A stretch of 64,000 bases of DNA from NCBI RefSeq assembly GCF_023008405.1, contig NZ_CP095376.1, forward strand, positions 6,180,501 to 6,244,500, given 5' to 3'. Below, one piece after another: positions 1 through 64,000 of this stretch (positions are counted from its first letter, which is position 1; every line of letters starts with the position of its first letter). A program made the translations under genes and the position numbers. Source of the DNA: Amycolatopsis sp. FBCC-B4732. Its GTDB lineage: Bacteria > Actinomycetota > Actinomycetes > Mycobacteriales > Pseudonocardiaceae. The notes under the pieces were generated by a model, which did not search any database, was not told where the DNA came from, and worked only from the letters and a program-made list of their open reading frames with translations.

Positions 1-863
1 TCGGCCCACGTCTGGAGCTGGTCGGCCGCCGCCGCGCGGAAGGTGTCCGCCGCGCCCAGGACCACCGTCTTGTCCTGGGCCACCAGGACGCGGGCGAGCT
101 TGCCCGTGGTCGTCGTCTTGCCCGTGCCGTTGACGCCCGCCACCAGGACCACCGCGGGCTGCTTCTTGCCGTCGACGATGTGGGGCAGCGCCCGCACCGC
201 GCGCTCGCTGCCGGTGGACAGCTGCGCCGTCAGCACCTCGTGCAGCACCTCGCGGGCCTCGGCCGACGAGCGGATCGCGCGCCGCGAGAGCTCGTCGCGC
301 AGGCGGTCGACGATCTGGGTCGTGGTGGCCGCGCCCAGGTCGGCCATCAGCAGCGTGTCTTCGACGTCCTGCCAGGAGTCCTCGTCGAGGTCGCCGGCGC
401 CGAGCAGGCCGAGCAGGCTCGTGCCGAACACCGAACGCGACTTCGCCAGCCGGCCGCGCAGGCGCTCGATGCGGCCCGTCGCCGGGTCGATCTCCTCGAC
501 CACCGGAGCGGCCGGAGCCGGCGCGGCGGGCGCGGCGGGCTCTTCGGGGAGCTTGACGTCGCGGACCGTGCGCTGCGCCGAATCACGCGGCACGGCGGCG
601 TCATCGCCGACCGCGGGCTGGCCTTCGGTCTCCGGCCGGTCCTCGACCGGGTGCTCGGGCGCTTCGGCCGACCCGCCGGGCGCGAGGGCGATGCCCCCGC
701 TGGCCGCGTAGGAGCCGCCCTTCGGCTTCTCCTCGACCTCGCGCTTGGCGTCCAGGCTGATCCGGCGCTTGCGCGCGACCAGCAGGCCGGTCACCAGGAG
801 GGCGACCAGCACGACGACGGCCAGGACTACGAACAGGAACCAGGTGCTCGACACGGGACCCAT
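1..863 (-). CDS. ftsY: Signal recognition particle receptor FtsY (3' end cut by window edge)
   Basis: FtsY is the membrane-docking GTPase for SRP-ribosome complexes in co-translational protein targeting. About 287 N-terminal residues are visible. There is an N-terminal membrane helix (about residues 8-30), a long acidic Ala/Pro/Glu-rich A domain, the N domain, and then the GTPase P-loop GVNGTGKTTTTGK at about residue 240, followed by the ADTFRAAAADQL motif characteristic of the SRP GTPase pair. The rest of the G domain lies outside the window. The ATG at 863 is preceded by a GGAAGG-like site. A transmembrane anchor in front of the A domain is typical of actinobacterial FtsY. The gene is divergent from anmK. 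In related genomes ftsY often lies close to smc; here about 3.8 kb of other genes separates them. Identification is secure; the stop codon is not visible. Confidence 0.96.
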   Translation of the reverse strand, partial: MGPVSSTWFLFVVLAVVVLVALLVTGLLVARKRRISLDAKREVEEKPKGGSYAASGGIALAPGGSAEAPEHPVEDRPETEGQPAVGDDAAVPRDSAQRTVRDVKLPEEPAAPAAPAPAAPVVEEIDPATGRIERLRGRLAKSRSVFGTSLLGLLGAGDLDEDSWQDVEDTLLMADLGAATTTQIVDRLRDELSRRAIRSSAEAREVLHEVLTAQLSTGSERAVRALPHIVDGKKQPAVVLVAGVNGTGKTTTTGKLARVLVAQDKTVVLGAADTFRAAAADQLQTWA

Positions 864-994
864 CCTTCCATCCGCACCGCGCGGACCCGGACACCCCGTC
901 CACACAGGCAATTCGCCACCAGATCGATCCCGATTGGGCCAAGACTTCACCAAGTGGGTTGCGTCACAGGAAGACCTGCACTAAACCCCTCCGG

Positions 995-2194
995 ATGGGT
1001 AACCACGGCTTCCGGGTGATCGGCCTGATTTCGGGCACGTCGGTCGACGGCATCGACGTGGCCGCCGCCGACCTGCGCGCCGAGGACGACACCGTGGTGC
1101 TGACGCCGCTCGGCGAGCTCGACGTCCCCTACCCGGAACCGCTGCGCGAAGCCCTCCTCGCGGCCCTCCCGCCCGGCCCCTGCACCGCCGGCGAGCTGAC
1201 GCGGCTCGACACCGGCGTCGGGCAGGCGTTCGCCGACGCCGCCCGGCGCGGGGCCGAAGAACTCGCCGGCGGCAGCGCGGACCTGGTCGCTTCGCTCGGC
1301 CAGACGGTGTTCCACTGGGTCGAGGAAGGCCACGTCCGCGGCACCCTCCAGCTCGGCCAGCCGGCCTGGATCGCCGAGCGCACCGGCCTGCCGGTGGTCG
1401 CCGACCTGCGGGCCCGCGACGTCGCCGCGGGCGGCCACGGCGCTCCCCTGGCGAGCACGCTCGACCAGCTGTGGCTGCGCGGCCTCGCCCAGGACACCGG
1501 GCGCCCGGTCGCCGCGCTCAACCTCGGCGGCATCGCGAACATCACCGTCGTCGCCGACGGCGCACCGGCGATCGCCTACGACACCGGCCCCGCCAACGCG
1601 CTGCTCGACCTCGCCGCCCACCGCGTCACCGGGCAGCGCAGCGACGTCGACGGGCGGCTCGCGCTCGACGGCTCGGTGCGCGCCGACCTGCTCGGCAGGC
1701 TGCTCGCCGACCCCTACTTCGCCGCCGCGCCGCCGAAGTCGACCGGCAAGGAGCACTTCAACGCGGCCTACCTCGACGCCGCGCTGGCCGGCCTCGACCC
1801 GGTCGGCCCCGCCGACCTGCTCGCGACGCTGACCGAGCTGACCGCCGTGACCGTGGCCGAGCGGTGCCGCCGCCACGGCGTCACGATCGTCATCGCCTCC
1901 GGCGGCGGCATCCGCAACCCGGCGGTGATGACGGCGCTGGCGCGGAACCTGCCTTCGGCCGTGCTCAAGACCAGCGACGACCTCGGCCTGCCCGGCGCCG
2001 GCAAGGAGGCGTACCTGACCGCGCTGCTGGGGTGGCTCACCTGGTGCGGCGTGCCCGGTACGGTGCCGTCGGCGACCGGTGCCCGCGGGCCGCGCCTGCT
2101 CGGCGCGCTCGTGCCGGGTGCCGGGCCACTGATCCTTCCCGCCCCGCTGGGGGGCACCGTGACGCGGTTGCGAGTCGCGGAGAAGGCCGGATGA
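995..2194 (+). CDS. anmK: Anhydro-N-acetylmuramic acid kinase
   Basis: AnmK phosphorylates and opens 1,6-anhydro-MurNAc to MurNAc-6-phosphate, a cytosolic step of peptidoglycan recycling. The 399-residue protein has the family's N-terminal phosphate-binding signature GLISGTSVDGIDVA, the central LNLGGIANIT and YDTGPAN motifs, and the C-terminal ASGGGIRNP and PGAGKEA segments, in the family order and at the usual length. The ATG at 995 is chosen because the family signature starts about ten residues later; an in-frame ATG at 959 would add 12 unconserved residues. It lies 15 bp upstream of a sodium:solute symporter on the same strand and is probably co-transcribed with it. That suggests the pair takes up and activates a muropeptide-derived or amino sugar. 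The kinase assignment is firm; the link to the transporter is inference. Confidence 0.95.
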   Translation: MGNHGFRVIGLISGTSVDGIDVAAADLRAEDDTVVLTPLGELDVPYPEPLREALLAALPPGPCTAGELTRLDTGVGQAFADAARRGAEELAGGSADLVASLGQTVFHWVEEGHVRGTLQLGQPAWIAERTGLPVVADLRARDVAAGGHGAPLASTLDQLWLRGLAQDTGRPVAALNLGGIANITVVADGAPAIAYDTGPANALLDLAAHRVTGQRSDVDGRLALDGSVRADLLGRLLADPYFAAAPPKSTGKEHFNAAYLDAALAGLDPVGPADLLATLTELTAVTVAERCRRHGVTIVIASGGGIRNPAVMTALARNLPSAVLKTSDDLGLPGAGKEAYLTALLGWLTWCGVPGTVPSATGARGPRLLGALVPGAGPLILPAPLGGTVTRLRVAEKAG

Positions 2195-2209
2195 GGGTAG
2201 GAGAAGTCC

Positions 2210-3775
2210 ATGCGTGGTGTTGACCTCGCGATCATCGTGGTCTACCTGGCGGCGATGCCGCTGATAGGCGTGCTCGTCGGCCGGAAGCAACGGTCGGCGG
2301 CCGACTACTTCGTCGGTGAGCGCAGCCTGCCGTGGGGTGCGGTGATGCTGTCCGTGGTGGCCACGGAGACCTCGACGCTGACCGTGATCAGCACGCCGGG
2401 CCTCGTCTTCGGCAACGCGTTCCTGTTCCTGCAGCTGGCCTTCGGCTACATCATCGGCCGGACGGTCGCCGCGTTCGTGCTGCTGCCGCGGTACTTCCGC
2501 GGCAACCTCGTGAGCGCGTACGCGTTCCTCGGGAAGCGGTTCGGCTCGGGGCTGCAGGGCACGGCGTCGGTGACGTTCGTGATCACCCGGCTGCTCGCCG
2601 AGGGCGTCCGCCTGTTCGCCGGCGCGATCCCGATCAAGGTCATCCTCGGGCACTACGACATCCATCTCGACTACTGGGTGATCGTCGTCATCCTGACCGC
2701 GCTGACGCTGATCTACGCCTACATCGGCGGGATCAAGGCGGTCGTCTGGGTCGACGTCATCCAGCTGACCCTCTACCTCGGCGGCGCCGCGGTGGCCGCG
2801 ATCGTGCTGCTAAACAAGCTGCCCGGCGACTGGATGACCCAGGCGTCCGACGACGGCAAGTTCATGCTCGTCGACTTCACGAAGAACCTGCTGACCAGCC
2901 CGTACGCGTTCATCACGGCGGTGCTCGGCGGCGCGGCGCTGTCGATGGCCTCGCACGGCGCGGACCAGCTGATCGCGCAGCGGCTGATGGCCACGCGCAG
3001 CCTGCGCGACGGCCAGAAGGCGCTGATCGGCAGCGGCATCATCGTCACCATCCAGTTCGCACTGTTCCTGCTGGTCGGGGCGATGCTGTGGGTGTTCAAC
3101 GGGCGCAAGTCGGTCGCGCAGCTCGGCCTGCAGAGCCCGGACGACGTGTTCTCGCGTTTCATCATCGACGACCTGCCGGCCGGCGTCTCGGGTCTGCTCA
3201 TCGCGGGCGTGCTCGCCTCGACCATGGGAGCGCTGGCTTCGGCGCTCAACGCGCTTTCGACGTCCACTGTGGCCGATCTCTACCAGCGGTTCACCAAGCG
3301 CGCGCCGGAAGATTCGAAGCTGCTCAAGCACGGTCGCATGTGGACACTCATCTGGGCGGTCGTGTTCGCGGTGTTCGCGTCGCTGTTCTCCACCACGAAG
3401 AACTCGGTCATCGAGCTGGGTCTCGCGATCACCGGGTACACCTACGGCGCGCTGCTCGGGTCGTTCCTGCTCGGCCTGCTGATCAAGAAGGCGCGGCAGG
3501 TGGACGCGATCATCGCGTTCGTCGCCACGGTCGTCGTGATGGCGTTCGTCATCCTCGGGGTGAAGTTCAGCGCGAAGACCGGTGGTCTGATCGGGATCGA
3601 CTTCTCGAAGGCGGCCGGGGATCGCGTGGCCTTGGCGTATCCGTGGTACACGCTGCTGGGCGTGGTGATCACACTGGTCGTGGGCGGGTTGCTGTCGCTG
3701 CGGCACCGGACGCCGGACCCGAAGGCGGCCGAAGCCGAGGCCGTGGGCGAGAGCGAAGAGGTCACCGCCGCCTGA
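2210..3775 (+). CDS. Sodium:solute symporter (SSS family)
   Basis: A 521-residue integral membrane transporter of the sodium/solute symporter family, with about 13-14 hydrophobic helices. The N-terminal helix starts directly after the start codon, followed by the family pattern RSAADYFVGERSLPW and ATETSTLTVIS near residues 30-60. A central GGIKAVVWVDVIQ segment and an ASTMGALASALNALST stretch match the sodium-binding region of the family. The ATG at 2210 has a GGAG ribosome site about 7 bases upstream. The C-terminus is a short acidic cytoplasmic tail. Substrate cannot be read from sequence. Adjacency to anmK makes anhydro-MurNAc, MurNAc or sialic-acid-like sugars plausible, which is inference. 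The pair is followed by a strong hairpin, so it looks like a two-gene transcription unit. Confidence 0.9.
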   Translation: MRGVDLAIIVVYLAAMPLIGVLVGRKQRSAADYFVGERSLPWGAVMLSVVATETSTLTVISTPGLVFGNAFLFLQLAFGYIIGRTVAAFVLLPRYFRGNLVSAYAFLGKRFGSGLQGTASVTFVITRLLAEGVRLFAGAIPIKVILGHYDIHLDYWVIVVILTALTLIYAYIGGIKAVVWVDVIQLTLYLGGAAVAAIVLLNKLPGDWMTQASDDGKFMLVDFTKNLLTSPYAFITAVLGGAALSMASHGADQLIAQRLMATRSLRDGQKALIGSGIIVTIQFALFLLVGAMLWVFNGRKSVAQLGLQSPDDVFSRFIIDDLPAGVSGLLIAGVLASTMGALASALNALSTSTVADLYQRFTKRAPEDSKLLKHGRMWTLIWAVVFAVFASLFSTTKNSVIELGLAITGYTYGALLGSFLLGLLIKKARQVDAIIAFVATVVVMAFVILGVKFSAKTGGLIGIDFSKAAGDRVALAYPWYTLLGVVITLVVGGLLSLRHRTPDPKAAEAEAVGESEEVTAA

Positions 3776-3792
3776 TCCTTCTGAACCGTTTC

Positions 3793-3828
3793 CGGCGGGC
3801 GCCCGTGTCGGTTTGCGGGAGCCCGCCG
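3793..3828 (+). terminator. Hairpin terminator after anmK-symporter pair
   Basis: An inverted repeat 18 bp after the symporter stop. The outer arms are GGCGGGC (3794-3800) and GCCCGCC (3821-3827), with inner arms CCCG and CGGG separated by one mismatch, giving an 11-bp GC stem around a 10-base loop. There is no T-tract, as is common in high-GC actinobacteria, so the terminator call is inference from structure and position. Confidence 0.55.
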
Positions 3829-3861
3829 AGAAGCGGCGGGAGGACTTCGAAGGTGGACTTC

Positions 3862-4362
3862 ATGAAGCGGATGACGGTGGCGCTCGCGATCGGCGGCCTG
3901 CTCCTCGGCGGCGCGGCGACGGCCTCGGCCACCCCGGCGGCCCCGCGCGTGCCGGACGCGATCAAGGTCCCGGCGGGCAACAAGGCCCTGGCCGCGTACC
4001 CGGCCGAGGGCGTGCAGATCTACGGCTGCACCGCCGGCGCGTGGACGCTGATCCAGCCCGCGGCGGTGCTGTCGAAGCACGGCAAGCCGGTGGCGCTGCA
4101 CAGCAAGGGCCCGGTCTGGACGTCCATCGTGGACGGCAGCACGGTCGGCGCGGCGGCGGTGGCCAACGCCCCGCGCGACGGCGCGATCCCGGAACTGCTG
4201 CTCAAGGCGAACCTGAACACCGGCGACGGCGTCTTCGGCAAGGTGACGTACATCCAGCGCCTCAACACCCGCGGCGGCGTGGCTCCGGCGGGAGCGTGCA
4301 CCGACGGCGCCCAGACGGCGGTCCGCTACTCGGCCGACTACGCCTTCTGGGTCGCCGGCTGA
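3862..4362 (+). CDS. Secreted DUF3455-like protein
   Basis: A 166-residue exported protein. The first 26 residues form a Sec signal peptide: basic MKR, a hydrophobic core, then cleavage near ASA-TP. The mature part carries features I associate with DUF3455 proteins: VPAGNKALAAYPAEGVQIY near the N-terminus, a central GPVWTSIVDGSTV block, and TYIQRLNTRGGVAPA followed by YSADYAFW at the end. Two cysteines (in the GVQIYGC and GACTD segments) could form a disulfide. No enzymatic function is established for this family. The ATG at 3862 is preferred because the signal peptide begins there; a GTG at 3853 would add three residues and sits closer to the GGGAGG motif. It is flanked by hairpins on both sides and so is probably monocistronic. 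Confidence 0.75.
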   Translation: MKRMTVALAIGGLLLGGAATASATPAAPRVPDAIKVPAGNKALAAYPAEGVQIYGCTAGAWTLIQPAAVLSKHGKPVALHSKGPVWTSIVDGSTVGAAAVANAPRDGAIPELLLKANLNTGDGVFGKVTYIQRLNTRGGVAPAGACTDGAQTAVRYSADYAFWVAG

Positions 4363-4375
4363 GGGGATGTGACCG

Positions 4376-4408
4376 CTCTCCCGCTCCCGTGACCTGGGAG
4401 CGGGAGAG
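4376..4408 (+). terminator. 13-bp hairpin between DUF3455 gene and small membrane protein gene
   Basis: Perfect inverted repeat CTCTCCCGCTCCC (4376-4388) and GGGAGCGGGAGAG (4396-4408) with a 7-base loop. It starts 14 bp after the DUF3455 stop and ends 10 bp before the next start codon. The right arm contains the purine-rich GGGAG run that would act as the ribosome site of the next gene, so it may both terminate and control translation. The dual role is inference. Confidence 0.6.
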
Positions 4409-4418
4409 GGGGTCTCAC

Positions 4419-4643
4419 ATGGGGTTCTTCATCGGTGTCGGCGTGGTCCTCGCCGTAGTCCTCGTGATCGCGCTGGCGCTCGACCGATCCGACCGCAAGC
4501 GAGGCGTCGAACGCGGCATGATGACGCCGCGCGGGCGCCGGCCGCGGATCGACGACGCCACCCACATCGGCAACGATCTCGGCACCTACGAGCCGCGCGC
4601 GCGGGGCGACGACCGCCGCGCGCCGCGCGAAGACGACATGTGA
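4419..4643 (+). CDS. Small single-pass membrane protein, unknown function
   Basis: A 74-residue protein beginning with one hydrophobic helix (about residues 2-21, rich in Val/Leu/Ile) followed by a strongly charged Arg/Asp-rich cytoplasmic tail. The start ATG at 4419 has a GGGAGAGGGGG purine run just upstream, part of which lies in the right arm of a 13-bp hairpin. It converges with smc, whose stop codon lies 5 bp away. I do not recognise the family. The tail has no motif beyond mixed charge. Confidence 0.6.
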   Translation: MGFFIGVGVVLAVVLVIALALDRSDRKRGVERGMMTPRGRRPRIDDATHIGNDLGTYEPRARGDDRRAPREDDM

Positions 4644-4647
4644 CGCG

Positions 4648-7600
4648 TCAGCCGACCGCGACCGGTTCGTCGTCGGCCGTGCGCAGGCGCTGCGAGATCA
4701 CCTTCGTGATGCCGTCGCCCTGCATGCTCACGCCGTAGAGCGCGTCGGCGATCTCCATCGTCGGCTTCTGGTGGGTGATGATGATCAGCTGGGACGAGTC
4801 GCGCAGCTGCTCCAGCAGGCCGATCAGGCGGCGCATGTTGGTGTCGTCGAGCGCCGCCTCGACCTCGTCCATCACGTAGAAGGGTGAGGGGCGGGCGCGG
4901 AAGATCGCGACCAGCATGCCCACCGCGACCAGCGACTTCTCGCCACCGGAGAGCAGCGACAGCCGCTTGACCTTCTTGCCCGGAGGGCGGGCTTCGACGT
5001 CGACGCCGGTGCTGAGCAGGTCGTCCGGCTGGGTGAGGACCATCCGGCCCTCGCCGCCGGGGAACAGCACGCTGAAGACTGTTTCGAACTCGCGGGCCAC
5101 GTCGGCGTACGCGCCGGCGAAGACCTCGAGGATCTTCTCGTCGACCTGCTTGATGACGGCTTCGAGGTCCTTGCGGGTGTCCTTGAGGTCTTCCAGCTGC
5201 GTGGAGAGGAACTTGTACCGCTCCTCCAGCGCCGCGAACTCCTCGAGCGCGAGCGGATTCACCTTGCCCAGCAACGACAGGTCCTTCTCGGCGCGCTTGG
5301 CGCGGCGGGCCTGGGTGTCGCGGTCGTAGGGCATCGGCGGCGGCGGGGTGACGTCCTCGCCGCGGTCCTTGGCCGCTTCGTACTCGGCCATCTCGCCCGC
5401 GCTCGGCGGGACCGGGACGTCCGGGCCGTACTCCTGCACCAGATCCGTGAGGCCGATGCCGAAGTCCTCGGCGATCTTCGCTTCCAGGGTCTCCAGGCGC
5501 AGCCGCTGCTCGGCGCGCAGGACCTCGTCGCGGTGCACGGCGTCGGTCAGCTTCTCCAGCTCGCCGGTCAGCTCGCGGACCTTGGCGCGGACGCCGGTCA
5601 GCGCCTGCTCGCGGGTCTGGCGGCGGGCCTGGACCTCGTCGCGTTCGGTGGCCGCGCGCTGGACGGAGTGCTCGATGCGGTCGAGGGCGATCTCGCCGCC
5701 GTTGACCACGGCGTTCGCGATCTCGGCGCCACGCTTGCGGGCGGCGGCGGCGCGCTCGGCGCGTTCGCGGGCCTGCTGCTCGGCGTGCGCGGCGCGGCGG
5801 AGCCCTTCGGCCTTGCCCGCGATGCTGCGCGCCCGCTCCTCGGCGGTGCGCTGCGCGAGCCGCGCTTCCATCTCCTGCTGCCGGACGACGGCCAGCTCCT
5901 CGACGGCGGCGTCGCGCTCGGCGGTGTCCGGGTCGTCCTCGACCGGCTGCTCGGCGACGGCGGCGAGGCGTTCCTCCAGCTCGGCGAGCTGGGCCAGCGC
6001 CTGGACGCGGCTCTGCTCGACCTTCGCGCGCTGCCCGGAGAACCGCTCGACCTCGGCCTGCGCCTGGCGGGCGGCCTGCTGCATCCGGTTGAGCCGCTCC
6101 GACGAGCGCGCCTTACGGACCTTGGCCTCGCCGAGCGCGTCCTTGGCCTGCGAGACCTCTTCGCGGCGCGCCTGCTGCTCGGCGCGGGCGCCTTCCAGCT
6201 CGGCCGCGTAGCGCTCCAGCGAGCGCTCGGCCAGGCGGAGCCGCTCGGCCGCTTCGTCGACGGCGGCCTGGACCTCGATCACGCTCTCGCGCTTGCCGGA
6301 GCCGCCGATCGCCCAGCGGGCGCCGAAGACGTCGCCCTCGGCGGTGACCGCGCGGACCTCCGGGTGCACCGCGACCAGGTGCCGGGCCGCGTCGAGGTCG
6401 CGGACCAGCGCCAGCTTCTCGAGGGCCTGCTCGACGGCGGGCCGCAGCTGCGCGGGCGCCGTGACGACCTCACGCGCCCAGCGCGCGCCTTCCGGCAGCG
6501 ACGGCCACGAGTAGGTGTCCACAGTGGACTCCGGACCGCCGAGCAGGATACCCGCGCGGCCGGAATCGGTGTCCTTCAAGTACTTCAGCGCGCGCAGGGC
6601 GTCTTCGCCGCCGGTGACGGCGACCGCGTCGGCCACCGGGCCGAGCGCCGCGGCCAGCGCGACCTCGTACCCGGGCTCGACGGTGAGCAGCGCGGCGACC
6701 GAGCCGAGCAGGCCCGGCAGCTCGTGGGACGCGCCGAGCAGCGCGCCCGCGCCGTCCTTGCGCCGCAGGCCCATCGACAGCGCCTCGACGCGCGCCTTCT
6801 CCGACGCGATCTCGCGCTCGGCCGCGCGTTCGGCCTTCACCAGCTCTTCGACGCGCGCCTTGGCCGCGTTGTTGGCTTCGACCGCGCGGTCGTGGCGGTC
6901 CATCAGGCCGGCGTCGTCGGACTCCTCGACGCCGCCCTCGGCCTTGGCCATCTCGAGTTCTTCGACGGCGATCTCGGCGCGCTCGGCGGCCTCTTCGAGG
7001 GACACGCTGAGCCGGTCGATCTCGTCGGAGGTGGCGCCGTTCTTGCTGCGCAGCGCCTCGACCTGGCCGGTCAGCTTGGCCATGCCCTCGCGGCGGTCGG
7101 CGATGGCGCGGACCGCCGCCCAGTGCGCGCGCTCGGCGGCCTGGACGCGCTGTTCGAGGTCTTCGCGGCGCAGCACGGTCTCGGCGAGCAGCTCCCGGGC
7201 CTCCATGACGGCCTCGTTGAGCTCCTCTTCCTGCTCGGCGACCCGCTCGGCCTCTTCGAGGAGCTCTTCGGGGTCGCGGCCGCCGGTCGACGTCGTGACG
7301 TCGGCGGAGAGGTGCCGCTGCCGCTCGATCGCGAGGCGGACGGTGCCGCGCAGGCGCTCGGCCAGCGCGGACAGCTTGTACCAAGTCTCCTGCGCGGTCT
7401 GCAGGAGCGGCGCGTCCTCGGCGAGCGACGACTCCAGCTCGGCTTCCTCGGCGGAGACGAGCTCCAGGTGCTGCTCGACCTCCCCGCGGCGCTGGCGGGC
7501 GGTCTTCTCGTCGGCTTCTTCGCGCGCGATCGCGTCCCGCTGGGTGACCAGGTCGTCGGCGAGCAGGCGCAGGCGGGAGTCGCGCAGCTCGGACTGGACG

Positions 7601-8250
7601 GACTGGGCCTTGCGGGCGATCTCGGCCTGCTTGCCCAGCGGCTTGAGCTGGCGGCGCAGCTCGGTGGTGAGGTCGCCGAGGCGGTCGAGGTTGCCCTGCA
7701 TGTTGGCCAGCTTGCGCAGGGTCTGTTCCTTGCGCTTGCGGTGCTTGAGGACGCCGGCGGCCTCTTCGATGAAGGCGCGGCGCTCTTCGGGCTTGGACTC
7801 GAGGATCGCCGAGAGCTGGCCCTGCCCGACGATGACGTGCATCTCGCGGCCGATGCCGGAGTCCGAGAGCAGTTCCTGGACGTCCATCAGGCGGCAGCGG
7901 TCGCCGTTGATCTCGTACTCGCTCGCGCCGTCGCGGAACATCCGGCGGGTGATCGACACCTCGGAGTACTCGATGGGGAGCGCGCCGTCGGCGTTGTCGA
8001 TGGTGAGGGTGACCTCGGCGCGGCCGAGCGGGGCGCGGCCCGCGGTGCCGGCGAAGATGACGTCCTCCATCTTGCCGCCGCGCAGGTCCTTGGCGCCCTG
8101 GGTGCCCATGACCCAGCGCAGCGCGTCCAGCACGTTCGACTTGCCGGAGCCGTTCGGCCCGACCACGCAGGTGATCCCGGGCTCGAAGCGCAGCGTGGTG
8201 GCCGAGGCGAAGGACTTGAAGCCCTTCAGCGTCAAGCTTTTCAGGTGCAC
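4648..8250 (-). CDS. smc: Chromosome segregation protein SMC
   Basis: SMC is the ATPase core of the bacterial condensin complex. The 1200-residue protein has the complete architecture: Walker A GPNGSGKS at residues 31-38, the Q-loop region, a long N-terminal coiled coil, a globular hinge around residues 515-680, the returning coiled coil, then the ABC signature LSLLSGGEKSLVAV and Walker B FYVMDEVEAALDD near the C-terminus. Length is normal for the family. It reads in the same direction as acyP, 134 bp downstream of it. ScpA and ScpB are not in this window. The coding strand contains one perfect GTCCACTGTGGAC palindrome (6517-6529) encoding Ser-Thr-Val-Asp near the hinge. Confidence 0.98.
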   Translation of the reverse strand: MHLKSLTLKGFKSFASATTLRFEPGITCVVGPNGSGKSNVLDALRWVMGTQGAKDLRGGKMEDVIFAGTAGRAPLGRAEVTLTIDNADGALPIEYSEVSITRRMFRDGASEYEINGDRCRLMDVQELLSDSGIGREMHVIVGQGQLSAILESKPEERRAFIEEAAGVLKHRKRKEQTLRKLANMQGNLDRLGDLTTELRRQLKPLGKQAEIARKAQSVQSELRDSRLRLLADDLVTQRDAIAREEADEKTARQRRGEVEQHLELVSAEEAELESSLAEDAPLLQTAQETWYKLSALAERLRGTVRLAIERQRHLSADVTTSTGGRDPEELLEEAERVAEQEEELNEAVMEARELLAETVLRREDLEQRVQAAERAHWAAVRAIADRREGMAKLTGQVEALRSKNGATSDEIDRLSVSLEEAAERAEIAVEELEMAKAEGGVEESDDAGLMDRHDRAVEANNAAKARVEELVKAERAAEREIASEKARVEALSMGLRRKDGAGALLGASHELPGLLGSVAALLTVEPGYEVALAAALGPVADAVAVTGGEDALRALKYLKDTDSGRAGILLGGPESTVDTYSWPSLPEGARWAREVVTAPAQLRPAVEQALEKLALVRDLDAARHLVAVHPEVRAVTAEGDVFGARWAIGGSGKRESVIEVQAAVDEAAERLRLAERSLERYAAELEGARAEQQARREEVSQAKDALGEAKVRKARSSERLNRMQQAARQAQAEVERFSGQRAKVEQSRVQALAQLAELEERLAAVAEQPVEDDPDTAERDAAVEELAVVRQQEMEARLAQRTAEERARSIAGKAEGLRRAAHAEQQARERAERAAAARKRGAEIANAVVNGGEIALDRIEHSVQRAATERDEVQARRQTREQALTGVRAKVRELTGELEKLTDAVHRDEVLRAEQRLRLETLEAKIAEDFGIGLTDLVQEYGPDVPVPPSAGEMAEYEAAKDRGEDVTPPPPMPYDRDTQARRAKRAEKDLSLLGKVNPLALEEFAALEERYKFLSTQLEDLKDTRKDLEAVIKQVDEKILEVFAGAYADVAREFETVFSVLFPGGEGRMVLTQPDDLLSTGVDVEARPPGKKVKRLSLLSGGEKSLVAVGMLVAIFRARPSPFYVMDEVEAALDDTNMRRLIGLLEQLRDSSQLIIITHQKPTMEIADALYGVSMQGDGITKVISQRLRTADDEPVAVG

Positions 8251-8384
8251 TGGGTGCTGACCCCTCTGGCTGCCGGTACTGGCGTTTCAATCGTCCCAGG
8301 CTACCTGGGGGCCTCCGGGGCCCGCCGGACGCGCCCCCTCCTCGGCGCGCCTAGCACACCGGGCGCCGCCGCGGCAACCATGCG

Positions 8385-8672
8385 TCACCGCTCGGCGAAG
8401 CCGCTGAGTCCCCCTTTCGGGTCGGACCAGCGCTCGGCGACGTGCTCCACACTTCCGGGTGATTCTCCCGACCGCAGCGCGGCCAGCAGCCGCGCACAGT
8501 GGTCCCGGCTACCCTCCGCTATGACCTCGACACGCCCGTCGGCGAGGTTGCTCGCGCTCCCGACCAGACCCAGTTCGAGCGCACGGCTGCGCGTCCACCA
8601 GCGGAAACCGACCCCTTGGACCCGGCCGCGCACCCACGCCGTCACCCGGGTGTTCGTTTCTTCCTCACTCAC
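8385..8672 (-). CDS. acyP: Acylphosphatase
   Basis: A small enzyme hydrolysing acyl-phosphate bonds. The 95-residue protein has the family core: VRGRVQGVGFRWWTRSRA near residues 12-29 supplies the phosphate-binding loop and the catalytic Arg, and SASNLADGRVEV supplies the catalytic Asn. The start is a GTG at 8672 with a GGGAG ribosome site about 8 bases upstream. Acylphosphatase immediately upstream of smc is a recurring actinobacterial arrangement, usually with rnc and mutM before it. Here those genes are absent and a divergent gene begins about 180 bp away. Confidence 0.93.
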   Translation of the reverse strand: MSEEETNTRVTAWVRGRVQGVGFRWWTRSRALELGLVGSASNLADGRVEVIAEGSRDHCARLLAALRSGESPGSVEHVAERWSDPKGGLSGFAER

Positions 8673-8850
8673 GCCATCTCTCCCTTCCGGGTCAACTGAC
8701 CGCGCACAGTAACGGATCAAGGCCACTACCTGGGCGAATACCCGCACGCCGGTGATAGCCTCCGGGCCGAGGTCGCTCCCCCGCCGCGGGCGCAGTGCCC
8801 CGTTACCGACCTCGCCCGCGCCTCCCCGAAGCTTCCCCCAAGGAGCCTGT

Positions 8851-9444
8851 ATGCCCCGCCCCGACGGGATCACCAGGATCGACACCGCGCCGCCGAAGAG
8901 CAGCAAACCGAACCGCACCGGGTACGTGGTGCTCGGGGTCGCCGGCCTGGTGGTCGCGACCGCGTTCGCCGCCGTCGCCGAGCTGGCGGGCCCGGACCCG
9001 GCCACGACCGCGGGCAGCACCGGAGGCACCGGCGGCCAGGGCACCTCGCAGGCCGGCCTGCAGACGATCCCGACCACCCCTTCGTCGGCGGGCCCGTCGA
9101 CGGTGGGCGCCCCGACGAGCGAGTCGGCGGCGACGTCGTCGAGCGCCCCGACCACGGTCGTGTCGGTCAGCCCGGACGGCAAGACCACGACGACGCTGGT
9201 GACCCAGCCCCCGCCGCCCCCGCGCAGCGACACGGGCGGCAACCCGCCACCGGTCACGACGACGCCGAAGCCGCCGACGACCACCCCGAAGCCGCCGACG
9301 ACGACGCCCACGACCCCGCCGACGACCACCCCGACCACGGAGCCGACGACGCCGACTTCCGGCGGCGGCACGAGCACGGGTGGCGCGCCGACCTCGACCG
9401 GTACGTCTTCCGGCGTGACCGGAAGCTCGACCCGCGCGCAGTAA
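8851..9444 (+). CDS. Membrane-anchored Pro/Thr-rich extracellular protein
   Basis: A 197-residue protein with a short basic N-terminus, one transmembrane helix (about residues 24-46, VVLGVAGLVVATAFAAVAEL) and an extracytoplasmic tail made almost entirely of Thr, Pro, Ser and Gly. The tail includes repeated TTTPKPPTTTP units around residues 135-175. Such a tail resembles cell-wall-spanning stalks or glycosylated mucin-like segments in actinobacteria. No catalytic domain is visible. The ATG at 8851 is preceded by a good AAGGAG at 8840-8845. It is divergent from acyP and followed by a perfect 21-bp hairpin. Function unknown. Confidence 0.7.
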   Translation: MPRPDGITRIDTAPPKSSKPNRTGYVVLGVAGLVVATAFAAVAELAGPDPATTAGSTGGTGGQGTSQAGLQTIPTTPSSAGPSTVGAPTSESAATSSSAPTTVVSVSPDGKTTTTLVTQPPPPPRSDTGGNPPPVTTTPKPPTTTPKPPTTTPTTPPTTTPTTEPTTPTSGGGTSTGGAPTSTGTSSGVTGSSTRAQ

Positions 9445-9453
9445 GCGAACTCC

Positions 9454-9501
9454 CTGAAGGCCTTCTTCGCGGCACTTTGATGCCGCGAAGAAGGCCTTCA
9501 G
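9454..9501. terminator. Perfect 21-bp hairpin after Pro/Thr-rich gene
   Basis: The left arm at 9454-9474 (CTGAAGGCCTTCTTCGCGGCA) and the right arm at 9481-9501 are exact reverse complements around a 6-base loop. Each arm also contains the smaller palindrome GAAGGCCTTC. It starts 9 bp after the stop at 9444. The position suits a factor-independent terminator without a T-tract; it is symmetric and could act on both strands. Confidence 0.75.
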
Positions 9502-9612
9502 TGCGTTCCGGCCGTGGCGGAAGCCCCAACGGCGGTATGGGTCGCACGCCGGACCTGGATAGTTTCGAACCGCGCGTGAGCGCCGTCGACACAGCGGGCG
9601 ACCGGGGGTGCC

Positions 9613-12114
9613 ATGGCGGATTCCGAGGAGGCAGGCGAGGCGCGGAACATCGCTTCCGGTGTCACCGGAAGCGTGGTCGTGCAGGCGGGCGTGATCCACG
9701 GGGGCGTCCACATCCACCACCAGCCGCACGAGAGCGCGTGGCGCTCCCGGCTGAGTGCGACGTCGATCCTCTCGATGCGCCGGGACGTCGCGGCGTTCAC
9801 CGGCCGGGAAGACGAGCTCCGGGACCTGGTCGGCGCGATCGGCGAAGCCGGCGGGATCCACGCGATCGACGGCATGCCCGGCGTCGGCAAGACGACTTTC
9901 GCGGTGCACGTCGCGCACCTGCTGGCGGACCGCTTCCCGGACGGGCTGATGTTCCTGCCCCTGCACGGTCACACGGCGGGGCAGCGCCCGGTGGAGCCCG
10001 GCGCGGCGCTGGCGTCTCTGCTCGCCGCGACCGGCGTCGACGCCCAGGCCATGCCCGCCGGCCTCGACGACCGCGCCGCGCTATGGCGTCACCGCATGGC
10101 CGGGAGCCGGGTGCTGCTCCTGCTCGACGACGCGGTGGGGCACGAGCAGGTGCGCCCGCTCCTGCCCGGCTCGGCGACGTGCGTCGTCCTCATCACCAGC
10201 CGGCGACGGCTCGAGAGCGTCGAAGACCTGAACCCCGTCTCGCTGGGGGTGCTGCCCCGGAGCGAGGCCGAGGCGCTGTTCATCCGGCTCTCGCGAACCC
10301 GGGACGCCGATCCGGAAGCCCTCGCCGAGCTGATGGAACTCTGCGGGTACCTGCCGCTGGCGATCAACCTCCTGGCCGGCCGGCTGCGCCACCACCCCTC
10401 GTGGAACCTGCGTCACCTCGTCGGCAAGGTCAGCCGCACGAAGGACCGCCTCGCCGAACTGCGTGCCGAGAACCTCGCGGTCGCGAGCGCGTTCCAGCTC
10501 TCCTACGACGACTTGCCGGTGGCCGAACGGCAGCTGTTCCGGCGGCTCGGCCTGCACCCGGGCACCGACATCGACAGCTTCGCCGCGGCCGCGCTCGACG
10601 GGCGCCCGGTGGACGCGACGGCGGACCGGCTCGACGCGCTCTACACCGACCACCTGGTCGACGAACTGCTCCCCGGCCGCTACCGCTGTCACGACCTCAT
10701 CCGTGAATACGCCCGCACGCTGACCGGGCACGACCCCGCCGCCGAGAACGACCACGCCCTGTACCGTCTCCTCGACTACTACCTGCACTGCGCGACCACC
10801 GCGGGCGCCCGGCTCCCCGACCACCGCGGGAACGCGGCGCTCCCGCGGCTGAAGCCCGGCCACCTCCCGGACCGGCTCCCCGACCTCGGCTCGGTGCGGT
10901 CGGCGCGCGAGTGGCTGGACGCCGAGCACGCCAACATCGGCTCGTGCCTCGACCGGGTGGCACGAGACCGGCCCGTGCGATCGGTGTACCTCGCCGACGC
11001 TCTCCAGCCCCACCTCGAGTTCCGGGGGCACTGGGCGCTGGCTCTCGCCGTGCAGCGAACTGTCCTCGAAACCGCCAGGGAACGGTCCGGCGAACGTGAA
11101 CAAGCCGTCGCGCTCACCCATCTCGGTCGCATGCAACGACGGGTCGGCGCGCACGCGGAGGCCGAGAAGAGCCTCTCCGCGGCCCTCGCCATCCAGGTCG
11201 GCCGGGGTGACGAGCTCGGGCAGGCGAACGCCTTGATCAACCTCGGTGCGGCCAGGGCGAGGCTGGGGAACTACCGGGCGGCGATGGCGGACTTCACCCG
11301 GGCGCAGGAACTCTACGGCCGGCTCGGCGACCAGCTCGGCCGCGCCAACGCGCTCAAGGACCTCGGAGAAGTGCAGATCCTGGTGGGGGACCGGGAAACG
11401 GCCACCACGACGCTCGCCCTCGCCCGCGAGTTGAGCGTCGCGGCCGGAAGCCGTCGCGGCGAAGCGAACGCGCTCATCGGGCTCGGCCGCATCCACTACC
11501 TGAGCGGCGATTACCCGGAAGCCACCGAGACGCTCAGCCGCGCCCACCGGCTCCACGTCGAGCACAGCGGGCCGCTCGACGAGGCCAACGCTCTCGTCGC
11601 GCTCGGCCGCGTCCACCACCTGACCGGGCAGTACCGGCGCGCCGACGAGGCCTTCACCGCGGCCCACGACATCTACACCGGGCTCGGGCACCGGCACGGG
11701 CAGGCGGCCACGCACAAGAACATCGGCCGGGTCCGGCAGGCCACCGGCGACCTCCCCGCGGCCGTCGCGGAGCTGACCCGGGCTCACGACCTCCACGTCG
11801 AAACCGGCGACCGCAACGGTCAGGCCGAGGTGCTCAACGACCTAGGGTCCCTGCACGAAGCCCGCTCCCGCCTCCCCGAGGCGATCGACGCGTACCGGCG
11901 GGCCTGGCGGCTGACGGTCGAGACCGATTCGCTCCCCCAGCAGGCGATCGCCTTGGAGGGACTCGGGCGCTGTCTGGTGGAAAGCGGCGATACCGGCGAA
12001 GGAACCGAGAGCCTGCAGGCCGCTCTCGAACTCTGCCGACAGCTGAAAGCGCCGAGGACGGCTCAGCTCGCCGCGTTCATCGCCTCGCTCTCCGATCGGC
12101 CCGGAGGTCGCTGA
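9613..12114 (+). CDS. NB-ARC / TPR STAND-family protein
   Basis: An 833-residue signalling ATPase. Residues 12-36 hold a short repeat-like module (ASGVTGSVVVQAGVIHGGVHIH) seen at the start of many actinobacterial NB-ARC proteins. Next come the NB-ARC core with Walker A GMPGVGKTTFA near residue 90, Walker B LLLLDDAVG, the sensor-like ITSRRR, a GLPL-like CGYLPLAINLL and an MHD-like CHDLIREYAR. From about residue 480 there are around nine TPR units of roughly 40 residues, recognisable by recurring GxAxxLxNLGxVxxxxGxYxxA spacing. Unlike SARP/AfsR regulators it has no N-terminal DNA-binding or BTAD domain, so it may act by assembling with partner proteins. No effector domain is visible in it or beside it. 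A regulatory or defence role is inference. Confidence 0.88.
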   Translation: MADSEEAGEARNIASGVTGSVVVQAGVIHGGVHIHHQPHESAWRSRLSATSILSMRRDVAAFTGREDELRDLVGAIGEAGGIHAIDGMPGVGKTTFAVHVAHLLADRFPDGLMFLPLHGHTAGQRPVEPGAALASLLAATGVDAQAMPAGLDDRAALWRHRMAGSRVLLLLDDAVGHEQVRPLLPGSATCVVLITSRRRLESVEDLNPVSLGVLPRSEAEALFIRLSRTRDADPEALAELMELCGYLPLAINLLAGRLRHHPSWNLRHLVGKVSRTKDRLAELRAENLAVASAFQLSYDDLPVAERQLFRRLGLHPGTDIDSFAAAALDGRPVDATADRLDALYTDHLVDELLPGRYRCHDLIREYARTLTGHDPAAENDHALYRLLDYYLHCATTAGARLPDHRGNAALPRLKPGHLPDRLPDLGSVRSAREWLDAEHANIGSCLDRVARDRPVRSVYLADALQPHLEFRGHWALALAVQRTVLETARERSGEREQAVALTHLGRMQRRVGAHAEAEKSLSAALAIQVGRGDELGQANALINLGAARARLGNYRAAMADFTRAQELYGRLGDQLGRANALKDLGEVQILVGDRETATTTLALARELSVAAGSRRGEANALIGLGRIHYLSGDYPEATETLSRAHRLHVEHSGPLDEANALVALGRVHHLTGQYRRADEAFTAAHDIYTGLGHRHGQAATHKNIGRVRQATGDLPAAVAELTRAHDLHVETGDRNGQAEVLNDLGSLHEARSRLPEAIDAYRRAWRLTVETDSLPQQAIALEGLGRCLVESGDTGEGTESLQAALELCRQLKAPRTAQLAAFIASLSDRPGGR

Positions 12115-12145
12115 CGATCGCGTCGCGAAGCAACCCGCCGTAGCT

Positions 12146-12358
12146 CTAGGTACCGCGGCCACGCCGCCACAGCGGCTCGGCCACCGCGGCCCCCAGCATC
12201 GGGCCGATCCCGATGATGCCGCGGGTCCACGGGTCCTCGACGCCGAACGCCGCCGCCACGCCCACGCCCGCCAGGTAGCCGAACGCCACCGAGGCGAGCA
12301 CGCCCAGTACGCGGGACCGCAGGCTGCGCCGCCGTGGCGAAGACTCCTGCTCGCTCAT
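12146..12358 (-). CDS. Small membrane protein downstream of kdpE (second)
   Basis: A 70-residue protein with a basic N-terminus (SPRRRSLRSR) and two hydrophobic segments, about residues 16-37 and 45-62, ending in an Arg-rich tail. Its ATG at 12358 overlaps the stop of the preceding small gene by four bases (ATGA), so the two are translationally coupled. It is the last gene of the kdp run and converges with the NB-ARC gene. I do not recognise the family. Confidence 0.6.
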   Translation of the reverse strand: MSEQESSPRRRSLRSRVLGVLASVAFGYLAGVGVAAAFGVEDPWTRGIIGIGPMLGAAVAEPLWRRGRGT

Positions 12359-12561
12359 GCGCGGTCCCGGCTCGCCTGGGTGTAGCGGAACCAGTAGCAG
12401 CCGGCCGCTGCCAGTTCGACCACCGCCACCACGGCCAGGAACGCCTTCACGTCGCCGGCGGTGCAGGCCAGGACGCCGGACGCGAGGCCGCACACCGTCC
12501 AGATGATCGCCAGCAGCAAGGCGGGCTTCGCCGGGAGGCGGCCGCCGGGTATCCCTCTCAC
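12355..12561 (-). CDS. Small membrane protein downstream of kdpE (first)
   Basis: A 68-residue protein with two predicted transmembrane helices (about residues 13-34 and 38-58) and short charged ends. The start is a GTG at 12561, 21 bp after the kdpE stop, with a GGGGACC-like site upstream. The last four bases overlap the next small gene. Placement behind kdpDE suggests a membrane accessory of the potassium system, but nothing in the sequence proves it. Confidence 0.6.
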   Translation of the reverse strand: MRGIPGGRLPAKPALLLAIIWTVCGLASGVLACTAGDVKAFLAVVAVVELAAAGCYWFRYTQASRDRA

Positions 12562-12582
12562 CCGGGCGGGGTCCCCGGCGGG

Positions 12583-13281
12583 TCAGGCCTCGAAGCGGTA
12601 ACCCATGCCCGGTTCGGTGAGCAGGTGACGTGGCCGCGATGGCTCCGGCTCCAGCTTGCGGCGCAGCTGGGCCAGGTAGACCCGCAGGTAATGGGACTCC
12701 GTCTCGTACGACGGTCCCCACACCTCGTGCAGCAGCTGCTTCTGCGCCACCAGCCGGCCGCGGTTGCGGACCAGCAGTTCCAGCACTCCCCACTCCGTCT
12801 TCGTCAGGTGGACTTCCGAACCGTCGGTGCGGCGGACGCGCTTGGCCGCCAGGTCGACGCTGAACGACGACGTCTCCACCACCGCCTCGGCGCCGTCCGC
12901 GCCGGTCACCGCCGAGCGGCGGACCGCGGCCCGCAGGCGCGCCAGGAGTTCGTCCATGCCGAACGGCTTCGTCACGTAGTCGTCCGCGCCCGCGTCGAGG
13001 GCCTGGACCTTGTCGGCCGAGTCGCCGCGCGCGGACAGCACGATGATCGGGACCGTCGTCCAGCCGCGCAGGCCCGCGATCACCTCCGTGCCGTCCAGGT
13101 CCGGCAGGCCGAGGTCCAGGACCACCACGTCCGGCTTGGTTTCGGCCACCGCCTTGAGCGCGGCCGTGCCGTCGTGCGCGGTGATCACCTTGTAGCCGCG
13201 GGCGTTGAGGTTGATCCGCAGTGCCCGCACGATCTGCGGCTCGTCGTCCACCACCAGCACGGTGGCACCCGGGTCGCTCAT
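12583..13281 (-). CDS. kdpE: Two-component response regulator KdpE
   Basis: KdpE activates kdp transcription after phosphorylation by KdpD. The 232-residue protein has a receiver domain (acidic VDDEP near residue 11, phospho-acceptor Asp in VVVLDLGLPDLDG near residue 55, conserved Lys in YVTKPFG) and a C-terminal OmpR-type winged helix (LTKTEWGVLELLVRNRGRLV ... HYLRVYLAQLRRKLE ... PGMGYRFE). Its ATG at 13281 overlaps the kdpD stop by four bases. A candidate target of two 6-base repeats 11 bp apart lies upstream of the structural genes at 20434-20450. Confidence 0.96.
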   Translation of the reverse strand: MSDPGATVLVVDDEPQIVRALRINLNARGYKVITAHDGTAALKAVAETKPDVVVLDLGLPDLDGTEVIAGLRGWTTVPIIVLSARGDSADKVQALDAGADDYVTKPFGMDELLARLRAAVRRSAVTGADGAEAVVETSSFSVDLAAKRVRRTDGSEVHLTKTEWGVLELLVRNRGRLVAQKQLLHEVWGPSYETESHYLRVYLAQLRRKLEPEPSRPRHLLTEPGMGYRFEA

Positions 13282-15806
13282 CGCACCCCCTCTTCCTGGA
13301 ACTCGACGCTGAACGCGGGCAGCGAAACCACGATGGTGAGCCCGCCGCCCGGGGTGTCCTCGGCGCGGATCGTGCCGCCCATCGCCTCGGTGAAGCCCTT
13401 CGCCACCGACAGCCCGAGCCCGACGCCCGGGGTCGTGTCGCGGTCGCCGCCCAGGCGCTGGAACGGGGCGAACGCCGAGTCCGCCGCGCCCTTGCGCAGG
13501 CCCTTGCCGTGGTCGACGATCCGCAGCTCGACGTGCCCGGAGTGCGCGGAAGCCCGCGCGGACACCGGCGAACCCCCGTGCCGCAGGGCGTTGTCCAGCA
13601 CGTTCGCCACCACGCGCTCCAGCAGGCCGGGGTCGGCGAGCACCACCGGGAGCTGGTCGTCGACGGCCACTCGCACCGCGCCGGAGTTGTCCACGGTGGA
13701 CAACGCGTGCGCGACGACCTCGTCGTACCCCACCGGACGCAGGTGCGGCTTCACCGCGCCGGTGGCCAGCCGCGAGGAGTCGAGCAGGTTGTCGATCAGG
13801 CCCGCGAGCCGGTCGGCGGACAGCTCGATGGCCTCCATCAGCTCCGCGGTGTCCTCTTCGGACAGCCGGAGGTCGGGCGCGCGCAGGCTGCCGATGGACG
13901 CCTTGATCGACGTCAGCGGCGTGCGCAGGTCGTGCCCGACGGCCGACAGCAACGTCGTGCGCAGCTCGGTCGCCTCCGCTTTGCGCTCCGCCGCCGCGGC
14001 CGCGGCCGCCGTCCGCTGCTGGCGCAACGCGAGCAGCGCCTGCCCGGCCACGGCTTCCAGCACGCGCCGGTCGGCCGCCGGCAGCGCCCGCCCGCGCAGG
14101 GTCAGGTGGACGTCGGCGGTGACGGCGATGTCGACGTCGGCCTCGTCCGGGTCCGCGCACGGCCGTTCCCCGGCGGCCGCCACGCCCTGCCACGCGCCTT
14201 CCTGCTTCTCCAGCAGCGTCACCGACGTCAGCCCGAAGTTCTCGCGGACCTTCTCCAGCAACCGCTCGATCGGGTTCGCGTGGGTCAGCACGGTCCGCGC
14301 GTAGGAGGCCAGCAGCGCCGCCTCCGTCCGCGCCCGCGCCGCCTGCGTGGCCCGGCGCGCGGCCTGATCGACGACCAGCGCGACGAGCACCGCGACCACG
14401 ACCATCGCGATCAGCGTCACGAGGTTCTGCGGCGTGTGGACGGTGAGCGTGTACAGCGGCGGGGTGAAGAAGAAGTTGAGCAGCCCGGCGCCGAGCACGG
14501 CCGCGACCAGCGCCGGGCCGAGCCCGCCGACGAGCGCCACGACGACCGTGGCCAGCACGTAGGAGATGACGTCGGTGGCGAAGTCGAGGCCGGCCGGGAT
14601 GAAGAACCCGACCACGGTGACCAGCACCGGCAGCACGACGCTGAGCACCCAGCCCGCGACCAGCCGCGAGAACCCCAGCGGGCTCGCGCCCAGCCGCGTC
14701 CGCAGCCGCCCGCCCGCCTCGGAGTGGGTGACCATGTGCACGTCGATCGACCCGGACTGCCGCACGACCCCGGCGCCGATGCCCTCGTCGAACAACCCCG
14801 CCACGCGAGAACGCCGCGAGGTCCCGATCACCAGCTGGGTCGCGTTGACGCCGCGGGCGAAGTCCAGCAGCGCGGCCGGGACGTCGTCGCCGACGACGGT
14901 GTGGAAGGTCGCGCCCACCTCCTCGGCCAGCGTGCGGCAGCGGGCCATCGCGGTCGGGCCGATGCCGGACAGGCCGTCGCCGCGCAGGATGTGCAGCACC
15001 TGCAGCTCGGCGCCGGCCCGGGTGGCGATCCGGCTGGCGCGGCGGATCAGCGTCTCGCTCTCCGGCCCGCCGGTGATCGAGACGACGACGCGTTCGCGCG
15101 TCTCCCAGGTGTCGGTGATGCTCTGCTCGGCGCGGTAGCGCTGCAGGGCGACGTCGACCTGGTCGGCGACCCAGAGCAGGGCCAGCTCGCGCAACGCGGT
15201 CAGGTTGCCCGGGCGGAAGTAGTTGCCGAGCGCGGCGTCGATCCGCTCGGCCGGGTAGACGTTGCCGTGCGCGAGCCGCCGCCGCAGCGCCTCGGGCGTG
15301 ATGTCGACCAGCTCGAGCTGCTCGGCGCGGCGGACGACCTCGTCCGGCACGGTCTCCTGCTGCGTGACGCCGGTGATCCGCTCGACGACGTCGTTGAGGC
15401 TCTGCAGGTGCTGCACGTTGACCGTGGACAGCACGTCGATGCCCGCTTCGAGGAGCTCCTCGACGTCCTGCCAGCGCTTGGCGTTGCGCGAGCCCGGCAC
15501 GTTGGTGTGCGCGAGCTCGTCCACGACGGCGACCTCGGGCGCGCGGGCGAGGATCGCGTCGACGTCCATCTCGTCGAACTCGCGGCCGCGGTGACCGGCG
15601 GGCCGCCGCGGCACGAGCTCCAGGCCGTCCAGCAGCACCGCGGTCTTCTCCCGGCCGTGCGTCTCCACCAGCCCGACGACGACGTCGGTGCCGCGGTCCA
15701 GGCGCCGGCGCGCTTCGCCGAGCATGGCGAACGTCTTGCCGACGCCCGGAGCCGCGCCGAGGTAGATCCTCAGCTCCCCCCGGCGCGGCTTGTTCACGGT
15801 GGTCAC
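13278..15806 (-). CDS. kdpD: Potassium/turgor sensor histidine kinase KdpD
   Basis: An 842-residue sensor kinase. The N-terminal KdpD domain begins within ten residues and carries the Walker-type GAAPGVGKT motif near residue 15 and ALGNYFRPGNLTALREL. It is followed by a universal-stress-like domain (about residues 230-370), four closely spaced transmembrane helices (DUF4118 region, about 390-490), a GAF-like region, and a kinase core with phospho-accepting His in SAVGHDLRTPLTS, an N-box and a GVGLGLSVAKG G-box. The GTG at 15806 is chosen because it lies 4 bp after the kdpC stop and directly before the conserved domain. Order and overlaps show co-transcription with kdpFABC. Confidence 0.96.
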   Translation of the reverse strand: MTTVNKPRRGELRIYLGAAPGVGKTFAMLGEARRRLDRGTDVVVGLVETHGREKTAVLLDGLELVPRRPAGHRGREFDEMDVDAILARAPEVAVVDELAHTNVPGSRNAKRWQDVEELLEAGIDVLSTVNVQHLQSLNDVVERITGVTQQETVPDEVVRRAEQLELVDITPEALRRRLAHGNVYPAERIDAALGNYFRPGNLTALRELALLWVADQVDVALQRYRAEQSITDTWETRERVVVSITGGPESETLIRRASRIATRAGAELQVLHILRGDGLSGIGPTAMARCRTLAEEVGATFHTVVGDDVPAALLDFARGVNATQLVIGTSRRSRVAGLFDEGIGAGVVRQSGSIDVHMVTHSEAGGRLRTRLGASPLGFSRLVAGWVLSVVLPVLVTVVGFFIPAGLDFATDVISYVLATVVVALVGGLGPALVAAVLGAGLLNFFFTPPLYTLTVHTPQNLVTLIAMVVVAVLVALVVDQAARRATQAARARTEAALLASYARTVLTHANPIERLLEKVRENFGLTSVTLLEKQEGAWQGVAAAGERPCADPDEADVDIAVTADVHLTLRGRALPAADRRVLEAVAGQALLALRQQRTAAAAAAAERKAEATELRTTLLSAVGHDLRTPLTSIKASIGSLRAPDLRLSEEDTAELMEAIELSADRLAGLIDNLLDSSRLATGAVKPHLRPVGYDEVVAHALSTVDNSGAVRVAVDDQLPVVLADPGLLERVVANVLDNALRHGGSPVSARASAHSGHVELRIVDHGKGLRKGAADSAFAPFQRLGGDRDTTPGVGLGLSVAKGFTEAMGGTIRAEDTPGGGLTIVVSLPAFSVEFQEEGVR

Positions 15807-15810
15807 GCTG

Positions 15811-16422
15811 TCAGTGTGCCCCTCCGGCCGCGCCGCGCACGGCCAAGTTGAGCTGGAGCACATTCACGCCGGGGACGCCGATCCCGGCGCCGGAGGTGTT
15901 CGCCTCGATCAGCTGCTTCACCCGGTCGAGCGGCACGCCGCTGTTCCGGGCGACCCGCTGGGCTTGCAGGTCCGCGTAGGCGACGCTGATCGCCGGGTCG
16001 AGGCCGGAACCCGACGCCGTCACGGCGTCCGGCGGTACCTGATCGGGCGACACGCCTTCGCGCTTCGCGATGGCGTCCTTCCGTTCCCCGATGGCCTTCA
16101 CGAGGTCTTCGTTGTACGGGCCCTTGTTGGACGCTCCGGACGTCGAGGGGTCGCCGGGGCCGAGCACGTCCTTCGAGAGAGCCGAAGGCCGCGTGTGGAA
16201 CCACGGGTCGCGCGCCGGGTCGGCGGGCACCGGGTCGACGCCGATGAGCGACGACCCGACGGCCTGGCCGTTCTGCGTGACGACCGAGCCTTCGGCGTTG
16301 CCTTCCAGGCCGGGGATGCGGGCGATCGCCCACACGGCCAGGGGGTAGAGGACCCCGAGCAGGACAGTCATCACGACGAGGACGCGCAGCCCCGCCCAGG
16401 TCTGCTTGACGAGCGTGTTCAC
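15811..16422 (-). CDS. kdpC: Potassium-transporting ATPase subunit KdpC
   Basis: The 203-residue small subunit of the Kdp potassium pump. It has one N-terminal transmembrane helix (about residues 12-34), then the conserved extracytoplasmic fold with DPWFHTRPSA, SGASNKGPYNEDL and SGSGLDPAIS motifs. The start is a GTG at 16422, close behind the kdpB stop at 16429. KdpC stabilises the KdpA-KdpB complex. Length and motifs are normal. Confidence 0.96.
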   Translation of the reverse strand: MNTLVKQTWAGLRVLVVMTVLLGVLYPLAVWAIARIPGLEGNAEGSVVTQNGQAVGSSLIGVDPVPADPARDPWFHTRPSALSKDVLGPGDPSTSGASNKGPYNEDLVKAIGERKDAIAKREGVSPDQVPPDAVTASGSGLDPAISVAYADLQAQRVARNSGVPLDRVKQLIEANTSGAGIGVPGVNVLQLNLAVRGAAGGAH

Positions 16423-16428
16423 TTTCGT

Positions 16429-18480
16429 TCACCCGATTCCTGGGATGAGGCGCACGAGCAGGTCGATCAGCCAGATCCCGAGGAAGGGGCTGACGATCCC
16501 GCCGAGGCCGTAGACGAGCAGGTTGCGGCGCAGCAGCGCGGACGCCGACGACGGCTTGTACCGCACGCCCCGCAGGGCCAGCGGGATCAGCACGACGATG
16601 ATCAGCGCGTTGAAGATGACGGCCGAGAGGATCGCCGACTTCGGCGTGGCCAGGTGCATGATGTTCAGCCCGCCCAGCTGGGCGAAGATGGCGGTGAACA
16701 TCGCGGGCAGGATGGCGAAGTACTTGGCCAGGTCGTTGGCGACGCTGAACGTGGTCAGCGCGCCGCGGGTGATCAGCAGCTGCTTGCCGATCTCGACGAT
16801 CTCGATCAGCTTCGTGGGGTCGCTGTCGAGGTCGACCATGTTCCCGGCTTCCTTGGCCGCCGAGGTGCCGGTGTTCATCGCGACGCCGACGTCGGCCTGC
16901 GCGAGCGCGGGCGCGTCGTTGGTGCCGTCGCCGGTCATCGCGACCAGCCGCCCGCCTTCCTGCTCCTTCTTGATGAGCGCCATCTTGTCTTCGGGCTTGG
17001 CCTCGGCGAGGAAGTCGTCGACACCGGCGTCCGCGGCGATGGCCTTGGCGGTGAGCGGGTTGTCGCCGGTGATCATCACCGTCTTGATGCCCATCTCGCG
17101 CAGCTCCGCGAAACGCTCCTTCATGCCCGGCTTGACGACGTCGGACAGCCGGATCACACCGCGCACCACGGTGTTCTCCGCGACGACCAGCGGCGTGCCG
17201 CCCTGCGCGCTGATCTCGTCGACCACGCGCTCGGTCTCGTCGGGGAACTCGCCGCCGTTGTCGCGCACCCACGCGCGGACGGCACTCGCCGCGCCCTTGC
17301 GGATCCGCCGGTCGCCGACGTCGAGCCCGCTCATCCGCGTCTGCGCGGTGAAGGGGACGAACTCGCCGTGCTCGTCCTGGGCCGCGTGGTCCGCCGTCAG
17401 CTCGACGACGCTGCGGCCCTCGGGGGTTTCGTCGGCGAGGCTGGCCAGCCGCGCGGCGCGGGCCAGTTCGTCCGGTGTGGACGATCCGACCGGGATCAGC
17501 TCGGTGGCCCGGCGGTTGCCGAAGGTGATGGTGCCGGTCTTGTCGAGCAGCAACGTCGAAACGTCACCGGCCGCCTCGACCGCGCGGCCCGACGTCGCCA
17601 GGACGTTGCGCTGCACCAGGCGGTCCATGCCCGCGATGCCGATGGCGCTCAGCAGCGCGCCGATCGTCGTCGGGATCAGGCACACCAGCAGCGCGGTCAG
17701 CACGATCACCGACTGCTCGGACCCGGAGTAGCGGGCCATCGGCTGCAGCGCGACGACGGCGAGCAGGAAGATGATCGTCAGCGTCGAGAGCAGGATGGTC
17801 AGCGCGATCTCGTTCGGCGTCTTCTGCCGCGAAGCGCCTTCCACCAACGCGATCATGCGGTCCACGAAGGACTCGCCGGGCTTGGTCGTGATCTTCACGA
17901 CGACCCGGTCGCTCAGCACGGTCGTGCCGCCGGTGACGGCGCTGCGGTCACCACCGGACTCGCGGATGACCGGGGCCGATTCGCCGGTGATGGCCGACTC
18001 GTCGACGGTCGCGATGCCTTCGACGACGTCGCCGTCGCCCGGGATCACCTGGCCCGCCTCGACGACGACCAGGTCGCCGATCTTCAGTTCGACGCCCGGG
18101 ACCTGCTCCTCCGAGCCGGTCGCGGTGAGCCGGCGCGCGACCGTCTCCTTCTTCGACCGCCGCAGGGATTCCGCCTGCGCCTTGCCGCGCCCTTCCGCGA
18201 CGGCTTCGGCGAGGTTCGCGAAGAGGACCGTGAACCAGAGCCAGACGGCGATCAGGATCGTGAAGACGCTCGGGTCGGTGACCGCGAAGACCGTGGTGAG
18301 CGCGGAACCCACCCACACCACGAACATCACCGGGTTGCCGAGCTGGTGCTTCGGGTTGAGCTTGCGGAACGCGTCCGGCAGCGACGTCCAGAGCTGGCGC
18401 GGGCTGAACACCCCCGCGCCGACCCGGCTCGTCGTCTCAGTGGCGGGTGTCACCTGGGGTCGTTCTTCGGTGACGGTCAT
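16429..18480 (-). CDS. kdpB: Potassium-transporting P-type ATPase subunit KdpB
   Basis: The 683-residue catalytic subunit that hydrolyses ATP. The phosphorylation motif DKTGT (in [15 protein letters not shown]) lies near residue 317. Also visible are the actuator TGES motif (ITGESAPV), the hinge [21 protein letters not shown] and [23 protein letters not shown], plus about seven transmembrane helices. The ATG at 18480 overlaps the kdpA stop by four bases. All catalytic residues appear intact. Confidence 0.97.
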
Positions 18481-20138
18481 GCGAGTGCCTCCGCGATGGG
18501 CCCGAGCGCGAGCGCCGGGATGAAGGTGAGGGCCGCGACGAGCACCACCGTGCCGGTGAGCATGGTGGCGAACAGCGGGCCGGTGGTGGGCAGCGTGCCC
18601 GCGGTTTCGGGCACCTTGCGCTGCGCGGCCAGGGAGCCGGCCAGGCAGAGCACGGCGAGGATCGGGATGAACCGGCCGAACGCCATGGCGACGCCGAACG
18701 AGGACTGGAACCAGTCGTTCGTCGCGGTCAGGCCGCCGAACGCGCTGCCGTTGTTGTTGCCGGTGGACGCGTAGCCGTAGAGGATCTCGGACAGGCCGTG
18801 CGCGCCGCCGTTGCCGAGCGCGCCCACCGTGTCCGGCAGCAGCAGCGCGATCCCGGAACCGAGCAGCACCACGGTCGGCATGGCCAGCATGGCGATCGCC
18901 GCGCAGGTGACCTCGCGCCGGCCGAGCTTCTTGCCCAGGTACTCCGGGGTGCGCCCGACCATCAGGCCGGCCAGGAACATCGCGATGATCGCCATGACCA
19001 GGATCCCGTAGAGCCCGGTGCCGACGCCGCCCGGCGAGATCTCGCCGTAGAGCATGTTCAGCAGCGGCCCTCCGCCGCCGAGGCCCGAAAGGCTGTCGTG
19101 GGCGCCGTTGACCGCGCCCGTGGACGTGCCGGTGGTGGTGTCGGCGAAGATCGACGTCAGGCCGATGCCGAACCGCTGTTCCTTGCCCTCCATGCTCGCG
19201 CCCGCGGCCAGCGCCGCCGGGTTGTCCGCGTAGGCCTCGGAGAACCAGATGATCGCCAGCGAAGCGGCCCAGAGCAGGCTCATCACGCCGAGCAGCACGT
19301 ACCCCTGCTTGGGCTTGCCGACCAGCTTGCCGAACGCGCGGGTCAAGCTGACCGGGAGCACCAGGATCAGGAACAGCTCGACGAGGTTCGACCAGGCGTT
19401 GGGGTTCTCGAACGGGTGCGCGGAGTTGGCGTTGAGGATGCCGCCGCCGTTGGTGCCCAGCTCCTTGATGGCCTCCTGGCTCGCGGCCGGGGCGAGGGCG
19501 ATGGTGCTCGGGCTGCCGTCGGGGTTGGTCACGGCGACGCCGGCCTTGAGGCTCTGCACGACGCCGAGGGCGACCAGCACCAGCGCGAACACGAACGCCA
19601 TCGGCAGCAGCACGCGGACCGTGCCGCGTGTGAGGTCCACCCAGAAGTTGCCGAGGCGGTCGGTCTTCGCGCGGACGAACCCGCGCGTCACGGCGATCGC
19701 GACCGCCAGGCCGACCCCTGCGGACAGGAAGTTCTGCACGGTGAGCCCGGCCATCTGCACGAAGTGGCCCATCGTCGTCTCGGGGACGTAGGACTGCCAG
19801 TTCGTGTTGGTGACGAAGGAGATCGCCGTGTTGAACGCGACGCCGGGGCTCACCGCGCCGCGGCCCAGATCCCACGGCAGCAGCGGTTGCAGGCGCTGCA
19901 GCAGGTAGAGCAGCACGACCGAGACGAACGAGAAGCCGAGCACACCGGCGGCGTAGGTCGGCCAGCGCTGCTCGGAGTCCGGGTTGACGCGGAAGAGCTT
20001 GTACAGGCCCTTCTCGAGCTTCGTGTGCTTCTCGCTGGAGAAGACGCGCGCCAGGTAGTCGCCGAGCGGTTTGTAGACCGCGGCGAGGGCGGCGAGGAGC
20101 AGGCCGAGCTGGATGAGCCCGGCCGTCGTGTCGGACAT
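18477..20138 (-). CDS. kdpA: Potassium-transporting ATPase subunit KdpA
   Basis: The 553-residue potassium-channel-like subunit of the Kdp pump, related to the superfamily of K+ transporters, with about ten transmembrane helices. Selectivity-filter-type segments include [34 protein letters not shown] and [12 protein letters not shown], which are diagnostic for KdpA. The start ATG at 20138 overlaps the kdpF stop by one base (TGATG), so the two are tightly coupled. Confidence 0.97.
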
Positions 20139-20239
20139 CAGAATTTCTCCGGCTTGATCAGCGCGACGAAGAGGTAGACGAGCAGGCCGAGCGCCAGCAG
20201 CCCGCCGACGACGTTGGCCACGGTGCCCGCGCCGCTCAC
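20138..20239 (-). CDS. kdpF: KdpF small subunit
   Basis: A 33-residue single-helix protein. Its hydrophobic stretch [19 protein letters not shown] ends in KPEKF, the usual KdpF pattern (YLxxAL...PE+F). KdpF acts as a lipid-like stabiliser of the KdpABC complex. The start is GTG at 20239, overlapping the stop of the upstream 27-codon frame by four bases (GTGA). The stop overlaps the kdpA ATG. Confidence 0.88.
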
Positions 20240-20319
20240 AGCTTTTCCATCCCGCGCAGCGCCAGCGCGAGCACCACGAACACGCCGATCAGCAGGACGG
20301 CGTAGAGCAAGTCGGCCAC
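20236..20319 (-). CDS. 27-residue membrane peptide, first gene of the kdp run
   Basis: GTG at 20319 opens a 27-codon frame ending TGA at 20238-20236. It encodes a single hydrophobic helix, LLYAVLLIGVFVVLALALRG, with an acidic start and the basic end MEKL. A GAGAGG ribosome site lies about 7 bases upstream, and the stop overlaps the kdpF start (GTGA). Similar tiny frames precede kdpF in other actinobacteria as I recall them. It is too short for most gene callers. A role as an extra Kdp micro-subunit or leader is inference. Confidence 0.65.
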   Translation of the reverse strand: MADLLYAVLLIGVFVVLALALRGMEKL

Positions 20320-20433
20320 AGGCACCTCTCAAGACGGGTCACCGGGTTCGGTGACCGGACGCCTTCACTCTGCGGCTCCGGGACCCCGTTCCGACCTGCG
20401 GCTGACGGCGCCTTGATGCGTTCCTGACACGCA

Positions 20434-20450
20434 TTTACGCCGTCTTTATG
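20434..20450. promoter_or_regulatory. Candidate KdpE box upstream of kdp operon
   Basis: Two direct repeats, TTTACG and TTTATG, are separated by five bases (centre spacing 11 bp) on the plus strand, in AT-richer DNA about 115 bp upstream of the first kdp frame. OmpR-family regulators bind such 11-bp-spaced direct repeats, and the E. coli kdp operator has the same TTTAxx-N5-TTTAxx layout. The assignment is by pattern only. Confidence 0.45.
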
Positions 20451-20580
20451 GCAGGTGGCGGCGGTCACGCAAACGTTTGCCCCACTGTGACTGCATGCAG
20501 TTGGCCAGTGACTCACAACACACCGCGTGACCAAACAAGTGCGGAACGTGCAATTCGGGCAGACAACATCTTCGGGTCGT

Positions 20581-20596
20581 GTTACACCTGTGTTAC
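20581..20596 (+). promoter_or_regulatory. GTTAC-N6-GTTAC direct repeat upstream of asnB
   Basis: Two exact GTTAC pentamers six bases apart, ending 45 bp before the asnB start. The 5-N6-5 spacing is that of actinobacterial GlnR half-sites, although the second half-site consensus is usually GAAAC-like. A nitrogen-responsive operator would suit an asparagine synthase. This is a weak pattern match. Confidence 0.3.
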
Positions 20597-20641
20597 CGAT
20601 AGTTGTATCGGCTAAGCAAATCTTGGGAGAGGGGATCACCT

Positions 20642-22483
20642 ATGTGCGGTATCGCCGGCTGGGTTTCCTATGACGCCGACCTCACCCGCCGCGAGGAAGT
20701 GGTCGACGCTATGACCGCGACCATGTCCTGCCGCGGCCCGGACGACGAAGGCACCTGGGTGCGCCGGAACGTCGCGCTCGGCCACCGGCGGCTCGCGATC
20801 ATCGACCTGCCCGGCGGCCGGCAGCCGATGTCGGTGCACACGCCGAACGGCGACGTCGCGATGGTCTACAGCGGTGAGGCCTACAACTTCACCGAGCTGA
20901 AGGAAGAGCTGACGAAGCTCGGCCACCAGTGGGAGACCGACAGCGACACCGAGGTCGTGCTGCACGGCTACCTGCAGTGGGGTGACGCGGTCGTCGACCA
21001 CCTCAACGGCATGTACGCCTTCGCGATCTGGGACGAGCGCGACGACCGGCTCGTGATGATCCGCGACCGGATGGGCATCAAGCCGTTCTACTACTACCCG
21101 ACGCGCGACGGCGTGCTGTTCGGCTCCGAGCCGAAGGCCATCCTGGCCAACCCGCTCGCGAAGAAGGTCGTCGACCTCGACGGCTTCCGCGAGCTGGCCG
21201 GCTTCACCAAGCGGCCGGGCTGGTCGCTGTGGAAGGACATGGAAGAGGTCCAGCCGGGCACGATCGTCACCGTGTCCCGCGAGGGCATCAAGACCCGGAC
21301 GTACTGGAAGCTGGACGCGAAGAAGCACACCGACGACCAGGAGACGACGGTCGCCCGCGTGCGCGAGCTGATGACCGACATCGTCAACCGCCAGCTCGTC
21401 GCCGACGTCCCCCGCTGCGTGCTGCTCTCGGGCGGGCTCGACTCGAGCGCCGTCACCGGGCTCGCCGCCGCGCGGCTGGCCGAGCAGGGCGAGCAGCTGC
21501 GGACGTTCTCCGTCGACTTCTTCGGCCAGGAGGAGAACTTCAAGCCGGACGAGATGCGCGACACCGCGGACTCGCCGTTCGTGCGGGACGTCGCCCAGCT
21601 GGTGAACTCCGCGCACGAGGACGTCATGCTCAACCCCGGCGACCTGACCGACCCCGAGGTCCGGCGCGCGGTGCTGCGGGCCCGGGACATCCCGGCCGGC
21701 CTCGGCGACATGGACACCTCGCTCTACCTGCTGTTCAAGGCGATCCGCGGCCAGTCGACGGTGGCGCTGTCCGGCGAGTCGGCCGACGAGGTGTTCGGCG
21801 GCTACCGCTGGTTCCACGACGAGAAGGCCGTCAACGCGGACACGTTCCCGTGGCTGGCGTTCCGGACGTCGATGATGGACGAGCGGGCGTCGCTGTACAC
21901 ACCGGACCTGGTGAAGAAGCTCGACGTCGAGTCCTACGTCGCCGACCAGTACTCGTCGGCCGTTTCCGCGGTCGAGCACCTCGACGGCGAGTCCGCGCTC
22001 GAGGCGCGGATGCGGACCATCTGCAACCTGCACCTGACCCGGTTCGTGCGGATGCTGCTCGACCGCAAGGACCGCGCGTCCATGGCGGTGGGCCTGGAGG
22101 TCCGCGTGCCGTTCTGCGACCACCGGCTGGTCGAGTACGTGTACAACACGCCGTGGTCGCTGAAGACGTTCGACGGCCGGGAGAAGAGCCTCCTGCGGCA
22201 CGCCACCAAGCACGTGCTGCCGGAGTCGGTGGCCCAGCGGGTGAAGAGCCCGTACCCGTCGACGCAGGACCCGGGCTACGCGGCGGCGCTGCAGCAGCAG
22301 GTCAAGGAGGTGCTGGCCGACCCGGGCCACCAGGTGTTCGGGCTGGTGGACCGCGGGTGGGCGCACCGGGCGTCCGAAGTGGACCCGGCGACCATGGACC
22401 CGGCGATGCGGATCGGGCTGGACCGGGTGCTCGACTTCTACCACTGGATCGAGATGTACTCCCCCACGCTCGAACTGTCTTGA
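20642..22483 (+). CDS. asnB: Asparagine synthase (glutamine-hydrolysing)
   Basis: A 613-residue cytosolic amidotransferase making asparagine from aspartate, glutamine and ATP. The N-terminal class II glutaminase begins with the catalytic Cys2 (MCGIAGWVSY), followed by RGPDDEGTW, HRRLAIIDL and YSGEAYNF. The synthetase domain has the pyrophosphate loop LLSGGLDSSAVTG near residue 260 and ALSGESADEVFGGY near 380. The ATG at 20642 is fixed by the need for Cys2 and is preceded by a GGGAGAGGGG purine run. It stands alone, divergent from kdp. Some antibiotic clusters use homologues to amidate other acids, but nothing here suggests that. Confidence 0.93.
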   Translation: MCGIAGWVSYDADLTRREEVVDAMTATMSCRGPDDEGTWVRRNVALGHRRLAIIDLPGGRQPMSVHTPNGDVAMVYSGEAYNFTELKEELTKLGHQWETDSDTEVVLHGYLQWGDAVVDHLNGMYAFAIWDERDDRLVMIRDRMGIKPFYYYPTRDGVLFGSEPKAILANPLAKKVVDLDGFRELAGFTKRPGWSLWKDMEEVQPGTIVTVSREGIKTRTYWKLDAKKHTDDQETTVARVRELMTDIVNRQLVADVPRCVLLSGGLDSSAVTGLAAARLAEQGEQLRTFSVDFFGQEENFKPDEMRDTADSPFVRDVAQLVNSAHEDVMLNPGDLTDPEVRRAVLRARDIPAGLGDMDTSLYLLFKAIRGQSTVALSGESADEVFGGYRWFHDEKAVNADTFPWLAFRTSMMDERASLYTPDLVKKLDVESYVADQYSSAVSAVEHLDGESALEARMRTICNLHLTRFVRMLLDRKDRASMAVGLEVRVPFCDHRLVEYVYNTPWSLKTFDGREKSLLRHATKHVLPESVAQRVKSPYPSTQDPGYAAALQQQVKEVLADPGHQVFGLVDRGWAHRASEVDPATMDPAMRIGLDRVLDFYHWIEMYSPTLELS

Positions 22484-22517
22484 CCTCGAGTGCCCTTGAG
22501 GTGTGAGCCTGGGCGGC

Positions 22518-22826
22518 ATGAAGGTGCTGCTGTTCGGCCGCAACCCGGCCACGGTCTCGAGGGTGACGGCGGCGCTGTCCGCGGCGGGTTTCGCCGCGGA
22601 CGGCGTCGTTTCGGAGGAAGTGGTGCTGTCCCGGCTGGGTGTCGTGGACGCGCTGGTGCTGGGCGCCGGGGTGGTGGGCACGCTGCGGGAGCGCGTCACG
22701 GCCGCGGCGGTGCGGCACGGGGTCGCGTGGGTGCAGGGGCCGCACATCCTCCCGGAGCGGGACGCGCTCGAGTACGTGCGGACGGAGATCCTGCCGCGGC
22801 TGGTCGCGAGCGGGAAACAGGGTTAG
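22518..22826 (+). CDS. Small alpha/beta protein, unknown function
   Basis: A 102-residue protein with alternating hydrophobic strands and helices: KVLLFGRNPATVSRV, then VVSEEVVLSRLGVVDALVLGAGV and a C-terminal helix EYVRTEILPRLV. It looks like a single Rossmann- or receiver-like half domain. No catalytic motif is clear, and a true receiver would need an acidic pair that is missing. The ATG at 22518 is used; a GTG five codons upstream is possible. Its 3' end, including the stop codon, lies inside a terminator hairpin. Family not recognised. Confidence 0.6.
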   Translation: MKVLLFGRNPATVSRVTAALSAAGFAADGVVSEEVVLSRLGVVDALVLGAGVVGTLRERVTAAAVRHGVAWVQGPHILPERDALEYVRTEILPRLVASGKQG

Positions 22827-22843
22827 CACACTGTTTCCCGCTC
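22808..22843. terminator. Bidirectional 13-bp hairpin between convergent genes
   Basis: Arms GAGCGGGAAACAG (22808-22820) and CTGTTTCCCGCTC (22831-22843) are perfect reverse complements around a 10-base loop that contains the TAG stop of the plus-strand gene. It sits 11 bp from the stop of the convergent GNAT gene and can serve both strands. Confidence 0.72.
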
Positions 22844-22854
22844 ACGCGGTTTGC

Positions 22855-23310
22855 TCAGCCGAGGCGCAGGTCCGCGCGGATCTCGTCGCCCTCGGTGGTG
22901 AGCGTGGCGCCGAGGGCGGCCAGCACCGAACGGGCGCCGGCGTTGTCCGGTGTCGTCGAGGCGGTGAAGCGGGCGGCGCCCGACGTGCGGGCTTCGGCCA
23001 GGAGCAGCCTGGTCACCTCGCGGCCGATCCCGCGGCCGCGGGTGTCCCGGCTCAGCCAGATGCCCGCTTCCACCGCGTCGCCGTGGCGCTCCAGCCGGGC
23101 GGCGCCCACCGCGGTCCCGTCCACGTCGACCACCCACGTGCGTTCCACCGCGGTCGCCGGGTCGAGCGAGCGACCTCGGTGGAACGCCAGGAACGCGTCT
23201 CGGCGGGCCGGCGTCCAGCCGGGCGGGCCGGGCACCGGGGGCATCACTTCCAGGGGATCCGCGCCGGTCACCGCCGCGTCCAGCAGGCGGGAGAGCGCGG
23301 GCTCGTCCAA
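22855..23310 (-). CDS. GNAT-family N-acetyltransferase
   Basis: A putative acetyl-CoA-dependent acetyltransferase of about 151 residues. The central AGIWLSRDTRGRGIGREVTRLLLAEA segment contains the RGxG(I)G acetyl-CoA loop of motif A, and FTASTTPDNAGARSVLAALGA matches motif B with the typical Asn-x-x-Ala/Ser. The substrate cannot be predicted. The start is uncertain: TTG at 23310 gives LDEPALSRLL, while similarity-like sequence seems to begin a few codons earlier (ITLTV), where only CTG is available at the overlap with the upstream oxidoreductase stop. The gene lies immediately behind the Gfo/Idh gene and may be co-transcribed with it. Confidence 0.75.
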   Translation of the reverse strand: MDEPALSRLLDAAVTGADPLEVMPPVPGPPGWTPARRDAFLAFHRGRSLDPATAVERTWVVDVDGTAVGAARLERHGDAVEAGIWLSRDTRGRGIGREVTRLLLAEARTSGAARFTASTTPDNAGARSVLAALGATLTTEGDEIRADLRLG

Positions 23311-23324
23311 AACCGTCAGCGTGA

Positions 23325-24323
23325 TCAGCGCCGGACCTCCGCCAGCCGCACCGGACGCCGCTCGCGCCGGGACACCTCGCACGCCTCCGCGATGTAGAAC
23401 GCCTCCAGCGCGTCCGCCGCGACGCACGGCGAAGGCGCCCGGCCCGCGACGACGTCCAGGAACGCCTTCAGCTCCGTCGTGTACGCGGGCCGGAAGCGCT
23501 CCATGAACCCCGGGTACGCCGGCCCGGGCAGCGGGGCGACCCCCGGCTCGACCGAGCGCAGCGGCGCCCGGTCGTCCAGGCCGACGACGACACCCGACAC
23601 CGACCCGAGCACGTCCAGCCGGACGTCGTAGCCCGCGCCGTTGTAGCGGGTCATGGACACCGTCGCCAGGGTGCCGTCGTCCAGGGTCAGCGTCGCCGCC
23701 GCCGTGTCGACGTCGCCCGCGTCCGCGAAGAACCGCTCGCCGCGGTTGGCGCCGATCGCGTAGACCTCCTCGACCTCGCGGCCGCTGACCCAGCGGATGA
23801 TGTCGAAGTCGTGGACGCCGCAGTCGCGGAACAACCCGCCCGAATGGGCCACGTACTCCGCCGGCGGGGGCGCCGGGTCGAACGTCGTCGCGCGCAGGGT
23901 GTGCAGCCAGCCCAGTTCGCCCGACGCGACCGCCGTCCGCGCCGCCTGGTAGCCCGCGTCGAAGCGGCGCTGGAAGCCGATCTGGACCGGCACGTCCGAG
24001 GCGCCGATGCGGTCGATGACGGCCAGGGTACCGGGGATGTCCGCGGCCACCGGCTTTTCGCAGAACACCGGCAGGCCCGCGTCGACCGCCGCGATGATCA
24101 GGCCCGGGTGCGCGTCCGTGGCGGCCGTGACGACCAGGCCGTCGAGGCCCGCGGTGAACAGGTCGTCGAGGGACGTCGTCTCGACGCCCAGCTTCGCGGC
24201 CGCCGACCGGGCCCGCGCCGGGTCGACGTCGGCCACCACGACCGACCCGACCTCCTCGAAGCCCTTCAGCGTCTCCGCGTGCGCGGTGCCGATCCGGCCG
24301 GTGCCCGCCAGTCCCAACCTCAT
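23325..24323 (-). CDS. Gfo/Idh/MocA oxidoreductase, probable inositol 2-dehydrogenase
   Basis: A 332-residue NAD(P)-dependent dehydrogenase. The N-terminal Rossmann fold opens with LGLAGTGRIGTAHAETL. The catalytic CEKPVA motif is near residue 92, and the C-terminal domain has GGLFRDCGVHDFDIIRW with the conserved Asp and His of inositol dehydrogenases. It is encoded directly behind the LacI regulator (ATGA overlap) and opposite an iol operon that has no iolG of its own, so it most likely supplies the first oxidation step. An AGGAGG ribosome site precedes the ATG. Exact substrate (myo-, scyllo-inositol or a sugar) is inference. Confidence 0.85.
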   Translation of the reverse strand: MRLGLAGTGRIGTAHAETLKGFEEVGSVVVADVDPARARSAAAKLGVETTSLDDLFTAGLDGLVVTAATDAHPGLIIAAVDAGLPVFCEKPVAADIPGTLAVIDRIGASDVPVQIGFQRRFDAGYQAARTAVASGELGWLHTLRATTFDPAPPPAEYVAHSGGLFRDCGVHDFDIIRWVSGREVEEVYAIGANRGERFFADAGDVDTAAATLTLDDGTLATVSMTRYNGAGYDVRLDVLGSVSGVVVGLDDRAPLRSVEPGVAPLPGPAYPGFMERFRPAYTTELKAFLDVVAGRAPSPCVAADALEAFYIAEACEVSRRERRPVRLAEVRR

Positions 24324-25339
24324 CGTGGTGCTCCTCCTGTCGCAGAAAACCCGGCGGTGGTCGCGCGGACCACCAGGGAGGGGTGCAGCAGGTGCCGGAC
24401 CGGCTCCGTGCGCTCCCCGCGGACGCGCTCGATCAGCGCCGCGAACGCCAGCCGCGCCATGTCCGTGCGCGACTGGTCCACCGTGGTCAGTGAGAGGTGG
24501 CGCAGCGCGGCCAGCGACGTGTTGTCGTAGCCGACGACCGACACGTCCCCCGGTACGCGCAGCCCGGCCTCTTCGAGGGCCGAGATCGCGCCCACGGCGT
24601 TGAAGTCGTTGCCGGCGACCAGCCCCGTCGGCAGGTCGGCGCGCGAGTACGTGGCGAGCAGCTCGCGCACGGCGGTTTCGCCACCGATGTCGGTGTGCTC
24701 GCTGCGCACGACGATCGGCTCCAGTCCGTGCGCCCGCATGGCCGACTCGAAGCCGCGCCGCCGCTGCGCCGCCCCGGCCGCGCCGCCGCCGTCGAGGTGC
24801 GCGATGCGCCGGTGCCCGAGGCCGGCCAGGTGGCCGACCGCCAGCGCGGAGCCCGCCTCGCCGTCGTCGTTCACCGTGTCCACTGTGGACGCGCGGATCG
24901 TCCGCGAGACCAGCACGACCGGGCACTGCTTGGCCGCGATCCGGATCGACGCCGCCGGCACGACCGGCGAAAGCAGGATGATCCCCGCCGGGCGGAAGGA
25001 AAGCAGGTTGTGCAGGGCGTTCCACTCGCGTGTGGGACTGCGGCCGCCCGTGTTGAGGATCAGGTCGAAGCCCGCCGCCTGCGCGGCCCGGTCCAGTTCC
25101 TCGACGATGTCGGCGAAGAACGCATTGCGCAGGTCGTTGACCATCACGCCGAGCACCGTCGACGTGCGGCTGGCCAGCGACCGCGCCATCACGTGCGGCT
25201 GGTAGCCGAGTTCTTCGGCGGCGCGCAGGACCGCGGCGCGCCGGGCGTCGGACACCTTCGGCGAATTCCGCATCACCAGGGAGACCAGTGCGCGCGAAAC
25301 GCCCGCCCTGGCGGCGACGTCCTCCATCGTCGGACGCAC
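24320..25339 (-). CDS. LacI-family transcriptional regulator of the iol locus
   Basis: A 339-residue repressor. The N-terminal helix-turn-helix TMEDVAARAGVSRALVSLVM and hinge helix (HVMARSLASRTSTVLGV) are followed by a periplasmic-binding-protein-like effector domain ending in VVRATT. The GTG at 25339 has a GGGGAGG site five bases upstream; an earlier GTG at 25345 overlaps that site and an ATG at 25327 is also possible. It is transcribed divergently from iolE. Two GAGCGCTC-centred palindromes in the shared gap are the likely operators, and autoregulation is likely since the gap is only about 110 bp. Confidence 0.9.
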   Translation of the reverse strand: MRPTMEDVAARAGVSRALVSLVMRNSPKVSDARRAAVLRAAEELGYQPHVMARSLASRTSTVLGVMVNDLRNAFFADIVEELDRAAQAAGFDLILNTGGRSPTREWNALHNLLSFRPAGIILLSPVVPAASIRIAAKQCPVVLVSRTIRASTVDTVNDDGEAGSALAVGHLAGLGHRRIAHLDGGGAAGAAQRRRGFESAMRAHGLEPIVVRSEHTDIGGETAVRELLATYSRADLPTGLVAGNDFNAVGAISALEEAGLRVPGDVSVVGYDNTSLAALRHLSLTTVDQSRTDMARLAFAALIERVRGERTEPVRHLLHPSLVVRATTAGFSATGGAPR

Positions 25340-25372
25340 GAGCACCTCCCCTGAGCACCGGAAACCCGGGTC

Positions 25373-25401
25373 TTGACTTGCTGTGACGGACGCTACAAGA
25401 T
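25373..25401 (+). promoter_or_regulatory. Candidate sigma-70-type promoter of the iol operon
   Basis: TTGACT at 25373-25378 and CAAGAT at 25396-25401 are separated by 17 bp. The first LacI-type operator overlaps the end of the -10 element, which is a repressing geometry. Read by eye only. Confidence 0.45.
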
Positions 25402-25416
25402 TAGAGCGCTCTAATC
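25399..25416. promoter_or_regulatory. LacI-type operator O1
   Basis: GATTAGAGCGCTCTAATC is a perfect 18-bp palindrome overlapping the -10 element of the iol promoter. The AGCGCT centre is common for actinobacterial LacI-family operators. A second, imperfect copy lies 17 bp downstream, centre to centre. Confidence 0.75.
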
Positions 25417-25418
25417 AA

Positions 25419-25430
25419 TAGAGCGCTCCA
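25419..25430. promoter_or_regulatory. LacI-type operator O2 (imperfect)
   Basis: TAGAGCGCTCCA matches the core of O1 with one mismatch in palindromic symmetry. Its centre is 17 bp from that of O1 and it ends 22 bp before the iolE start. Confidence 0.6.
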
Positions 25431-25452
25431 ACGCCACCGACGGAGGCCCCTT

Positions 25453-26331
25453 GTGACAGCGACGATCCGAGTAGCCGCCGCGCCGATCTCCTGGGGCGTC
25501 TGCGAAGTCCCGGGCTGGGGCCGGGTGCTCGACGCCGCGACCGTGCTCGGTGAGATGGCGGCGCTCGGCGTCCAGGCGACCGAACTCGGCCCGCCCGGCT
25601 ACCTCCCCCGCGACCCGGCCGGGCTCCGGGAGCTGCTCGGGGCGCACGGCCTCACGCTCGTCGGCGGGTTCCTCGCCGTCGTCCTGCACGAAAACCAGGA
25701 AGCCGCCCTCGCGGAAGCCGAAGAGTCCGCCGCGCTGTTCGCCGCCTGCGGGGGCGACGTCCTCGTGCTCGCCGCCGCGACCGGGCTCGACGGTTACGAC
25801 GAACGCCCGAAGCTCACCGGCGCCGAATGGGCGACGCTGGTCGGCACCGCCGGCAAGATCCGCGACATCGCCGCCGCCCACGGCCTGCGCACGGTGCTGC
25901 ACCCGCACGTCGGGACGCACGTGGAGCAGCAGGCCGAGGTCGAGCGCTTCCTCGCCGACTCCGAGCTCGGCTTGTGCCTCGACACCGGGCACCTGATGAT
26001 CGGCGGGACGGATCCGGTCGAGCTGGCGAAGCGGTATCCCGAGCGGGTGGGGCACGTGCACCTGAAGGACGTCCGGGCGGACCTGGCGGCCGAAGTCCGC
26101 GCGGGACGGCTCGGCTACACCGACGCGGTCGGGCGGGGCATCTACACCCCGCTCGGCGAGGGGGACGTGGACGTGGCTTCGATGGTGCGCTCCGTCCAGG
26201 CCGCCGGCTACGACGGCTGGTACGTCCTCGAACAGGACACCGCCCTGGGCGAGGAAAGCGCCGACGACCTGCCCCGGCGGGACACCGAGCGCAGCCTGGC
26301 CCACCTCGCGAAGATCATCGACTCCCTGTAA
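25453..26331 (+). CDS. Inosose dehydratase-like TIM-barrel protein (IolE family)
   Basis: A 292-residue xylose-isomerase-like TIM barrel. The N-terminal AAAPISWGVCEVPGWG motif is characteristic of IolE (2-keto-myo-inositol dehydratase). Metal-ligand segments follow: ELGPPGYLP, TVLHPHVGTHVE, GLCLDTGHLMIGG and VGHVHLKDV. The GTG at 25453 has GGAGG seven bases upstream. It is the first gene of the operon, directly downstream of the operators. The order before transporter and iolC/B/D genes supports the inositol role; some close relatives are epimerases for other sugars. Confidence 0.87.
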   Translation: MTATIRVAAAPISWGVCEVPGWGRVLDAATVLGEMAALGVQATELGPPGYLPRDPAGLRELLGAHGLTLVGGFLAVVLHENQEAALAEAEESAALFAACGGDVLVLAAATGLDGYDERPKLTGAEWATLVGTAGKIRDIAAAHGLRTVLHPHVGTHVEQQAEVERFLADSELGLCLDTGHLMIGGTDPVELAKRYPERVGHVHLKDVRADLAAEVRAGRLGYTDAVGRGIYTPLGEGDVDVASMVRSVQAAGYDGWYVLEQDTALGEESADDLPRRDTERSLAHLAKIIDSL

Positions 26332-26353
26332 TCCCGGTCCCAAAGGAGTGACT

Positions 26354-27352
26354 GTGTTCTCTATGAAGAAGCTGGCCGGTGTGGCGGCGATCGCCGCCGC
26401 CGGACTGGTCCTGTCCGCGTGCAGCGGCCCGTCCGCCGACAACTCGTCCAGCAGCGCGAGCGGCAGTTCGTCGGCCGCGGCCCCGAGCACGGGCGGCCCG
26501 CTGAAGATCGCCGTGGTCACCCACGGCACGTCCGGTGACGCCTTCTGGAACGTCGTCAAGAACGGCGCCGAGCAGGCGGGCAAGGACCTGAACGTCGGCG
26601 TCGACTACTTCGCCGACGGCGACCCGGGCAACCAGGCCCGGCTGATCGACAACGCGGTCGCGCAGAAGGTCGGCGGCCTGGTGGTTTCGATGGCGAACCC
26701 GCAGGCGCTGCAGACGTCGATCCAGAACGCGGTCAAGGCCGGCATCCCGGTCGTCACCATCAACTCCGGCGAGGACTCCAGCGCGGCCTTCGGCGCGATC
26801 GCGCACGTCGGGCAGAGCGAAGGTCTCGCGGGCCAGGGCGCCGGGCAGCGGCTCAAGGCGGCGGGCAAGACGAAGCTGCTGTGCGTCATCCACGAGGCCG
26901 GCAACATCGGCCAGAACCAGCGCTGCGACGGCGCGAAGCAGACGTTCGGCACCGTCTCCACGCTGCAGGTCGACATCTCCAACCCGACCGACGCGCAGGC
27001 CCGGATCCGCGGCGCGCTGCAGTCCGACCCGTCGATCGACGCCGTGCTGGCGCTGAACTCGCAGGTCGCGGCCCGCGCGGTGGACGCGGCCAAGGAGGCG
27101 AGCTCGAAGGCGCAGGTGGCGACGTTCGACCTCAACGCCGACGTCGTCGCGGCCATCAAGGCGGGCACGATCCTCTTCGCCGTCGACCAGCAGCAGTACG
27201 AGCAGGGCTACCTGCCGATCGTGTTCCTCAAGCTGTACAAGGAAAACGGCAACACCATCGGCGGCGGCAAGCCGGTCCAGACCGGCCCGGGCTTCGTCGA
27301 CAAGAGCAACATCGACACCGTGGCCCCGTACGCGCAGCGCGGCACCCGCTGA
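26354..27352 (+). CDS. ABC transporter sugar/cyclitol-binding lipoprotein
   Basis: A 332-residue substrate-binding protein. The signal peptide ends in the lipobox LSAC (about residue 20), so it is anchored to the outer face of the membrane, with a Ser/Ala linker before the fold. The body is a periplasmic-binding type 1 domain: [35 protein letters not shown] and VVTINSGED. The GTG at 26354 is chosen since AAAGGAG sits five bases upstream; ATG at 26363 is the alternative. Its stop overlaps the permease start (TGATG). Substrate is probably an inositol, inferred from neighbours. Confidence 0.9.
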
Positions 27353-28395
27353 TGACGGCGGCGATCCAGGCCCAGCCGGACGAACGGGTGGGGAAGAAGA
27401 GCCTGACCGACCGGCTGGTCGTCCGGCCCGAGATCGGCGCGCTGCTCGGCGCCGTGCTCGTGTTCGTCTTCTTCTCCGTCGTCACCGGCCAGTTCCTCAG
27501 CCCGCTGGGCGTGGCGACCTGGCTCGACGACTCCTCGACGCTGGGCATCATGGCCGTCGTGGTCGCGCTGCTCATGGTCGGCGGCGAGTTCGACCTTTCG
27601 GCCGGCGTCATGACGGCGTCGACGTCGCTGGTCACGGCGATCCTGGCGACGCAGGCGGGCTGGAACGTCTGGCTCGCACTGGGAGTCTCGCTCGCCTTCG
27701 CCCTCGGCGTCGGCGCGTTCAACGGCTGGCTGGTGATGAAGACCGGGCTGCCGAGCTTCATCGTCACGCTGGGGTCGTTCCTGGCGCTGCAGGGCCTCAA
27801 CCTCGGCGTCACGCGGCTGGTCACCAGCACCGTCCAGGTGTCGGGGATGCGCTCGACCAGCGGCTACGAGTCGGCGGGCGCGCTGTTCGCGTCCACCTTC
27901 GACGTCGGCGGCACCGAGTTCCAGTCGTCGATCATCTGGTGGATCGTCGTCACGGCGGTCGCGGCGGTGCTGCTCATGCGCACCCGCTTCGGCAACTGGA
28001 TCTTCGCCGTCGGGGGCTCGCAGGTCTCCGCCCGCTCCGTCGGCGTGCCGGTGGTGCGCACGAAGATCCTGCTGTTCATGGGCACCGCGCTCGGCGCGTG
28101 GCTCGTCGGCTCGATCAACATCCTGCGCTTCGCCAGCGTGCAGGCGAACCAGGGCATCGGGCTGGAGTTCCAGTACATCATCGCCGCGGTGATCGGCGGC
28201 TGCCTGCTCACCGGCGGGTTCGGCTCGGCGGTGGGCGCGGCGATCGGCGCGCTGATCTTCGGCATGGCGCGCCAGGGCATCGTGTTCGCGCAGTGGAACA
28301 GCGACTGGTTCATGCTGTTCCTCGGCATCATGCTGCTGGCCGCGGTCCTGGTGAACAACGCGTTCCGGCGCCGTGCGGAAAGGGTACGCCGATGA
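27352..28395 (+). CDS. ABC transporter permease (sugar/cyclitol)
   Basis: A 347-residue inner-membrane permease of the ribose/xylose branch, with about ten helices. The motif [20 protein letters not shown] near residue 80 and [21 protein letters not shown] near 130 are typical, and [22 protein letters not shown] near 285 is the coupling region. It overlaps the binding-protein stop by one base and the ATPase start by four, so the transporter is made from one message. Confidence 0.93.
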
Positions 28396-29174
28396 GCCCG
28401 CTGCTCGAAGTCCGCGACATCGGGAAGACCTACGGCAGCGTGATCGCGCTGCGCGAAGTGTCCACTGTGGTCAACGCGGGCGAGGTCACCTGCGTGCTCG
28501 GCGACAACGGCGCCGGGAAGTCCACGCTGATCAAGATCCTGTCCGGCGTGCACCAGCACGACCGGGGCGAGTTCTTCGTGGAGGGCGAACCCGTGCGGTT
28601 CGCTTCGCCGCGCGAGGCGCTGGACCACGGCATCGCGACCGTGTACCAGGACCTCGCGGTGGTGCCGCTGATGAGCGTCTGGCGGAACTTCTTCCTCGGC
28701 TCGGAGCCGACGACCGGCTTCGGCCCGTTCCGGTTCCTGGACCGGAAGAAGGGCCGCGAGACGACGAAGAAGGCGTTGTCCGACATGGGCATCGACCTGC
28801 GGGACGTCGAGCAGCCGGTCGGGACGCTCTCGGGCGGCGAACGCCAGTGCGTGGCGATCGCGCGGGCGGTGTACTTCGGCGCGAAGGTGCTGATCCTCGA
28901 CGAGCCGACCGCCGCGCTCGGCGTCAAGCAGGCCGGGGTGGTGCTGAAGTACGTCGCCCAGGCCCGTGACCGCGGGCTCGGCGTCGTGCTGATCACGCAC
29001 AACCCGCACCACGCCTTCCCGGTGGCGGACCGGTTCCTGCTCCTCAAGCGCGGCGCTCCGCTCGGCGCGTACGAGAAGAAGGACATCGACATCAACGAGC
29101 TGACCCGGCAGATGGCGGGCGGTGCGGAACTGGAAGCCCTCGAACACGAACTGCGGCAGGTGGAGAAGGCGTGA
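28392..29174 (+). CDS. ABC transporter ATP-binding protein (sugar/cyclitol)
   Basis: A 260-residue ATPase. Walker [10 protein letters not shown] near residue 37, Q-loop VYQDLAVV, signature [10 protein letters not shown] near 142 and Walker [13 protein letters not shown] are complete. It has a single nucleotide-binding domain, unlike the two-domain RbsA/XylG type, so it must work as a homodimer. It overlaps both the permease and the iolC-like kinase by four bases. One Ser-Thr-Val-encoding GTCCACTGTGG element lies at 28460-28470. Confidence 0.93.
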
Positions 29175-30100
29175 GTCTCGAAGCGCTGACCATCGGCCGG
29201 GTGGGCGTCGACCTCTACCCGGAGCAGAGCGGCGTGCCGCTGGCCGGCGTCAGCACGTTCGCCAAGTCGCTCGGCGGCACCGCGACCAACGTCGCGGTCG
29301 CCGCCGCGCGGCTGGGCCGGCGCACGGCGGTGCTCACCAAGGTCGGGCCGGACGGCTTCGGCGACTACGTCCGGCAGGCGCTCGACGGCTTCGGCGTGTC
29401 CCCGGCGCACGTGGGCACCTCGCCGGACCTCCAGACGCCGGTGGTGTTCTGCGAGCTGAACCCGCCCGCGGACCCGCCGCTGCTGTTCTACCGCTCCCCC
29501 ATCGCCCCCGACCTCACGCTGACCGACGCCGACGTGCCCTGGGACGTCGTCGAGTCGGTGCCGCTGCTGTGGGTCACCGGCACCGGCGTGTCCGCCGAAC
29601 CCGCGCGCACGACCCAGCGGAAGATCCTCGAAGCGCGCGGACGCCGTGAGCACACCGTGCTGGACCTCGACTACCGGCCGATGTTCTGGCCGTCGGCCGG
29701 GCAAGCGCGGGAAGAGATCGGCGGGCTGCTCGACCACGTCACCGTCGCGGTCGGCAACCGCGCCGAGGTCGAGGTCGCCGTCGGCACGGCGGACCCGGAC
29801 GCCGCCGCGGACCGCCTGCTGGAGCGCGGCCTGCGGCTCGCCGTGATCAAGAAGGGCGCCGAGGGCGTCCTGGTGGCGACGCCGGACGGCCGGTCGACCG
29901 TGCCGCCGCGGCGCGTCGAGGTCGTGTGCGGGCTCGGCGCGGGTGACGGCTTCGGCGGCGCGCTGATCCACGGCCTGTTGTCCGGCTGGGACCCGGTGCG
30001 CCTCGCGGAGTACGCGAACGCCGCGGGCGCGCTCGTCGCGTCCCGGCTGGCCTGCGCCGACGCCATGCCGACCGCCGAGGAGATCGAGGAGCTGCTGTGA
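29171..30100 (+). CDS. iolC: 5-Dehydro-2-deoxygluconokinase
   Basis: A 309-residue PfkB-family kinase. It begins with the [18 protein letters not shown] pattern characteristic of IolC, has a sugar-binding [15 protein letters not shown] near residue 37, and ends with the catalytic [15 protein letters not shown] motif containing the base Asp. In inositol catabolism it phosphorylates 5-dehydro-2-deoxygluconate. The GTG start overlaps the ATPase stop by four bases, and its own stop overlaps the aldolase start. Confidence 0.93.
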
Positions 30101-30987
30101 TCCTCACCGACGAGCGCTGGCGCGAACTCCTCCACACCCGGGCGACGAACCCGGGCGCGGTCCGCCAGGCCTACGCGACCCGCAGACGCCGTTCGAAGCT
30201 GCTGTCCGACAACGGCACCCTGTTCCTCGTCGCGGCCGACCACCCGGCCCGCGGAGCACTGGGCGTCGGCGAGGACCCGCTCGCCATGGCCGACCGGCGG
30301 ACCCTGCTGGACCGGCTGCTCGCCGCCCTCGCCAACCCGGCCGTCGACGGCATCCTCGGCACTCCCGACGTCGTCGAGGAGCTCCTCCTGCTCGGCGCGC
30401 TGCACGACAAGGTCGTGTTCGGTTCGATGAACCGCGGCGGCCTGGCCGGCGCGGACTGGGAGATCGACGACCGGTTCACCGGCTACGACGCCCGCACGCT
30501 CGTCGACTGCGGGCTCGACGGCGGCAAGATGCTGCTGCGGCTCGTCGACGCCGACCCCGGCACGATCCCGACGCTGCAGGCGTGCGCCGACGCCGTCACC
30601 GAGCTGGCGGCGTACGGGCTGGTGGCGATGATCGAGCCGCTCCCCTACCGCCGGGACGACGGGAAACTGGTGCTGCAGAAGGATCCCGTGTCCCTGGCGC
30701 GGGCCGTCACGGTGGCCTCCGGCCTCGGCGCGACGTCCGCGCACACCTGGCTCAAGCTGCCCTCGACCGACTCCGCCGAGGTCCTCGGCGCGACGACGCT
30801 GCCGGTGGTCGTGCTCGGCGGGGTGCCCTCCGGCGACCCGGCCGCCGACCTGGCCTCGTGGGGCCGGACGCTGCGCCACGACGTCGTGCGCGGCCTGGTC
30901 GTCGGCCGCACCCTGCTCTACCCGCCCGACGGTGACGTCGGTGCGGCCGTCGAAGCCGCCGCGAAGGTACTGGAGGCCGCGAAGTGA
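30097..30987 (+). CDS. Class I aldolase-like protein of the iol operon
   Basis: A 296-residue TIM-barrel protein of the DeoC/LacD-like aldolase group (the Cgl0158-type protein of actinobacterial inositol operons, as I recognise it). Visible motifs are LFLVAADHPARGALG near the N-terminus, GILGTPDVVEELLLLG, GGKMLLRL with a probable Schiff-base Lys, and LPVVVLGGVPSGDP near the end. Its place between iolC and iolB suggests cleavage of 2-deoxy-5-keto-gluconate-6-phosphate (an IolJ role). That reaction is inference from context. Confidence 0.8.
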   Translation: MILTDERWRELLHTRATNPGAVRQAYATRRRRSKLLSDNGTLFLVAADHPARGALGVGEDPLAMADRRTLLDRLLAALANPAVDGILGTPDVVEELLLLGALHDKVVFGSMNRGGLAGADWEIDDRFTGYDARTLVDCGLDGGKMLLRLVDADPGTIPTLQACADAVTELAAYGLVAMIEPLPYRRDDGKLVLQKDPVSLARAVTVASGLGATSAHTWLKLPSTDSAEVLGATTLPVVVLGGVPSGDPAADLASWGRTLRHDVVRGLVVGRTLLYPPDGDVGAAVEAAAKVLEAAK

Positions 30988-31874
30988 GCAAGCTCCACCG
31001 TCCACTCGGGACACTGTCCGACGACACCGACCCGGTCCGGCTCACCCCGGACAGCGCGGGCTGGACCTACACCGGGCTGCGGGTGCTGTCCCTGGCGCCG
31101 GGCGAGACGCGGATCCTGCACACCGGCGAGTTCGAGGCGTTCGTGCTGCCCCTGGCCGGTTCCGCCACGGTCCGCGTCGACGGGCAGGTCTTCGAGCTAC
31201 GCGGCCGCGAGTCCGTCTTCACCCGCGTGACGGACTTCGCCTACGTGCCCCGCGACGCCGAAGTCGAGTTGTCGACAACGGACGGTCTGGAGGTCGCGCT
31301 CCCGATGGCGCGCTGCACCCGCCGCCTCGCCGCGAAGTACGGCCCGGCCGAGGACGTCCCGGTCGAGGTCCGTGGCGCCGGGCAGGCGACGCGGCAGGTG
31401 ACCAACTTCGGGGTGCCCGGGGTCTGGGACCACGCCGACAAGCTCAACGCGTGCGAGCTGATCACCCCGGGCGGGAACTGGTCGTCGTACCCGCCGCACA
31501 AGCACGACGAGGCGACCGAGTGCGAGGTCGTCAACGAGGAGATCTACTACTTCCGGATCGCCGGCCGCGACGGCGTGACGCCGTCCCGTGAGGGCTTCGG
31601 CCTGCACCGCACGTACACCGCCGACGGCGACCTGGACGAAGACGTAGCCGTGCGCGACCACGACGTGTTCCTGATCCCGCGCGGCTACCACGGCCCGTGC
31701 GTGGCCGCGCCGGGTTACCCGATGTACTACCTGAACGTCCTGGCCGGGCCGGCCGAAGAGCGGTCCATGGCGTTCTGCGACGACCCCGCGCACAGCTGGG
31801 TCCGCGGCACGTGGGCGTCGCAGGACCTCGACCCGCGGTGCCCCGTCACGAGTCACGAAGGACGTGTTCAGTGA
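30984..31874 (+). CDS. iolB: 5-Deoxy-glucuronate isomerase
   Basis: A 296-residue double cupin enzyme converting 5-deoxy-glucuronate to 5-dehydro-2-deoxygluconate. The metal-binding SSYPPHKHDE motif lies near residue 170, followed by EIYYFRI and RGYHGP, the usual IolB signature elements, and MYYLNVLAGP near the C-terminus. Start and stop overlap the neighbouring genes by four bases on each side. Confidence 0.95.
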   Translation: MSKLHRPLGTLSDDTDPVRLTPDSAGWTYTGLRVLSLAPGETRILHTGEFEAFVLPLAGSATVRVDGQVFELRGRESVFTRVTDFAYVPRDAEVELSTTDGLEVALPMARCTRRLAAKYGPAEDVPVEVRGAGQATRQVTNFGVPGVWDHADKLNACELITPGGNWSSYPPHKHDEATECEVVNEEIYYFRIAGRDGVTPSREGFGLHRTYTADGDLDEDVAVRDHDVFLIPRGYHGPCVAAPGYPMYYLNVLAGPAEERSMAFCDDPAHSWVRGTWASQDLDPRCPVTSHEGRVQ

Positions 31875-33706
31875 AGCTGACGACGGCTCAGGCGCTGGTC
31901 CGCTGGATCCTGGCGCAGCGCTCCGAAACCCTGGACGGGCGCGAAGTCCCGCTCTTCCCCGGCGTCTTCGCGATCTTCGGGCACGGGAACGTCCTCGGCC
32001 TCGGGACGGCCCTGGAAGAACACCGCGGCGAGCTGCCCGTCTGGCGCGGGCACACCGAGCAGGGCATGGCGCTGGCCGCGGTCGGGCTGGCGAAGGCCAC
32101 GCACCGGCGGCAGGTCGGCGTCGCGACGTCGTCGATCGGGCCGGGCGCGCTGAACATGGTCACCGCGGCCGGGGTCGCGCACGCGAACCGGCTGCCGGTG
32201 CTGCTGCTGCCGGGCGACACGTTCACCAGCCGCGCGCCGGACCCGGTGCTGCAGCAGATCGAGCCGTTCGGCGACGCGACCGCGACGGTGAACGACGCCT
32301 TCCGCGCGGTCTCGCGCTACTTCGACCGGATCAGCAGGCCCGAGCAGCTGATCTCGACGTTGCCGCAGGTCGCGCGGGTGCTCACGGACCCGGCGGACAG
32401 CGGGCCGGTGGTGCTGGCGCTGCCGCAGGACGTCCAGGCGGAGACGTACGACTTCCCGGACGCGCTGTTCGCCCCGGTGACCCACCGGCCGTTGCGCCCG
32501 CGCCCGGACCGCCGTTCGGTCACCGAGGCGGCAGGCGTCCTGCGGGCTTCCCAGCGGCCGCTGCTGGTGCTGGGTGGCGGGGTCCGGTACTCGGGTGCGG
32601 CGCGCCGGGCCCTCGACTTCGCCGAGCGGCACGGGATCCCGGTCGTGGAGACCACGGCGGGCCGGACGCTGGTGCCGCACGCGCACCCCCTGCACGCGGG
32701 GCCGCTGGGCGTCACGGGCTCGTCGTCGGCGAACGTCCTGGCGGCCGGGGCGGACGTGGTCCTGGCCGTCGGCACGCGGCTGCAGGACTTCACGACGGCG
32801 TCGTGGACGGTGTTCTCCCCCGACGTCCGGCTGGTGTCGCTGAACGCGGCCCGCTTCGACGCCGTCAAGCACGGCGCCCTGTCCGTGACCGGGGACGCCG
32901 ACGCGGGCCTGACGGACCTCGCCGCCCAGCTGGAGAGCTGGCGGGTGGACCCGGCGTGGACGTCACGGGCTTCGGCGGAACGCGCTTCCTGGGACGCGCA
33001 CATCGATTCGTTGCGGTCGGCCGCGGCGGAAGTCCCGTCCTACGCGCAGGTCGTCGGGGTGGTGAACGACCTCTCGGCCGGCGGCGACTACGTCATGACG
33101 GCGTCCGGCGGGCTGCCGGGCGAGCTGATCGGCGGCTGGCGAGGGTCCGGTTCGGTGTCGATGGACGTCGAGTACGGGTTCTCGTGCATGGGGTACGAGC
33201 TGTCCGGCGCGTGGGGTGCGGCGATCGCGTGGCCCGGCCTGGTGACGACGCTCCTGGGCGACGGCTCGTACCTGATGCTGAACTCGGAACTGTTCTCGGC
33301 GGCGTTCGCGGGGCACCCGTTCGTCGCGGTCGTCTGCGACAACGACGGCTACGCGGTGATCGCGCGGCTCCAGGAGGGGCAGGGCGGGAAGCCGTTCAAC
33401 AACTTCTACGCCGACTGCACGACTTCGCACGCTTCCCCACCCCGGGTGGACTTCGCGCGGCACGCGGAGTCGCTGGGGTGCCTGGTCTTCACGGCGTCCA
33501 CAGTGGACTCGCTGCGGACGGCTTACGCGTCGGCCCGGGAGGCGTCGGTGGCCGGACGGCGGCCGGCGGTCGTCGTGGTGAAGACGCAGCCGTCGACGTG
33601 GACCGAAGCCGGAGCCTGGTGGGAGGTCGGCGTGCCCGAGCACCTCGCGGGCCGGGACGAGTACGAGCGGAGCAAGTCAGGACAGCTGCGCTACCTGCGT
33701 CCGTAG
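31871..33706 (+). CDS. iolD: 3D-(3,5/4)-trihydroxycyclohexane-1,2-dione acylhydrolase
   Basis: A 611-residue thiamine-diphosphate enzyme that opens the inositol-derived ring. The PYR domain has the catalytic Glu in WRGHTEQGMALAAVGLAKA. The middle domain holds LLVLGGGVRYSGAA. The PP domain carries the cofactor motif GDGSYLMLNSELFSAAF with the conserved GDG...N spacing. The GTG at 31871 overlaps the iolB stop. The last 30 bases overlap, on the opposite strand, the 3' end of the P450 gene. A perfect GTCCACAGTGGAC (33496-33508) encodes Ser-Thr-Val-Asp. The operon lacks iolA, which must be elsewhere. Confidence 0.95.
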   Translation: MKLTTAQALVRWILAQRSETLDGREVPLFPGVFAIFGHGNVLGLGTALEEHRGELPVWRGHTEQGMALAAVGLAKATHRRQVGVATSSIGPGALNMVTAAGVAHANRLPVLLLPGDTFTSRAPDPVLQQIEPFGDATATVNDAFRAVSRYFDRISRPEQLISTLPQVARVLTDPADSGPVVLALPQDVQAETYDFPDALFAPVTHRPLRPRPDRRSVTEAAGVLRASQRPLLVLGGGVRYSGAARRALDFAERHGIPVVETTAGRTLVPHAHPLHAGPLGVTGSSSANVLAAGADVVLAVGTRLQDFTTASWTVFSPDVRLVSLNAARFDAVKHGALSVTGDADAGLTDLAAQLESWRVDPAWTSRASAERASWDAHIDSLRSAAAEVPSYAQVVGVVNDLSAGGDYVMTASGGLPGELIGGWRGSGSVSMDVEYGFSCMGYELSGAWGAAIAWPGLVTTLLGDGSYLMLNSELFSAAFAGHPFVAVVCDNDGYAVIARLQEGQGGKPFNNFYADCTTSHASPPRVDFARHAESLGCLVFTASTVDSLRTAYASAREASVAGRRPAVVVVKTQPSTWTEAGAWWEVGVPEHLAGRDEYERSKSGQLRYLRP

Positions 33707-35071
33707 GCCGGCCCGGACCCGCGGCCGCAAGGTGAAGCCGCTCGGCTTGAGCGTGAGGGACTCCACGATCTTCAGCTCGTACGCCGGATCCACGTCGAAG
33801 TCGTAGCGCTGCAGCACCACGCCCAGCGCCAAAACGGCCTCGTGCAAGGCGAACTGGCGGCCGATGCAGGCGCGCTCACCCGTGCCGAACGGCTTGTACG
33901 CCTGCGCCGGGCGCTTCTTCACCGCGGCGGGCTCGAAGCGGTCCGGGTCGAACGCCTCCGGGTCGTCACCCCAGGCCGCCGGGTCGCGGTGCACCAGCGG
34001 GAGCGGGACGATCACCCAGTCGCCCTTGCGCATCCGGTACTTCCCGCCGAGCACGACGTCTTCGCGTGCTTCGCGGGAGTAGCCGGGCGCGGTCGGCCAG
34101 AGGCGCATCGCCTCGTCCAGCACGCGGCGGACGTACCGCAGCTTCGCGACGTCGGCGAACCCCGGCTCGCGCTCACCCCACACCGCGTCGACCTCGGCAC
34201 GGGCCTTCGCCAGCAGTTCGGGGTGGCGGGTCAGGTAGTACAGCGCGAACGACAGCGCGCCGGACGTCGTTTCGTGGCCGGCGACGACGAACGTGATCGC
34301 CTGGTTGCGGATGTTCACCGGGTCGAGGCGCTCCCCCGTCACCGGGTGGCCTTCGGTGAGCATCAGGCCGAGCAGGTCGCGGCTCTCCTCGCCGCTGCCG
34401 CGGCGCCCGGCGATGACCTCGTCGACCAGGTCCGTCATCACCGCGATGTCGGCGCGGTTCTGCTCCGGCGTCCCGGCGATCGCGCGCCGGACGAAGGGCA
34501 GCTTGACGTTCTGCAGCTGCGCGTACCGCAGCGCGCGGATCATCGCCGTCACGAACGGGTGCCGTTCGGCGCGCTCGAACGAGCCGAACCGGTAGCCGAA
34601 GCCGGCGCGGCCGATGGTCTCCAGGGTCAGCCGGGTCATGTCGGCCGAGACGTCGACCGGGCCGCTCGCCGCGTCCCAGGCGGCCACGAGCTCGCGGGCG
34701 ACGTCGAGCATGATCGGGTGGTAGCGGCGCATCGCCTCGGCGGAGAACGCCGGCTGCAGGATGTCGTGCGCCAGCCGCCAGTTCGGCTCGTGGGTGTGGG
34801 CGGTGAACAGGCCGTCGCCGCCGAGCGCGCGCAGGTTCTCCACGCCCATGCCGACGTGCTTGCCGAACTTCGCTTCGTCGTTCAGCTCTGTGACCAGGTC
34901 TACGCCGCCGACGAGGACGATCTCGAAGCCGAACACCTTGCGGGTGAAGATCGGCCCGAGCCGCTTGCCGATGCGCACGGTGTCCTGCAGCGGCGTGCGC
35001 GGGTTGGCCCCGATCAGGTCGCCGATCACCGGCAGGCGGCCCGGCCGGTGCGGAATCCCGCTGGTGTCCAC
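33677..35071 (-). CDS. Cytochrome P450, CYP102-like heme domain
   Basis: A 464-residue P450. The I-helix oxygen-activation motif is AGHETTSG near residue 268, the ExxR pair lies in DEAMRLWP, and the heme-ligand loop PFGTGERACIG has Cys near residue 407. The opening PHRPGRLPVIGDLIG and the body resemble fatty-acid hydroxylases of the P450-BM3 group, but the protein ends after the heme domain with no FMN/FAD reductase, so separate redox partners are needed. The GTG at 35071 has AAGGAG nine bases upstream. It is divergent from a TetR gene that probably controls it. Its 3' end overlaps iolD by 30 bases. Confidence 0.9.
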   Translation of the reverse strand: MDTSGIPHRPGRLPVIGDLIGANPRTPLQDTVRIGKRLGPIFTRKVFGFEIVLVGGVDLVTELNDEAKFGKHVGMGVENLRALGGDGLFTAHTHEPNWRLAHDILQPAFSAEAMRRYHPIMLDVARELVAAWDAASGPVDVSADMTRLTLETIGRAGFGYRFGSFERAERHPFVTAMIRALRYAQLQNVKLPFVRRAIAGTPEQNRADIAVMTDLVDEVIAGRRGSGEESRDLLGLMLTEGHPVTGERLDPVNIRNQAITFVVAGHETTSGALSFALYYLTRHPELLAKARAEVDAVWGEREPGFADVAKLRYVRRVLDEAMRLWPTAPGYSREAREDVVLGGKYRMRKGDWVIVPLPLVHRDPAAWGDDPEAFDPDRFEPAAVKKRPAQAYKPFGTGERACIGRQFALHEAVLALGVVLQRYDFDVDPAYELKIVESLTLKPSGFTLRPRVRAGLRTQVAQLS

Positions 35072-35084
35072 GGCAGCTCCTTGT

Positions 35085-35130
35085 TGAACCCGGATCCAAT
35101 AGACTCACGATCCCCCCGCTACTGAACCCG
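35085..35130. promoter_or_regulatory. P450/TetR divergent control region with TGAACCCG repeats
   Basis: TGAACCCG occurs at 35085-35092 and again at 35123-35130 in the 80-bp gap between the P450 and TetR start codons. Repeats in this position are candidate TetR binding sites, but no clean palindrome is visible. Confidence 0.25.
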
Positions 35131-35150
35131 TGTCAAGTAAGCTCGGGGGC

Positions 35151-35723
35151 ATGCGGACCAGGCTGAGCACGCAGGAGCGGCGGGAGCAGCTGCTGGCCAT
35201 CGGCGCCGGGCTGTTCGCGAAGCGGCCGTACGACGAGGTGTGGATCGAGGAGGTCGCCGAGATCGCGCAGGTCTCGCGCGGCCTGCTGTACCACTACTTC
35301 CCGACGAAGAAGGAGTTCTTCGCCGAGATCGTCCGCAGCCAGCGCGACCAGCTGCTGGAGATGAGCGAGCCCGACCCGGCGCTGCCCGTGGCGGAGCAGC
35401 TGCGGGCCGGGCTCGACGTGTACCTCGAGTTCGCGCGCACGCACCCCGACGGCTACCGGATCGTGCACCGCGCCGCCGCGGGCGCCGACCGCGAGGTCCT
35501 GCGGATCCGCGAGGCCGGGATGGCCGCGAACGCCGAGCGCATCCTGGCCGCGCTCGGCGCCCTGATCACCGTCACCGAGACGACGCGGGTGGCCGTCCGC
35601 GGCTGGCTGGCGTTCGTCGCCACCGTCATCCTCGACTGGCTCGACCAGCCGAAGATCACCCAGGCCGAGCTGCGCGACCTCTGCGTCCGGACGCTGTTCG
35701 CGGCGGTGGACGTCACCCCGTGA
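35151..35723 (+). CDS. TetR-family transcriptional regulator
   Basis: A 190-residue repressor. The N-terminal helix-turn-helix runs over residues 8-55 (RREQLLAIGAGLFAKR ... EVAEIAQVSRGLLYHYFPTKKEFFAEIV). The C-terminal helical domain would bind a ligand and dimerise. The ATG at 35151 follows GGGGG; an in-frame GTG at 35130 is possible. It is divergent from the P450 gene and converges with the beta-propeller gene, overlapping its 3' end by 11 bases. The likely target is the P450 promoter, by proximity. Confidence 0.88.
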   Translation: MRTRLSTQERREQLLAIGAGLFAKRPYDEVWIEEVAEIAQVSRGLLYHYFPTKKEFFAEIVRSQRDQLLEMSEPDPALPVAEQLRAGLDVYLEFARTHPDGYRIVHRAAAGADREVLRIREAGMAANAERILAALGALITVTETTRVAVRGWLAFVATVILDWLDQPKITQAELRDLCVRTLFAAVDVTP

Positions 35724-36657
35724 CGGCGGGCGACGCGGCGCCGCCGACCAGCTGCCGCGGCGCGCCGGAGCCGTCCGCCGGAACCGCCCAGACGGCGTTC
35801 TCCAGTCCGTAAAGGATGGTGTGGTCGTCCTGCCAGAGCGCCTGGTCGTCGACGCTGCGGGTTTCCGCCAGCTCGGTTTCCTGCAGGCTCGCGAGGTCGA
35901 GCACCGAGAGCCGCCAGCCCCCTTCGCCGACCTTCTTCTTGAACGCCACCCGCTTGCCGTCCGGTGACAGCGACGGGCATTCGACGTTCTCCCGGAGCAC
36001 CTTCCCGCGATAGCGCCCGTAGTCGGCTTCGACGAGGTAGGTCGTGCCCTTGCTGCCGAGCGTGGCGTAGAAGCGGTTGCCGTCGGGGGCGAACGTGATG
36101 CCCCAGTAGTTGACGTCGGCCGCGAAGTAGCGCTTGTCGTCGAGAAAGACGGGCAGCTCTTCGATCGTCTTGACGAGCCGTCCGGTGTCCACTTCGTACA
36201 GTCCGGCGCGGGTGGAGAACCCCGTCTGCGCATAGGAATCGCCGGTGACGAACAACGTCCAGTAGACGCGCTTGCCGTCCGGCGAGACCCGGGCGCGGCT
36301 CGGGGTGCCGGGCAGGGTTTCGGTGTGGCGGACGCCGAGCCCGCCGTCGAGGACGAGGACGTCGGTGACCGCCGGGAGCGTGCCCGGCTTGACGGCCAGG
36401 CACACCGCCGTCTGCTGCGCCACCGCGAACCGATCGCACTTCAGGCCGCTGAGCTGCGGTTTCGCGCCCGTGCCGGCGAGCGGGACGGCGCCGACGCGGC
36501 CGGTGGCCGCGTCGCGGTAGAACAGCTGCCCGGGTGCGAGGGTGAGCTGCGCGGCCGGGCCGGCCTCGGCGGTGTCGTGCCGCGAGCTGACCGTGTAGAC
36601 GACGGCCGCGGCGATCAGGAGCACGGTTCCGGCGAGAGCGAGGACGATTTTCTTCAC
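35713..36657 (-). CDS. Membrane-anchored beta-propeller protein (TolB/WD40-like)
   Basis: A 314-residue protein with an N-terminal membrane helix (about residues 2-23) and an extracytoplasmic domain of repeated beta-strand blades. Blade-like motifs include SPDGKRVYWTLFV, FAPDGNRFYATLG and SPDGKRVAFKKK, the SPDG-R-xF pattern of TolB/WD40-type propellers. No catalytic residues are evident. The GTG at 36657 overlaps the upstream transporter stop by four bases (GTGA), so it is translated from the same message as the MFS and probably the metallophosphoesterase gene. Confidence 0.75.
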   Translation of the reverse strand: MKKIVLALAGTVLLIAAAVVYTVSSRHDTAEAGPAAQLTLAPGQLFYRDAATGRVGAVPLAGTGAKPQLSGLKCDRFAVAQQTAVCLAVKPGTLPAVTDVLVLDGGLGVRHTETLPGTPSRARVSPDGKRVYWTLFVTGDSYAQTGFSTRAGLYEVDTGRLVKTIEELPVFLDDKRYFAADVNYWGITFAPDGNRFYATLGSKGTTYLVEADYGRYRGKVLRENVECPSLSPDGKRVAFKKKVGEGGWRLSVLDLASLQETELAETRSVDDQALWQDDHTILYGLENAVWAVPADGSGAPRQLVGGAASPAVTG

Positions 36658-37886
36658 GGGTGCACCGGCTTCGCGATCGCGGCGGCGAGGGCGACCGCGG
36701 CCAGGCAGGCCGCGGCGACGAGCACCGCGGGCCGCAGGTCCCACAGCGTCCACGCCAGTCCGAAGAGGACGGAGGAGACCATCCGGGCGACGGCCTGCCC
36801 GGTCTGCACGACGGCCATCCCGGTGCCCCGGAGGTCACGCGGGATGAGCGGCCCGGCGGCGGCCATCAGGACGCCGTCGGTGGCCGCGTAGAACACGCCG
36901 TGCAGGCCGAGCGCGACGATCCCCAGCCAGATCCCGGCCTGCGGGCCGCAGAGCAGCACCAGCGCCAGGCACAGCGCGGCGTGCCCGCCGAGGAACACGG
37001 GCCAGCGCCCGGCCCGGTCGGCGAGCTTGCCGAGCGGCACGGCCAGCACCAGGTAGACGCCGGCGGTGCCGAGCGGCAGCAGCGGGAACCACGTCGCCGC
37101 GATCTCCCAGCGCCGCTGCAGGACGAGGTAGACGAACGAGTCGCCGACCGTGACCAGGCCCAGCAGCGCCGCCCACAGCGCGACGCGCCGGAAGTCCTGC
37201 TGCCGCAGCAGGCCGACCGCGGCGCGCAGGGAGACGGCGGCGCGGTCGGCCGTGGCCGGCCGGTCGTGCACGAACAGGGCGAGCAGCAGCACCGCGATGG
37301 CGGCGATGCAGAAGCTGGTGACGAAGACGCTCGGGTAGCTGCCGAGGCTCAGCGCGAGCACGGCCATCGCCACCAGCGGGCCGAGGAACGCACCGACGGT
37401 GTCCATCGCCCGGTGCACCCCGAACGATCGGCCGAGCGTCGCCGGCTCGCTGCTCAGCGAGATCAGCGCGTCGCGGGGGCCGGTGCGCAGCCCCTTGCCG
37501 GTCCGGTCGGCGGCGAGGACGACGCCGATCGCCGCGACCGACGAGCCGGCCGCGACCAGCCCGAGCTTGCACACCGCGGACAAGCCGTACCCGAACCCGG
37601 CGACCGCCTTGAGCCGCCGCCACCGGTCGGCGAGGTGCCCGCCGAGCACCCGCACGACCGCGGTGGCGCCCGCGTAGAGCCCGTCGAGCAGCCCGAACTG
37701 CAGCGGGTTCAGCCCGAGGCCGAGCACCAGGTAGAGCGGGAGGACGGCGGTCACCATCTCCGAGGAGACGTCGGTGACCAGGCTGACCATGCCGAGCGCC
37801 ACCACGTTGGCGGACACCCGCTTCAGCGCGGGTTTCCGGTCGGTGCCGGCCGCCAGGTCCGAGGTCCGGCTCGCCGCGATGTACAT
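36654..37886 (-). CDS. MFS transporter
   Basis: A 410-residue major facilitator with about 12 transmembrane helices. The loop 2-3 motif is GGHLADRWRR near residue 75, and GPRDALISLSSE with VHRAMDTVGAFLGPLVA marks a subgroup seen in heavy-metal or multidrug exporters. Substrate unknown. The ATG at 37886 has AGGAGG that includes the TAG stop of the metallophosphoesterase gene, so the two are closely linked. Confidence 0.88.
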   Translation of the reverse strand: MYIAASRTSDLAAGTDRKPALKRVSANVVALGMVSLVTDVSSEMVTAVLPLYLVLGLGLNPLQFGLLDGLYAGATAVVRVLGGHLADRWRRLKAVAGFGYGLSAVCKLGLVAAGSSVAAIGVVLAADRTGKGLRTGPRDALISLSSEPATLGRSFGVHRAMDTVGAFLGPLVAMAVLALSLGSYPSVFVTSFCIAAIAVLLLALFVHDRPATADRAAVSLRAAVGLLRQQDFRRVALWAALLGLVTVGDSFVYLVLQRRWEIAATWFPLLPLGTAGVYLVLAVPLGKLADRAGRWPVFLGGHAALCLALVLLCGPQAGIWLGIVALGLHGVFYAATDGVLMAAAGPLIPRDLRGTGMAVVQTGQAVARMVSSVLFGLAWTLWDLRPAVLVAAACLAAVALAAAIAKPVHP

Positions 37887-37897
37887 GCGCGTCCCTC

Positions 37898-39496
37898 CTA
37901 GTGGCAGGTGTAGGTCGGGCTGCTGTCCAGGACCTTGCCGTCGACGCCGATGAGCTGCGACTGGAAGCTCGTGTCGGTCATGGACAGCTTGAGCACGCCG
38001 TAGGTCTTGAGCAGCTTCGCGGTCGTGGCGTGCGGCGAGCTCAGGTCGTAGAGGCTCGCCCCGCCGGAGCCGCCGACGATCTCGACCGGGCCGCCTCCGT
38101 CCGCCTTGCCGTCGGCGTTCTGCGGGACGAACCGCTCGTAGTCGTGGTCGTGGCCGTTGAGGACCAGGTCGACCTTGCTGGCCGCCATGAGGTTCCACAG
38201 CTCGATGCTGTCGGGGTTGTCGCCGTGGTCACCGGAGCTCCACCGCGGGTGGTGCCAGTAGGCGGCGACGCAGCCCTTCTTGTTGTTCGCGAGATCCTGC
38301 TTCAGCCACGCCATCTGCTCGTCCGGGCCGAACTCGTGGGTGGCGAAGTCGTTGGAGTCCAGGGCGATGAAGTGCCAGTTGCCCATTTCCCAGCTGTAGT
38401 ACCGCTTGCCGTTCGGCTTCGCGATGGCGCCGAAGTAGTCGTCGTAGCCCTTGTACGGCGTGTCGTCGTAGGTCTCGTGGTTGCCGGGGATCGGGCGGGT
38501 CTTGCTCTTGAACTTGCCCCAGGTCTTGTCGTAGTAGGACTTGAAGTCCGACAGGTGCGCGTCGTCGTACTGGTTGTCCCCCATGGTGATCACGGCCGCG
38601 GGGTTCATGGCCTCGACGAGCTTCGCGGTCTTGACGTGGGCGCAGCTGGAACTGCTGGAGGTGCAGCGTTCGGCGATGTCACCGGCGGCGGCGAGGGTGA
38701 ACCCCGGGCTGCCGGCCGCGGTCTTCACCGTGACGGGCGTGCTCGCGGCCGAGACGTTGCCCGCGTTGTCGCGCGCGCGGACCGCGTAGGTGTAGCTGGT
38801 GTCCGGCGTCAGCCCGGTGTCGGTGTAGGACGTCGTCGCGCTGGTGGCGACGACGGTTCCGTTGCGCAGCACGTCGTACCCGGCGACGCCGACGTTGTCG
38901 GTGGCGGCGCTCCAGCTCAGCGGGACGCCGGTGGCGGTCGCGGTGCCGGCGGTGAGCCCGGCCGGGACGGTCGGGGCCTGCGTGTCGCCGGAGGAGTCGG
39001 TGCTGCCGAAGACCTGCATCTCCCAGAAGGAGTAGCCGTAGCTGGTGGCGCGAGTGAGGCCGACGAAGCGCACGAACCGGCCGTGGGCGGTGAGCCCGGT
39101 CAGGTCGTCGGTCTTGCCGTCCCCGTTGTCGACGGTGGCGGCGGTGGTGAACGTCGTGCCGTCGTCGGAGACCTCGATGCGGTACTTCTTGGCGTAGGCG
39201 GCTTCCCAGTTCAGCACCACGCGGTGGACGGCGGCGGACTGGCCGAGGTCGATCCGCAGCCACTGCGGGTCGGCTCCTTCGACGCTGGCCCAGCGGGTGG
39301 TGGTGCTGCCGTCGACGGCCTTGGTCCCGGCGTAGGACGAGCTTTCGACGGTCGAGGTGGCGACGGGCTTGCCCTGCGAGAGCAGCACATCGGCGGCCTG
39401 GGTGGTGGCGGCCGCGGCGATGGCGGAGGGCAGCAGGACCACGGCGGCGAGCACCGGGGCGAGTCGGGCGAGGGGTCGTAACCGGGTGGACGGCAC
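37898..39496 (-). CDS. Secreted metallophosphoesterase with discoidin and FN3 domains
   Basis: A 532-residue exported enzyme. After a Sec signal peptide (about residues 1-34) comes an F5/8 type C carbohydrate-binding domain (about 35-165), a fibronectin type III domain (about 172-260), and a calcineurin-like phosphoesterase domain. The phosphoesterase metal-site motifs are GDNQYDD, GNHE, WHHPRWSSGDHG and NGHDHDYER. The GTG at 39496 has AAGGAG about 8 bases upstream. Upstream at 39556-39574 lies a near-perfect palindrome. Probably a purple-acid-like phosphatase or phosphodiesterase acting on polymer-bound substrates. It leads the operon with the MFS and beta-propeller genes. Confidence 0.9.
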   Translation of the reverse strand: MPSTRLRPLARLAPVLAAVVLLPSAIAAAATTQAADVLLSQGKPVATSTVESSSYAGTKAVDGSTTTRWASVEGADPQWLRIDLGQSAAVHRVVLNWEAAYAKKYRIEVSDDGTTFTTAATVDNGDGKTDDLTGLTAHGRFVRFVGLTRATSYGYSFWEMQVFGSTDSSGDTQAPTVPAGLTAGTATATGVPLSWSAATDNVGVAGYDVLRNGTVVATSATTSYTDTGLTPDTSYTYAVRARDNAGNVSAASTPVTVKTAAGSPGFTLAAAGDIAERCTSSSSSCAHVKTAKLVEAMNPAAVITMGDNQYDDAHLSDFKSYYDKTWGKFKSKTRPIPGNHETYDDTPYKGYDDYFGAIAKPNGKRYYSWEMGNWHFIALDSNDFATHEFGPDEQMAWLKQDLANNKKGCVAAYWHHPRWSSGDHGDNPDSIELWNLMAASKVDLVLNGHDHDYERFVPQNADGKADGGGPVEIVGGSGGASLYDLSSPHATTAKLLKTYGVLKLSMTDTSFQSQLIGVDGKVLDSSPTYTCH

Positions 39497-39555
39497 GTCG
39501 CACTCCTTAAGGGCCTTGGCGGTGGCTTGACGGGGCTGCGGCGTCGGGTAAAACA

Positions 39556-39574
39556 GTTAAGAAAGTTTCCTAAC
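39556..39574. promoter_or_regulatory. GTTAAGAAAGTTTCCTAAC palindrome upstream of metallophosphoesterase
   Basis: A 19-bp inverted repeat with one mismatched pair around a central G, 60 bp before the metallophosphoesterase start in an AT-rich pocket. The GAAAGTTTC core resembles operators reported for ROK-family repressors of secreted polysaccharide enzymes in Streptomyces. That link is from memory and uncertain. Confidence 0.5.
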
Positions 39575-39672
39575 TAAGCGGACTTTAACGGCGAGTAGCT
39601 TGGCCTGACAAGTCTTGTCTTGTCCTGTTTCGCTGACCGGGATACTGCTTCGCGACGTGGGACGGCCACGAA

Positions 39673-39716
39673 AAAAGGTGCCGCTCCCCGGTTGCGGCCG
39701 GGGAACGGCACCTTTT
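39673..39716 (-). terminator. Terminator after small secreted protein gene
   Basis: Arms AAAAGGTGCCG (39673-39683) and CGGCACCTTTT (39706-39716), extended inward by a mostly paired CCCCGG/CCGGGG block. On the minus strand it ends in a T-run and lies 10 bp past the stop at 39727. A classic intrinsic terminator. Confidence 0.88.
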
Positions 39717-39726
39717 CTTCGCGGGA

Positions 39727-39957
39727 TCAGAGCGAGAGGACGTACAGGTCCCACTCGGTGTGCCCCTGGTCCCACCGGCAGTACGCGGCGAGGTCGGCCC
39801 CGCTGCGGATTTCGTCCGCGGCGCGCTCGCAGTCGGCCTGCCACTGGTAACTGCGGATGTACTGCGGGTTCCCCGCGGAAGCGGTGCCCGCCGCGAGGCC
39901 GAGCAGTGAACCGGTGATTGCGGTGACGGCGCCCAGACGCCCCAGTGTCTTCTTCAC
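39727..39957 (-). CDS. Small secreted protein
   Basis: A 76-residue precursor. The signal peptide has KK then a hydrophobic core and a likely cleavage at TASA-GN (about residue 28). The mature part is about 48 residues, rich in aromatic residues (YIRSYQW, CRWDQGHTEWDLYVL), with two Cys that could form a disulfide. The start is GTG at 39957; the ribosome site is weak. A good terminator follows. Family not recognised. Confidence 0.6.
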   Translation of the reverse strand: MKKTLGRLGAVTAITGSLLGLAAGTASAGNPQYIRSYQWQADCERAADEIRSGADLAAYCRWDQGHTEWDLYVLSL

Positions 39958-40025
39958 CCCATGATCGTTTCACGGCATCGGTGCGGTTCGGGGCGAAACG
40001 CCACAAATCGCCCGTAAGTGGGCGG

Positions 40026-41090
40026 TCAGGCCGTGGTCAGGAGCTTCCGGATCTCGCTCACCGCGGCCCGCCCCGCGCGGTTCGCCCCCACAGTGCTCGC
40101 CGACGGCCCGTACCCCACCAGGTGCAGCCGCGGCTCGAGCGCCACCCGCGTGCCGTCCACGCGGATTCCGCCGCCCGGCTCGCGGATGTGCAGCGGGGCG
40201 AGGTGGTCGATCGCCGCGCGGAAGCCGGTGGCCCACAGGATCACGTCGGCGTCGAAGCGCGTGCCGTCCGCCCACTCGACGCCCGAGGGCACGATCCGGG
40301 CGAACATCGGGCGGCGCTCCAGGATCCCGGCCGCCCGCGCGGCCCGCACCTCCGGCGTCACGGCCAGGTCGGTCACGCTCACCACGCTCTCCGGCGGCAG
40401 CCCGGCCCGCACGCGCTCGTCGACCTTCGCGACGGCGTTGCGTCCCCAGTTCTCGCTGAACGGCTCGTCCCGCCAGACCGGCGGGCGCCGCGTCACCCAC
40501 GCCGTCGCGCGGGCGAGCGGGGCGAACTCCATCAGCAGCTGCACGGCCGACGCGCCGCCGCCGACGACGACCACCCGCTCGCCGCGGAAGTCCTCGGGCC
40601 CGGCGTAGTCCGCGGTGTGCACCTGGCGGCCGGCGAACGTCTCCTGACCCGGGTAGTGCGGCCAGAACGGCCGGTCCCAGGTGCCGGTCGCGCTGATCAC
40701 GGCCCGCGCCGCCCAGGACTCCGCCGGGCTCGAAACCACCAGCCGGTCGCCCGCCCGCGTCACCGACCGGACGTCGACCGGGCGCTGCACCGGGAGGTCG
40801 TACACGCTTTCGAAGCGCGCGAAGTACTCGGAAACGACTTCGGAGGCGGGGCGCGTCACGTCCGGGGAGCCGAAGGCCATGCCGGGCAGGTCGTGGATGC
40901 CGTGCACCTTGCCGAGCACCAGCGACGGCCACCGGTACTGCCACGCTCCCCCGGCGCGCTTCCCGTGGTCCAGCACGACGAAGCCGGTCCGGTTGGCGAA
41001 GCCGGCGCGCCGCAGGTGGTACGCCGCGGACAGGCCCGCCTGGCCGGCCCCGATCACCACCACGTCCGTCTCGTGATCCGCGCCGCTCAT
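40026..41090 (-). CDS. Flavin-dependent monooxygenase / oxidoreductase
   Basis: A 354-residue FAD- and NAD(P)H-binding enzyme. The FAD motif is [15 protein letters not shown] near residue 11, the second Rossmann motif [13 protein letters not shown] near 172 binds NADPH, and ILWATGFR near 285 is the class B monooxygenase ATG motif. It resembles small YUCCA/CzcO-like monooxygenases. The substrate is unknown and the gene stands alone. An ACT-GTG codon pair (CACTGTG core, about 40088-40094) encodes Ser-Thr-Val. Confidence 0.87.
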
Positions 41091-41134
41091 ACCGGGTTCA
41101 ACGGCCTGCGCGGGCGGCTATTTCGCGCCGTTCG

Positions 41135-42409
41135 TCACACGGCGACGCGGTTGCGGCCGGCTTCCTTCGCCCGGTACAGCGCCGCGTCGGCGGCGCGGAG
41201 CACGTCGTCGAGCGCATGGCCGCTGCCGGGGTGGCACGCCACCCCGATCGACACCGACAGCCCGCTCACCCGGACCGTCCCGCCGCCGGTCGAGATGACC
41301 ACGTTGAGCTCGCCGACCGCCACCCGCACGCGTTCGGCGATGGCGAGCACGTCGCCGTGGCCGATGCCCGGCAGCAGCACCACGAACTCCTCGCCGCCGA
41401 ACCGGCCGACCGTGTCGCCTTGGCGCACCGAGCCGGAGATCGCCACCGCCACGGCCGCCAGCACGTCGTCGCCGGTGAGGTGGCCGTAGGTGTCGTTGAT
41501 CTTCTTGAAGTGGTCGAGGTCGATCATCAGCACGGCGAAGCGGCTGCCGGTGCCACGGCGCAGCGCGCGGGCGTGCTCCCGGACGGCGGAGTCGTGCCAG
41601 CCGGCGGTGTTGAGCAGCCCGGTCTTCTCGTCGGTGACGGCGGCGACCTGCAGCTGCTGCTTCAGCAGCAGGTACCGGTGCAGCAGCAGCAACGGCGCGA
41701 CCACGAACACGACCAGGACGGGCTGCTCGACCAGCGCCAAGGCGGCCAGCCCGCCGAGGCAGAGGGTCGCCAGCTCGAAGGCGTTGTCCTCCCAGGTCCC
41801 GATGAGGTCGGCCGCCGAGCGCTGGCTCGTGTAGAGGTAGATGCCCGCCGCCACGAGTCCGATGTTCACCAGCTCGAACACCGCCGCGGCGAGGCAGAGC
41901 GCGAACAACCCGCGCGGGGTCTGCAACGGCGTCCCGTGCAACCCCAGCACGGCGAGCACCGACGAAGCCGCGAAGCAGGAGAGCATCGCCCACGCGGTGC
42001 TCGCGACGAAGCGGTGCGCGGGCCGCGTCCGGACCTGGCGCCACACCCGGGCCCACAGGTGGGCGTAGAGCACGAGGGCGAGCAGCGCGACCCAGGCGGG
42101 CGGCAGCAGCACGACGCCGGCGAGGTACCAGACCGAGGTGACGTTGATGTGCGTCTGCCCGCTCATCCACCGCCGCAGCCGTTCGATGCGGCGCGACATT
42201 TCGGCCTGCGCCACCCCGAGCGCGACGAGCACCGCGAACCAGACCGGCCGCACCGGCTCCCCGAACCCGGTACCCAGCGCGACGGCGGTCGCGCCGACGG
42301 CGAGCAGCTCGCAGCTGAGGGCGTAGACGATCCACCGCGTTTTCGCGGCGGTCCACATCTCCCACCGCGCGGGCCACCCCGGCCAGTCGGAAAGCGCTTC
42401 CCGGCGCAC
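41135..42409 (-). CDS. Membrane-bound GGDEF diguanylate cyclase
   Basis: A 424-residue protein. The N-terminal half has about eight transmembrane helices acting as a membrane sensor. The C-terminal GGDEF domain keeps the active-site [13 protein letters not shown] and the inhibitory I-site RQGD five residues before it, so it is predicted to make cyclic di-GMP with product inhibition. [20 protein letters not shown] is also intact. The start is uncertain: GTG at 42409 is used; a TTG six codons upstream is possible. The DNA upstream is a repeat-rich gap. Confidence 0.87.
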
Positions 42410-42550
42410 GGCGGCCTGGGCTCTCAAGAGCCGAAGCCGCCGATGTGACGAACCGGCATCGTGACGTACCCCTTGCGCGAAGTTCGGCCGACCAGGTCGC
42501 CCAGCGTAGCCGTTCGAGCGAGCCACGTCGCCGGTCCGGCGGAATTGAAC

Positions 42551-42908
42551 CGGGCGGCCGGCCGGAAGATCTGCGCAGGGTAGATCGCGACCCTTCGGCG
42601 CGCGCTTACCCTGCGCAGGGCGCGGAGGATCGCGACCGCGGCGATGCCGAGCGGAATCGAACCGGGCGGCCGCGGCCGGGCCCATGAGCACCGGCGAAGT
42701 GCTGCGGCCCGCCAGCCACCTCCGGACCGCGAACTTCAGCTCACGCTTATGTTGTGCAGAGCGCGGACGACCGCGATCACGCCGGCGAGGCCGAGCGGAA
42801 ATCGCCGCGGGCGGCCGGCCGGAAGATCTGCGCAGGGTAGATCGCAGTCGCCGGGCCCACGAGCACAGGCTCGCCGGCTACCTCCGGACCGCGACCCTCA
42901 ACCCACGC
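42551..42908. repeat. Degenerate copies of the coxG 3' end and a 38-bp duplication
   Basis: The 499-bp gap between the GGDEF gene and coxG contains no gene but has repeats. A 38-bp block at 42551-42588 is repeated without change at 42808-42845. The final 50-60 bp of coxG (from 42906) recurs in decayed form at about 42743-42798 and 42603-42653, including the CGCTTA, GCGCGG and GATCGC...GCCGAGC elements. The block CCTCCGGACCGCGA occurs at 42719-42732 and 42881-42894. The stop codon is not conserved in the copies. This looks like tandem duplication followed by decay. Confidence 0.8.
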
Positions 42909-43643
42909 TTACTTGCGCAGCGCGCGGATGATCGCGATCACGCCGGCCACCGCGGCGATGCCGAGCAGCACCGGCGCCAGCCGCTTCAAGACCGACTGCC
43001 CCGCGTAGTCGAGCAGGTCGATCGCTTCGGTCTCCGGGGCCGCCGGGACGCTGCGCAGCGGCGGGCGGTCCGGCTGCGGTGCCGAAGGCCGGGGTTCGGT
43101 ATTGATCTCCGCCGTCGTCGGCGCGGGCTTCACCGCGGGCTCGGGCGCCGCCGCGACAGCGGGCTCAGGCGCCGGAGCGGCGGCAGGAGCGGCAGCCGGC
43201 TCCGGAGCGAGCTTCCCCGACAGGCACCCCGCGAACGTGTCCAGGATCTTGCCGCCCACCTCGCTGATCAGGCCCCGCCCGAACTGGGCCGGCTTGCCGG
43301 TGATCGCCAGGTCGGTCGCCACCGAACCGTGGGTGCCGCCGTCGCTCTCCGTCAACGTCAGGGTGACCGTCGCGGACGCCGTGCCGGCCCCCCGCGAGTC
43401 CTTGCCCGAGGCCTTGATCGTGACCTTGTGCGCGGTCTCGTCCTTCTCGAGGAACTCGCCCTTCCCCTTGTAGAGCAGCGAAATCGGCCCGAGCTTGACC
43501 TTCACCGTCCCGCTGAAGGCGTCCCCTTCGACCTTGGTCAGCGTGGCGCCCGGCATGCACGGGGCGACGCGCTCGGGGTCGACGACCGCCTGCCAGACCT
43601 CGCCGATCGGGGCCGGGACGGTGAATTCGTGGTCGAGCCGCAC
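42909..43643 (-). CDS. coxG: CoxG-like SRPBCC family protein
   Basis: A 244-residue protein. Residues 1-150 form a START/SRPBCC domain of the carbon monoxide dehydrogenase subunit G type (HEFTVPAPIGEVWQAVVDPERVAPCMPGA at the N-terminus, GKPAQFGRGLISEVGGKIL at the end). A Pro/Ala-rich linker follows, then one C-terminal membrane helix (LLGIAAVAGVIAIIRALRK). CoxG is thought to recruit the enzyme to the membrane, and this tail fits. The GTG at 43643 has GGAGG nine bases upstream. Copies of its 3' end lie just downstream. Confidence 0.87.
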   Translation of the reverse strand: MRLDHEFTVPAPIGEVWQAVVDPERVAPCMPGATLTKVEGDAFSGTVKVKLGPISLLYKGKGEFLEKDETAHKVTIKASGKDSRGAGTASATVTLTLTESDGGTHGSVATDLAITGKPAQFGRGLISEVGGKILDTFAGCLSGKLAPEPAAAPAAAPAPEPAVAAAPEPAVKPAPTTAEINTEPRPSAPQPDRPPLRSVPAAPETEAIDLLDYAGQSVLKRLAPVLLGIAAVAGVIAIIRALRK

Positions 43644-43730
43644 GGCCGACCTCCTCTCTGCCAGACCTGGGGTGTCCGGTGCCCACCCTAGCCGCCGCCG
43701 GGGCCGCGGCCAGGGTGGACGATCCGGTCC

Positions 43731-44585
43731 TCAGGCCCCGGCCGCCGCCGCGATGGCCCGGCCCGTCAGCACCTTCGCCAGGTGGCGGCGGTATTCGACG
43801 TCGGCGTTGCCGTCGACCGGCGGATTCGTGCCCTCGGCCGCGTGCGACGCCGCCGCGCGGATCGAATCCGCCGCGGCCTGGACGCCGACCAGCGCCGCTT
43901 CGACGCCCGAAGCGCGTACCGGTGTGGAGCCCATGTTCGTCAGCGCGACCCTGGCTTCCTCGATGATGCCCGCCTCGGTGCGGACGGTGACCGCGACCGC
44001 GACCATCGACCACGCCTGGGCGACCCGGTTGAACTTCTCGTAGTGCGCCCGCCACCCGGTGTGCTTGGGCACGCGGACCTCGACGAGCAGCTCGTCCGGG
44101 GCCAGCGCCGTGGTGAACAGGTCCTGGAAGAACTCCGCGGCCGGCACCGTCCGGCGCCCCGAGGGCCCGGCCACCACCAGCGACGCTTCCAGCGCGAGCA
44201 CCGGCGCCAGCAGGTCGCCCGCCGGGTCGGCGTGGGCGATCGCGCCGCCGAGCGTGCCGCGGTGGCGGATCTGCGGGTCGGCGACCGTGTCGGTCGCCGC
44301 TTTGAGCAGCGCCGCGTGCTCGGCGACCAGCGGGTCGTGCTGGACGTCGTAGTGCGTGGTCATCGCGCCGATCACCAGCGCGTCGCCGTCCTCGCGCACG
44401 CCGCGCAGCTCCGGGACGCGCCCGAGGTCGATCAGCGTCGTCGGCGCGGCGAGCCGCATCCGCAGCACCGGGAGCAGGCTCTGCCCGCCCGCCAGCACCT
44501 TGGCGTCCTCGCCCGCCGACGCCAGCGCCTGCACCGCTTCGTCCACTGTGGACGGTCGGACGTACTCGAAGGGAGCCGGGATCAC
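43731..44585 (-). CDS. coxM: Xanthine/CO dehydrogenase-type FAD-binding subunit
   Basis: A 284-residue medium subunit. The N-terminal FAD-binding domain has LAGGQSLLPVLRMRL near residue 32 and TVADPQIRHRGTLGGAIAHADPAGD near 97, both diagnostic for the CoxM/CutM family. The C-terminal domain is the CO dehydrogenase flavoprotein type. The GTG at 44585 overlaps the coxL stop by four bases. A perfect GTCCACTGTGGAC (44541-44553) encodes Ser-Thr-Val-Asp. Confidence 0.93.
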   Translation of the reverse strand: MIPAPFEYVRPSTVDEAVQALASAGEDAKVLAGGQSLLPVLRMRLAAPTTLIDLGRVPELRGVREDGDALVIGAMTTHYDVQHDPLVAEHAALLKAATDTVADPQIRHRGTLGGAIAHADPAGDLLAPVLALEASLVVAGPSGRRTVPAAEFFQDLFTTALAPDELLVEVRVPKHTGWRAHYEKFNRVAQAWSMVAVAVTVRTEAGIIEEARVALTNMGSTPVRASGVEAALVGVQAAADSIRAAASHAAEGTNPPVDGNADVEYRRHLAKVLTGRAIAAAAGA

Positions 44586-47023
44586 TGCGCACCTCCGGAG
44601 GCGTCGATCGAACCGAGTCCGCCACCGGCTTCGCCGCGGCCGGGGCCGCCCGCGTCGGTGGTGCCGTGCTGCATCGCGTGCCAGACCCGCATCGGCGTCA
44701 ACGGCATCTCGATGTCGTTCACCCCGAAGTGGCGCACGGCGTCGATCACCGCGTTGACCACCGCCGGGGTCGAGGCGATGGTGCCCGCCTCGCCGACGCC
44801 CTTGGCGCCCAGCGGGTTGGTCGTCGACGGCGTTTCCGTGCGGTCGGTGGTGAACGACGGCAGGTCGGCCGCCGAGGGCAGCAGGTAGTCGGCGAACGTG
44901 CCGGTGGTGAGCGTGCCGCTCTCGTCGTGCTCGGTGCCTTCGAACAGCGCCTGCGCGATGCCCTGCGCGAGCCCGCCGTGCACCTGGCCCTCGACGATCA
45001 GCGGGTTCACCGCGACGCCGACGTCGTCGACGCAGACGTAGGACCGCAGCTTGATCCGGCCCGTCTCGGTGTCCACCTCGGCCGCGCACAGGTGCGTCCC
45101 GTGCGGGTAGGAGAAGTTCTCCGGGTCGAACGTGGCGTCCGAGTCGAGCGACGGCTCGACCCCGTCGGGCAGGTTGTGCGCCGCGAACACCGCGAGCGCG
45201 ATGTCGGCGATGCCGGTCGAGGTGTCGGTGCCCTTCACGGTGAACTTGCCGTTCGCGAACTCCAGGTCGTCCTCGGCGCATTCGAGCAGGTGCGCCGCGA
45301 TCGGCTTGGCCTTCGCGACCACCTTCTCCGCCGCCTTGACGACGGCGATCCCGCCGACGACCAGCGAGCGCGACCCGTAGGTGTCCATGCCCTTGTGGGA
45401 GGACTGGGTGTCGCCGTGGATGATCTCGACGTCCTCGAACGCGACGCCGAGCTGGTCGGCGACGATCTGGCTCCACGCCGTTTCGTGGCCCTGGCCGTGC
45501 GCGGACGCGCCGGTGATGACCTCGACCTTGCCGGTGGGGAGCATCCGGATCGCCGCGTGTTCCCAGCCGCCGGCGCCGTAGTCGAGCGAGCCGAGCACCC
45601 GCGACGGCGCGAGCCCGCACATCTCGGTGAACGTCGAGATGCCGATGCCGAGCTGGACCTTGTCGCCGGACGCGCGGCGCTTCTCCTGCTCGGCGCGCAG
45701 GCCGTCGTAGTCGAAGAGCTGCTTGGCCTTCGCCGTCGCGGCTTCGTAGTTGCCCGAGTCGTAGGTCAGCCCGCACACCGTGGTGAACGGGAACTCCTCG
45801 TGCTTGATCCAGTTCTTCTCGCGCAGCTCCAGAGGGTCCACGCCGAGCTCGACGGCGAGCTCGTCCATGATCCGCTCGATCGCGAACGTCGCTTCCGGCC
45901 GGCCGGCCCCGCGGTAGGCGTCGGTCAGCGTCGTCGTCGTGTACACGTTGGTGCACGCGAAGTGGTAGGCCGGGAACTTGTAGATCGCGTTGAACATGAA
46001 CGCGCCGAGGATCGGCACGCCGGTGCCGACCAGGCCGTTGTACGCGCCGAGGTTGGCGAGCAGCTCGACCTTGAGGCCGGTCACCTGTCCGTCCCGGGTG
46101 GCCGAGATGGTGATGTCCTGGATCTGGTCGCGGCCGTGGTGCGCGGCGAGCATCGTCTCCGAGCGCGTCTCGTTCCACTTGACCGGCTTGCCGAGCTTCT
46201 GCGCGACCAGCAGCGACATCATCTCTTCGGGCAGGACGCCGATCTTGCCGCCGAAGCCGCCGCCGACGTCCGGGGCGATCACGCGCAGCTTGTGCTCGGG
46301 GATGCCGAGCGTCAGCGCCGACATCACGCGCAGGATGTGCGGCACCTGGGTGGCCGACCACATGGTGAGCTGCGTGCCCGTCGGGTCCACGACGCAGGCG
46401 CGCGGCTCCATGAACGCGGGGACCAGGCGCTGCTGGCGGAAGCGGCGCTTGACGACGACCTCCGCCGAGCTGATGGCCTCTTCGACGTTGCCGCCGGTGC
46501 CGGCTTCGGCCGAGTCGAACTTCCAGACGGCGCTGGTGTTGCTGCCCTGGTCTTCGTGGACGAGCGGGGCGCCGTCGGCGATCGCGGCTTCCATGTCGAG
46601 GATGACCGGGAGCTCGTCGTACTCGACGTCGATCTCCTCGAGCGCGTCGTGCGCTTCGGCCGACGTCCGCGCGACGACGACCGCGACGCCCTCACCGGCG
46701 AAGTTGACCTGGTCGGCGGCGAGCACCGGGCGGCGCGGCGCCTTCATGTCCGGCGTGATCGGCCACGCGCAGGGCATGCCGATCGAGCTGTCCGGGTCGA
46801 GGTCCTTCGCGGTGAACACGGCGACCACCCCGGCGGCACCCTTCGCCGCCGACGTGTCGATCGAGACGATCTTGGCGTGCGCGAACGGGCTGCGCAGGAC
46901 CGCCATGTGCAGCATCCCGGGCAGCGCGAGGTTGTCGGTCCAGCGGGTGCGGCCGGTGATCAGCCGTTCGTCTTCCTTGCGGCGGCGGGACTTCCCGACC
47001 TCCGGTTCGATCGTGGCGGTCAT
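44582..47023 (-). CDS. coxL: Form II CoxL-like molybdenum hydroxylase large subunit
   Basis: The 813-residue catalytic subunit that binds the molybdenum-cytosine-dinucleotide cofactor. Family motifs include VGGGFGGKIGVLPEE, the active-site loop AYRGAGRPEA near residue 372, GHETAWSQIVADQLG and GAKGVGEAG near the end. The loop reads AYRGAGR, the form II signature, and not AYXCSFR of true (form I) CO dehydrogenase, so the substrate may be an aldehyde, purine or other heterocycle. The ATG at 47023 overlaps the coxS stop (TGATG). Function as CO dehydrogenase is doubtful. Confidence 0.93.
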   Translation of the reverse strand: MTATIEPEVGKSRRRKEDERLITGRTRWTDNLALPGMLHMAVLRSPFAHAKIVSIDTSAAKGAAGVVAVFTAKDLDPDSSIGMPCAWPITPDMKAPRRPVLAADQVNFAGEGVAVVVARTSAEAHDALEEIDVEYDELPVILDMEAAIADGAPLVHEDQGSNTSAVWKFDSAEAGTGGNVEEAISSAEVVVKRRFRQQRLVPAFMEPRACVVDPTGTQLTMWSATQVPHILRVMSALTLGIPEHKLRVIAPDVGGGFGGKIGVLPEEMMSLLVAQKLGKPVKWNETRSETMLAAHHGRDQIQDITISATRDGQVTGLKVELLANLGAYNGLVGTGVPILGAFMFNAIYKFPAYHFACTNVYTTTTLTDAYRGAGRPEATFAIERIMDELAVELGVDPLELREKNWIKHEEFPFTTVCGLTYDSGNYEAATAKAKQLFDYDGLRAEQEKRRASGDKVQLGIGISTFTEMCGLAPSRVLGSLDYGAGGWEHAAIRMLPTGKVEVITGASAHGQGHETAWSQIVADQLGVAFEDVEIIHGDTQSSHKGMDTYGSRSLVVGGIAVVKAAEKVVAKAKPIAAHLLECAEDDLEFANGKFTVKGTDTSTGIADIALAVFAAHNLPDGVEPSLDSDATFDPENFSYPHGTHLCAAEVDTETGRIKLRSYVCVDDVGVAVNPLIVEGQVHGGLAQGIAQALFEGTEHDESGTLTTGTFADYLLPSAADLPSFTTDRTETPSTTNPLGAKGVGEAGTIASTPAVVNAVIDAVRHFGVNDIEMPLTPMRVWHAMQHGTTDAGGPGRGEAGGGLGSIDASGGAQ

Positions 47024-47547
47024 CAGTCACCACCCACGCCGACGTGCTTGTTCTCGGAGATCCGTTCCGCTTCGGGGCCGGCGCCGGGACTCATGTTCTG
47101 CGCGGCGTCGCGGACCGCGCGGACGATGTTCTGGTAGCCGGTGCAGCGGCAGAGGTTGCCTTCGAGTCCTTCCCGGACGGCCTGTTCGTCCGGATCCGGG
47201 TTGTCGGCCAGCAGGTCGATCGACTGCATGATCATCCCGGGCGTGCAGAACCCGCACTGCAGGGCGTGGTTGTCGTGGAAGGCTTTCTGCACCGGGTGCA
47301 GCTGCCCGTCCCGGGCGAGGCCTTCGATGGTGGTGACCTCGCAGCCGTCGGCCTGCACGGCCAGCACGGAGCAGGACTTCACGCTGTGACCGTCCAGGTG
47401 GACGGTGCACGCGCCGCAGTTGCTGGTGTCGCAGCCGACGACGGTCCCGACCTTGCCAAGCTTTTCGCGCAGGTGGTGCACGAGCAGGGTGCGGGGCTCG
47501 ACTTCGTCGGTGTACTTCGTCCCGTCGACGGTGACGGTGATGCGCAT
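47023..47547 (-). CDS. coxS: [2Fe-2S] small subunit of molybdenum hydroxylase
   Basis: A 174-residue electron-transfer subunit with two [2Fe-2S] clusters. The plant-type ferredoxin domain has [15 protein letters not shown] with a further Cys in SVKSCSVLA. The helical domain has [13 protein letters not shown] and [14 protein letters not shown]. All eight ligands are present. The ATG at 47547 has GGAGG a few bases upstream. It is the first gene of the S-L-M-G run. Confidence 0.95.
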
Positions 47548-47698
47548 CAGGCCTCCAAAAGCCGGTTCGGGAACGGCCTGCCCGAGGTGATCGGGCTCAC
47601 AGACTCCCGAGCGTGCTACGCGACCTTGGCGCGGACAAGCCCTGATGTCACACGTTCAACTACTTGTTCCGCAGATGCACGGGAAAGCACTGCACAAC

Positions 47699-47712
47699 TC
47701 CGCACGTGCGGA
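47699..47712. promoter_or_regulatory. TCCGCACGTGCGGA palindrome upstream of coxS
   Basis: A perfect 14-bp palindrome in the 223-bp gap between xdhC and coxS, about 150 bp upstream of the coxS start. A further TCCGCA half-site occurs near 47670. A candidate regulator site; binding protein unknown. The rest of the gap shows no gene. Confidence 0.4.
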
Positions 47713-47770
47713 AGTCCGGATGGGTGAACTTTTGTAAGCCACCCGGAGCAGTGCCGCCCGGGGGCCTTCG

Positions 47771-48883
47771 TCAGCCGTGAATGCGTCCGGTCAGCTCGGC
47801 GAGCCGCTTGCCGCCGCCACCCCACCGAAGCGCGATGATCTCCGCGGCGATCGAGACGGCGGTTTCTTCCGGTGTCCGGGCACCGAGGTCGAGACCGATC
47901 GGCGAGGACAGCCGTTCCAGCTCCCCCTCGGTGATCCCGGCTTCGCGCAAGCGGGCGAACCGGTCATCGTGGGTCTTGCGGGAGCCCATCGCGCCGACGT
48001 AACCGACCTCCAGGCGCAGCGCGATCTCCAGCAGCGGCACGTCGAACTTCGGGTCGTGGGTCAGCACCGCGATCGCCGTGCGCTGGTCGATCCGCCCCGC
48101 GTCCGCCTCCGCCTTCAGGTAGCGGTGCGGCCAGTCGACGACGACCTCGTGCGCGTCCGGGAAGCGGCTGCTGGTGGCGAACACCGGCCGCGCGTCGCAC
48201 ACCGTGACCTGGTAGCCGAGGTAGCCCCCCATGCGGGCCATCGCGGCGGCGAAGTCGATCGCGCCGAAGACCAGCAGCCGGGGCGGCGGCTCGAACGAGT
48301 TGACGAACACCGCCATGCCCTCGCCGCGGCGCTGCCCGTCCGGGCCGTAGTGCAGGGTGCCGGTGCGGCCGCTGGCCAGCAGGCCGCGCGCGTCGTCGGC
48401 CACCGCGTCGTCCATCCGCGACGACCCGAGCGAGCCCGCGGTGCGGTCCGGCCAGACGATCATGTGCTCGCCGACCAGGCCCTCACGCTCGTGCTCGATC
48501 ACCGTCACCACGGCGACGGGCTCGCCGCCGCGCACCGACGCGACGACGTCGCCGAGCTCCGGCATCGACGCGCGGTCGACGTGCTCGACGTAGATGTCGA
48601 TGATCCCGCCGCAGGTCAGGCCCACCGCGAACGCGTCGTCGTCGGTGACGCCGTAGCGCTGCAGCACCGGCTTGCGCTCGGCGACGACCTCCTGCGCGAG
48701 CTCGTAGACCGCGCCTTCGACGCAGCCGCCGGACACGCTGCCGGCGACGGTGCCGTCGGGGGCGACGACCATCGCGGCGCCGGGCGCGCGCGGCGCCGAC
48801 GAGAAGGTGGCGACCACGGTGCCGAGTCCGACGGTCTCGCCGTCGGTCCAGCGGCGGAACACGTCGTCCAGTACGTCACGCAT
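47771..48883 (-). CDS. XdhC/CoxF-type maturation protein
   Basis: A 370-residue accessory protein for molybdo-hydroxylases. The N-terminal XdhC/CoxI domain has SSAPRAPGAAMVV, VSGGCVEGAVYE and GLTCGGIIDIYVE, with Cys residues implicated in cofactor handling. The C-terminal Rossmann domain has LLVFGAIDFAAAMARMG and VGYVGAMGSRKTH. XdhC proteins insert sulfurated molybdenum cofactor into the large subunit. The ATG at 48883 has GGGAG eight bases upstream and overlaps the VWA gene stop by eight bases. Confidence 0.9.
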   Translation of the reverse strand: MRDVLDDVFRRWTDGETVGLGTVVATFSSAPRAPGAAMVVAPDGTVAGSVSGGCVEGAVYELAQEVVAERKPVLQRYGVTDDDAFAVGLTCGGIIDIYVEHVDRASMPELGDVVASVRGGEPVAVVTVIEHEREGLVGEHMIVWPDRTAGSLGSSRMDDAVADDARGLLASGRTGTLHYGPDGQRRGEGMAVFVNSFEPPPRLLVFGAIDFAAAMARMGGYLGYQVTVCDARPVFATSSRFPDAHEVVVDWPHRYLKAEADAGRIDQRTAIAVLTHDPKFDVPLLEIALRLEVGYVGAMGSRKTHDDRFARLREAGITEGELERLSSPIGLDLGARTPEETAVSIAAEIIALRWGGGGKRLAELTGRIHG

Positions 48884-49988
48884 CGGCAATCTCCCGGAGC
48901 AGTTGTTCCAAGGTGGCCAGGGTGTGCCCGGCCAGCAGCCGGTCGATGTGGGGCAGCGCCGCGACGATGCCCGACTGGACCGGAGCGTACCCCGCCCTTC
49001 CGGCGTGGGGATTCACCCAGAATACGGCGTGCGCGAGCCGGCGCAGGTGGGCGAGCTGCTCGCCGAGCAGGCCGGTGTCGCCGCGCTCCCAGCCGTCGGA
49101 GAACACCGTGACCACCGCGCGGCGGGCCACCCCGCGGCGGCCCCAGCGGTCGAGGAACGCCTGCAGCGTCTCGCCGAGCCGGGTGCCACCGGCGAAATCG
49201 GGCACCGCGGAACCGGCCGCGAGCATGGCGCGTTCCGGGTCCCGCTGGCGCAGCTGGCGCGACACCCGCGTGAGGCGCGTGCCGAGGGTGAAGACCTCGA
49301 CCGCCTGGGGCGCGGACCGCGTCAGGACGTGGGCGAACCGCAGCAGCGCGTCGGCGTACGGGCTCATCGAACCGGAAACGTCGATGAGCAGCACCACCCG
49401 GCGCGGGCGCGTGCCGCGGCGGGCGTGCACGAGCTTGAGCGGCTCGCCACCGCTCGCGAGCATGGCGCGCAGCGTGCGCGACGGGTCGAGCCGGCCGCGC
49501 CGCGACGACGTCCGCCGGGCGGCCGGCCGTTTCGGGGGCACCGGTTTGAGGGTGGCCAGCAGCTCACGCAGGTGTTCGCGTTCGGCCGTGGTCAGCGCGG
49601 CGAGGTCGCGGTGGCGCAGCACTTCCTGGGCGCTCGCGGCGACTTTCAGCTGGTCCTGGCCATCGCCGCCCTCGGCGTCCCCGCCCTCGGCGTCGACGAG
49701 CGGCGCGATCCGGGCCTGCTTCGGCGCGGCGGTCTTCGTGCGCTGCGGGGTCGGCGTCTCGATGGAAAACCACTGACTGAAGGCTTCTTCGTAACTCGGG
49801 AGGTCGTCGGGGCTCGAGCACAGCGTCAGCCGGCCGGCCCAGTACAGCTGCGTGGGCTCGGCGACGTCGATCTCGGCGACGGCGGCCAGGTAGGCCTGCA
49901 CGCGGTGGGCGTCGCAGGCCACCCCGGCTTCGCGCAACGCGGCGGCGAACCCGGCGTACCCGGCGACGGGATCGGCGGCGGTGGTCAT
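48876..49988 (-). CDS. coxE: VWA-domain CoxE-like protein
   Basis: A 370-residue protein. The C-terminal half is a von Willebrand A domain with the MIDAS motif DVSGSMS near residue 204, a distal TRLGET and a VFSDGWERGD segment. The N-terminal half is helical with a charged linker. CoxE works with the MoxR-type ATPase CoxD in maturing the CoxL active site. The matching MoxR gene is not adjacent: it is about 2.2 kb upstream beyond a tRNA and a glycosyltransferase gene. Confidence 0.9.
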   Translation of the reverse strand: MTTAADPVAGYAGFAAALREAGVACDAHRVQAYLAAVAEIDVAEPTQLYWAGRLTLCSSPDDLPSYEEAFSQWFSIETPTPQRTKTAAPKQARIAPLVDAEGGDAEGGDGQDQLKVAASAQEVLRHRDLAALTTAEREHLRELLATLKPVPPKRPAARRTSSRRGRLDPSRTLRAMLASGGEPLKLVHARRGTRPRRVVLLIDVSGSMSPYADALLRFAHVLTRSAPQAVEVFTLGTRLTRVSRQLRQRDPERAMLAAGSAVPDFAGGTRLGETLQAFLDRWGRRGVARRAVVTVFSDGWERGDTGLLGEQLAHLRRLAHAVFWVNPHAGRAGYAPVQSGIVAALPHIDRLLAGHTLATLEQLLREIADA

Positions 49989-50008
49989 GTCCCCATTGTG
50001 CGCTTCTC

Positions 50009-50085
50009 TGGCGTCCCGGCGAGGAGTCGAACCTCGGACCTCGGCGTTCGTAGCGCCGCGCTCTGTCCTGCTGAGCTACCGGGAC
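50009..50085 (-). tRNA. tRNA-Arg(ACG)
   Basis: The minus strand folds into a complete cloverleaf. The acceptor stem is GTCCCGG/CCGGGAC, D stem GCTC/GAGC, anticodon stem CGGCG/CGCCG with loop CTACGAA (anticodon ACG), T stem CGAGG/CCTCG with TTCGACT loop, discriminator G, and an encoded CCA at 50011-50009. The ACG anticodon is normally edited to ICG and reads CGU, CGC and CGA arginine codons. It lies 20 bp upstream of the VWA gene start. Confidence 0.96.
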
Positions 50086-50193
50086 GAGGCGGCCCGCGCA
50101 CCCGCCCCTCCCCGGGTGGGCACGCGGACCGCGCTCTTCGCCGCGGCCGACCCGGTAGCGGCGGGTGGGCGCGAAGAGCTTTTCGGAAAGAAT

Positions 50194-50244
50194 TCAGCGA
50201 ACGGCGTGGGAGACCGAGTCGCGGCGGTTCCGTTGTCGGGTCAC
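50194..50244 (-). CDS. 16-codon frame with strong ribosome site, upstream of tRNA-Arg
   Basis: GTG at 50244 opens a 16-codon frame (VTRQRNRRDSVSHAVR) preceded by GAGAGGAGGAG, one of the best ribosome sites in the window. The product is very basic. It lies between the glycosyltransferase terminator and the tRNA, in a 287-bp gap with no other gene. It could be a short expressed peptide or chance. Low confidence. Confidence 0.3.
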   Translation of the reverse strand: MTRQRNRRDSVSHAVR

Positions 50245-50321
50245 GATCTCCTCCTCTCGGTGGCGGTTCCGGCTGTGTGAGAAAAGGATGCCGGAGGCGC
50301 GCGAGCCCGGCAACGCAATTA

Positions 50322-50360
50322 AAACGCCCGCCCGGTCCATTGTGGACCGGGCGGGCGTTT
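50322..50360 (-). terminator. 18-bp perfect terminator after GT-C gene
   Basis: Arms AAACGCCCGCCCGGTCCA (50322-50339) and TGGACCGGGCGGGCGTTT (50343-50360) pair without mismatch around a 3-base loop, 13 bp past the glycosyltransferase stop. On the minus strand it is followed by T residues. A strong intrinsic terminator. Confidence 0.93.
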
Positions 50361-50372
50361 CGGGTTCGTGCG

Positions 50373-52133
50373 TCAGGAAACCTTCATGCCGGGCTGGATG
50401 TTCGCGCAGCCGCGCAGGCCGGCCGTCTTGTTCAGCTCCAGGATCGGCGGCAGCGTCTTCTGCGCGTACGCCTGGAGTTCGGCGAGCTTCGCCGGGTCGA
50501 CCAGGTCGCGCCGGACGTGGTAGCTGACCCAGTTGCGCGAATCGACGGTCATGTTCCCGATCGGCTGGTTGACGAAGATCGTCACGTAGTCCTGCTCGAA
50601 CCGCGGGTCCCGGTCGAACTGCAGCGTGGTGATCCACGAGCCGATGAACGTGATCAGCTCCGGCTTGGCCTTCGTGAAGACGTAGTCGCGCAGGCCCTGC
50701 ATGTCGGCGCGGTGCAGGTAGTCGGCGATCGGCTTGTCGCCGAGGCCGGCCAGGTCGAGCACCCGGATGCGGCTGCCCAGCGACGTCCCGCCGAGGTCGA
50801 TCAGCCCGACCTGCGCGGTGTCCGGCAGCTTGAGGATGTCCGCGAAGCCGTTGACGGCCTGCGCGTCGCGCTCGGCGACGATGCAGAACGCGGTCTTGAC
50901 GTTGGCGCGGTAGGTCGTGCCCTGGGTGTAGAACCCGCTCACCGAGCTGACCGCGGCCACGACCAGCAGGCAGGCGAGCACGATCCGGCCGCGCAGCCGG
51001 GCCGCGGACAGGGCCTCGACGACCACGACCGCGGCGCCGAACGCGCCGAGCGTCCAGACCGGGGTGGCGAAGCGCAGCTGCCCCATCCAGTCGTACTCGA
51101 GGACGATGTAGGCGACGACGGTCAGCCCGAAGGGCACCAGCAGCGCGATCAGGCCGGTGCGCAGCTTCGACGGCCGGATCATCAGCATCACCAGGCACGC
51201 GACGGCGATCGCGACGACCAGCCAGCCGACGTAGGAGACGATCTCCCCGGGCCGCGCGAGGTCGTCGAGGTTCGGCGGCTCCTGCCCCTTCGCGACGGCG
51301 GTGTTGGGCACCAGCCGGCCGAACTCGAACCAGCGGAAGACGACGTAAGCGCCGTACGGGACAGCGAAGCCGGCGACCGACAGGACGACCGCGCGGACAC
51401 TGCGGCCGAGCAGCTCCCGCTTGAGGAACAGCAGGACGACGATCGGGTACGCACCGGCGTAGATGATGCCGTCGGGCCGGGTCAGCGCGGCGAGCACGGC
51501 GATCAGCCCGGTGCCGACGGCGACCTGCGTGCCGAGCAGCCGTCCGCCTTGGACCGCGCGCAGGATCACCACCGCGAGCGCGGCGACGGTCAGGGCGTAG
51601 AAGGAGTTCTCGAGCCCGGAGAAGCACCAGATCACGAACGACGGGATCGCGGCGAGCACGGCCCCGGTGAGGAAGGTGACCAGCGCCGGGCGGCGGGTGA
51701 GCGTCTTGGCGCCGAAGTAGAACAGGACGAGGACGCCCAGGCAGCACGCCAGCGCGAGCGCCTTCGGGAAGAGGATCTGGTCGTTGACCCCGAACAGCGT
51801 CCCGTGGTCGAACAGGCCGACGAGCTTGCCGAGCGCGAGCAGCACCATCCAGGTGGGGTTGGAGTACCCCTCGACCGGCGAGGCGCCGGGCTGCAGGACG
51901 GGCCCGAAGCCGTCGGCGACGTTGCGCGAGTAGGCGAACGTGATGGCGGCGTCGTCGATCAGCCAGTGCCCGTAGAAGGACGCGTGCACGGCGATCAGCG
52001 CGGTGCCGCCGAGGATCGCGGCCACGGCGGCGAGCTTGCCCCGCCAGGTGCCGGTCCTCGCCCCGGCTGCCTCGGGCCGATCCGGCGCCGGCTCCGCGGC
52101 CGGTCTCGTCTCGGTCGTTTCCGCCACGCTCAT
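50373..52133 (-). CDS. GT-C type membrane glycosyltransferase, AftB-like
   Basis: A 586-residue polytopic protein with a disordered N-terminus (residues 1-30), about ten transmembrane helices up to residue 400 and a C-terminal extracytoplasmic domain. The first external loop holds LIDDAAITFAYSRNVADG and VEGYSNPTW, the acidic-pair signature of GT-C enzymes, closest in style to mycobacterial arabinofuranosyltransferase AftB or related wall glycosyltransferases. It probably transfers a lipid-linked sugar to the cell envelope. The donor and acceptor are unknown. It sits between moxR and the tRNA, apparently unrelated to the cox genes around it. Confidence 0.78.
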   Translation of the reverse strand: MSVAETTETRPAAEPAPDRPEAAGARTGTWRGKLAAVAAILGGTALIAVHASFYGHWLIDDAAITFAYSRNVADGFGPVLQPGASPVEGYSNPTWMVLLALGKLVGLFDHGTLFGVNDQILFPKALALACCLGVLVLFYFGAKTLTRRPALVTFLTGAVLAAIPSFVIWCFSGLENSFYALTVAALAVVILRAVQGGRLLGTQVAVGTGLIAVLAALTRPDGIIYAGAYPIVVLLFLKRELLGRSVRAVVLSVAGFAVPYGAYVVFRWFEFGRLVPNTAVAKGQEPPNLDDLARPGEIVSYVGWLVVAIAVACLVMLMIRPSKLRTGLIALLVPFGLTVVAYIVLEYDWMGQLRFATPVWTLGAFGAAVVVVEALSAARLRGRIVLACLLVVAAVSSVSGFYTQGTTYRANVKTAFCIVAERDAQAVNGFADILKLPDTAQVGLIDLGGTSLGSRIRVLDLAGLGDKPIADYLHRADMQGLRDYVFTKAKPELITFIGSWITTLQFDRDPRFEQDYVTIFVNQPIGNMTVDSRNWVSYHVRRDLVDPAKLAELQAYAQKTLPPILELNKTAGLRGCANIQPGMKVS

Positions 52134-52164
52134 CCGCAGGTTCTCCCCCGTCTCGGCCCTCGGG

Positions 52165-53034
52165 TCAGGCGAACAGGGCGTCGAGTTTCGCCCGTACCCG
52201 GTCGAGGTCTTCGCTGTACTTCAGGACGGCCCCGAGCGTCCGCGCCGCGGTGGCCGCGTCCAGCTCGTCGCGCTCAAGAGTCATCAGGGCTCTCGCCCAA
52301 TCGAGTGACTCAGCTACTCCCGGTGGCTTCAGCAGGTCCATTTCACGGAGCCGATGCACCGCTTCAGCGACCTGCCGAGCTAAAACTTCACCTATTCGAG
52401 GGATTCTACGGCGCAGGATCATGACCTCCCGAACCAGGTCGGGGTGTTCCAGCCAGTGGTAGAGGCACCGCCGTTTGAGAGCGTCGTGCACCTCCCGCGT
52501 CCGGTTGGAGGTGAGCACGACGAGCGGCGGCTGCGCGGCGCGGACCTCCCCGTACTCGGGGATGGTGACGGCGTTCTCGTCGAGCAGCTGCAGGAGGAAG
52601 GCTTCGAACTCGTCGTCGGCGCGGTCGATCTCGTCGACGAGCAGGACGCAGGGAGCTTTGAGAGCCTGCAGGAGGGGCCGGGCGAGGAGGAACCGTTCGG
52701 TGTAGAGCGACCGTTCGGCGGCCTCGACATCGAGCGTGCCGACGGCTTCGAGCGCCCGGAGGTGCAGGAGCTGGCGGGGGAAGTCCCACTCGTAGAGCGC
52801 CTGGGCGGCGTCGATGCCCTCGTGGCACTGGAGCCGCACGAGAGGACGCTCGAGCGCGGCGGCGAGGGCGAGGGCGAGCGAGGTCTTGCCGGTACCGGGT
52901 TCGCCTTCGCAGAAGAGCGGGCGCCCCATCTTGAGCGCGAGGAACCCGGCGGTGGCCAGCCCGTCATCGGCGAGGTAACCGGTCCCGTCGAGAGCAACGG
53001 CGAGTTCTTCGGGCGAGGCGAGCAAGTCGGTCAC
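52165..53034 (-). CDS. coxD: MoxR-type AAA+ ATPase (CoxD-like)
   Basis: A 289-residue ATPase. Walker A GEPGTGKTSLALALA near residue 43, Walker B VLLVDEIDRADDEFEAFLLQ near 125, sensor-1 VLTSNRTREVHDALKRRCLYHWLE and an alpha-helical lid are complete. CoxD helps install the metal-sulfur centre in molybdo-hydroxylases together with VWA partner CoxE. The GTG at 53034 is used because the upstream in-frame DNA is low-complexity repeat. The neighbour upstream is that repeat island; 31 bp downstream is the GT-C gene. Confidence 0.9.
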   Translation of the reverse strand: MTDLLASPEELAVALDGTGYLADDGLATAGFLALKMGRPLFCEGEPGTGKTSLALALAAALERPLVRLQCHEGIDAAQALYEWDFPRQLLHLRALEAVGTLDVEAAERSLYTERFLLARPLLQALKAPCVLLVDEIDRADDEFEAFLLQLLDENAVTIPEYGEVRAAQPPLVVLTSNRTREVHDALKRRCLYHWLEHPDLVREVMILRRRIPRIGEVLARQVAEAVHRLREMDLLKPPGVAESLDWARALMTLERDELDAATAARTLGAVLKYSEDLDRVRAKLDALFA

Positions 53035-53104
53035 GCCCCGATCGTAGGCGGCGGGTGGGGAGGGTGCGGTGTGTGCGGAGCAGGAGGCCCGGACGGATGA
53101 CCCA

Positions 53105-53760
53105 CGGCCCGCGTGCCCGCCGGGGCTCGGCCGGGGGCCCGGCGGGGCGCGGTGGGGCGCCTGCCGGAGCCCGGCCGGGTGCCCGGCGGGGCACGGCCGG
53201 GGTGTCCGGCGGGGCACGGCCGGGGTGTCCGGCGGGGCACGGCCGGGGTGCGGCCGGGGTGTCCGGCGGGGCTCGGCCGGGTACGGCCGGGTGTCCGGCG
53301 GGGCGCCTGCCGAACGCGGCCTGGTGCCCGGCGAGGCGCGGCGGGGGCGCCTGCCGAACGCGGCCTGGTGCCCGGCGAGGCGCGGCGGGGCGCGGCCGGG
53401 TGCGCGGCGCAACTGGCGTGCCGCGCGGCGGGGCGGCGGCTTGCTGGCCGCGGGATGCCGGGTGGCCGGGCACACCCGGCCTGCCGCGCTGCGACGCGCT
53501 GGCCAGGAGGCGGCGGCCAGGCGCGGCCGGGGGCAGCTTGCACGCCGGGTGGCGACTTGCTGGCCGGGGCACAGCCGGGTGCCCGGGCGCAACTGGCGTG
53601 CCGGCCGCTCCCATGCCGGGCGGCGACTTGCTGGCCGAGGCACCGCCGAGTGCCCAGGCGCAACTGGCGTGCCGCGCTGCGACGCACTGGCCGATGGGCG
53701 GTGCGGGGGCAACTCGCATATCGGGCGCGACTTGCTGGCCGGGATGGCGGCAGAACCGGG
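53105..53760. repeat. GC-rich tandem-repeat island, probably non-coding
   Basis: The 969-bp stretch between moxR and the MobA-like gene is mostly repeats. A 23-bp unit containing GGGGTGTCCGGCGGGGCAC occurs three times from 53188. A 44-bp unit starting at 53303 is repeated exactly at 53347. GCGCAACTGGCGTGCCG recurs at 53407, 53587 and 53658, with several GCGACTTGCTGGCC copies between. Periods of 23 and 44 are not multiples of three, so reading frame is not kept. Long open frames here reflect lack of A/T-rich stop codons. From 53761 to 54003 nothing is recognised. Confidence 0.8.
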
Positions 53761-54003
53761 GCGACCCGAGGCCGGCCTGCGGAGGCGAACGGCCTGCCGG
53801 AGGGCGGGCGGCTGCAGTACCGGGGCGGCCGATGGTCCGGGCCGAGGTGGCTCGCGTGGGGCGGTGTCGACTCGTCGGGTGGGGTCCGCGGGCCGGGACG
53901 GCGTGGGAGGGGCTGGGCGGGAAGGTCGCGACCTTTGGGGTGGCGGGGAGCAGTGCGGGCGGAGCGGCGAAGTGCCGGAAGCGGCTTGCGCTGGAGCGGG
54001 TGG

Positions 54004-54612
54004 TCAGCGGGGCGGCGGGTTCGGCAAGTCGGTGGGGCGGTCGACGTCGCGGCCGCTGCCCAGGTCGGCGCACTCGATCAGCTTCAGGTCCTTGCGGGTC
54101 GCGAGCCAGTCTCGGGCGCCTCGGTCGCCTTGGGCGGTGGCTGCGATCTCCGGCCACCAGTCGCGACCGAGGAGGACTGGGTGGCCGGGGACTCCGTTGT
54201 ACGACGCGCGGGCCACCGCTTCCGGGGTTGCCTCCGCGGCGATCCTCGTGAGGATCTCCGGGCCTACCCACGGCAGGTCGACCAGGTGGACCAAGGCCGC
54301 CACCGGAGCGTCGGGGGTTTCGGCCAGTGCGGCCAAGCCTGCTCGGAGGGAGGCTCCCATGCCCGTCTGCCAGCCCTCCGCGAACACCGCCGACAACGGG
54401 TCGGGTAGCAGGGCGCGGACTTCGTTGGCTGCTGCGCCCACGACTACGCGGATCGGGGTGCAGCCTGCCGCCGTCAGGGTTTGGAGGGCTCGGTGGACCA
54501 GGGGTTCGCCGTCCAGTTCGACCAGGGCCTTCGGGCCGCCGAAACGGCGGCCGGCTCCTGCGGCCAGGAGGAGGCCGGCGACCCGGGTGGCCCGCGGTGG
54601 GGGGTCAGCCAT
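54004..54612 (-). CDS. MobA/MocA-like nucleotidyltransferase
   Basis: A 202-residue NTP-transferase. The N-terminal LLLAAGAGRRFGGPKAL is the nucleotide-binding motif of MobA/MocA cytidylyltransferases, and LVHLVDLPWVGPEIL carries the metal-binding Asp. Near the end PGHPVLLGRDWW is the MocA-type signature. It probably makes the molybdopterin cytosine dinucleotide needed by the CoxL-type enzyme encoded nearby. The ATG overlaps the IclR stop by eight bases, so it is carried on the pca operon message and not on the cox one. Confidence 0.86.
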   Translation of the reverse strand: MADPPPRATRVAGLLLAAGAGRRFGGPKALVELDGEPLVHRALQTLTAAGCTPIRVVVGAAANEVRALLPDPLSAVFAEGWQTGMGASLRAGLAALAETPDAPVAALVHLVDLPWVGPEILTRIAAEATPEAVARASYNGVPGHPVLLGRDWWPEIAATAQGDRGARDWLATRKDLKLIECADLGSGRDVDRPTDLPNPPPR

Positions 54613-55435
54613 GGGCTCGGCCCGGGGCTCCGATCGCCAGGTCCGCTTCGATCGCGCGGGCCGTCTCCAGGAGTGGGGGGACCAGGTTCTCGCGGACCGA
54701 CTCCGCCGTCGTGCGGCTGGCGTGCGTGGACAGGTTGACCGCCGCCACTGTGCGGCCCTTGCGGTCGTGGATCGGGGCCGCCACCGAGCGGAGGCCCTCC
54801 TCCAGTTCCTGGTCGACCATTGCCCAGCCCTGGTCGGCCACCGCCGCCAGTTCCGCGCGCAGGGGGTCCGGGGCCGTCACCGTGTGGTCGGTGAGGCGGT
54901 CCAGGCTCGCCACCAGGAAGTACGCCTCCAGCTCCGCCTTGCTGAGGCCGGCCAGCAGGACGTGGCCCATCGAGGTCGCGTACGCCGGGAAGCGGGTGCC
55001 CACGTTGATGCTGACCGTCATGATCCGGGAGATCGCCACCCGCGCGACGTAGACGATGTCCGTTCCTTCGAGGACCGAGACCGAGCTCGACTCGTGGACC
55101 GTCGCGGACAGCTTCTCCAGGTGCGGCTGGGCCACCTCGGGCAACGTCATGCTCGACAGGTACGCGTAGCCCAGCTCCAGCACGCGCGCGGTCAGGGAGA
55201 AGTACTTGCCGTCGGTGCGGACGTAGCCGAGGTCGGTCAACGTCAGCAGGAACCGGCGGGCCGCCGCGCGGGTCAAGCCGGTCGCGCGGGCGACGTCGCT
55301 CAGGGTCAGCTCCGCCGCTCCCGCGTGGAAGGCCTTGATCACGGCCAGGCCGCGCTCCAGCGACTGCACGTGGTGGGCACCACGGTGCGCCGGCTCGCTG
55401 TCCAGCTCGACGTCGATCGGCCTCCCCGCGTCCAT
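54605..55435 (-). CDS. IclR-family regulator of the pca operon
   Basis: A 276-residue regulator. The N-terminal winged helix (QSLERGLAVIKAFHAGAAELTLSDVARATGLTRAAARRFLLTL) is followed by an effector-binding IclR domain (RFPAYATSMGHVLLAGL, DHTVT, SVAAPIHDRKGRTVAAVNLS). It resembles PcaR/PcaU/PobR activators that respond to beta-ketoadipate or protocatechuate. ATG at 55435 is used; GTG at 55444, next to the pcaC stop, would add three residues. A GTTC/GAAC repeat upstream of pcaI is a candidate target. Confidence 0.9.
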   Translation of the reverse strand: MDAGRPIDVELDSEPAHRGAHHVQSLERGLAVIKAFHAGAAELTLSDVARATGLTRAAARRFLLTLTDLGYVRTDGKYFSLTARVLELGYAYLSSMTLPEVAQPHLEKLSATVHESSSVSVLEGTDIVYVARVAISRIMTVSINVGTRFPAYATSMGHVLLAGLSKAELEAYFLVASLDRLTDHTVTAPDPLRAELAAVADQGWAMVDQELEEGLRSVAAPIHDRKGRTVAAVNLSTHASRTTAESVRENLVPPLLETARAIEADLAIGAPGRAHG

Positions 55436-55445
55436 GACCGGCACC

Positions 55446-55847
55446 CTATCCGGCGTCGGCCGGCCGGGCGCTCGGCTCGCCGAGCTCGGCGAGGGTGCGC
55501 TGCGCGATGGCGAACGCCGCGTTCGCCGCCGGCGCGCCCGCGTAGACGGCCGTGTGCAGCAGGACCTCGCTGATCTCCGCCGCCGTCAGGCCGTTGCGGA
55601 CCGCCGCGCGGACGTGCATCGCCAGCTCGTTGTGCGCCTGCAACGCCGTCAGCGCCGCCAACGTCACGCAGCTGCGCGTCCGGCGGTCGAGGCCGTCGCG
55701 GGACCACACCGACCCCCACGCGCCCTCGGTGATGTAGTCCTGGAACGGGCGGCTGAAGTCCGTCGTGCCCGCGACCGCGCGGTCGACGTGCTCGTCCCCG
55801 AGCACCTCGCGCCGCACCTTCATGCCCTGTTCGTGCCGGTCGGTCAC
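55446..55847 (-). CDS. pcaC: 4-Carboxymuconolactone decarboxylase
   Basis: A 133-residue enzyme that decarboxylates gamma-carboxymuconolactone to beta-ketoadipate enol-lactone. The core of the AhpD-like family is present: RDGLDRRTRSCVTLAALTAL, HNELAMHVRAAVRNGLT and HTAVYAGAPAANAAF. In many actinobacteria this domain is fused to PcaD as PcaL; here it is separate. The GTG at 55847 overlaps the pcaD stop by four bases. Confidence 0.92.
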   Translation of the reverse strand: MTDRHEQGMKVRREVLGDEHVDRAVAGTTDFSRPFQDYITEGAWGSVWSRDGLDRRTRSCVTLAALTALQAHNELAMHVRAAVRNGLTAAEISEVLLHTAVYAGAPAANAAFAIAQRTLAELGEPSARPADAG

Positions 55848-56620
55848 ACTCGCTCCAAGTGGTCGAGGATCAGCCGGGTGAACTCCGCCGGCTGCTCGTA
55901 GCTGCCCAGGTGCGCCGCGTCCGCGACGACTTCCAGCCGCGCGCCCGGGATGCTCTCCGCGATCGGGCGCGAGTGCTCCTCCGGCGGGGTCGCAGGGTCT
56001 TCCGCGCCCGCGATCACCAGGGTCGGGGCGGTGATCTTCGGCAGCGCGTCGAGCTGGTCCATCCGCTCGATCACGCCACAGCACGCCGCGTACCCCTCGG
56101 CCGGGACCCCGGCGATCATCGACCGCAGGTAGGCGGCGCGGTCGGGGTGCCGCTCGGCGTAGCCCGGGGTGAGCCAGCGGGTGACGCCGGCCGCCGCGAC
56201 CGCGGAAGTGCCCTCGGCGCGGACCTTCGCGGCCCGCTCGGCCCACATGCTCGGCGGGCCGAGCTTCGCGGACGTGCAGCACAGCACCAGGCTCGCCACC
56301 CGGTCCGGTGCGTGGGCGCCGAGCCACATGCCCGTCATCGCGCCGAGCGAAAGCCCCACCAGGTGGGCCCGCTCGACCTCGAGCTCGTCGAGCAGCGCGA
56401 CGACGTCGGCGCCCAGGTCGTCGAGTTCGTACGGACCCGGTGGGACCGGGGATGCGCCGTGGCCGCGCGTGTCGTAGCGGACCACCCGGAAGCCGCGTTC
56501 GAGCAGCGGCACCACCTGGGGCTCCCACATCCGGAGGTCGCTGCCGAGCGACCCGCCGAACACCACCACCGGCCCGTCCTCCGGGCCTTCCACGACCCGG
56601 TGCACCCGCACGGAGCTCAC
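55844..56620 (-). CDS. pcaD: 3-Oxoadipate enol-lactonase
   Basis: A 258-residue alpha/beta hydrolase that opens beta-ketoadipate enol-lactone. The nucleophile elbow is GLSLGAMTG near residue 88, the acid is probably in AGAEDPATP, and the His is in DAAHLGSYEQP. GTG at 56620 is preferred since a GGAGGAGGAGG ribosome site lies just upstream; the ATG at 56641 overlaps the pcaG stop but would translate that site. It sits directly before pcaC as a separate gene. Confidence 0.92.
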   Translation of the reverse strand: MSSVRVHRVVEGPEDGPVVVFGGSLGSDLRMWEPQVVPLLERGFRVVRYDTRGHGASPVPPGPYELDDLGADVVALLDELEVERAHLVGLSLGAMTGMWLGAHAPDRVASLVLCCTSAKLGPPSMWAERAAKVRAEGTSAVAAAGVTRWLTPGYAERHPDRAAYLRSMIAGVPAEGYAACCGVIERMDQLDALPKITAPTLVIAGAEDPATPPEEHSRPIAESIPGARLEVVADAAHLGSYEQPAEFTRLILDHLERV

Positions 56621-56637
56621 ACCGCCTCCTCCTCCGT

Positions 56638-57192
56638 TCATACCGCGAAGAACACCGTCTCGCCGTCGCCCTGCAAGCGCACGTCGAAGCGGTAGCCGTC
56701 GTCGGTCTTCGCCGCGATGAGCGTGGCGCGCCGCTCCGCCGGGACGGTCGCCAGCACCGGGTCCGCGGAGTTGTCCTGGTCCTCGAAGTAGATCCGCGTG
56801 ACGACCCGGTTGAGCAGGCCGCGCGCGAACACCGACACGTCGATGTGCCGGGCCTGCGTGGTGCCGCCTTCGCCGGGGACCACGCCGGGCAGCAGCGTGA
56901 GGATCTCGTACGTGCCGTCGACGTCGGTCGGGCAGCGGCCGAAGCCGCGGAACTCGCCGTTCGCCGCGCCACGCGGGTCGTCCGGGTGGGCGAAGCCGCC
57001 GTCGGGGTCGGCCTGCCAGGTCTCGATCATCGCGTCCGGGACCGGGTCGCCGTTGCCGTCGCGGACCGTGCCGCGGATCCGGAACGCGCCGGGCGTGCCC
57101 TCGGGCACGACGTGCGGGCCGTCGGGCCAGGGCAGCCCGATCGACAGGTAGGGGCCGACCGTCTGCGAAGGGGTGGGGAGCAGCTTGGTCAT
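56638..57192 (-). CDS. pcaG: Protocatechuate 3,4-dioxygenase alpha subunit
   Basis: A 184-residue structural subunit of the non-heme iron intradiol dioxygenase. TPSQTVGPYLSIGLPW at the N-terminus, DAMIETWQADPDGGFAHP in the middle and RHIDVSVFARGL near the end match PcaG; the position of the His pair of the beta subunit is degenerate here, as expected for alpha. The ATG at 57192 overlaps the pcaH stop by four bases. Confidence 0.95.
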   Translation of the reverse strand: MTKLLPTPSQTVGPYLSIGLPWPDGPHVVPEGTPGAFRIRGTVRDGNGDPVPDAMIETWQADPDGGFAHPDDPRGAANGEFRGFGRCPTDVDGTYEILTLLPGVVPGEGGTTQARHIDVSVFARGLLNRVVTRIYFEDQDNSADPVLATVPAERRATLIAAKTDDGYRFDVRLQGDGETVFFAV

Positions 57193-57926
57193 TCGTCCTC
57201 GTCCTCTTCCTCTTCGAACACCGACGCGTCGCGCCCGCGCAGCACGATGTCGAACTGGAACCCGAGCGCCCATTCGGATTGGGTGATCTCGTGGTCGTAG
57301 CGCGAGACCATCCGCTGACGGGCCTTTTCGTCCGGGATCGAGTTGAAGATCGGGTCCTGGGAGAACAGCGGGTCGTCCGGGAAGTACATCTGGGTGACCA
57401 GCCGCTGGGTGAACGCCGAGCCGAACACCGAGAAGTGGATGTGCGCGGGGCGCCAGGCGTTGTCGTGGTTCTTCCACGGGTAGGCGCCGGGCTTGATGGT
57501 GGTGAAGGTGTAGCGGCCGTCGTTGTCGGTCAGTGCGCGCCCGACGCCGTCGAAGTTCGGGTCGAGCGGCGACGGCCAGCGGTCGCCGGTGTGCCGGTAG
57601 CGGCCGCCGGCGTTCGCCTGCCAGATCTCGACGAGGGAGTCGCGCACCGGGCGGCCGTCGCCGTCGAGGAGCCGGCCGGTGACGATGATCCGCTGGCCCT
57701 GCGGCTCGCCCGCGTGCTGGCGGGTCAGGTCGTTGTCGAGCTCGCCGAGCCGGCCCGGGCCGAGCAGCGGGCCGGTGACCTCGGTCAGCATCTGCGGGAG
57801 AAGCACCAGGTCCTGCTTGGGGTGCCGCAGGGCCGTGGAGCGGTAGCCGGTGGAATTCAGCGGGGGGTGCGTGCCTTCGGGGTCCTGCCCGTAGCGCGGC
57901 AGCCTGAGTTCGGTCGGAGTGGCCAC
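57189..57926 (-). CDS. pcaH: Protocatechuate 3,4-dioxygenase beta subunit
   Basis: The 245-residue catalytic iron-binding subunit that cleaves protocatechuate to beta-carboxy-cis,cis-muconate. The iron ligands are visible in GAYPWKNHDNAWRPAHIHF: Tyr plus the two His of HIH, with the second Tyr in GGRYRHTGDRW. The C-terminus is a short acidic tail. The GTG at 57926 has AAAGGAG upstream. The next enzyme, PcaB, is not encoded in this operon. Confidence 0.96.
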   Translation of the reverse strand: MATPTELRLPRYGQDPEGTHPPLNSTGYRSTALRHPKQDLVLLPQMLTEVTGPLLGPGRLGELDNDLTRQHAGEPQGQRIIVTGRLLDGDGRPVRDSLVEIWQANAGGRYRHTGDRWPSPLDPNFDGVGRALTDNDGRYTFTTIKPGAYPWKNHDNAWRPAHIHFSVFGSAFTQRLVTQMYFPDDPLFSQDPIFNSIPDEKARQRMVSRYDHEITQSEWALGFQFDIVLRGRDASVFEEEEDEDE

Positions 57927-57938
57927 GTCTGTTCTCCT

Positions 57939-59120
57939 TTACCGGCCTTCGAGGACGACGGCCAGGCCCTGGCCGACGCCGATGCAGATGGCGGCCAGGC
58001 CCCAGCCCCCGCCGCGGCGGTGCAGGTCGTGGGCCAGGGTGCCGAGGATCCGGCCGCCCGACGCGCCGAGCGGGTGCCCGATGGCGATCGCGCCGCCGTG
58101 GGTGTTGACGATCTCCGGGTCGAGGTCCTTCCAGTCGCGCAGGCAGGCGAGCGACTGCGCGGCGAAGGCCTCGTTGAGCTCGACCGCGGCCAGGTCGTCC
58201 CAGCCGATGCCGGCGCGCTCGAGGGCGATCTCGGCCGCGCGCACCGGGCCGATGCCGAAGACGTCCGGGTCGACGCCGGCCGCGCCCCGGCCGGCGATGC
58301 GGGCGAGCGGGGCCCTGTTCAGCCGGCCGGCGGCGGCTTCGTCGCCGAGCAGGAGGGCCGAGGCGCCGTCGTTGAGCGGGGAGGCGTTGCCCGCCGTGAC
58401 GGTGCCGTTTTCCTTGCGGAACACGGGCTTCAGCTTGGCGAGCTTCTCGGGGCCGGAGTCCGGCCGGATGCCTTCGTCGCGGGCCAGGTCGACGCCCTCG
58501 ACCGGGACGACGAGGTCGTCGTAGAAGCCTTCGTCCCAGGCCTTGGCGGCGTTGACGTGGCTGCGCGCGGCGAAGGCGTCCTGCTCGTCGCGGCCGATGC
58601 CGTAGCGCTCGGCGAGCTGTTCGGTGGACTCGCCGAGGGAGACCGTCCACTGCGACGGCATCGCCGGGTTGACCATCCGCCAGCCGAGCGCGGTGTTGTA
58701 GAGGGTCTGGTTGCCGGCGGGGAACGCCTTTTCGGGCTTCGGCATGACCAGCGGCGAGCGGGTCATCGACTCGACGCCGCCGGCGACGACGAGGGAGGCG
58801 TCGCCGACCTGGATCGCCCGGCTCGCCTGGATCGCCGCGTCGAGGCCGGAGCCGCAGAGGCGGTTGACGGTGCTGCCCGGGACGGTCGTCGGCCAGCCGG
58901 CCAGCAGCGTGGCCATGCGGGCGACGTTGCGGTTGTCCTCGCCCGCGCCGTTCGCGTCGCCGAGGGTGACTTCGTCCACTGTGGACGGATCGAGGCCGGT
59001 GCGGGCCTGGAGAGCTTTGAGGACCCCGGCGGCGAGGTCGTCCGGGCGGACGCCGGCCAGCGCCCCGCCGTAGCGGCCGAACGGGGTGCGGATCGCGTCG
59101 AGGATGTAGACGTCGGTCAT
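57939..59120 (-). CDS. pcaF: Beta-ketoadipyl-CoA thiolase
   Basis: A 393-residue thiolase that splits beta-ketoadipyl-CoA into acetyl-CoA and succinyl-CoA. The nucleophile Cys is in NRLCGSGLDA near residue 90, with NEAFAAQ, GGAIAIGHPLGASG and the second Cys in AICIGVGQG. The ATG at 59120 overlaps the pcaJ stop by four bases. A perfect GTCCACTGTGGAC (58974-58986) encodes Ser-Thr-Val-Asp. Thiolases for fatty acids are similar; context favours PcaF. Confidence 0.93.
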   Translation of the reverse strand: MTDVYILDAIRTPFGRYGGALAGVRPDDLAAGVLKALQARTGLDPSTVDEVTLGDANGAGEDNRNVARMATLLAGWPTTVPGSTVNRLCGSGLDAAIQASRAIQVGDASLVVAGGVESMTRSPLVMPKPEKAFPAGNQTLYNTALGWRMVNPAMPSQWTVSLGESTEQLAERYGIGRDEQDAFAARSHVNAAKAWDEGFYDDLVVPVEGVDLARDEGIRPDSGPEKLAKLKPVFRKENGTVTAGNASPLNDGASALLLGDEAAAGRLNRAPLARIAGRGAAGVDPDVFGIGPVRAAEIALERAGIGWDDLAAVELNEAFAAQSLACLRDWKDLDPEIVNTHGGAIAIGHPLGASGGRILGTLAHDLHRRGGGWGLAAICIGVGQGLAVVLEGR

Positions 59121-59875
59121 GCGCTCGCCTTCTCCAGGTCTCGGAGCACCTTGAGCTCCTGTTCGGTCGGGGCGGGGGTGGCCTTCAGGTCCTCCGCGAC
59201 CTTCAGTTTCCACCCCGTCGCCGCGATGGCCCGATCGAGCTCGACGCCGGGGTGGAGCTCGGTGAGGGTCAGTTCGGCGGTCTCGGGGTCGGGGCGCAGC
59301 AGGCCCAGGTCGGTGACCACCAGGGTCGGGCCCTGGCCGGGGAGGCCCAGGCGCTCACGGTCGCCCCTGCCCGTTCCGTGACCGAACGAGGTCACGAAGT
59401 CGACCTTCTCCACGAACGCGCGCGGGTTCTGGCGCAGGACGATGAACACCTCGCCGCAGGAGGCCGCGATCTCCGGGGCGCCGCCCGCGCCCGGGAGGCG
59501 GACCTTCGGGTCGTGGTAGTCGGAGCCGATGACCGTGGTGTTGATGTTGCCGAACTTGTCGAGCTGGGCGGCGCCGAGGAAGCCGACGTCGATGCGGCCC
59601 GGCTGCAGCCAGTAGTTGAAGACCTCGGGGACGCTGACCACGGCGTCGGCGGTGTCGGCCAGCTCGCCGTCGCCGATCGAGAGCGGCAGGCGGGAGGGCT
59701 TCGCGCCGAGGCAGCCCGATTCGTAGATCAGGTTCAGGTCGGGGGCGTGGGTGCGGCGGGCGAGGTTGGCCGCCTTGCTGGGGAGGCCGATGCCGACGAA
59801 GCAGGACTTGCCGCCGGCGAGGGCGCGGGCGGCCGCGACGCTCATCATCTCGTCCGCGGTGTAGTCGGTGCTCAT
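59117..59875 (-). CDS. pcaJ: 3-Oxoadipate CoA-transferase subunit B
   Basis: A 252-residue subunit that carries the catalytic Glu (LIYESGCLG near residue 52). Other motifs are GGKSCFVGIGLPSKAANLA, VGFLGAAQLDKFGNINTT and LPGAGGAPEIAASC. It should pair with PcaI, which lies 1 kb upstream beyond a tandem-repeat island. Its ATG at 59875 overlaps the stop of the open repeat frame by four bases. The next gene, pcaF, also overlaps. Confidence 0.93.
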   Translation of the reverse strand: MSTDYTADEMMSVAAARALAGGKSCFVGIGLPSKAANLARRTHAPDLNLIYESGCLGAKPSRLPLSIGDGELADTADAVVSVPEVFNYWLQPGRIDVGFLGAAQLDKFGNINTTVIGSDYHDPKVRLPGAGGAPEIAASCGEVFIVLRQNPRAFVEKVDFVTSFGHGTGRGDRERLGLPGQGPTLVVTDLGLLRPDPETAELTLTELHPGVELDRAIAATGWKLKVAEDLKATPAPTEQELKVLRDLEKASA

Positions 59876-60894
59876 GCTCGGACCTCCGCGGGGCGGGTTC
59901 GGGTGAGGGGGCGGGGCGCGCCGGCGGATGCGATTGGGCGGGCCGGGTGGGTGCGGCCGGTGGGCCGGGATGCGATGGCGGCGCGGCTCGGGTAGGTGCG
60001 GCCGGCGGGACGGGATGCGGCGGTGCTGCGGCCCGGGCGGGTGCCACCGACGGGCCCGGATGCGGCGGCAACGCGGGCCTGGCGGATGCCGCCGGCGGGA
60101 CGGGATGCGGCGGTGCTGCGGCCCGGGCGGATGCGGCCGACGGGCCCGGATGCGGCACCAGCGCGGGCCTGGCGGATGCCACCGACGGGCCCGGATGCGG
60201 CGGTGCTGCGGCCCGGGCGGATGCGGCCGGCGGGACGGGATGCGACGGTGCTGCGGCCCGGGCGGGTGCCACCGACGGGCCCGGATACGGCGGCAACGCG
60301 GGCCTGGCGGATGCCGCCGGCGGGACGGGATGCGGCGGTGCTGCGGCCCGGGCGGGTGCCACCGACGGGCCCGGATGCGGCGGCGGCGCGGCTCGGGTAG
60401 GTGCGGCCGGCGGGCCAGGATGCGGCAGTGCTGCGGCCCGGGCGGGTGCCACCGACGGGCCCGGACGCGGCGGCAACGCGGGCCCGGCGGATGCCGCCGG
60501 CGGGACGGGATGCGGCGGTGCTGCGGCCCGGGCGGGTGCCACCGACGGGCCCGGATGCGGCGGCGGCGCGGCTCGGGTAGGTGCGGCCGGCGGGCCAGGA
60601 TGCGGCAGTGCTGCGGCCCGGGCGGGTGCCACCGACGGGCCCGGACGCGGCGGCAACGCGGGCCCGGCGGATGCCACCGACGGGCCCGGATACGGCGGCA
60701 ACGCGGGCCTGGCGGATGCCACCGACGGGCCCGGATACGGCGGCAACGCGGGCCTGGCGGATGCGGCCGGCGGGACGGGATGCGGCGGCGCGGTCCGCGT
60801 GGGTCAGGCAGCCGAGACCGGCGGGGCGAGGCGGGCTCGAATGGGCGGGACGGGGGTGGCTCGGTGGCGGGGGAAGGGTGCGGGTCCGGCTCAT
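59872..60894 (-). CDS. Repeat-encoded 340-residue open frame between pcaI and pcaJ (doubtful gene)
   Basis: The ATG at 60894 overlaps the pcaI stop (ATGA) and the frame runs without a stop to 59872, overlapping the pcaJ start (ATGA). It would encode 340 residues built from 15-residue repeats of the type SGPVGGTRPGRSTAA, very rich in Arg, Gly, Ala and Pro. Against a real gene, all other frames across the repeat are also open, and the rare A/T bases fall about equally in all three codon positions in the units I checked, so there is no clear codon bias. For it, both ends fit the operon coupling exactly and 45 bp keeps frame. Expression is untested. Confidence 0.35.
   Translation of the reverse strand: MSRTRTLPPPPSHPRPAHSSPPRPAGLGCLTHADRAAASRPAGRIRQARVAAVSGPVGGIRQARVAAVSGPVGGIRRARVAAASGPVGGTRPGRSTAASWPAGRTYPSRAAAASGPVGGTRPGRSTAASRPAGGIRRARVAAASGPVGGTRPGRSTAASWPAGRTYPSRAAAASGPVGGTRPGRSTAASRPAGGIRQARVAAVSGPVGGTRPGRSTVASRPAGRIRPGRSTAASGPVGGIRQARAGAASGPVGRIRPGRSTAASRPAGGIRQARVAAASGPVGGTRPGRSTAASRPAGRTYPSRAAIASRPTGRTHPARPIASAGAPRPLTRTRPAEVRA
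59941..60795. repeat. Nineteen tandem copies of a 45-bp unit
   Basis: Starting at 59941, the sequence can be divided into nineteen consecutive 45-bp units with no gap. Units end in GCGGCG-G/A-TGCTGCG or GCGGCGGCAACGCG and share a CGGGATGCGGCGG-like core. Two main unit types often alternate, giving a 90-bp higher-order period (for example 60001-60030 equals 60091-60120). The island is flanked by the 8-bp direct repeat GCTCATGC at 59870-59877 and 60889-60896. Confidence 0.9.
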
Positions 60895-61700
60895 GCCGTC
60901 ACCCCCGTCAGGTTGTTCAGCCACTTCGTGAACTCCTCGCGGTCGCGGCCCACCGCGTCCCATGCCTGGTACGCCGCGTTGTCGCGCTCGTAGTACCCCG
61001 CCGCGTACGACGGCTTCGCGCCGCCCGGGACCTCGGCCACCGCGGTGACCGCCCAAGATGGGAGGACCACCGCGCCCGGGCGGGGCTCCAGCTCGTCGAT
61101 GATCTCCTCGACCGTCACGATCGAGCGCTTCGCCGCCAGGACCGCTTCCTTCTGGACGCCCGTGATGCCCCACATCTGGACGTTGCCCGCGCGGTCGGCG
61201 CGCTGGGCGTGGACGATCGTCACGTCCGGGTTCAGGGCCGGGACCGCGGTCAGCTGCTCGCCGGTGAAGGGGCACGTGATCGGCTTGATCGTGTCCGTCT
61301 GGGCCGGGAGGTCCGTACCCGTGTAGCCGCGCAGGACCGCGAACGGCAGGCCTGATGCGCCGGCGACGTAGCGGTTCGCCATGCCCGCGTGGCTGTGCTC
61401 CTCGATCTCCAGCGGGACCGGCCAGTCGTGCTGGACGGCGTCGCGGAAGCGGTGCAGTGAGCCCACTCCCGGGTTGCCGCCCCACGAGAAGATCAGCTTG
61501 CGGGCGCAGCCCGCGCCGATCAGCTGGTCGTAGACGATGTCCGGGGTCATCCGCACCAGCGTGAGGTCACGCTTGCGCTGCCGGATGATCTCCTGCCCGG
61601 CCGCCACGGGGATGAGGTGCGTGAAGCCCTCGAGCGCGACGGTGTCCCCGTCGTGCACCAGCCGGGCCACGGCCTCCTCGAGCGACAGCAGCTCCGCCAT
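60891..61700 (-). CDS. pcaI: 3-Oxoadipate CoA-transferase subunit A
   Basis: A 269-residue subunit, first gene of the pca operon. Family motifs are LVHDGDTVALEGFTHLIP near the N-terminus, FSWGGNPGVGSLHRFRDA, and HAQRADRAGNVQMWG. It pairs with PcaJ to transfer CoA from succinyl-CoA to beta-ketoadipate. The ATG at 61700 has GGAG six bases upstream. It is divergent from an alpha-galactosidase gene. The stop TGA at 60893-60891 overlaps an ATG. Confidence 0.93.
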   Translation of the reverse strand: MAELLSLEEAVARLVHDGDTVALEGFTHLIPVAAGQEIIRQRKRDLTLVRMTPDIVYDQLIGAGCARKLIFSWGGNPGVGSLHRFRDAVQHDWPVPLEIEEHSHAGMANRYVAGASGLPFAVLRGYTGTDLPAQTDTIKPITCPFTGEQLTAVPALNPDVTIVHAQRADRAGNVQMWGITGVQKEAVLAAKRSIVTVEEIIDELEPRPGAVVLPSWAVTAVAEVPGGAKPSYAAGYYERDNAAYQAWDAVGRDREEFTKWLNNLTGVTA

Positions 61701-61714
61701 CACGTGCTCCAAAC

Positions 61715-61750
61715 TGTTCGCATCACGCACACTCGTTCTGCAACCGAACA
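61715..61750. promoter_or_regulatory. Candidate IclR/PcaR site upstream of pcaI
   Basis: TGTTCG at 61715-61720 and CGAACA at 61745-61750 are inverted repeats, and the DNA between contains GTTC at 61735-61738 that also pairs with GAAC at 61746-61749. It lies 15-50 bp upstream of the pcaI start. Several GTTC/GAAC half-sites suit an IclR-family regulator. By-eye pattern only. Confidence 0.35.
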
Positions 61751-61864
61751 TAGCACGCCTCCCGGCCCCCGAACAGCCGTCTTCCACCCAATGGATGACG
61801 CACGTACAGCGAAAGCTCGGCCGATCCGGATCAGCCGGGAGCCGTGCGGAAGCTTGGTCGTGCC

Positions 61865-61870
61865 TACGCT
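61865..61870 (+). promoter_or_regulatory. Candidate -10 element of a leaderless alpha-galactosidase message
   Basis: TACGCT fits the TANNNT consensus and ends seven bases before the ATG at 61878, with no ribosome site between. This is the layout of leaderless actinobacterial mRNAs. No clear -35 is seen. Confidence 0.35.
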
Positions 61871-61877
61871 CGGACGC

Positions 61878-63956
61878 ATGTCGCTCGTCGAACACGACCC
61901 CGCGCACCGGCTCTGGCTGCTGCGCACCCCCGAGAGCTCGTACGCGTTCCGGCTCGACGCCGACGACCGGCCGCGGCACGTCCACTGGGGCCCGCCGCTG
62001 ACACCGGCCCAGGCCGCGCAGGTCGCCGCGCGCCGCAACCCCGCCGACAGCAGCTTCGACGAGCCGGGCGACGAGCGGCAGGAACTCCCGGCCGAGGGCG
62101 GCGCGTTCTTCGGCGTCGCGGCGCTGGCCGTGCGGTACGAGGACGGCACGTCGGCGCTCGAGTGGCGCTACGCCGGGCACACCGGCACCGAGGACTCCCT
62201 GGTCGTGCGGCTCGCCGACCGACACTACCCCCTGGAGCTCTCGCTGCACTACCGCGTCCGCGGCAACGTCGTCGAACGCTGGACGTCACTGCGCGCGGAC
62301 GAGCCGGTTTCCCTGCTGCGCACGGATTCCGCGGCGTGGACGCTCCCCCGCCGCGAAGGCGCCCGCCTGACGCGGACGTCGGGTGCGTGGAGCGCCGAGC
62401 ACGGCGTGCTGCGCGAGCCGCTGCCGGTCGGCGAGACGACGTTGACCAGCCGCCGCGGCGTCTCCAGCCACCAGGTCGACCCGTGGGTGATGCTGGACGC
62501 GGGCGATGCCACCGAGACGGCGGGCGAGGTCTGGAGCACCGCGCTCGCCTGGAGCGGGAGCTGGCGGATCACCGTCGAGCGCACGCACACCGGGCGCGTG
62601 ACGTGGACCGGCGGGTTCGGCCACGAGAACGTCGCCTGGCGGCTGCGGCCCGGCGAAACCTGGGAGACGCCGGTGTTCGCCGGGCTCTACGCGGCCGACG
62701 GCTTCAGCGGGACGAGCCGGCGCTGGCACGCCTACGTCCGCGAGTTCGTCCAGCCACACCCCGGGGAACTGCGGCCGATCGTCTACAACTCGTGGGAAGC
62801 GACCGGGTGGGACGTCGACGAGAAGACCGAAACCGAGCTGGCCGCGGCCGCCGCGCAGCTCGGCGCGGAACTGTTCGTGATGGACGACGGCTGGTTCGGT
62901 GCCCGCACCGGTGACGCCGCCGGGCTCGGCGACTGGACCGCGAACGCACAACGCTTCCCGGCCGGGCTCAAGCCCCTGGCCGACGCCGTCCACGCGCACG
63001 GGATGCGGTTCGGGCTGTGGGTCGAGCCGGAGATGGTCAACCCGGACAGCGACCTCTACCGCGCGCACCCGGACTGGGTGCTGCACATGGCGAACCGCGA
63101 ACGCACCACGCTCCGGAACCAGCTCGTGCTGAACTTCGCGCGCGCGGACGTCGCCGGGTGGGCGCACGAGTGGCTCGACCGGCTGGTCGGCGAGCACGGC
63201 ATCGACTACCTCAAGTGGGACATGAACCGCGCTTTCACCGAAGCCGGCTGGCCGGGCGGGGAGGCCGGGCGCGTGTGGGTGGACCACGTCCGCGCGGTGC
63301 ACGCCATCCTCGACCGGCTGCGCGCCGGGCACCCCGCGTTGCGGATCCAGGGCTGCGCGGGCGGCGGCGGGCGCACCGACCTGGGGATCCTCGCCCGGAC
63401 CGACGAGATCTGGGCGTCCGACAACACCGACGCCGCCGACCGGATCACCATCCAGCACGGCTACGGGCAGCTCTACCCGGCGGGCACGATGTCGGCCTGG
63501 GTCACCGACAGCCCGAACCCCACCACCGGCCGCGAAGCGCCGTTGAGCTTTCGGTTCCACGTCGCCATGGCGGGCGTGCTCGGCCTCGGCGGCGACCTGC
63601 CTCGCTGGTCCGCCGCCGAACTGGCCGAAGCAGCGGAGCTTGTCGCGCTGTACAAGGAAATCCGGCCGGTCGTGCAGCACGGCGAGCTGTACCGGCTGGC
63701 GGATCCGGCGACCTCGGCGTTGACCGCGGTGCAGTACGTGCTCGGCGGCGAGGTGGTCGTCTTCTTCTGGCGACGGCCCACGGAGTTCGCGCGGCCGTTC
63801 ACGCCGCCGCGGCTCGCCGGGCTCGACCCGGCGGGGCGTTACCGCGACTCCGGCGGTGTCGTGCACGACGGCGCGGTGCTGCTCAGCCACGGCCTCGACG
63901 TGGGCTTCCCCGGCAGCGGGTACGCGAGCGCGGTGGTGCGGCTGACCAGGGCCTGA
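61878..63956 (+). CDS. Alpha-galactosidase, glycoside hydrolase family 36
   Basis: A 692-residue retaining glycosidase. The N-terminal beta-supersandwich domain (about residues 1-290) is followed by the (beta/alpha)8 barrel. NSWEATGWDVDE and VMDDGWFGAR open the barrel, IDYLKWDMNR holds the nucleophile Asp, and WASDNTDAADR holds the acid/base Asp. CAGGGGRTD is the typical GH36 loop. No signal peptide is seen, so it acts inside the cell, probably on imported galactosides such as raffinose or melibiose. No transporter or regulator for it is in view. The start ATG at 61878 lacks a ribosome site and may be leaderless. Confidence 0.94.
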   Translation: MSLVEHDPAHRLWLLRTPESSYAFRLDADDRPRHVHWGPPLTPAQAAQVAARRNPADSSFDEPGDERQELPAEGGAFFGVAALAVRYEDGTSALEWRYAGHTGTEDSLVVRLADRHYPLELSLHYRVRGNVVERWTSLRADEPVSLLRTDSAAWTLPRREGARLTRTSGAWSAEHGVLREPLPVGETTLTSRRGVSSHQVDPWVMLDAGDATETAGEVWSTALAWSGSWRITVERTHTGRVTWTGGFGHENVAWRLRPGETWETPVFAGLYAADGFSGTSRRWHAYVREFVQPHPGELRPIVYNSWEATGWDVDEKTETELAAAAAQLGAELFVMDDGWFGARTGDAAGLGDWTANAQRFPAGLKPLADAVHAHGMRFGLWVEPEMVNPDSDLYRAHPDWVLHMANRERTTLRNQLVLNFARADVAGWAHEWLDRLVGEHGIDYLKWDMNRAFTEAGWPGGEAGRVWVDHVRAVHAILDRLRAGHPALRIQGCAGGGGRTDLGILARTDEIWASDNTDAADRITIQHGYGQLYPAGTMSAWVTDSPNPTTGREAPLSFRFHVAMAGVLGLGGDLPRWSAAELAEAAELVALYKEIRPVVQHGELYRLADPATSALTAVQYVLGGEVVVFFWRRPTEFARPFTPPRLAGLDPAGRYRDSGGVVHDGAVLLSHGLDVGFPGSGYASAVVRLTRA

Positions 63957-64000
63957 TTACCCACGTCGATCGGACTGGCCGGAGCGGGTGACGTCGATTG

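Follow-up and report, generated by a model that had tools for sequence, protein, structure and literature searches.

The sites of matS/MatP, Noc and SlmA are palindromes that lie scattered in genes, are read by one protein and are regional on the chromosome. The palindrome HIP1 of cyanobacteria is over-represented and lineage-dependent, with its outer bases the most variable, as described in the cited part of PMC4390886. In Streptomyces, the GATC-binding nucleoid-associated protein (NAP) Gbn occupies GATCWT at over 2,800 regions (PMC9239103, in part). The PadR-family regulator AphA of V. cholerae gave 49 ChIP peaks, which are set in relation to the start codons of genes, and its inverted repeat is ATGCAA-N4-TTGCAT (PMC6855506, in part). 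Here we analyse a 13-bp palindrome first noticed in a 64-kb stretch of an Amycolatopsis chromosome (the window), where the original prediction had read it as a mark of selection acting at the level of DNA, and had named an architectural protein site, a methylation target and a chromosome motif as examples. As with HIP1, the palindrome is strongly over-represented genome-wide, genes included; as with PadR autoregulators, an inverted repeat stands in the promoter of the candidate reader's own gene; and a placement tied to origin or terminus, as for the sites of Noc, SlmA and MatP, was not found, apart from one richer zone on one side.

The palindrome is enriched in coding sequence

All five 13-bp copies and both 11-bp copies (at 3262 and 28460) that had been claimed for the window are present. 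They are listed here with two further sites, and without strand unless one is given:

3262..3274: one-mismatch site GTCCACTGTGGCC in a sodium:solute symporter gene
6517..6529: perfect site GTCCACAGTGGAC in the hinge-coding region of smc; palindrome with the Ser-Thr-Val-Asp frame on the minus strand
13689..13701: G-centred copy GTCCACGGTGGAC in a kdpD-like gene, missed by the original prediction
24878..24890: perfect site GTCCACTGTGGAC in a LacI-family gene
28460..28472: one-mismatch site GTCCACTGTGGTC in an ABC-transporter ATPase gene
33496..33508: perfect site GTCCACAGTGGAC in a TPP-enzyme gene (Pfam; originally called iolD)
44541..44553: perfect site GTCCACTGTGGAC in a CO-dehydrogenase flavoprotein (coxM-like) gene
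50335..50347: one-mismatch site GTCCATTGTGGAC, absent from the original list
58974..58986: perfect site GTCCACTGTGGAC in a thiolase (pcaF-like) gene

In the seven cases for which it had been stated, the host frame does read TCC-ACA/ACT-GTG, that of site 33496 within ORF 31697-33706. The CACWGTG core recurs at 54746 and at 40089, the latter in a Ser-Thr-Val frame judged from coordinates only. The window contains six matches where dinucleotide shuffles yield 0.02 (the earlier estimate was far less than one copy per 64 kb by chance), and it is richer than the chromosome average (six copies versus about 1.7 expected from 266 in 10.19 Mb).

Over the whole 10.19-Mb chromosome, GTCCACNGTGGAC occurs 266 times, 246 of them with an A/T centre; copies are chiefly intragenic, in genes unrelated to one another. 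Coding sequences were compared with codon-shuffled counterparts. In 2.20 Mb of CDS, drawn from 2.86 Mb sampled out of the genome, the A/T-centred form was observed 69 times against 0.17 under the null, and a smaller set of 357 kb gave 19 palindromes against 0.03. The G/C-centred form stayed close to background in the 2.20-Mb set, and the copy at 13689 is doubtful as a site because its G-centred kind is near background genome-wide. In the codon-shuffle test, which tried half-sites of 5 and 6 bp with a set of spacers, the palindrome ranks top. Its one-off variants are unevenly spread, positions 3 and 4 (CC) being nearly invariant (8 and 2 variants) and positions 1 and 6 tolerant (46 and 35), a profile that resembles that of a protein binding site. 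Sampled sites of the Amycolatopsis genome showed no clear signal in the flanks outside the 13 bp; sampled 11-bp sites had no preference for gene starts, and closely spaced tandem pairs sampled from this genome revealed no clear operator. Identity with a DnaA box was rejected, GTCCACA having no adjoining TT flank.

In the 357-kb set, ACA and ACT make up 253 of the 7,324 Thr codons that are not in Ser-Thr-Val and 5 of 36 in Ser-Thr-Val without a following Asp, versus 17 of 21 in Ser-Thr-Val-Asp, so that these codons are not equally common at other Thr. In a separate count the tetrapeptide itself is in excess (83 observed, 12.6 expected), and the motif encodes 62 of the 83. Ser-Thr-Val-Asp, proposed as the form in which the palindrome is hidden, is indeed the commonest frame (75 of 128 sampled 11-bp sites) and is not the rule: the other two frames hold 16 and 13 sites, and 24 lie outside crude ORF calls, at least one of which (44541 in the window) is truly intragenic. 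The centre base shows no clear bias with respect to the coding strand (T 59, A 45, p 0.20) or the leading strand, and an origin as an RNA hairpin or strand effect was rejected on these grounds.

Conservation was followed in an alignment for one site, that in smc. It is kept in 19 of 30 genomes of the genus, our own included; its Thr column is the most extreme of 408 fourfold columns, and the rare ACT codon is conserved. At this single site the palindrome and its variants are related by substitutions without indels, and an origin by insertion was rejected. At least one copy studied, that in smc, is held by selection on DNA. The excess over codon-shuffled sequence and the use of three frames, together with the lack of a clear strand bias, the kept ACT codon and the mismatch profile, support the original reading that selection acts on the DNA itself.

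Position along the chromosome

Site density shows no gradient with distance from the parB/origin region (Spearman 0.05, p 0.58); it is about 4 per 100 kb overall and 3.5-4.5 per 100 kb across all six origin-distance bins. The suggestion of an origin- or terminus-related chromosome motif finds no support in the distance test, though one zone by the presumed terminus (about 3.1 Mb) is richer. Between 2.25 and 3.0 Mb there are 35 perfect sites versus 19.6 expected (p 0.001), and between 2.0 and 3.0 Mb the density is 6.5 versus 3.7 per 100 kb (p 0.02) when two stretches chosen for their clusters are left out. Since there is no gradient with origin distance, the zone is one-sided, and it includes clusters within very long genes. 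A chromosome motif like those read by Noc, SlmA or MatP would account for this zone and for palindromes scattered within genes; against the flat profile, the one-sidedness and the clusters in long genes, we consider it highly improbable.

The search for an extra ParB paralogue points the same way. Each of 26 genome entries, motif-rich and motif-poor (two of them, G217 and G342, seem to be one genome), has one strong HTH_ParB match, and weak second matches in six entries again fall in motif-rich as well as motif-poor genomes. This evenness means that no Noc-type ParB paralogue tracks the motif, and a ParB paralogue was rejected as the reader, its number being uncorrelated with the palindrome.

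A link between the palindrome and PadR promoters

Copy number differs strongly among lineages. Tens to hundreds of copies are found in 28 of 54 genomes of the sampled family; the same holds for Virgisporangium and for families f5, f9 and f12. A match to this PadR (E<=1e-27) is present in each of the 34 genomes that reach 20 copies, and no genome lacking one at E<=1e-20 exceeds 8 copies; orthology was assigned here by best hit instead of by tree, and scoring covered at most 11 first-look candidates per genome. Of the 137 genomes with PadR at E<=1e-20, 103 stay below 20 copies, among them every one sampled from f15 and genus g26; PadR is necessary at most, and not sufficient.

In G101 the only two copies, 33 bp apart, lie in the promoter of a PadR-family gene, between it and a DUF1707 gene, and in G201 the sole copy sits 18 bp before the PadR match; among the matches listed, these are the two of 17 PadR genomes with 1-3 copies in which a copy adjoins PadR. 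The G101 protein has PadR (PF03551) and Vir_act_alpha_C (PF10400) domains above cut-off. The Amycolatopsis gene is not part of the window:

G000:C1:6931432-6931923, minus strand: Amycolatopsis padR

Its match spans query residues 15-178 without stops, with 77 winged-helix residues read; SVTRSQVYREL is identical between the two PadRs compared, and the closest solved relatives are AphA (1yg2) and a PadR-family protein (5x11). Upstream of it are one perfect, one one-mismatch and one three-mismatch copy.

Twelve PadR upstream stretches were compared: six contain a copy that is perfect or has a single mismatch, two the TTCC variant and two only sites with at least two mismatches, while G336 has none and G209 a single edge-cut site. 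Virgisporangium (331 copies) and G056 (114 copies) carry only sites with at least two mismatches in the 201 bp before PadR. Where PadR matches most closely (E<=1e-44, 19 genomes), one of the two exact patterns is directly upstream in 11 genomes, and in 8 neither is. A tandem pattern occurs once each in 20 of 90 family genomes and adjoins PadR in all six whose PadR coordinates are known; G060, G154 and G161 among these six had played no part in deriving the pattern. Three of four Amycolatopsis checked do not match it exactly. Nine genomes, of which eight are new cases, have the variant TTCCAYWRTGGAA directly before PadR. Overall it occurs in 61 of 298 genomes (its reversed control in 19). In 52 of these 61, among the matches listed, no copy lies beside PadR, and no genome-wide expansion of the variant was found, the maximum being 3 copies in any of the 298.

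These promoters bear on three other explanations. If the palindrome were an iterated element of the HIP1 kind, created and maintained through a DNA methyltransferase with its linked repair, PadR promoters would merely use or resemble it. Its palindromic form, lineage-variable number, intragenic placement and variable outer bases would fit (compare PMC4390886, in part); methylation does not predict, however, a marked PadR promoter in two genomes without other copies, nor a variant marking PadR in nine. With a density that is also low for HIP (about 4 per 100 kb), we find this account improbable. Molecular drive, by which the palindrome would, in the manner of uptake sequences, promote its own spread through recombination, conjugal transfer or the uptake of DNA, agrees with the wide placement without gradient, the large lineage differences and the toll on protein sequence (Ser-Thr-Val-Asp 83 times versus 12.6 expected, 62 of the 83 motif-coded); it leaves the PadR promoter sites unexplained, and the mismatch profile fits a protein site and not mutation. 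We judge molecular drive unlikely. Lastly, scattered copies could be nearly neutral decoys that titrate a PadR repressor and set its response threshold, which suits numerous sites identical to the promoter site and without preference for gene starts. To this we give a small chance: the smc copy, the one site followed, persists in 19 of 30 genomes, which is hardly expected of one site among hundreds.

A candidate PadR operator and its known counterparts

Of the options first offered, a protein site has the strongest support, and the candidate reader is a PadR-family protein. That GTCCACWGTGGAC is a PadR operator, in many genomes spread as the sites of a sparse chromosome binder or of gene control, we regard as probable. 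It would be the high-affinity site of a PadR-family winged-helix dimer, and in several clades of the order PadR would regulate its own promoter by way of one or several copies. In expanded genomes, PadR dimers on scattered sites would most likely form a sparse, sequence-specific, NAP-like chromosome binder, or control the genes at these sites. The evidence strongly suggests that PadR binds the palindrome; a chromosome-wide role for the putative sites is plausible, and the function of scattered occupancy is a matter of conjecture. More tentatively, and with less than even confidence, we propose that a local autoregulatory PadR became a chromosome-wide binder several times independently in one order, selection writing its operator into hundreds of genes and changing codons and amino acids (Ser-Thr-Val-Asp).

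Some genomes have the palindrome once or twice, at a promoter, and others have a genome-wide set of it, and it is this double form that allows a candidate reader to be named and directly tested. If true, the proposal would give a route from transcription factor to global chromosome binder, and a measure of how strongly binder sites constrain actinomycete protein-coding sequence. Open-access literature searches returned no account of GTCCACAGTGGAC or of an overrepresented palindromic motif in Amycolatopsis, only papers unrelated by their listings for other written forms of the motif, no relevant Amycolatopsis methylome or overrepresented actinobacterial palindrome, and nothing linking the PadR family, Amycolatopsis and a palindrome; for PadR, ChIP-seq and intragenic sites, only the AphA study (PMC6855506) was relevant among the matches listed.

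Of the known systems compared, PadR-family autoregulators (PadR, V. cholerae AphA) share with this case the PadR and Vir_act_alpha_C domains and an inverted-repeat site preceding the own gene. Known members are described at few promoters, whereas the Amycolatopsis palindrome has hundreds of copies, mostly intragenic and without preference for gene starts. Unlike matS/MatP, Noc and SlmA sites, it has no origin-distance gradient save one richer zone. With HIP1, as far as the cited part of its description goes, it shares over-representation, lineage differences and variable outer bases; it differs in its 13 bp, its odd A/T centre and a candidate transcription factor in place of methyltransferases. 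HIP1 is also the denser of the two, and we know of no established transcription-factor reader for iterated palindromes of its kind. Gbn, from what the cited part of its study describes, resembles the candidate PadR as an actinobacterial sequence-specific protein with sites chromosome-wide, but comes from a different protein family; the Amycolatopsis case would join a 13-bp palindrome to a PadR protein.

Abundance and anatomy of the palindrome

The window covers C1:6180501-6244500 of our strain's genome (G000). The chromosome (10,190,959 bases, a single contig) contains 266 copies of GTCCACNGTGGAC and none of its reversed control, and the centre is A or T in 246 of the copies (120 + 126). All copies named in the original prediction are present in the window, and its view that they are far more frequent than chance holds: in 20 sampled stretches plus the window (464 kb, of which 357 kb are ORF calls), 19 A/T-centred 13-mers were observed in the ORF calls against 0.03 in codon-shuffled genes. 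The arms placed at any other spacing, from 0 to 11, gave zero occurrences in these 464 kb. A larger sample of 2.86 Mb, with ORF calls over 2.20 Mb, yielded 69 A/T-centred 13-mers where codon-shuffled genes yielded 0.17, 104 copies of the 11-bp core TCCACWGTGGA where they yielded 0.58, and 10 G/C-centred 13-mers where they yielded 5.75. No other palindrome with halves of 5 bp (spacers 0-7) or of 6 bp (spacers 0 and 1) reaches the z scores of this family (29-31). The rarity of ACA and ACT outside this context is likewise borne out, these codons making up 253 of 7,324 Thr codons elsewhere versus 17 of 21 in Ser-Thr-Val-Asp. The tetrapeptide itself occurs 6.6 times above its residue-frequency expectation (13 other tetrapeptides, 0.48 to 1.84), and the motif encodes 62 of its 83 occurrences.

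The signal is confined to 13 positions, with flanks lacking a clear signal. One-mismatch variants with an A/T centre number 46, 24, 8, 2, 23 and 35 at positions 1 to 6; a protein contact would account for the sparing of C:G at positions 3 and 4, and neutral decay would not. ORF calls cover 104 of the 128 sampled 11-bp sites (75, 16 and 13 in the three frames). The calling is crude (coding fraction 0.77), and at least one of the other 24 sites is truly intragenic. These 128 sites show no pile-up at gene starts. At the centre, neither base is preferred on the leading strand (67 T, 62 A), nor is there a clear preference on the coding strand (59 T, 45 A).

Other repeats were noticed in the same genome sample. 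CGACGnCGTCG is in excess (397 versus 171 in codon shuffles) and GCGCGCGCGC is strongly avoided (2 versus 69). A second palindrome, CACTTTCACGTGAAAGTG, absent from the window, has 25 copies in 2.86 Mb, often paired 33 or 39-41 bp apart and in some cases near the ends of called ORFs (examples in stretches L052, at C1:130094 and 130135, L099, L112, L139, L141-L143 and L169). Its core is that of parS, with different outer bases. GTTTCACGTGAAAC was not found in the sampled stretches. Around C1:3366845-3366910 (L095), tandem one-mismatch sites adjoin an extended palindrome, CGCGAATGAGTCATTCGCG, and stretch L136 has one more copy of a related form, CGCGAATGA[GC]TCATTCGCG.

Chromosomal distribution and the smc copy

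Distance from the origin, raised in the original prediction, shows no trend in site density: with the origin placed at parB (8.176 Mb, in agreement with GC skew), each of the six distance bins has between 3.5 and 4.5 sites per 100 kb. The number of sites in each of 138 stretches resembles a Poisson distribution (mean 0.80, variance 0.73). Within the first 3.0 Mb, where every perfect site was listed, 0-2.25 Mb holds 56 against 58.7 expected from the genome mean, and 2.25-3.0 Mb is a richer zone, with 35 against 19.6 (p 0.001). Sampled stretches, leaving out L006 and L007, give 6.5 per 100 kb in 2.0-3.0 Mb versus 3.7 elsewhere (p 0.02). The zone is one-sided relative to the presumed terminus and contains clusters in very long genes. 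Both omitted stretches lie inside it, L006 (C1:2488001-2508000) with 6 copies of GTCCACNGTGGAC and L007 (C1:2905001-2925000) with 5, and by eye their very long genes resemble NRPS/PKS.

The smc copy, the one site whose conservation was followed to this depth, falls where the gene encodes the hinge (Pfam SMC_hinge 512-625); the gene product is 97% identical to Amycolatopsis bullii SMC, a match by which we assign the strain to that genus. In 19 of the 30 genomes compared within the genus, our own among them, the exact 11-mer occupies identical codon positions, while synonymous positions and residues around it vary; the smc locus of Kibdelosporangium banguiense also has an 11-mer in the corresponding position. 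We compared 408 fourfold columns whose residue is retained by 18 or more genomes, and none is richer in A/T endings than the Thr column of the site, with 23 of 24 where the mean is 4.6%.

Expansion across lineages and a candidate PadR regulator

Between 84 and 293 A/T-centred copies occur in 33 of 35 congeners, the others being G011 (6) and G013 (26); both possess the PadR gene described below, which makes them useful for tracing the driver of expansion. A search of 298 genomes from the order found 20 or more copies in 34 (11 of the genus, 17 other family members and 6 in families f5, f9 and f12), 3 to 19 in 15 and 0 to 2 in the remaining 249; within the family the fraction with at least 20 is 28 of 54. 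In a phylum set of 396 genomes, none except our own exceeds 2.

Copies in the named-genome set (45 searched)
Amycolatopsis bullii: 124
A. saalfeldensis: 154
A. arida: 13
Prauserella: 36
Saccharothrix: 61
Kibdelosporangium: 27
Saccharomonospora: 18
Actinokineospora: 44 and 87
Pseudonocardiaceae MAG: 45
Virgisporangium aurantiacum: 331
Pseudonocardia: 1 and 0
Remaining named genomes: 0

In one genome, G101, the sole two copies lie 33 bp apart between divergent genes for a PadR-family protein and a DUF1707 protein. A perfect palindrome at 6932023 likewise stands about 100 bp upstream of our strain's best match to this regulator, and the winged-helix segment SVTRSQVYREL is identical in the Amycolatopsis and G101 proteins.

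PadR genes
L251:2967-3506, minus strand: PadR-family regulator of G101
C1:6931432-6931923: best match in our strain (38% identity, 104 bits; next paralogue 56 bits)

Promoter sites in the 201 bp upstream of PadR (12 cases)
Own genome and G003: perfect site, with AGCCACAATGGAC (three mismatches) and GACCACTGTGGAC (one mismatch), 22 bp apart
G141 and G321: pair similar to that of our strain
G059: perfect site
G039, second PadR copy: one-mismatch site
Nocardia-like G337 and G039, first PadR copy: TTCCACTATGGAA and TTCCATAGTGGAA
Virgisporangium and G056: at least two mismatches in every site
G336: no site
G209: GGCCATTGTGGA, cut by the stretch end

A tandem pattern built from G000 (our strain), G141 and G321 has exactly one copy in each of 20 of 90 family genomes and none in 70; it stands directly upstream of PadR in all six carriers with known PadR coordinates, namely the three pattern makers and G060, G154 and G161. 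The exact pattern is absent from 3 of the 4 Amycolatopsis searched. A second pattern, TTCCAYWRTGGAA, derived from two promoters and searched over 298 genomes, lies within about 70 bp before a listed PadR match in nine genomes, each holding one or two copies: G039 (two copies), G055, G086, G189, G243, G263, G283, G316 and G320. G039 contributed to the pattern, so eight of the nine are independent of its making. G201 has a single GTCCACAGTGGAC, at C93:528-540, in front of PadR (C93:558-1058). Of 17 PadR genomes whose one to three copies of the 13-mer have listed places, just G101 and G201 have a copy adjoining PadR, and among the closest PadRs (E ≤ 1e-44) neither exact pattern is directly upstream in 8 of 19 genomes. 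Genome G094 has two TTCCAYWRTGGAA copies 32 bp apart (C34:29173-29217), away from its best PadR match (C66), which perhaps mark another controlled promoter.

With up to 11 first-look candidates scored in each genome, 137 of the 298 have a PadR match at E ≤ 1e-20, after nine weak ones are taken from the 146 at 1e-15. Every one of the 34 genomes with 20 or more copies belongs to these 137; among the 161 without a match the top two counts are 8, in G048 (an 82% complete MAG), and 3, in G041. Since every expanded genome has PadR but 103 of the 137 PadR genomes have fewer than 20 copies, PadR seems to be required for expansion, yet does not by itself lead to it, with genomes being non-independent by descent.

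A probably PadR-read palindrome among known systems

Recurrent promoter sites in several clades, the co-occurrence and the site profile together make it quite probable that a PadR dimer binds GTCCACWGTGGAC; if it binds this sequence at all, it would bind the scattered copies too. That such binding is joined to chromosome-wide occupancy or local control is, as a combined statement, somewhat less secure, though we favour it. A repeated conversion of PadR into a chromosome-wide binder is a more tentative proposal. A NAP-like or intragenic regulatory role of PadR would suit both the broad scatter of the sites and the retention of the smc copy. Titration of PadR by the scattered copies and spread of the palindrome by drive each appear improbable to us.

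A system of the Noc, SlmA or MatP type is ruled against by the tests made (ParB paralogue, origin distance), with the richer zone as a reservation. The case resembles that of a highly iterated palindrome, here with a PadR-type protein as its probable reader; HIP1 of cyanobacteria is linked to a methyltransferase in the abstract of PMC4390886. For AphA, a PadR-family relative, an excerpt of PMC6855506 gives 49 ChIP peaks, and Gbn, in the portion of PMC9239103 that concerns it, illustrates that actinomycetes do possess sequence-specific proteins with chromosome-wide sites.
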